A DNA stretch of 21,465 bases from Deinococcales bacterium (GTDB lineage Bacteria > Deinococcota > Deinococci > Deinococcales > JAAFIG01). Positions within the stretch are counted from its first letter, which is position 1; each line of letters begins with the position of its first letter. The notes beneath the pieces are model-generated. The model made no database searches, was not told the origin of the DNA, and saw only the letters and a program-made list of their open reading frames with translations. A program made the translations under genes and the position numbers. Positions 1 through 21,465 of the stretch are shown piece by piece. The DNA is taken from positions 1-21,465 of the forward strand of contig JAAFIG010000052.1 in the NCBI GenBank assembly GCA_013298595.1, in the 5' to 3' direction.

Positions 1-2
1 TT

Positions 3-803
3 TGTCAACAACTCAATCCAGATTTTTCGGTGCAGTGGTTGATTGTGAATAATGATGCCGAACCTTTGCAACTCGAGCAAGCAAATATTAAAATTTTACC
101 AGCCGTACCTCGAGTGCTCCATGGCGACAAAGGCAGTTTTCACCATGCCGCTGCCATCATGAGTGCTTTGCCATTGGTTAAAACACGGTTTTTACTGGTA
201 CTTGACCATGATTTTTATGTGCTACAAAAAAATTGGCTACACAATATTGTGCAGCATATGCAAGCCCAACAACTCGGGTTTTTTGGTTCAGTCTGGCATC
301 CACGTTGGACCTACCAGTATCGGTACTTTCCGTCGGTGCATTGCATGCTGATTGATCTCGAGAAAATTCCACTCGAGCAACTTGATTTCACACCAGATAT
401 TGGGCTGGGTTTCTGGGATCAGCTAATCAGTACCAAGTTATCCCTACCTGCAAATCTGCGAAAACGCTTACAAGTTGGTCAATTCAAAGACACAGGCAGC
501 CGCATCCAAAAACGTTTTGCAAATCGCTATTTTGAATGCCTAACACCACACTTTTTAGCCGATACGACCCAAGAAAGATTTTTGTTTGACCGATTCAGTT
601 TAATTCCTAAAAAAGTAGGGTATTTTACTCGAGACAGTTTTTTGCAAACTCTTTCACCACTCGGTTACGAACATGGTTGGGAAGAATTTTTTTGGCAAAA
701 CCAGCCGTTTGCCTTCCATCTGAGAATGGTTGGTCGCACACCAGAAATCAGCGATGAAACCGAATTGACTCGAGTTCTTACACCTTTCATCACACGAATC
801 TGA
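3..803 (+). CDS. Probable glycosyltransferase, 3' part (5' end outside window)
   Basis: The frame is open to the left edge of the window, so the true start lies upstream. A GTG at 30 is in frame, but the coding sequence before it reads smoothly (CQQLNPDFSVQWLIVNND), as in GT2-type N-termini where a short helix leads into the first strand of a GT-A fold. Further on, LLVLDHDFYV looks like the strand carrying the DxD-like metal and nucleotide-sugar motif (DHD). The rest, rich in aromatic residues, has no motif I can name, and I see no membrane segments. The next gene, 22 bases downstream, makes a nucleotide-sugar uronic acid, so a role in surface polysaccharide synthesis is plausible. The family assignment is tentative: the acceptor and donor cannot be read from the sequence. 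Confidence 0.6.
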   Translation, partial: CQQLNPDFSVQWLIVNNDAEPLQLEQANIKILPAVPRVLHGDKGSFHHAAAIMSALPLVKTRFLLVLDHDFYVLQKNWLHNIVQHMQAQQLGFFGSVWHPRWTYQYRYFPSVHCMLIDLEKIPLEQLDFTPDIGLGFWDQLISTKLSLPANLRKRLQVGQFKDTGSRIQKRFANRYFECLTPHFLADTTQERFLFDRFSLIPKKVGYFTRDSFLQTLSPLGYEHGWEEFFWQNQPFAFHLRMVGRTPEISDETELTRVLTPFITRI

Positions 804-825
804 CAAAAAACGGGTTGGCTGAGGA

Positions 826-2181
826 ATGCAATCATCACTAGAAGTTGCAATTATTGGAGCAGGATATGTGGGCTTATCCACAGCGGTTGCGCTGGCATTG
901 GCTGGGCATCGTGTGCGAGTGGTCGAACAACAAACCCAGAAACTCGAGGTATTACAACAAGGGCAAGTCCCTTTTTTTGAACCTGATCTCGAGGCTGCGA
1001 TATTGCTATGTGCTGATAATTTGTGCTTTACCGCGCAAATGCAAAAAGCTGTGCCAACAGCTGATATCATTATACTGGCTGTTAGCACACCACCAAGCCC
1101 TGCTCATGGAGCAGATTTACGCCAAGTTTTCGCTGCTTTGCATCAACTAGCAGTGTTTTTACCAGATCGGCAACAAGTGCTGGTGGTCAAGTCCACTGTA
1201 CCTGTTGGTACGCATCTCGAGATACAAACGCTGATGCAGCAACTTGCACCAGATGCTAACTTAGCAATTGCCAGTAATCCAGAATTTTTACGTCAAGGTC
1301 GGGCATTACGTGATGCGGTTTTCCCAGATCGGATTGTGATTGGTGCATCCGAAACTTGGGCATTTGCACGTTTGCAACAATTATACGCACCCATTATGGC
1401 GGGAATAGTTCAAGTGCCAGAAAATCTCGAGATACACCGCCCAAAACATGCTATTCCAATACTCGAGGTCAGTGCTGCCAGTGCAGAATTAGCTAAGTAT
1501 GCAGCAAATGCTTTTTTGGCAATGAAAATCAGTTTTATGAACGAAATCGCTAATGTCTGCGATTCCACTGGCGCAGATATTGGAGACATCAAAAGTACTT
1601 TGCAATTGGATACCCGAATTGGTGCCGATTTTCTCAACGCTGGGCTGGGTTATGGTGGTTCTTGTTTTCCCAAAGATACCAAAGCTTTATCGCAATTGGC
1701 ACTGCGCAGCGGTTACGAATTTCGTTTATTAAAAGCAGTAATCGAAGTCAACAACGAACAAAAGTATCGTGCATTAAATAAACTCGAGCACGTTCTACAT
1801 GGTTTGCGCGATAAACAAATTGCCATTCTTGGTTTAAGTTTTAAACCAGATACCGCCGATACCAGAGAATCCATTGGTGTGGATTTAATAGAGGAATTGC
1901 TGGCTCGAGGGGCAATGGTAAAAGCACACGACCCCATGCTGGCGCAGTTGCAATTGCCCGAATTTAGCCAAGGTGTAACCTTATGCTCAGATTTAGCCAA
2001 TTGTCTCGAGAGCTGCGATGCGGCTATTTTGGTGACAGAATGGCGATGTTATCAAGAGGCAAACTGGGCATTACTGGGGCAGCGTATGTCGCAAAGAATC
2101 ATGTTTGATGGGCGCAATACATTATCGTTAAAAGCCATGCAAGAAGCCGATTTTGTCTATATTGGTATTGGAAGGAATTAA
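826..2181 (+). CDS. ugd: UDP-glucose/GDP-mannose 6-dehydrogenase family protein
   Basis: Oxidises the C6 hydroxyl of a nucleotide sugar (most likely UDP-glucose) to the uronate in two NAD+-dependent steps, feeding polysaccharide synthesis in the cytoplasm. The 451 residues show the N-terminal Rossmann motif IGAGYVGLS (about 10-18), the central SNPEFLRQG and AELAKYAANAFLAMK segments, the catalytic GYGGSCFPKDT with Cys280, and the C-terminal ILGLSFKPDTADTRES block. Length is normal for the family apart from an extra stretch of about 14-16 residues just before the AELAKYAANAF helix (around residues 196-212), bracketed by two CTCGAG sites. The ATG at 826 fits the family N-terminus, but the GAGG at 821-824 is unusually close to it. 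The substrate is not certain; GDP-mannose or UDP-N-acetyl sugars are alternatives. Confidence 0.9.
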   Translation: MQSSLEVAIIGAGYVGLSTAVALALAGHRVRVVEQQTQKLEVLQQGQVPFFEPDLEAAILLCADNLCFTAQMQKAVPTADIIILAVSTPPSPAHGADLRQVFAALHQLAVFLPDRQQVLVVKSTVPVGTHLEIQTLMQQLAPDANLAIASNPEFLRQGRALRDAVFPDRIVIGASETWAFARLQQLYAPIMAGIVQVPENLEIHRPKHAIPILEVSAASAELAKYAANAFLAMKISFMNEIANVCDSTGADIGDIKSTLQLDTRIGADFLNAGLGYGGSCFPKDTKALSQLALRSGYEFRLLKAVIEVNNEQKYRALNKLEHVLHGLRDKQIAILGLSFKPDTADTRESIGVDLIEELLARGAMVKAHDPMLAQLQLPEFSQGVTLCSDLANCLESCDAAILVTEWRCYQEANWALLGQRMSQRIMFDGRNTLSLKAMQEADFVYIGIGRN

Positions 2182-2183
2182 AC

Positions 2184-2636
2184 ATGCGAATACTGATTCT
2201 TTGTACCCACAACAGTGCTCGTAGCCAAATGGCAGAAGGCTGGGCACGTTATCATGCAAACCAACTTGGTGTATCTGCCGAGATTTTCAGTGCTGGCACA
2301 GAAGCCACTTTTGTTAAACCAGATGCGATAACAGTCATGCAAGAAATAGGTATTGACTTAACCACCCACTCGAGTAAAACACTTTTTAATTTACCCGACC
2401 CGTGGAATTTTACCTATGTGATTACAGTATGTGATAGTGCTGCCGAGCGCTGCCCCGTGTATCCAGCTAACACCACGCGGCTGCACTACCCATTTATGGA
2501 TCCCAGCGGGCATACACTCGAGACTTGGCGTGTTGTTCGAGACCAAATTGCAAAGCAACTCGAGCAATTTATGGTAGCACTGAAAAACAACCAGCCTATT
2601 CCTCCAAATTATGTCAATGCGCCATCGTTTATTTAA
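2184..2636 (+). CDS. arsC: Arsenate reductase, thioredoxin-coupled LMW-PTP type
   Basis: Reduces arsenate to arsenite in the cytoplasm. The 150 residues carry the P-loop CTHNSAR (Cys7, Arg13) at the N-terminus, the two shuttle cysteines Cys83 and Cys90 in VCDSAAERCP, and the general-acid Asp106 in FMDPSG. This three-cysteine layout matches the thioredoxin-linked pI258 ArsC family (Cys10, Cys82, Cys89 there) and separates it from plain low-molecular-weight tyrosine phosphatases, which lack the second and third cysteines. GGAAGGA precedes the ATG, which lies 2 bases after the dehydrogenase stop, so the two are probably co-transcribed. It sits just before pstS; arsenate enters through phosphate transporters, so the placement makes sense. 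No ArsR or arsenite efflux pump is present in the window. Confidence 0.88.
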   Translation: MRILILCTHNSARSQMAEGWARYHANQLGVSAEIFSAGTEATFVKPDAITVMQEIGIDLTTHSSKTLFNLPDPWNFTYVITVCDSAAERCPVYPANTTRLHYPFMDPSGHTLETWRVVRDQIAKQLEQFMVALKNNQPIPPNYVNAPSFI

Positions 2637-2717
2637 TGGCTTGCTGATACAATTCTTTTTGCAGCCTCGAGCTTTGCCACAAGCCATAAACTCGAATCTC
2701 AAGATTTCATTAAAACG

Positions 2718-2739
2718 CCTTGACGATTCCATGACAATT
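2718..2739 (+). promoter_or_regulatory. PHO-box-like direct repeat upstream of pstS
   Basis: Two adjacent 11-bp units, CCTTGACGATT and CCATGACAATT, lie about 64 bases before the pstS start. Read on the other strand they give TTGTCAT-N4-TCGTCAA, resembling the TGTCA-type half-sites with 11-bp periodicity of PhoB/PhoP-family operators. The same unit recurs before pstC. That this is the phosphate-starvation operator is an inference from position and repetition; no phoB/phoR gene lies in the window. No convincing -10 element is visible at the expected distance. Confidence 0.6.
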
Positions 2740-2802
2740 CACCCGCAAGATGCCCTCAGTCAGACCTCGAGAAATGACTCGAGTAAATTTACGGAGGAAT
2801 CT

Positions 2803-3837
2803 ATGAAGAAAATTTTAATCGCAAGTGCATTACTCGGCTCAGGCATTGTCTTAGCTCAAGTCAATAACATCACTGGCAGCGGCGCAAGCTTCCCATTTCC
2901 GTTGTACACCGAAATGTTCAATGCGTATAAAACCACCAGCGGTGTTAGCGTTAACTATGCCTCTAAGGGTTCAGGCGGCGGAAAGCGTGACATTATTGCT
3001 CGAGTCGTGGATTTTGCTGGTTCGGATGCACCTTTTTCCGAGCAAGAGAAAAAAGATGCGCCTGCTGAAATTAGTTTTATTCCAATGGCTCTTGGTGCTG
3101 TTGTACCAACCTATAACTTACCCGGTGTGACAGCTAAACTCAAATTCTCGGGCGAATTGCTGGCAAATATTTACCTTGGTAAAGTCAAAAAATGGAACGA
3201 TGCCACCATTGTTGCTTTGAACAAAGGTGTCAAACTCCCAGATACAGCAATTACAACGGTGTACCGCTCCGATGGTTCAGGTACCACCAGCATCTGGGTG
3301 GATTTCCTTGCAAAAGTTTCCACAGAGTGGGCAAGCACTGTTTCTAAAGGACCACAGTCGAGTGTTAAATTCCCAGTCGGTGTTGGCGGACCACAAAACG
3401 CAGGTGTGGCTGGTTTAGTGCGTCAAACCCCGGGCGCAATTGGGTATGTCGAAGTAACCTACGCCAAAGCCAACAAACTCGAGTACGGTTTGGTACGTAA
3501 CAAGACAGGTAAATTCGTAGATGGTGGCGATCTGAAAGAAATTGCTACTGCCTCTGATGCCGAAATTCTGCCAGCCAACGGCATTGACAGCATCACCAAC
3601 TCGAGCATTGGCTACCCCGTCAGTGGTTACACTTGGATTTTGGTGTACAAAGATCAAAAATATGGTACCCGCACCGAAGCCCAAGCTCAGGCTTTGTTTA
3701 ACATGCTCAAATGGATGCTCGGTAAAGGTCAAGAAATCCATAACAAACTCGATTATGGTCAAATTGATGGTCAGGCATTAAAAGTTGCTAATCGTATTGT
3801 TGAGGGTATCAACTACGGTGGCAAAGCCCTCAAGTAA
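2803..3837 (+). CDS. pstS: Phosphate ABC transporter, periplasmic phosphate-binding protein
   Basis: Binds phosphate outside the cytoplasmic membrane and delivers it to PstCA. The frame extends upstream, but the ATG at 2803 is chosen because GGAGG (2793-2797) sits just before it and the protein then starts with a signal peptide (MKKILIASALLGSGIVLA, cleavage probably after LAQ or LA). There is no lipobox cysteine, so it is a soluble exported form rather than a lipoprotein. The 344 residues contain the PstS hallmarks ITGSGASFPFPLY, a glycine/serine phosphate loop (SKGSGGGKRDI), DFAGSDAPF and YRSDGSGTT. Upstream repeats suggest phosphate control, and a strong terminator follows, so most transcripts may end here, giving more binding protein than permease. 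Confidence 0.95.
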   Translation: MKKILIASALLGSGIVLAQVNNITGSGASFPFPLYTEMFNAYKTTSGVSVNYASKGSGGGKRDIIARVVDFAGSDAPFSEQEKKDAPAEISFIPMALGAVVPTYNLPGVTAKLKFSGELLANIYLGKVKKWNDATIVALNKGVKLPDTAITTVYRSDGSGTTSIWVDFLAKVSTEWASTVSKGPQSSVKFPVGVGGPQNAGVAGLVRQTPGAIGYVEVTYAKANKLEYGLVRNKTGKFVDGGDLKEIATASDAEILPANGIDSITNSSIGYPVSGYTWILVYKDQKYGTRTEAQAQALFNMLKWMLGKGQEIHNKLDYGQIDGQALKVANRIVEGINYGGKALK

Positions 3838-3847
3838 AACACCAGAA

Positions 3848-3882
3848 AAGAACGAAAGCTATTTAGCTTTCGTTCTTTTTTT
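3848..3882 (+). terminator. Intrinsic terminator between pstS and pstC
   Basis: A near-perfect hairpin with arms AAGAACGAAAGCTA (3848-3861) and TAGCTTTCGTTCTT (3864-3877) is followed by an uninterrupted T run (3876-3882). It begins 11 bases after the pstS stop. It should stop or attenuate transcription ahead of pstCAB-phoU. Confidence 0.92.
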
Positions 3883-3885
3883 ATC

Positions 3886-3919
3886 CCATGACAATTCCTT
3901 GACAATTGCCATGAAAACT
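3886..3919 (+). promoter_or_regulatory. PHO-box-like repeat upstream of pstC
   Basis: Three units lie between the terminator and pstC: CCATGACAATT (3886-3896), CCTTGACAATT (3897-3907) and a degenerate CCATGAAAACT (3909-3919). The first two abut with exact 11-bp spacing and match the pair upstream of pstS in reversed order. The second contains a perfect TTGACA (3899-3904), but no good -10 follows at 16-18 bp. The arrangement suggests a separate, similarly controlled promoter for pstC-pstA-pstB-phoU. The factor involved is inferred. Confidence 0.6.
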
Positions 3920-3938
3920 AAGTTATGTGGAGAAAACC

Positions 3939-4877
3939 ATGATCTCGAGCGTTCCGCGTCCGCGCAGTATGACCAGCGCTGCCGATAACATCTTTCGGTT
4001 AATTATTTTAGCACTTGCTTGTGTTGTGCTGGCAGCTGTGGCTGTTTACGGATTTATTTTGATCCAAGGTGGCTTTGCCGCTTTTACTCGAGAAAACAGT
4101 GGTGGTTTCTTTGGCTTTATTTTCGGACTCGAGTGGAACCCTGGTACCGAAAAATTCCAAGCCTTACCTTTTATCTTAGGTTCGTTGTTCACTGGTTTTG
4201 GTGCTTTAATTATTGCCGTGCCACTGGCAGTTGCGGCGGCACTTTTTATTGCTGAGTATGCTCCGAAATGGTTAGCCACCCCTGTTGGTTATATGATCGA
4301 AATGCTGGCAGCCATTCCTAGTGTGGTGTACGGCTTGTGGGGCATTTTTGTTTTAATTCCTGCGGTGCGTAACTTCCAAATCTGGTTTGTTGGCGCAACA
4401 GGTGTAGATTGGCAACCGACTGGCACAGGGTTAATGAGTGCGATTTTGGTACTGGCAATTATGGTGATTCCGTATGTTTGTGCGATTGCTCGAGACGTGA
4501 TTCAACTTGTTCCCAACGATCAACGCGAAGCGGCATATGCACTGGGTGCAACCAAATGGGAAGTGATTCGTTATGGCATTTTGCCTTATGCCAGAGCTGG
4601 CATTCTTGGTGGTGTGATACTTGGTTTAGGTCGAGCTATTGGCGAAACCCTCGCGGTAACTATGGTGATCGGTAATGCCAGCGACATTGCTAAAAATTTG
4701 TTCTCGAGCACCGCCACCATGAGCAGCCTGATTGCCAGTCAATTCGGCGAAGCTGGTGGCACCCAATTATCTGCTCTGATTGCACTTGGTTTTATCTTGC
4801 TGATCTTGAGTGTGATTGTCAACTTAATTGCTCGAGTGGTGATTACAAAACTCACACCAGTTGGCACAAGGTTATAA
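3939..4877 (+). CDS. pstC: Phosphate ABC transporter permease PstC
   Basis: One of the two membrane subunits forming the phosphate channel. The ATG at 3939 is preferred over the in-frame GTG at 3927 because GGAG (3929-3932) is correctly spaced before it. This gives 312 residues, normal for PstC. About six hydrophobic segments are visible, the first at residues 20-43. The cytoplasmic EAA-type loop that docks on PstB reads REAAYALGATKWEV, followed by the conserved GRAIGETLAVTMVIGN. The gene overlaps the pstA ribosome-binding region closely, consistent with an operon. Confidence 0.95.
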   Translation: MISSVPRPRSMTSAADNIFRLIILALACVVLAAVAVYGFILIQGGFAAFTRENSGGFFGFIFGLEWNPGTEKFQALPFILGSLFTGFGALIIAVPLAVAAALFIAEYAPKWLATPVGYMIEMLAAIPSVVYGLWGIFVLIPAVRNFQIWFVGATGVDWQPTGTGLMSAILVLAIMVIPYVCAIARDVIQLVPNDQREAAYALGATKWEVIRYGILPYARAGILGGVILGLGRAIGETLAVTMVIGNASDIAKNLFSSTATMSSLIASQFGEAGGTQLSALIALGFILLILSVIVNLIARVVITKLTPVGTRL

Positions 4878-4887
4878 GGGAGACGTG

Positions 4888-5781
4888 ATGACAAACGTGC
4901 AAACACAAACTGCTACAACAAGCAAAGGAATTACCAGCACCGTCTCGAGTGCTCGGCGTTTTCAGAACAATGCCATGTTTGCTTTGATTGGCTTGGGTAC
5001 ATTTATTGTTTTAATTCCATTGTTTTTAATTACAGGTCAGGTGATAATAAATGGTTTTAGTGCTATGAACCTGCAATTTTTTACGCAATCCGAACGCGAT
5101 ATGTCCATGCTAACAGGTGGCGGTGGTGTACTCAATGCCATTGTTGGCACAATTGTCATGGTTGGACTTTCTTTGGCTCTTGGGTTACTGATTGGTATTG
5201 GCACAGGCATTTTCCTTGCCGAATTTGCCGAACATCCGCTTGTACCACTGGTACGTGTCATGAGTGATGTTCTCACAGGCATTCCAGCGATTGTGGTCGG
5301 CTTGGTGGTTTATGCTTTGCTGGTCTCGAGCAAACTGGTTGGGTACAGCGGTGTGGCAGGTGGCATCGCCCTTGGTTTTATTATGATTCCAATTATTGTG
5401 CGCTCCACCGAAGAAGTGCTTAAACTGGTTCCCAATAGCATCCGCGAAGCTGGTTTAGCTTTGGGTTTACCGCGTTGGAAAGTAACACTGAGTATTGTTT
5501 TACCAGCAGCCCGTAGCGGCATTATTACAGGTGCCATTCTTGGTGTTTCTCGAGTCAGTGGCGAAGCCGCACCATTATTGTTTACTAGCCTTGGCAATCC
5601 AGATTTGGTTTGGAATTTATTGCAACCCATGGGCGCTATGCCATTATCGGTGTATAACCTTGCATTCAAAGCCCTAACCCCCGCCCAAAATGCCCAAGCA
5701 TGGGCTGGTGCACTGGTGCTGATGCTGTTTATTCTTGGAGCCAATATCTTGGCGCGTACACTGGCAAAACAACGCAAGTAA
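4888..5781 (+). CDS. pstA: Phosphate ABC transporter permease PstA
   Basis: Second membrane subunit of the phosphate importer, partner of PstC. The start at 4888 follows AAGGGAG (4877-4883) and lies 10 bases after the pstC stop; the frame extends further upstream into pstC, but that part is not needed. The 297 residues show about six hydrophobic segments and the EAA loop [20 protein letters not shown], then [19 protein letters not shown], the PstA counterpart of the GETLA motif in PstC. The hydrophilic N-terminus before the first membrane segment (about residues 1-27) is Thr/Ser-rich and unremarkable. Confidence 0.95.
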
Positions 5782-5834
5782 AATACAAATTATCTTGTTT
5801 TAGTCGGTCAGCTCTGCCCTCACGAAGGAGATCA

Positions 5835-6641
5835 ATGTCGAATCCATTTCAAATACAAGTCACCGAAAAACCACTTTCCGACGCAGCAATTCGTTTGGCT
5901 GCCAAAGATGTCAGTATTTTTTATGGTGAAAAAGAAGCGGTGAAAAAAGTTTCGGTGCAATTTCAGAGTAATACTGTCAATGCTTTAATCGGACCTTCGG
6001 GTTGCGGTAAAACCACGTTCTTACGCGCCATTAACCGCATGCATGATTTAACGCCAGGTGCTCGAGTCACAGGGCAGATTTTCTTAGATGGTAACGATTT
6101 GTACGGAGCTGGAGTAGACCCTGTGGATGTACGTCGGCGTATTGGCATGGTTTTTCAAAAACCCAATCCGTTTCCAACCATGAGCATTTACGATAATGTC
6201 GTGGCTGGCTTAAAACTGGCTGGTGAAAAAAATAAAGCCAAACTCGACGAAGTTGTTGCTAAATCACTACGTGGCGCAGCACTTTGGGATGAAGTCAAGG
6301 ACCGCCTCAAAGCCCCAGGAGCCAGTCTTAGTGGTGGTCAACAACAACGCTTGTGCATTGCCAGAGCCTTAGCCGTCGAACCCGAAATTCTACTGATGGA
6401 TGAACCCACCAGTGCCCTCGACCCACAAAGCACCGCCCGTATCGAAGACTTGATGGAAACCCTGAAACAACAAGTTACTATTGTTATTGTCACCCACAAC
6501 ATGCAACAAGCCTCTCGAGTTTCGGATACCACCAGTTTCTTCTTGGTTGGCGATTTAGTCGAGCATAGCCCAACCGCGCAAATGTTCACCAATCCAAAAG
6601 ATTCGAGAACCGAAGCGTACATCAGCGGAAAATTCGGATGA
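5835..6641 (+). CDS. pstB: Phosphate ABC transporter ATP-binding protein PstB
   Basis: Cytoplasmic ATPase powering PstSCA. The ATG at 5835 follows AAGGAG (5825-5830); the open frame upstream is read-through of pstA sequence in another frame. The 268 residues carry Walker [10 protein letters not shown] (53-61), Q-loop Gln108 in VFQKPNPFP, the ABC signature LSGGQ (165-169), Walker [13 protein letters not shown] (185-196) and the switch His221 in VTHNMQQ. Length and spacing are textbook for PstB. CTCGAG is scarce here compared with neighbouring genes (two sites in about 800 bp). The 53-base gap after pstA holds no terminator. Confidence 0.97.
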
Positions 6642-6669
6642 ATGATCCACTGGCTTTTAGAAGCGACCC

Positions 6670-7284
6670 ATGACGCATCTCGAGACAGAACTTAAAGATA
6701 TTCAACGCGAGCTTTTGCTTGGTATGAATCGCGCTCGTAATGCAGTGGTACTGGCTGGTGAGGCATTGCTTGAGCAGAGTAACAAAAAAGCTGAACGTGC
6801 CAGAAGTATGGCTTTAGAAATCGAAGTTTTTCGTGTCATACTCGAAGATAAGTGTTTGACAGCGTTTTCTCAGCATCAGCTTGTGGCTCGAGATGCACGT
6901 TTTGTGGCATTTGTGCTGAGTAGTTTAACCGATCTTGAACGCAGCGGCGATTACGCAGCTCACATTGCCGAGGATGCTGTGGTGGCTCGAGGGCATTTGG
7001 ATTTGTTGCATCAATTATTTACAAGATTAACTGCTATGCTCGAGCGGCTTGGTTTAGCTTTAGAACGCAGCGATGCTGGACTGGCATTGGCAGTTGCAGC
7101 CGAAGATACCCATGTAGACGAATTGATCGAAATGGTATCGGCAAAAGTGATTTCTGGCTTTCATAGCGTACCACTCGAGACAGGTTTAGCTTCGCTACGA
7201 GTATTACGCAGTGCTCAACGAATAGGCGATCATCTCGAGAATATTGCTGAGCGATTGGCGTTTGCTATTACAGGTTCTCGTTGA
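6670..7284 (+). CDS. phoU: PhoU-family phosphate signalling/uptake regulator
   Basis: PhoU proteins link the Pst transporter to the phosphate-starvation histidine kinase and restrain uptake when phosphate is plentiful. The 204-residue all-helical sequence contains the two family metal-binding motifs, one per three-helix half: DLERSGDYAAHIAE (about 88-101) and RIGDHLENIAERL (about 184-196). It is somewhat shorter than the E. coli protein. The start at 6670 is the only good in-frame ATG; the upstream signal (AGAAG) is weak, suggesting coupling to pstB 28 bases before. It is last in the pst operon, and its stop lies only 7 bases from the stop of the convergent P450 gene with no clear terminator between. 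Confidence 0.92.
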   Translation: MTHLETELKDIQRELLLGMNRARNAVVLAGEALLEQSNKKAERARSMALEIEVFRVILEDKCLTAFSQHQLVARDARFVAFVLSSLTDLERSGDYAAHIAEDAVVARGHLDLLHQLFTRLTAMLERLGLALERSDAGLALAVAAEDTHVDELIEMVSAKVISGFHSVPLETGLASLRVLRSAQRIGDHLENIAERLAFAITGSR

Positions 7285-7291
7285 TGATTCG

Positions 7292-8623
7292 TTAGCGGCG
7301 TGCCACGAATTTCAAAGCAAATTTTGTATCTGGGCTAGGTGTTGGTGTTGAAATAATGCGTAATTTATAATTTGGGTCTGGCTCGAGTTTTGCATGTTTT
7401 ATAATGCCTGCCACACTAACCATAATAATTGCTTCTGCCATACCCGCACCTAAGCATGTGTGTGAACCCACACCAAATGGCACATAGACCCCTGGACGGC
7501 GATGCTCAGCTCGAGCTGGGGTAAAACGTTCGATATCAAAAGCATATGGATTTTGATAATACTCAGGTAGAAAATGGGTCACTGTTGTACCAATAATCAC
7601 ATTGGTATCTTTTTTGATTGTATACCCAGCAAATTCAAAATCTTTTGTTACTGTCCGAGTTAAAGCTCCTGCAATTGGGTATAAACGCATTGTCTCGAGA
7701 ATGACACGGTGCAAGACATCCATACCTCGAATACTCTGTGTGGTAAGTTCGCCACTGGCAAAAGCGGTATCCACTTCGGCTCGGACTTGCTCGAGAACTT
7801 CTGGGTTTTGATGTAATGTCCAAAGCACAAAACTCAGCGCATTAGCAGCTGTGTCTAAACCTGCAATGTAAGGACCTAGTGCTGCCATCAGTAAATCTTG
7901 GTCGGGAATAAAATCAGGGTATTCTTGTTGAGCTGCAATTAAATCATCAATTAAATCTGGTTCTCGAGTACCAGGTGTATCGCGGTGCGCTTGTATCATT
8001 TCACGAACAAAATTGATAACACGGGTTTTAGCTCGTTGATAACTGGGGTCGAGTAAAACAAATTTAGGGTATTGTTTGGTCACGTAAACAAATAACATGG
8101 TGCGAACCATTTTTAGTAAATCAGGAATATATGCCCTTGGTGATGTATTTGTGGTCAGTTGCCCTAGTTGCTCGGTGACAATTCGTTTCATAGCAGCTGT
8201 GACAGAAACAGGTTGACCTTGTTGCCAAGAATTAATTTCGGTGACAACAATCTCGAGAATATCGTTGTACCGACCATCTACGGCTGAACGAGCATATCCT
8301 CGTTTCTGAATTTTTCGCATTTGTACATGGTCAGCACCATCTAAACTAATCATCGAACGATTGGCTCCTAATTCTGTATCTTGAGGATGCCAGACTTCCC
8401 AAGATCGAAAATGGGCTGTTCCTTCTTTAGTCACGAACTGATTGGCTTCTGCTCCAACAATAGCTGTTAAATTTTGGGTTGCAGCTTGAATCCGAAAAAC
8501 TGCACCATGTTTTTGGTATTGCTTGGTTAAAAAAAGCACTGGATCCGCTAACATAGCAGCGGCACTACCAAGAATTGGCACACCATCGGCTAAAGGTGGT
8601 TGGCTTCTCAAATTTTTGGTCAT
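7292..8623 (-). CDS. Cytochrome P450
   Basis: A haem-thiolate monooxygenase; substrate unknown. The ATG at 8623 is chosen over an in-frame TTG at 8629 because AAGGAG is ideally spaced before it, giving 443 residues. All core motifs are present: I-helix oxygen-activation AGLDT (254-258), K-helix ExxR as E310-T-M-R313, and the haem loop FGVGSHTCLG with Cys390 as proximal ligand. There is no membrane anchor or fused reductase, so it is a soluble class I type needing a separate ferredoxin partner, which is not in the window. It stands alone on the minus strand, so no pathway can be inferred from neighbours. Confidence 0.93.
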   Translation of the reverse strand: MTKNLRSQPPLADGVPILGSAAAMLADPVLFLTKQYQKHGAVFRIQAATQNLTAIVGAEANQFVTKEGTAHFRSWEVWHPQDTELGANRSMISLDGADHVQMRKIQKRGYARSAVDGRYNDILEIVVTEINSWQQGQPVSVTAAMKRIVTEQLGQLTTNTSPRAYIPDLLKMVRTMLFVYVTKQYPKFVLLDPSYQRAKTRVINFVREMIQAHRDTPGTREPDLIDDLIAAQQEYPDFIPDQDLLMAALGPYIAGLDTAANALSFVLWTLHQNPEVLEQVRAEVDTAFASGELTTQSIRGMDVLHRVILETMRLYPIAGALTRTVTKDFEFAGYTIKKDTNVIIGTTVTHFLPEYYQNPYAFDIERFTPARAEHRRPGVYVPFGVGSHTCLGAGMAEAIIMVSVAGIIKHAKLEPDPNYKLRIISTPTPSPDTKFALKFVARR

Positions 8624-8671
8624 AATCAACTCCTTGAACTAATAAACATTTACTATACAGTGTTTTTGCAG

Positions 8672-8693
8672 ATACCAAATAATCTACTGGTAT
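8672..8693. promoter_or_regulatory. Inverted repeat in the P450/acetyltransferase divergent promoter region
   Basis: ATACCA (8672-8677) and TGGTAT (8688-8693) form an inverted repeat with a 10-bp spacer, and the flanks partly extend it (TGCAG / TTGCA). It sits between two divergently transcribed genes, where a dimeric repressor site would be expected. The arms are short and chance is possible. Confidence 0.25.
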
Positions 8694-8701
8694 TGCAAGT
8701 T

Positions 8702-8728
8702 AAAACATGTTTGACTAAATCATGTTTT
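8702..8728. promoter_or_regulatory. 8-bp inverted repeat spanning the acetyltransferase start
   Basis: AAAACATG (8702-8709) and CATGTTTT (8721-8728) are perfect inverse complements around an 11-bp spacer, and the right arm contains the start codon at 8722. It could be an operator or an RNA hairpin hiding the start. No Shine-Dalgarno sequence is present in front of this start. Confidence 0.3.
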
Positions 8729-9276
8729 CCTATACCTTAGGTGAAGGCGCAGAATTACGTATCCTTGAAGTGCGTCATGCTTCGGAATTTCTAGCATTTG
8801 TTGAGACTAACCGCGATTACCTCGGGGCTTGGCTCGAGTGGGCGCATACCATGAACACCCTCGAGCAAGCCGAAAATTTTATTCAACGTGGTTTGAAACG
8901 CTATATTGAAGATGGTTTACCGTGGGTTGGTATTTGGCTCGAGCAACGCTTGGTTGGTGGAATTTTATTTTTTCCAGTCGAAAAAAATATTCAAGCCACC
9001 ATGATTGGTTATTGGCTAGGACAAAAAGCTGCGGGTCGTGGACTCATGAATAAAGCAGTTACGGCAATGCTACATTTTGTGTTTACTGAATTAAAACTCA
9101 ACCGCGTAGAATTACAAGCTCATGTGGACAACACCCGTTCTCGAGCAGCGGCAGAACGCCTTGGTTTCTTATTCGAGGGAATCCAACGCGATATTTGGAA
9201 GCACAAAGGCGAATTTGTTGACCATGCTGTATATGCAATGCTGGCTCGAGATTGGTCGAATACGTCAGTTCGCTGA
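8722..9276 (+). CDS. GNAT-family N-acetyltransferase, RimJ/RimL-like
   Basis: Transfers an acetyl group from acetyl-CoA to an amine; family relatives modify ribosomal protein N-termini, antibiotics or polyamines. The 184 residues have the RimJ/RimL layout: an early LRxxE-type segment, NRDYLGAWLEWA (about 30-41), the acetyl-CoA loop in LGQKAAGRGLMNKAV (about 94-108), and the later AHVDNTRSRAAAERLGFLFEG motif B. It is divergent from the P450 gene, with 98 bases between the two starts. The ATG lacks a visible ribosome-binding site, so the start is less certain than the family call. The substrate cannot be predicted. Confidence 0.85.
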   Translation: MFSYTLGEGAELRILEVRHASEFLAFVETNRDYLGAWLEWAHTMNTLEQAENFIQRGLKRYIEDGLPWVGIWLEQRLVGGILFFPVEKNIQATMIGYWLGQKAAGRGLMNKAVTAMLHFVFTELKLNRVELQAHVDNTRSRAAAERLGFLFEGIQRDIWKHKGEFVDHAVYAMLARDWSNTSVR

Positions 9277-9286
9277 TGCGTCGTCA

Positions 9287-9302
9287 ATACTTGAACAAGT
9301 AT
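9287..9302. promoter_or_regulatory. Palindromic site upstream of the RtcB-like gene
   Basis: ATACTTG and CAAGTAT flank a 2-base centre (AA), making a 16-bp near-perfect palindrome 86 bases before the rtcB start. A TATAGT hexamer (9300-9305) overlaps its right arm and could be a -10 element, though no matching -35 is seen. It is compatible with a repressor or activator site; the function is inferred only from symmetry and position. Confidence 0.3.
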
Positions 9303-9387
9303 AGTGTCTCACCCTGAAGTCTCGGTTGCTGCTCGAGGGTGTTTAAAACGTTAAGACGTTATTCTTTTCCTATTCACCGAGGTTTTT

Positions 9388-10887
9388 ATGTTTGATACAA
9401 GGTTAACCCGCACGAGCCAAACTCGTTTAGAGGTACAAAATCCATTTGCAATTCCAACCACGATTTTTGCTAACGAAGCCGTACCACTCGAACGCAAAGC
9501 GGTGGATGAATTGCTGCGTTTACTCGAAGTGCAAACCACACTTGAGCACTTGCAAAAAGTGCTGCCCGAGGATTACCCAGCCGATGCGCGACTCGAGCGA
9601 GTGATTCTGACCCCAGATTTTCATAAAGCACAAGGTATCCCCGTTGGAACCGTGCTGCAAACCAAAGGTTTTGTTATTCCACAAGCCATGGGCAACGATA
9701 TTAATTGCGGTATGCGACTGCATAAAACCAGTCTTAAACCCGAAGCGATTCTGGCAAATTTGGAAGCGCTCGAAACTCGGTTACGGCACTTATTTTTTGG
9801 AGGTGGGCGCAGTATCCCCATGACTGGTCTGCAACGCCAAGCCTTAGTGCTACACGGTTTAGAGGGTTTACTCGAGGCTGTGCCAAAAAATCAAGAAACA
9901 GGTTTATGGCGTTACTGGCAGCAACAAAACATACAAGCCGACCTTGAACGCACCGAGCAACGCGGCAGCCTCCACACCAGCACCAACCAAGGACTCGAGG
10001 ATTGGATAGGCAACTTGCACCATCTCTCGAGGGATGCCCAAATTGGCAGTTTAGGAGGCGGCAATCACTTCGCCGAAATCCAACGTGTCAGCAAAATTCT
10101 CAACCCCGTGATTGCCTACGCTTGGGGTTTAAAACCCGACAGTGTGGTTGTAATGATTCACTCAGGCAGCGTTGGCATTGGACACCTTGCAGGTAGCCAA
10201 ATCAAAAAAGCGACTCGAGCTGCTTACCCAAAAGGCATTCCACACCCCAGTAACGGAATTTACCCCATGCCACTCACCTCGAGCCACTGGCATGACTCCC
10301 TTGCCAACGCCGCTAATTTTGCTTTTGCCAACCGCGTATTCCTAGCACTGATGGTACAAGCTGCTCTCGAGGAAACAGTTGCTGAGACCAATTTTCAATT
10401 ACTCTACGATGCTCCGCACAACCTGATCTGGCAACAAGAAAACGGCGCCATACACCGCAAAGGCGCAACCCCCGCTCGAGGATTTGAAGCGATGCAACAC
10501 ACACCTTACGGCTACCACGGCGAACCCGTACTGATCCCAGGTTCAATGGGCGCAAGTTCCTACGTTCTAGTCGGCAAAGGCAACCCAGACAACCTCGAAA
10601 GTGCCAGCCACGGCTCAGGACGCATACAATCTCGAGGTCAAGCCATGCGCGGCTCAGAAAGCGAATTCCAAGATTTCCTCAAGCGATACCGAGTCGTAAC
10701 ACCACTCGATATCCGCGACCAAAAAGTCAAAGCCAGACCAGACATCATCCGTGAACACCTCGCCAACCTCCGCCAAGAAGCCCCATTTGCATACAAAGGC
10801 ATCACCAGCATTATCGAAACACAAACCCGAGCCGAGATAGTACAAGCTGTTGTGGAACTCGAGCCGATGCTGACAGTCAAGGGGTGA
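9388..10887 (+). CDS. rtcB: RtcB-family RNA-splicing ligase
   Basis: RtcB enzymes join RNA 2',3'-cyclic-phosphate or 3'-phosphate ends to 5'-OH ends using GTP and Mn2+; in bacteria they are linked to RNA repair. The 499 residues hold the metal and nucleotide ligands in order: D104 and C107 in GNDINCGMR, H227 in GGGNHFAE, H258 in IHSGSVGIGH, H344 in APHNLIW, then HRKGATPARG, IPGSMGASSYV, and the guanylylated histidine as H408 in SASHGSGR. The ATG follows GAGG in the leader. No RtcA cyclase, RtcR or archease gene is adjacent. It is probably a single-gene unit. A divergent RtcB paralogue with a different RNA substrate is possible. Confidence 0.9.
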   Translation: MFDTRLTRTSQTRLEVQNPFAIPTTIFANEAVPLERKAVDELLRLLEVQTTLEHLQKVLPEDYPADARLERVILTPDFHKAQGIPVGTVLQTKGFVIPQAMGNDINCGMRLHKTSLKPEAILANLEALETRLRHLFFGGGRSIPMTGLQRQALVLHGLEGLLEAVPKNQETGLWRYWQQQNIQADLERTEQRGSLHTSTNQGLEDWIGNLHHLSRDAQIGSLGGGNHFAEIQRVSKILNPVIAYAWGLKPDSVVVMIHSGSVGIGHLAGSQIKKATRAAYPKGIPHPSNGIYPMPLTSSHWHDSLANAANFAFANRVFLALMVQAALEETVAETNFQLLYDAPHNLIWQQENGAIHRKGATPARGFEAMQHTPYGYHGEPVLIPGSMGASSYVLVGKGNPDNLESASHGSGRIQSRGQAMRGSESEFQDFLKRYRVVTPLDIRDQKVKARPDIIREHLANLRQEAPFAYKGITSIIETQTRAEIVQAVVELEPMLTVKG

Positions 10888-10951
10888 GGGCAAAGGAAAG
10901 ACGCAGGCAAAAAATTGGTATCGAGGTGGCTCGAGTAATGATCGTGAGTGC

Positions 10952-11086
10952 AACCCTCTCCCCCAACCCTAACTCTGCAATTTGAAATTTTTTTACCTTA
11001 TGCCCCGAGCTTCGCTCGATCAGTCAAAGTCCCGCGCAGCGTAAGGGAGGGGCGTTCAAGCGAAGCGCAGAACCGGGGAGAGGGTT
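10952..11086. repeat. 135-bp inverted-repeat element (MITE/REP-like)
   Basis: The ends are perfect 12-bp inverse complements, AACCCTCTCCCC (10952-10963) and GGGGAGAGGGTT (11075-11086). Inside are a small hairpin CGAGC-TTC-GCTCG and further C- and G-rich tracts. The composition differs from its surroundings, it has no coding signal, and it is one of the longest stretches here without CTCGAG. This is the usual look of a dispersed intergenic repeat. Only one copy is in the window, so mobility is inferred. Confidence 0.6.
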
Positions 11087-11105
11087 TGCGACATGTGTCA
11101 AACAC

Positions 11106-11137
11106 AAAGGTCAAAAGCAGTGTTGCTTTTGACCTTT
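11106..11137. terminator. Terminator hairpin between rtcB and pyk (convergent)
   Basis: A perfect 14-bp stem, AAAGGTCAAAAGCA (11106-11119) with TGCTTTTGACCTTT (11124-11137), and a GTGT loop. It lies 17 bases past the pyruvate kinase stop and also downstream of rtcB. The stem's own A/T ends plus TTTATCCTTTT on the + side make it usable in either direction, though the T runs are imperfect. Confidence 0.85.
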
Positions 11138-11153
11138 ATCCTTTTACCTCTTC

Positions 11154-12608
11154 TTAAACTTGTTCTACGCGAATCAAATTTGTGCTGCCTGTGTGCCCAA
11201 ATGGGACTCCTGCAACAATGACGATTTTTTCGCCTTTAATGACAATTCCGCTTTGCAGTGCGGCTTCTCGAGCCAGTTCGACCATGTGGTCGGTGTCTCG
11301 GATTTCAGCAGCGGTGCGGGATGTGACGTTGCTCGAGAGGACGAGTTGGTTTTTGCTTAGTTCGCTGCGGGTCAGGGCGATGATTGGTACGCGTGGGCGG
11401 TTGCGGGCGACTCGCCATAAGCTGCTGCCTGTGGCGGTGAAGCAGACGAGGGGTGCGCCAATGGTGTCGGCGACTTCGCAGGCGGCTAGGGCGATGGCAT
11501 CTTGGGTGGTGGAGAGTGGTTCGGCATGTCCTTTGATGGTTTTTTGGTAAGCTTCTGAAGCTTCGGTGGTACGAGCAATTCTGTCCATCATTGAAACTGC
11601 TTCGATTGGGTATTTGCCGCTGGCACTTTCGGCTGAAAGCATCACAGCATCGGTGCCGTCTAAAATGGCGTTGGCAACGTCGGATGCTTCAGCTCTGGTG
11701 GGGCGTGGATTGTCAATCATACTCTCGAGCATTTGTGTGGCTGTGACCACGGGTTTGCCTGCGTCGCGGCACATTTGAATAATCATTTTTTGAATCATTG
11801 GTACTTTTTCTGGTTCAAGTTCAACACCTAGGTCGCCTCGAGCCACCATCACACCGTCTACAACTTCGAGAATACGGGCGAAGGCTTCTGGTTCGACAGC
11901 GCTGGGTTTCTCAATTTTTGCCATTAACTTAGCAGTTGAACCTGCGGCATTTAAGTACCCTCGAGCTTCGAGTACATCTTCGGCACTGCGTACAAAGCTC
12001 ATGGCTACCCAGTCCACGCCAAGGGCAACACCTGTTTTAATATCTTCGATGTCTTTTTCGGTGACGGCTGGGGTGGATAAATTGGCTTCTGGTACGTTGA
12101 TGCCTTTTTTGTCTTTGAGTGCGCCGCCGTAAACAACGGTGGTGATGATGTCGTTGCCTTCGACTTTATCCACAGTCAATTTGAGGTTGCCATCATCGAG
12201 CAGCAAACTCATACCAACCGTCACATCTTTAATCAGGGCTTTATAGGTGGTCGAAACCCGTTCTGGTGTTCCCATGATGTCATCGGCAGTGATCACAAAT
12301 TTCTGACCAGCCTCGAGCATCACACCAGCTTGCATCCGTCCACCAGAATCCACTTGGTATTTTGGGTCGAAGCGTTCAGTACGAATTTTGGGTCCTTGTA
12401 AATCTTGTAAAATCGCAACTGCCACACCTTTAGCGGTAGCCACATCACGAATGGTTTTAACTCGAGCTGCCATTTCTTCTGGGTCTTTAAGATGCGAGAA
12501 ATTGAGCCGAGTCACATTCAAACCTGCGTCTATGAGTTTGCCAATCATTTCGGCACTACTCGAGGCGGGTCCGATGGTTCCAACAATTTTTGTCCGACGT
12601 GGTTTCAT
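11154..12608 (-). CDS. pyk: Pyruvate kinase
   Basis: Last step of glycolysis: phosphoenolpyruvate plus ADP to pyruvate plus ATP, cytoplasmic. The start at 12608 (MKPRRTKIVGTIGPAS) is chosen because GAGGAG lies just before it and the family N-terminus begins there; the frame stays open 10 codons further. The 484 residues show FSHL (Asn-Phe-Ser region near 30-36), the B-domain lid, MAKIEKPSAVE, VMVARGDLGVELE with the catalytic loop, and TATQMLESMIDNPRPTRAEASDVANAILDGTDAVMLS. The usual ETAxGxYP is AESASGKYP here, a mild variant. The C-terminal regulatory domain is complete. It lies downstream of enolase on the same strand with a terminator between, so each is probably transcribed separately. Confidence 0.96.
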   Translation of the reverse strand: MKPRRTKIVGTIGPASSSAEMIGKLIDAGLNVTRLNFSHLKDPEEMAARVKTIRDVATAKGVAVAILQDLQGPKIRTERFDPKYQVDSGGRMQAGVMLEAGQKFVITADDIMGTPERVSTTYKALIKDVTVGMSLLLDDGNLKLTVDKVEGNDIITTVVYGGALKDKKGINVPEANLSTPAVTEKDIEDIKTGVALGVDWVAMSFVRSAEDVLEARGYLNAAGSTAKLMAKIEKPSAVEPEAFARILEVVDGVMVARGDLGVELEPEKVPMIQKMIIQMCRDAGKPVVTATQMLESMIDNPRPTRAEASDVANAILDGTDAVMLSAESASGKYPIEAVSMMDRIARTTEASEAYQKTIKGHAEPLSTTQDAIALAACEVADTIGAPLVCFTATGSSLWRVARNRPRVPIIALTRSELSKNQLVLSSNVTSRTAAEIRDTDHMVELAREAALQSGIVIKGEKIVIVAGVPFGHTGSTNLIRVEQV

Positions 12609-12626
12609 GAAGCTCCTCAGGGGCAA

Positions 12627-12647
12627 GGGCGATGACAAGCATCGCCC
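12627..12647 (-). repeat. GC-rich hairpin in the pyk leader
   Basis: GGGCGATG (12627-12634) and CATCGCCC (12640-12647) flank ACAAG, only 18 bases before the pyruvate kinase start. Read on the minus strand it begins GTAGGGGCGATG, which resembles small dispersed GTAGGGGCGA-type hairpins seen in many cyanobacterial and other genomes. It could instead be a leader structure affecting pyk expression. There is no T run directly after it, so it is not an obvious terminator. Confidence 0.5.
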
Positions 12648-12651
12648 CTAC

Positions 12652-12682
12652 AAAAAACAAAGGCGAGATAAACCTCGCCTTT
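12652..12682 (-). terminator. Enolase terminator
   Basis: On the minus strand the stem AAAGGCGAG / CTCGCCTTT (arms at 12674-12682 and 12659-12667, loop 6 bases) is followed by GTTTTTT (12652-12658). It starts 4 bases past the enolase stop. A classic intrinsic terminator. Confidence 0.92.
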
Positions 12683-12686
12683 AGGG

Positions 12687-14012
<1,326 letters not shown>

Positions 14013-14062
14013 TTAGTTTAACCCGAGTCTGGGATTGCCTAGCAAACGACTGTTTGGGAATA

Positions 14063-15703
14063 TTAGCGAATCTCGAGTTGTTCGGGCATTAACGCCCAAA
14101 TGCGTGTCTCGAGCATTCGGCTGATGGTTTTCAGGTCGGTTGGTGCAATGTACTGAGCTGGTGGTGTGACATGTACCTCTAGAGCATCAGCGGGTAATCC
14201 TGCCAGTGTTTTAGCCATGCGGATACCATCAAAGATTGTACCGAGTTCGTCTACTAAACCGTGCTCGAGGGCTTGTGTACCACTCCAGATTCGTCCTTTA
14301 GCAAGGTTTTCGATATCGGTCATGTTGCGTCCATTAGCAACTCGAGTTTTGAATGTATCGTAGACGCGTTGCACAGCGCGGTTCATGTTGTCACGTTCGG
14401 ATGCACTAAGAGCGCGGTCACTCGAGGCGTAATCGCTGTGCTCGGCAAATTTAATCGTTTCGGTGCTGAATCCAAGTTTTTCCCAGAGCTGTGCGTTATT
14501 AAAGTGTAAGTTAAACACACCAATGCTACCTGTAATCGTGGTTGGTGCCGCCACAATTTTGCTGGCATTGCAGGCAACGTAGTAGCCACCACTGGCAGCC
14601 ACATTGCCCATAACAGCAACAACAGGTTTAACAGTTTTAGCTCGAGTCACTTCGCGCCAAATAATTTCCGATGCCAATGCGCTGCCACCGGGCGAGTTGA
14701 CAAACAGCACAATGGCTTTGATATTTTCGTTTTGTGTGGCACTGCGGATAGCTCGAGCTATGCTGTACCCACCTGCGCTTTGACCACCAAGAATAGGAAT
14801 GGGCAATGGATTGTTTTTCGATTCGCCGTCGGCAATGCCACCTTCAATGGCGATGATGGCTACACTGCTCGAGTCTGCCCAGCGCAAAGCTGGGGCTGGG
14901 GCAAAACGCAGAGCTTCGGAGAGTGGTTTGGCATTTAAGGTTAGTTCGTCTTCAAAGGCAATTCGAGTCAGTAAGCCATGTTCTAAGGCTTCTTCAGAGA
15001 GTAATGGTGCAGCATCAATGGCTTTTTTCACAACTTCTGGCTCGAGTTTGCGTCCACTCGCAATTGTCTCGAGCCAATGCTGCGAAAGGCTGCCAAGTAC
15101 TGTGCTGATGTTTTCGCGGTGAGCTGGGGTTAATGCCGTTTCGGTCAGTTGATTGACAGCGTTTTTGTATTCGGCTCGGCGTTCGTATTCAACTTCGATA
15201 CCTATTTTTTTGAATGTACCCGCTTGGAATTGGACTCGTCCTGCCAGCCCAATGGTCATCAGTTGCCCTTCGGAAAGTGTCACAACATTGGTGCACGCAC
15301 TGGCAAGGTAGATGGTGAGATTATCGTAAGCATCGGCATAAAATGTGATGGTTTTACCAGCAGCTATTAGTTGCTCGAGCATAGCTCGAATAGCAAAAGC
15401 TGCTACAAAACCACCACTAAAACCACGCTCAAGAATAATTAATTCTTTAACCGCAGGCACTTTGCCCAAAATCTCGAGTTGGTCGCGTAATTCCTCGAGG
15501 GTGACAGTTTTCTTTTGTCCAGGTATTGGAATAGATAATGGTAACGGTGATGGTGGCGTAAAAACAGGGTAATCGCCACGTAACTCGAGATAAACCGTAC
15601 TTGGAATTTCGCCTGGGATTAGGCTTAATCCTTTTGCCAGCAAAGCTGTGCTGTTATGACCAAGGTTTTCGAGGAAGTTACGGGCTTGTTTTTGGAAATC
15701 CAT
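14063..15703 (-). CDS. sppA: Signal peptide peptidase SppA, 67K two-domain type
   Basis: A serine/lysine protease that degrades cleaved signal peptides. The 546 residues form two crotonase-like halves. The catalytic lysine is K180 in the N-terminal half (AEYKNAVNQ) and the nucleophile is S371 in the C-terminal half (VAASGGYYVA), as in the long E. coli-type enzyme. NSPGGSALASE and GSIGVF are also conserved. No N-terminal membrane segment is visible, unlike E. coli SppA and more like the plant/cyanobacterial forms, so it may be soluble or peripheral. No Shine-Dalgarno precedes the ATG; TACACT lies 5 bases before it, suggesting a leaderless mRNA. It is divergent from the response regulator gene. 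Confidence 0.92.
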   Translation of the reverse strand: MDFQKQARNFLENLGHNSTALLAKGLSLIPGEIPSTVYLELRGDYPVFTPPSPLPLSIPIPGQKKTVTLEELRDQLEILGKVPAVKELIILERGFSGGFVAAFAIRAMLEQLIAAGKTITFYADAYDNLTIYLASACTNVVTLSEGQLMTIGLAGRVQFQAGTFKKIGIEVEYERRAEYKNAVNQLTETALTPAHRENISTVLGSLSQHWLETIASGRKLEPEVVKKAIDAAPLLSEEALEHGLLTRIAFEDELTLNAKPLSEALRFAPAPALRWADSSSVAIIAIEGGIADGESKNNPLPIPILGGQSAGGYSIARAIRSATQNENIKAIVLFVNSPGGSALASEIIWREVTRAKTVKPVVAVMGNVAASGGYYVACNASKIVAAPTTITGSIGVFNLHFNNAQLWEKLGFSTETIKFAEHSDYASSDRALSASERDNMNRAVQRVYDTFKTRVANGRNMTDIENLAKGRIWSGTQALEHGLVDELGTIFDGIRMAKTLAGLPADALEVHVTPPAQYIAPTDLKTISRMLETRIWALMPEQLEIR

Positions 15704-15714
15704 GGTTTAGTGTA
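15704..15714 (-). promoter_or_regulatory. Candidate leaderless promoter (-10) of sppA
   Basis: On the minus strand TACACT (15714-15709) is followed by 5 bases and then the ATG at 15703, with no ribosome-binding site. Deinococcus is known to use TANNNT placed like this for leaderless transcripts. No convincing -35 is visible. Confidence 0.4.
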
Positions 15715-15799
15715 CGAGGCAAACCCCTAAGAAGTTCCAATAGTGCTTTTCATTGTGCCCAGTGTACGTGTTTACACATGTCATTCTGGTTTTACCTGT

Positions 15800-15811
15800 T
15801 AGGCTAATACT
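15800..15811 (+). promoter_or_regulatory. Candidate leaderless promoter (-10) of the response regulator operon
   Basis: TAGGCT (15800-15805) plus 6 bases leads straight into the GTG at 15812, and there is no Shine-Dalgarno sequence. The geometry equals that of the two candidates at 18876 and 21202. No clear -35 is seen. Confidence 0.4.
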
Positions 15812-16174
15812 GTGAAGCAGATTCTCGTCACTGACGATGACCCAACTGTACGAAAGGTATTAACCATGACCTTAAAACGGCATGGGTATGCTTTGCGTGA
15901 AGCTGGTACAGTCGCGGAATCTATCGAAGCCGTCACGCTCGAGAAACCAGATTTAATGCTATTAGATATGAATTTACCCGGCGGCACTGGTTTTGATGTT
16001 TTAATGCAGATTCGGCAAATGTACACTGCCAATGTGCTGCCAATTATTGTTATTTCGGCATTAACCCAAGAGAATAATATTGTTCGGGCTTTACAACTTG
16101 GTGCTCAAGATTATTTAACCAAACCTTTTAGTTTGCTCGAGTTGAGCGAACGTGTGAAACGTATTTTGGGGTAA
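15812..16174 (+). CDS. Single-domain response regulator (receiver only)
   Basis: A phosphorylation-switched signalling protein of 120 residues with no output domain. The receiver landmarks are complete: the acidic cluster TDDDP (D8-D10), phospho-acceptor D52 in LLDMNLPG, Ser82 in VISAL, and Lys104 in DYLTKPF. The start is GTG, giving MKQILVTDDD, the usual receiver N-terminus. Without a DNA-binding or enzymatic domain it must act by protein contact or as a phospho-relay. It lies 2 bases before the HEAT-repeat gene and upstream of a polysaccharide synthase, so control of that synthase through the HEAT protein is a reasonable guess. The cognate histidine kinase is not in the window. Confidence 0.92.
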   Translation: MKQILVTDDDPTVRKVLTMTLKRHGYALREAGTVAESIEAVTLEKPDLMLLDMNLPGGTGFDVLMQIRQMYTANVLPIIVISALTQENNIVRALQLGAQDYLTKPFSLLELSERVKRILG

Positions 16175-16176
16175 TC

Positions 16177-17373
16177 ATGTTGCAACGAGTACGCTCAATT
16201 TTGCAATATGGCACCATCAGTGCGATATTATTTATTTTTGAGGTGCTGTTGGTTGGGTATTTGCTGGATGGTTTCTGGCGAGGCAATAATGTTTGGCACA
16301 ATGTGATTCTTGGTTTAATTGCTTTAAATTTAGCGCTTTTAACCGTTCTTGGTTTTCAAGTCATTGCCCATCAGCAACGTAACCGCCATGCGCCAAGCGA
16401 AGCAGAACTCGAGGCATGGACAGAGCATTGGCTTGGTTTAATTTGGGATGCTAACGGCGAACCACGCTTAAATGGGGTTCATGCAGCTCGAGTGGATGCT
16501 GCCACCGATGCCTTACTGCGTTTACGTGAACGCTTACGTGGCGAAGATTCGTACAAGGCAGCTCAGTGGTACGACCGCAGTGGTTTACTCGAGCGTGACT
16601 TAAACATTATTTGGCATGGCAACAAAGACGAGCGTTTAATTGCTTTAGATAACCTTGCTCGAGCGCGTCATCCTGCTTCGTTGCACGCTTTGGAGCGCTT
16701 ATACAAAGATGCCGACCCCGAAACCAAACGATTGGCACTGTTGGCACTAGCTCGAGTGTGTGCTCGGTTAAAACGTCCTCGAGAACAATTGGTGCAACGC
16801 TTTTATCAGAAATTAATTGATCCAAGTTTATCCAGAGGTATGATTGAACGGGCACTGGTTTTACTTGAACGTAACGCCAGCCCTGTTTTAGAAGCTTTGC
16901 TCGAGCCTATGCCCGTGCCTCATGCACATGTACAAAGTGCTTTACATGCTTTAGGTCATGTCAGAGCACTGGAATTACTGGATTTATGCACCTACTGGTT
17001 GCGCGACCCAAACCTGAGTATTCGTTGTGCTGCGGCTCGAGCCATGTACCAATTAGGGGTTGTGCCACTGGCTGCCGAAACACCGTTGCGTTCCATGTTG
17101 CACGAAGAAAACTTTGCTGCCCGAGCGCAAGCTGTGCTGGCGTTATCGTGTTTAGATCGGCAATTTGTTAATCAAGTTTTACTGCGCTGCCTCGGTGATA
17201 GCCATTGGTGGGTGCGGCATAACAGCGCTGTGGCATTATCAAAACGTGGTAAGGCAGGGGTGGCGTTACTTGAACGCGCTGCGCTGCATCACAGCGACGG
17301 TTTTGCTCGAGATACCGCTCGTCAACAACTGATCGAACTGGGTATTGGTATGCCCGACGCGGTCTTAACGTAA
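16177..17373 (+). CDS. Membrane-anchored HEAT-repeat protein
   Basis: A 398-residue protein with two hydrophobic segments near the N-terminus (about 12-31 and 41-63), then a cytoplasmic region of charged linker (about 65-150) and helical repeats of roughly 30 residues from about 150 to the end. Repeat starts look like DERLIALDNLARARHPASL, DPETKRLALLALARV, NLSIRCAAARAMYQLG, NFAARAQAVLALSCL and HWWVRHNSAVALSKRG, the alternating pattern of HEAT/PBS-lyase-type repeats used as protein scaffolds. It has no catalytic motif. It follows the response regulator by 2 bases and precedes a GT2 synthase by 19, so it probably tethers signalling to that enzyme at the membrane; this is inferred from order only. 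Confidence 0.8.
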   Translation: MLQRVRSILQYGTISAILFIFEVLLVGYLLDGFWRGNNVWHNVILGLIALNLALLTVLGFQVIAHQQRNRHAPSEAELEAWTEHWLGLIWDANGEPRLNGVHAARVDAATDALLRLRERLRGEDSYKAAQWYDRSGLLERDLNIIWHGNKDERLIALDNLARARHPASLHALERLYKDADPETKRLALLALARVCARLKRPREQLVQRFYQKLIDPSLSRGMIERALVLLERNASPVLEALLEPMPVPHAHVQSALHALGHVRALELLDLCTYWLRDPNLSIRCAAARAMYQLGVVPLAAETPLRSMLHEENFAARAQAVLALSCLDRQFVNQVLLRCLGDSHWWVRHNSAVALSKRGKAGVALLERAALHHSDGFARDTARQQLIELGIGMPDAVLT

Positions 17374-17392
17374 AACATGGCAGAATACAAAC

Positions 17393-18793
17393 ATGCAAAT
17401 CCTCGAGGTGCTCAGAGAACTACTCGAGTTTGCTTTTTTACTGTACTTTGCTATCACCAATACGTTTTATAGTTTTGCTTTGCTGGTCGGCGCACAAGGC
17501 TTACGGCGCAGCCTTGGTCGTGGCGATGTACTGACCATAGACGATTTACTCGAGAAACAAGTCTACCGCCCAATCAGTATCCTCGCCCCTGCTTATAACG
17601 AACAAGAAACCATTGCCTCGAGTGTGCGAAGTTTTCTCAATTTGCATTACCCAGAATTTGAAGTGGTGGTGATAAACGACGGCTCCAAAGACCAAACCAT
17701 CGAAATCCTCAAAAAAGAATTTGCCTTACTCGAAGTTGCCCAAATTCGCCGTCCTGGAATCAGCACCAAACCCGTCAATGCGGTGTACCGCAGCACCTTA
17801 TTTCCCAATCTGGTGGTGGTAGATAAACAAAATGGTGGCAAAGCCGATGCCTTAAATGTGGGCTTATTACACAGCCGATACCCGATTTTTTGTGCCGTAG
17901 ATGCCGATAGCCTACTCGATGCCCGAGCCTTACTACGAGCCGCCCGGCATTTCCTCGAGGACGACAACACCATTGCCGTTGGTTGTAATGTCCGAGTGCT
18001 CAATGGTGCCACTGTCGAAGCTGGCGAAGTCACCTCATTACGCGCCCCAAATGGTTGGGTTGAACGCTTCCAAGTGCTCGAGTACTTACGGGTATTTTTT
18101 AGCACACGGGTTCTATGGGATCAATTTGGAGTGGTACTGATTATCTCAGGGGCTTTTGGTTTATTTAACCGCCAATTGGTACTCGACTTAGGTGGTTACC
18201 GCACCGATACCGTCGGTGAAGACATGGAATTAACGGTACGAATGCACCGACACTGTTTAGAATACAAACGCCCATACAGCATTCGTTACGCCCCAGACCC
18301 TGTTTGCTGGACACAAGTTCCCGATTCTTGGAAAGTGCTGCAACGCCAACGCAACCGCTGGCATCGCGGACTTTGGGAAACCCTGATGACTCATCGCAAC
18401 ATGACTTTTCGTAGCCAATACAAACAAATTGGTTGGTTTGCCATGCCGTACTTCTGGATATTTGAAGCCCTCAGCCCCGTCTTTGAAGTTTTTGGTTACG
18501 CCTACGTACTGCTGATGCTGATTTTTGGACAAATCAACGTACCATTTGCACTAACATTCCTCAGTTTAAGTGTGATTTACGGCATGATCTTATCACTCGG
18601 AGCACTCTGGGCAGAAACCTTCACACCACGCCAATACCCTCGTGCTCGAGACCGCCTGATCTTACTGGTTGCCTCGGTCTTTGAATCTTTGGGGTACAGA
18701 CAATTTTTATCATGGGAACGTGCCAAAGCAGGTTTTCAAGTGTTTCGTAAACGCGGACAGTGGGGCGAAATGGTGCGGAAAAAAATTGGCTGA
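17393..18793 (+). CDS. Processive family 2 glycosyltransferase (polysaccharide synthase)
   Basis: A 466-residue inner-membrane synthase of the NodC/HasA/PgaC type. An N-terminal hydrophobic segment (about 11-34) leads into a cytoplasmic GT-A domain with APAYNE, D96 in INDGSKD, the DAD motif (170-172), the TVGEDMELTVRM acceptor/base motif (E276, D277) and QRQRNRW (317-323), the Q/RxxRW hallmark of processive enzymes. Several hydrophobic segments follow (about 347-408, and 421-435 partly). There is no PilZ domain, so c-di-GMP control is not evident from this chain. The product polymer cannot be named; beta-linked N-acetylglucosamine or glucan are options. It is last of three co-directional genes with a response regulator and a HEAT protein. 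Confidence 0.9.
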   Translation: MQILEVLRELLEFAFLLYFAITNTFYSFALLVGAQGLRRSLGRGDVLTIDDLLEKQVYRPISILAPAYNEQETIASSVRSFLNLHYPEFEVVVINDGSKDQTIEILKKEFALLEVAQIRRPGISTKPVNAVYRSTLFPNLVVVDKQNGGKADALNVGLLHSRYPIFCAVDADSLLDARALLRAARHFLEDDNTIAVGCNVRVLNGATVEAGEVTSLRAPNGWVERFQVLEYLRVFFSTRVLWDQFGVVLIISGAFGLFNRQLVLDLGGYRTDTVGEDMELTVRMHRHCLEYKRPYSIRYAPDPVCWTQVPDSWKVLQRQRNRWHRGLWETLMTHRNMTFRSQYKQIGWFAMPYFWIFEALSPVFEVFGYAYVLLMLIFGQINVPFALTFLSLSVIYGMILSLGALWAETFTPRQYPRARDRLILLVASVFESLGYRQFLSWERAKAGFQVFRKRGQWGEMVRKKIG

Positions 18794-18875
18794 ACATTTC
18801 ACTCGAGAAATCCGTTGGGAGCAACCAAAAAATACTCTTTAAGAAAACTGACCCGATACAAGGCTTCTCTTGGAG

Positions 18876-18887
18876 TACACTTTTAAC
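18876..18887 (+). promoter_or_regulatory. Candidate -10/leaderless start upstream of the repeat protein
   Basis: TACACT (18876-18881) and 6 bases precede an ATG at 18888. A closely similar block (GAAAA-TGACCC, then 36 bases with conserved CTTCT, TAC-CT and CATG columns) occurs upstream of the lipoprotein gene at the right end, with TACGCT in the same column. Shared position and sequence argue for a real promoter common to both genes. Confidence 0.45.
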
Positions 18888-18956
18888 ATGATTTTGTGGT
18901 TCATTCTGACAGCAATACGTAACCAACTCAGTACGCAGAGCAGGTTTTATGCTTAA
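18888..18956 (+). CDS. Possible 22-codon leader ORF
   Basis: Starting at the ATG that the TACACT element would place at the 5' end of the mRNA, a 22-residue hydrophobic-then-basic peptide (MILWFILTAIRNQL...) ends with TAA overlapping the start of the repeat protein gene by 8 bases. It could be a coupled leader peptide, or nothing. The equivalent ATG upstream of the next lipoprotein gene instead runs in frame into that protein. Confidence 0.25.
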   Translation: MILWFILTAIRNQLSTQSRFYA

Positions 18957-20424
18957 AGCCGCTGCTTGGCTGGCATCCGTACTCATGACTTGTTGGCACT
19001 TCTCGAGTCTCGAGGGGAGTTCTATAGCAGGTGGCAAAGCAACACTGAACCAAGCACAAACCATAAGTAAAACCACGAGCCGTTTAAGTAATGCTGTGCT
19101 GAAAGATGGACAATTACCGTATGGTACTCGAGAAGAAGGTATGTTAAAAAATGGCGAAAAATGGAAAAGCACACTATTTAATGTATCAATCGAAGCACAA
19201 AAAGATGAAGTAATCGGATTACCCATAAAAGTATCTATAGAAAATCTTGATCCTCGAGATATTCCTATTCCGCTGCTTAATCCTTTGTGGACAGCAGATT
19301 TTTATAAGATTCGTAGTGAAAAAGAAATAATTAGTGCTGCTGGTATCCGTTTTCTATTTGGGATTCCAGTGGGTAAAAATCCAAAAGATTATGGAGTTAT
19401 TATTTTAAATGAGAATACTCCTACCTTAGAACCAGACTTGCGAGAAAAAACCTATTGGACTCCAGGTGGAAATGACTTTCTGGAATCAGAACAAGCAATC
19501 CTAACAAAAACATCGATTTTAAACCAACAAGGAATAGTTTTTGCATTAGTTAAAATACCAGCACCAGTAGTTCAAAGTTCTACTATTCAGCAAAAAATAC
19601 CATATGGCACTCGAGAAGAAGGTACTTTAACAGCGGGGGGAACTTGGACAAGTACCCTAGGAGTCGCTATAACTGCTTCGACACAAGAAGTTTATGGATT
19701 GCCAAGTAAGATTTCTGTTGAAATTATTGACCCTAAAACAGTTGGAGTCGCACCTTTTAATAATTTCCCTGTACCTCCGTTCTATTATAAAGTGCGAAGT
19801 GTAAAATCAATTGTTACTCCGAATTTTTTGAAATTTAGTTTCAGAATTCCAGATGGTGAACGTGTACAAGATTATCTTGTTGCTGTATTTAGGAGACGAC
19901 TTTCAATTAATGAACCTAATGATACTAGACAGGTGTGGACAACAAATAGAGTATCTGATTTTTCGGTACAAAACTCAACGGTTTTCTATAACTCGACAAT
20001 CCTAGATAGTGAAGGCATTATTTTTGCAGTCATCAGAATACCTAAATCTTCGGTTCTCGAGAATTTGGTAGAAAGATTAGTTTCAAAAGTCGGGTTTCAT
20101 AATAGTATTTCGGGTGAACAATTACCTTTTGGCACTCGAGAAGCAGGCACATTGGCAATAAGTCAAACATGGACAAGTTCTCTAGGTGTTTCAGTAACTG
20201 CTCCAGCAAAAGAGGTTTATGGACTGCCTAGTAAAGTTTTTGTAGAAATCATTGACCCTAAAACAGTTGCTACACCAATGTTAGGCGGTTTACCCACACC
20301 CGCTTTTTATTACAAGGTTAGTAGTGAGCGATTAATAAGTGCTCAGGGATTCTTGAAGTTTGCATTTAAGATTCCACAAGGTGAAAAAGTAGAGAGTTAC
20401 CACCTTCTAATACTCAGAAAATAG
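18949..20424 (+). CDS. Secreted tandem-domain protein of unknown family (ends at in-frame TAG)
   Basis: I do not recognise this family. The N-terminus (MLKAAAWLASVLMTCWHFS) looks like an export signal with Cys15 as a possible lipid site, although Thr at -1 is unusual. Three domains of about 160-175 residues begin at residues 56, 217 and 392, each opening LPYGTREEG or similar, then W-T-S-LGV, EVYGLPSK-VEIIDPKTV, FYYKV-S, LKF-FKIP-GE, and, where complete, a closing IFAV-KIP. The pattern suggests beta-rich extracellular modules. The third domain is cut by TAG at codon 492, after LILRK, while the same frame continues with homologous sequence to 21069. The ATG at 18949 follows AGCAGG. The DNA is more AT-rich and poorer in CTCGAG than its neighbours. 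Confidence 0.75.
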   Translation: MLKAAAWLASVLMTCWHFSSLEGSSIAGGKATLNQAQTISKTTSRLSNAVLKDGQLPYGTREEGMLKNGEKWKSTLFNVSIEAQKDEVIGLPIKVSIENLDPRDIPIPLLNPLWTADFYKIRSEKEIISAAGIRFLFGIPVGKNPKDYGVIILNENTPTLEPDLREKTYWTPGGNDFLESEQAILTKTSILNQQGIVFALVKIPAPVVQSSTIQQKIPYGTREEGTLTAGGTWTSTLGVAITASTQEVYGLPSKISVEIIDPKTVGVAPFNNFPVPPFYYKVRSVKSIVTPNFLKFSFRIPDGERVQDYLVAVFRRRLSINEPNDTRQVWTTNRVSDFSVQNSTVFYNSTILDSEGIIFAVIRIPKSSVLENLVERLVSKVGFHNSISGEQLPFGTREAGTLAISQTWTSSLGVSVTAPAKEVYGLPSKVFVEIIDPKTVATPMLGGLPTPAFYYKVSSERLISAQGFLKFAFKIPQGEKVESYHLLILRK

Positions 20425-21069
20425 CTTTCTATTCATTCAGAAGGGTCGAGTAGTGAACCAACATGGGTAGAAGATGGACTGTATTCTTCGCTGCAAGATT
20501 CTACTATACACACTAAATTAAAAATTTTAGACAATGATGGTTTCATTTTTGCAGTAGTTAAAATACCAGCACCAACAGTTCAAAGCCTCAGTGATTTTTC
20601 TACTATTCAACAAAAAATACCTTTTGGCAATCGAGAAGAAGGTATTTTAGCAATAGGTCAAACTTGGACGAGTTCTTTAGGTGTTGCAGTAACTGCTCCA
20701 GCACAAGAGGTTTATGGTTTACCAAGTAAGATTTCTGTAGAAATTATTGACCCTAAAACAGTAGCTGTACCCATTTTAAGTACTGTTTCTACACCCGCTT
20801 TTTACTACAAAATCAGCAGTGATCGGTTAATAAGTGCACAAGGATTTTTGAGGTTTGCATTTAAGATTCCAGAGGGTGAAAATCCACAGAATTATCGCAT
20901 TTTAATACTTTCCAAATCATTATCATTTCATTCAAATGAACCCAATGACCTTGTTTGGTCAGTAGGGGAATCAGATTCTTCATCCCAAAATTCAGCCGTG
21001 TACGCAGAATTAAGTTATTTAAGTCATGATGGTTTCATTTTTGCTGTGGTTAAAGTACCCAAACGATGA
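20425..21069 (+). pseudogene. Continuation of the tandem-domain protein beyond the TAG (domain 3 end and domain 4)
   Basis: Directly after the TAG at 20422-20424 the same reading frame runs open for 214 codons to a TGA at 21069. It supplies the missing end of domain 3 (LSIHSEGSSSEP ... DGFIFAVVKIPAPTVQS) and a whole fourth domain from I557 (IPFGNREEG ... AVVKVPKR). Domain 4 has Ser (TCA) where domain 3 has the TAG: ILSKSLSFHS against ILRK-stop-LSIHS. There is no ribosome-binding site or good start after the stop. Either a recent nonsense mutation, a suppressed or read-through amber codon, or a base-calling error explains it; without the TAG the protein would be 706 residues. Confidence 0.75.
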
Positions 21070-21201
21070 TGTAAAGATGACAATTTCAATAATGTATTCC
21101 TATTTGAAAATCTCGAGAAATTGATTGCCCAACTAACCCGTGTGACACAATGCAAGTTATGTTTGTGTGAAAAATGACCCAGTTTAACTCTTCTTTAAGG
21201 T

Positions 21202-21213
21202 TACGCTTCCGTC
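21202..21213 (+). promoter_or_regulatory. Candidate -10/leaderless start upstream of the lipoprotein gene
   Basis: TACGCT (21202-21207) plus 6 bases precedes an ATG at 21214 that is in frame with the lipoprotein ATG at 21280. The 36 bases between GACCC and this ATG have exactly the same length, and about 20 identical columns, as the block before the tandem-domain gene. Confidence 0.45.
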
Positions 21214-21279
21214 ATGTTTTTTCGTCTAACTCCAATTACAATTCTTAAAGCCACTTCCCGAAGAAAGAAAGGAGGTTTT

Positions 21280-21465
21280 ATGTTCACAGCCGCATTACTG
21301 GCATCCGCCCTCACCGCTTGTCCTCAAGCACCAGCTCCTCAAGAACAACAAGTATCAACCCAAGCTTTAACCACCCCTCGAGATATCATGCTTCACGGTA
21401 TCATCGCTGGGCTAACCTTCCAAAGTAACCAAGGTTTTACATTGCAAAACAACTCGAGTATTCAT
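21280..21465 (+). CDS. Lipoprotein, N-terminal part (continues beyond window)
   Basis: The first 62 codons of a gene that runs off the right edge. A short signal peptide MFTAALLASALTAC has a good lipobox (LTAC, Cys14), followed by a Pro/Gln-rich tether (PQAPAPQEQQ) and then SNQGFTLQNNSS. An exact AGGAGG lies just before the ATG at 21280. An in-frame ATG at 21214 would add 22 residues (MFFRLTPITILKATSRRKKGGF), giving an odd long basic N-region, so 21280 is preferred unless the mRNA is leaderless. The mature function cannot be told from so little. The signal sequence and upstream region resemble those of the tandem-domain gene. Confidence 0.75.
   Translation, partial: MFTAALLASALTACPQAPAPQEQQVSTQALTTPRDIMLHGIIAGLTFQSNQGFTLQNNSSIH

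Follow-up and report, generated by a model that had tools for sequence, protein, structure and literature searches.

CTCGAG as a highly iterated palindrome in genomes of the Deinococcales

Background

In a stretch of 21,465 nucleotides from a Deinococcales genome (here called the window, meaning the whole stretch that was analysed), one palindrome, CTCGAG, recurs so often that the question arises what process could place a single 6-bp word in unrelated genes and in the DNA between them. An earlier note on this DNA had described the array as a genome-wide DNA-level signal comparable to HIP1, the highly iterated palindrome of cyanobacteria (GCGATCGC), with a different sequence. The reason for HIP1 in cyanobacteria has been debated for decades, and the leading clue is a matching methyltransferase, which is present in every cyanobacterial genome with a HIP (Elhai 2015, PMC4390886). 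Because each cyanobacterial HIP has its own methyltransferase, the methyltransferase link was the one tested hardest in this analysis.

Results

The earlier count of 123 CTCGAG sites in the window proved exact (Table 1), against an expectation of 4.3 from base composition or 2.2 from a first-order Markov model. No other 6-base palindrome in the window is comparable. The genes of the window are ordinary according to their Pfam domains: they encode a UDP-glucose dehydrogenase, a phosphate-type solute-binding protein and permease, a P450, RtcB, a pyruvate kinase, an enolase, an S49 peptidase and a glycosyltransferase.

Table 1. Positions of CTCGAG and related features in the window
Feature	Position	Strand	Remark
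CTCGAG sites (123)	72..21458	none (palindromic)	in genes on both strands and in intergenic DNA; first start 72, last site 21453-21458
CTCGAG start positions	72, 109, 357, 372, 628, 769, 943, 988, 1216, 1426, 1462, 1783, 1904, 2005, 2369, 2517, 2559, 2666, 2766, 2778, 2999, 3478, 3600, 3944, 4087, 4128, 4489, 4703, 4831, 4944, 5325, 5549, 6061, 6514, 6679, 6887, 6986, 7039, 7174, 7234, 7382, 7510, 7694, 7790, 7963, 8252, 8833, 8860, 8938, 9140, 9245, 9332, 9592, 9871, 9994, 10026, 10214, 10278, 10366, 10475, 10631, 10858, 10930, 11267, 11332, 11724, 11837, 11960, 12312, 12461, 12559, 12918, 13110, 13194, 13381, 13604, 13812, 13867, 13878, 13976, 14072, 14108, 14264, 14341, 14421, 14641, 14752, 14868, 15041, 15068, 15374, 15473, 15494, 15584, 15938, 16136, 16408, 16487, 16588, 16658, 16751, 16778, 16900, 17036, 17306, 17402, 17423, 17549, 17617, 17954, 18077, 18645, 18802, 19002, 19009, 19127, 19253, 19610, 20056, 20135, 21112, 21377, 21453		
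Tightest CTCGAG pair	19002..19014	none	starts 7 bp apart; spacing strongly disfavoured genome-wide (pair density at 6-10 bp, 0.13-0.17 of the baseline)
Widest gap between adjacent sites	20135..21117	none	starts 977 bp apart
Pyruvate kinase and enolase genes	11154..14006	-	Pfam PF00224/PF02887 and PF00113/PF03952

Patterns were counted over the whole genome and in a 1.26-Mb sample, and enrichment statistics were taken on 421 kb from 21 places. The genome carrying the window (4.58 Mb in 68 contigs, 94% complete) contains 27,159 copies of CTCGAG in 4,582,226 bases, a density of 5,927 per Mb with one site per 169 bp on average. GAGCTC, the same letters reversed, occurs just 15 times. In the 421 kb, 2,485 copies were observed and 42.3 expected under the first-order Markov model, a 59-fold excess, and every 20-kb piece holds between 58 and 144 sites. 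The earlier note had made its claim depend on the word staying far from expectation outside the window and on no other hexamer being equally high; both points hold, the second-ranked palindrome, GATATC, reaching 1.9-fold. The word is also exact. G follows CTCGA in 90% of cases in this sample, and the flanking bases are free, except that CCTCGAGG is rare (30 copies versus 121-218 for other contexts). One-base neighbours, which had been described as far less frequent, are indeed near expectation in the 421 kb, the transition neighbours being somewhat elevated (163 versus 74 expected for TTCGAG/CTCGAA and 127 versus 98 for CTTGAG/CTCAAG).

The sites are spread over coding and intergenic DNA as had been claimed, with 5.8 per kb in genes and 5.5 per kb between them, and their density stays level around start and stop codons. 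In coding DNA the three codon phases hold 1236, 528 and 392 sites, and each phase stands 8-19 times above a synonymous-codon shuffle. These numbers bear on the possibility that the array is an artefact of assembly or merely follows from the usage of codons or amino acids. Leu-Glu is indeed what CTC-GAG encodes, and phase 0 holds more sites than either other phase, but neither fact accounts for the excess in the other phases or for intergenic DNA that is equally rich, and an assembly artefact is at odds with the enrichment shared by independent genomes from independent records. We regard this explanation as practically negligible.

At short range the sites exclude each other. Inside genes the density of CTCGAG pairs falls to 0.13 of the baseline at 6-10 bp, 0.25 at 10-15 bp and 0.42 at 15-20 bp. 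Likewise, gaps of 6-20 bp number 79 where 205 are expected, so that the spacing is under-dispersed; gaps of 400-800 bp are few, and apart from the short-range exclusion the spacing above 60 bp is random. The exclusion is visible at the codon level as well: Leu-Glu is written CTCGAG in 19% of cases when another site lies 6-10 bp off and in about 75% when it lies beyond 80 bp. Avoidance of hairpins explains this in part only, because CTCGAG pairs fall far below control GC-rich inverted hexamer pairs, which drop only to 0.62-0.83 and match the CTCGAG curve beyond ~30 bp. Biased mutation alone, which the earlier note had listed among possible causes, fits poorly, given this mutual exclusion over some 20 bp.

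An exclusion below about 20 bp does resemble the footprint of a protein. It is conceivable that an abundant dimeric DNA-binding protein of the nucleoid, or of replication, segregation or repair, uses CTCGAG, and that selection favours a roughly even supply of sites. The digital and symmetric specificity, the under-dispersed spacing and the position-by-position retention described below are all consistent with such a selected function. Against it, the positions of the sites are unrelated to genes, to start and stop codons and to the phase of the helix: neither a helical period (10-11 bp) in the spacing nor an association with promoters or other gene landmarks was found, the features by which transcription-factor or nucleoid sites would be recognised. 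Spacing above 60 bp is random, and any one of 27,159 mutually redundant sites should experience very little selection, which is hard to square with the altered amino acids. On balance we consider a selected function rather unlikely.

The sites have imposed amino-acid changes on proteins. Leu-Glu ranks first among the 400 dipeptides in over-representation (4,885 pairs in 331,090 residues, 2.36-fold), while the reverse dipeptide Glu-Leu stands at 1.00. CTCGAG encodes 66% of the Leu-Glu pairs, and the excess, extrapolated from the sample, comes to ~10,000 pairs genome-wide. Tripeptides able to carry the word in the second phase actually contain it in ~65% of cases. The Leu-Glu ratio lies between 2.1 and 2.55 in every strongly enriched relative. 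In the CTCGAG-poor G004, Thermus thermophilus pTT27 and two Deinococcus plasmids it is 1.04-1.12.

The pyruvate kinase and enolase genes and the phosphate-uptake region were aligned with relatives site by site, and 71 kb were aligned with G005, a genome of the same genus by the grouping used (71.6% identity). CTCGAG is retained at 230 of 365 aligned positions (63%), versus 18% for control hexamers. Among Leu-Glu pairs that occur in both genomes, the window's genome has the site in 139 cases, of which G005 shares 116 (83%); of the 92 cases in which the window's genome lacks it, G005 carries it in 52 (57%). Other Leu codon pairs are identical between the two genomes in 15-30% of cases. Therefore, the sites outlast neutral codons and are also regained. 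They are written genome-wide regardless of gene function and kept far longer than other hexamers. A smaller comparison, with the metagenome-assembled genome (MAG) 'Deinococcales bacterium bin20', gave 85.6% identity over 1,250 bp with 5 of 7 sites shared, a small sample; the genome comparisons at 72-75% identity are too divergent to resolve single mutation events.

Loss of the sites proceeds by C-to-T change. Among Leu-Glu pairs without a site, CTTGAG is 5.9-fold, CTCGAA 3.0-fold and CTTGAA 2.0-fold over codon expectation, and transversion neighbours are not in excess (CTGGAG 0.45-fold). Both cytosines yield similar excesses of decay products (about 195 and 225), and nothing therefore points to a hypermutable m5C hot spot.

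An XhoI-type methyltransferase specific for CTCGAG had been proposed in the earlier note, but the search did not bear this out: no XhoI/PaeR7I-like enzyme is common to the CTCGAG-rich genomes. The XhoI/PaeR7I restriction-modification systems recognise exactly this word. Of 111 genomes, only G012, G013, G014 and G108 encode the XhoI-family nuclease (PF04555), and none of these four is CTCGAG-rich; XhoI-type restriction-modification was accordingly rejected as the cause. Compared with sister species, the three XhoI-bearing genomes of family f3 have few CTCGAG sites, the outcome that restriction avoidance predicts. With the enzyme adjoining the XhoI-type gene of G108 as query, good PaeR7I-like matches were found only in some genomes of families f4 and f5, several of them moderately enriched and Thermaceae-like; in f1 and f2, the window's family and the neighbouring one, nothing exceeded weak similarity, and a PaeR7I-like methyltransferase was rejected as the common cause on this ground. 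Searches with PF01555, PF00145, PF07669, PF02384 and PF02086 followed by clustering found no enzyme common to the CTCGAG-rich genomes, a negative which leaves room for lineage-specific or unrecognised enzymes and for genes missing from incomplete assemblies. The best-shared enzyme, the m5C methyltransferase G000:C15 (in G000, G005, G003 and G097), is absent from equally enriched relatives. It is probably CCGG-specific, as predicted from its closest relatives, which adjoin HpaII-type (CCGG) nucleases. A second candidate, G000:C66, seemed to be shared on the basis of weak Pfam matches, but is present in one genome only.

These results weigh on the possibility that each lineage has a CTCGAG- or TCGA-methylating enzyme, different or unrecognised, which biases mismatch repair (cf. 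Elhai 2015, PMC4390886). The cyanobacterial precedent, the six methyltransferases resident in the window's genome (mostly without assigned specificity), the PaeR7I-like enzymes of the Thermaceae-like genomes and an orphan CTCGAG methyltransferase reported in Nocardia (Blow 2016, PMC4752239) are in its favour. The lack of a common enzyme in five Pfam families, the probable CCGG specificity of the most widely shared one and the similar decay at both cytosines count against it, and we consider it improbable. The Nocardia enzyme acts on the same word outside restriction-modification, but its sites are reported to form local clusters near dnaA and not a genome-wide array.

Across the phylum, the ratio of CTCGAG to GTCGAG (same composition, same TCGA core) was taken as the measure in 111 genomes. 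Family f1, to which the window belongs, has ratios of 23-54. In f2 the ratio is 5.6, 73 and 88 in three genomes and 0.7 in the fourth, G004; in f4 it is 3-19 in three genera, in f3 it is 6 in one genome, and in f5 it is 7-24 in three genera and ~1 in most others. Thus, the enrichment is not a single-genome oddity: it recurs in several families at varying strength. The trait has been lost in some members of the same order, such as G004 (observed/expected 0.8), and no accompanying gene loss was identified. When GTDB genomes were scanned for closely spaced triples of CTCGAG, many matches were tandem repeats or had arisen by chance in GC-rich genomes; among the matches listed, dispersed high enrichment was seen in Deinococcales MAGs only, bin20 being one of those with the same signature, which agrees with the earlier attribution of this DNA to a Deinococcota-type genome. 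No clear phage array of CTCGAG was found in viral contigs.

Discussion

CTCGAG is almost certainly a phenomenon of the HIP class. It is not HIP1 proper, which is GCGATCGC in a cyanobacterium; here the word is CTCGAG and the signature Deinococcales. In Elhai's wider sense of the class, a lone palindrome stands very high (59-fold, the next 1.9-fold) and is spread over coding and non-coding DNA independently of reading frame. Both words are palindromes over-represented tens-fold, in genic and intergenic DNA, with gains and losses between related genomes. They differ in sequence and phylum, CTCGAG being 6 bp with free flanks and about 5,900 per Mb (HIP1, 300-2,700), and no matching methyltransferase was found for it. 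The earlier comparison with HIP1 stands as regards the pattern; the methyltransferase link was looked for and not found. Alternate HIPs in cyanobacteria (GGCGCC, GCsGC, rCCGGy and GGGATCCC; Elhai 2015, PMC4390886) also let a different short palindrome fill the HIP role in a lineage. However, these are limited to single genomes or narrow groups, have 75-100% GC and a matching methyltransferase each, whereas CTCGAG has 67% GC and occurs in several families; a GC content of at least 75% is a reported trend among alternate HIPs and not a definition. Relative to known HIPs, the word, the phylum, the higher density, the imprint on proteins and the lack of a matching methyltransferase in our searches are new. 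No earlier report of a CTCGAG HIP was found in the open-access literature, subscription journals lying outside the search.

Chi sites and DNA uptake sequences are oriented words, over-represented genome-wide and mostly present once per kb or more sparsely. CTCGAG shares the genome-wide over-representation, but is symmetric and several times denser.

Dense enrichment with protein changes, and no shared methylation enzyme found, lead us to infer that some DNA-level process writes and keeps CTCGAG. The reading we prefer, at a probability of roughly 40%, is a sequence drive of the HIP class, in which repair or conversion biased in favour of CTCGAG compensates for the C-to-T decay. A resident and mostly vertically inherited process would recognise exactly the symmetric 6-bp word and bias repair or gene conversion towards it. 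Near-matches would be converted into CTCGAG, and mutated sites would be repaired with an intact copy or strand as template, offsetting the steady C-to-T loss. Thermus and Deinococcus cells carry many chromosome copies, and these copies would provide templates for such repair. Drive and selection for the presence of sites leave a similar footprint in divergent genomes. Drive is preferred over selection on each site because a genome with 27,159 sites at 169-bp intervals should lose a single one almost without cost, and yet the sites are conserved one by one and take precedence over the protein sequence. A more specific version of the drive is held tentatively: a methyltransferase-independent repair or recombination process of the Deinococcota would turn near-matches into one 6-bp palindrome chromosome-wide, adding the extra Leu-Glu pairs, would still be active in cultured Thermaceae, and in Thermus would spare CTCGAG from the removal of TCGA.

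As a second HIP, denser, separately placed in another phylum and with no methyltransferase found in common, CTCGAG uncouples the repeated word from methylation and suggests that a broader mechanism is at work. Moreover, it reveals a pressure at the level of DNA that has been able to remodel proteins. Direct tests of the mechanism are within reach, since enriched relatives such as Allomeiothermus silvanus and Oceanithermus profundus can be cultured and Thermus thermophilus is well suited to genetics.

Finally, Thermus presents a related pattern. The group f4/g13 resembles Thermus, and its CTCGAG/GTCGAG ratio generally lies in the tens to hundreds, since GTCGAG has nearly disappeared (5-63 copies per strand) while ~2,000 CTCGAG remain. 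The named Thermus and Deinococcus data are public plasmid records. In 100 kb of T. thermophilus HB8 pTT27, 86 of the 96 TCGA are within CTCGAG and 10 are elsewhere, with 253 TCGA expected, and CTCGAG itself is not in excess over Thermus codon usage. In Thermus, then, CTCGAG alone escapes the removal of TCGA. The sparing was not seen in Thermus phages, where CTCGAG accounts for 6 of 29 TCGA (P23-45) and 0 of 29 (phiYS40). One might suppose that restriction pressure alone is at work, with other palindromes or TCGA cut away and CTCGAG left as the protected survivor. The Thermus pattern fits this, as does the strong avoidance of other palindromes in the window's genome (observed versus expected, 11 versus 1309 for GGCC, 1 versus 130 for TTCGAA and 0 versus 58 for GAGCTC). 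Avoidance, however, can neither produce an absolute 59-fold excess of one word nor double Leu-Glu, and TCGA outside CTCGAG is at expectation in the window's genome (1130 versus 1082). For that genome restriction pressure is contradicted, and as a general explanation it is highly improbable, although it may contribute in Thermus. In the two Deinococcus plasmids, CTCGAG is depleted, at 0.4-0.5 times the expectation.

Results and discussion

The features located are collected in the table. In three genomes that carry an XhoI-family nuclease (G012-G014), the CTCGAG count is about one third to one half that of sister species without such a nuclease. The solitary m5C methyltransferase of the window's genome shares 58% identity with enzymes encoded on plasmids; an HpaII-family nuclease adjoins one of these plasmid enzymes.

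Features located in the window and in the compared genomes
Feature	Location	Strand	Remarks
491-aa ORF	window 18949-20424	+	three internal repeats, beginning near 'PYGTREEGTL'
XhoI-family nuclease and adjoining beta-class methyltransferase	L049, L050, L051 (G012-G014)		
Solitary m5C methyltransferase	L096:4908-6038 (G000:C15)		top PADLOC match 'orphan methyltransferase'

On the Thermus thermophilus HB8 plasmid pTT27 (L412, L416), 86 of the 96 TCGA sites lie within CTCGAG, and TCGA elsewhere is nearly gone. TCGA is also avoided in two Thermus phages, where CTCGAG is not spared. Among the matches listed, the haloarchaea of Natrialbaceae type (L204, L213, L232, L236 and L244) contain CTCGAG at 4-6 times expectation, perhaps a weaker and independent case of enrichment. 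A contig from a viral collection (L182; IMGVR_UViG_3300042691_013017, 6167-7875) has 14 CTCGAG sites dispersed over 1.7 kb and may represent either host DNA or a phage that infects hosts of the CTCGAG-rich type.

Intergenic DNA contains pairs of CTCGAG separated by a loop and followed by a T-run, which apparently serve as intrinsic terminators; T-rich tails accompany 19 of the 107 close pairs in the genome sample.

Many palindromes are avoided with unusual strength in the 421-kb genome sample, in G005 (a relative of the window's genome), in G006 (another genome of the phylum) and in loci of Deinococcales MAGs. In the sample, GGCC is nearly missing (11 observed vs 1309 expected), TTCGAA occurs once (130 expected) and CTTAAG twice (105 expected), while GAGCTC, GACGTC and CCGCGG each have a count of 0. 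For the 491-aa ORF, a Pfam search gave no match.
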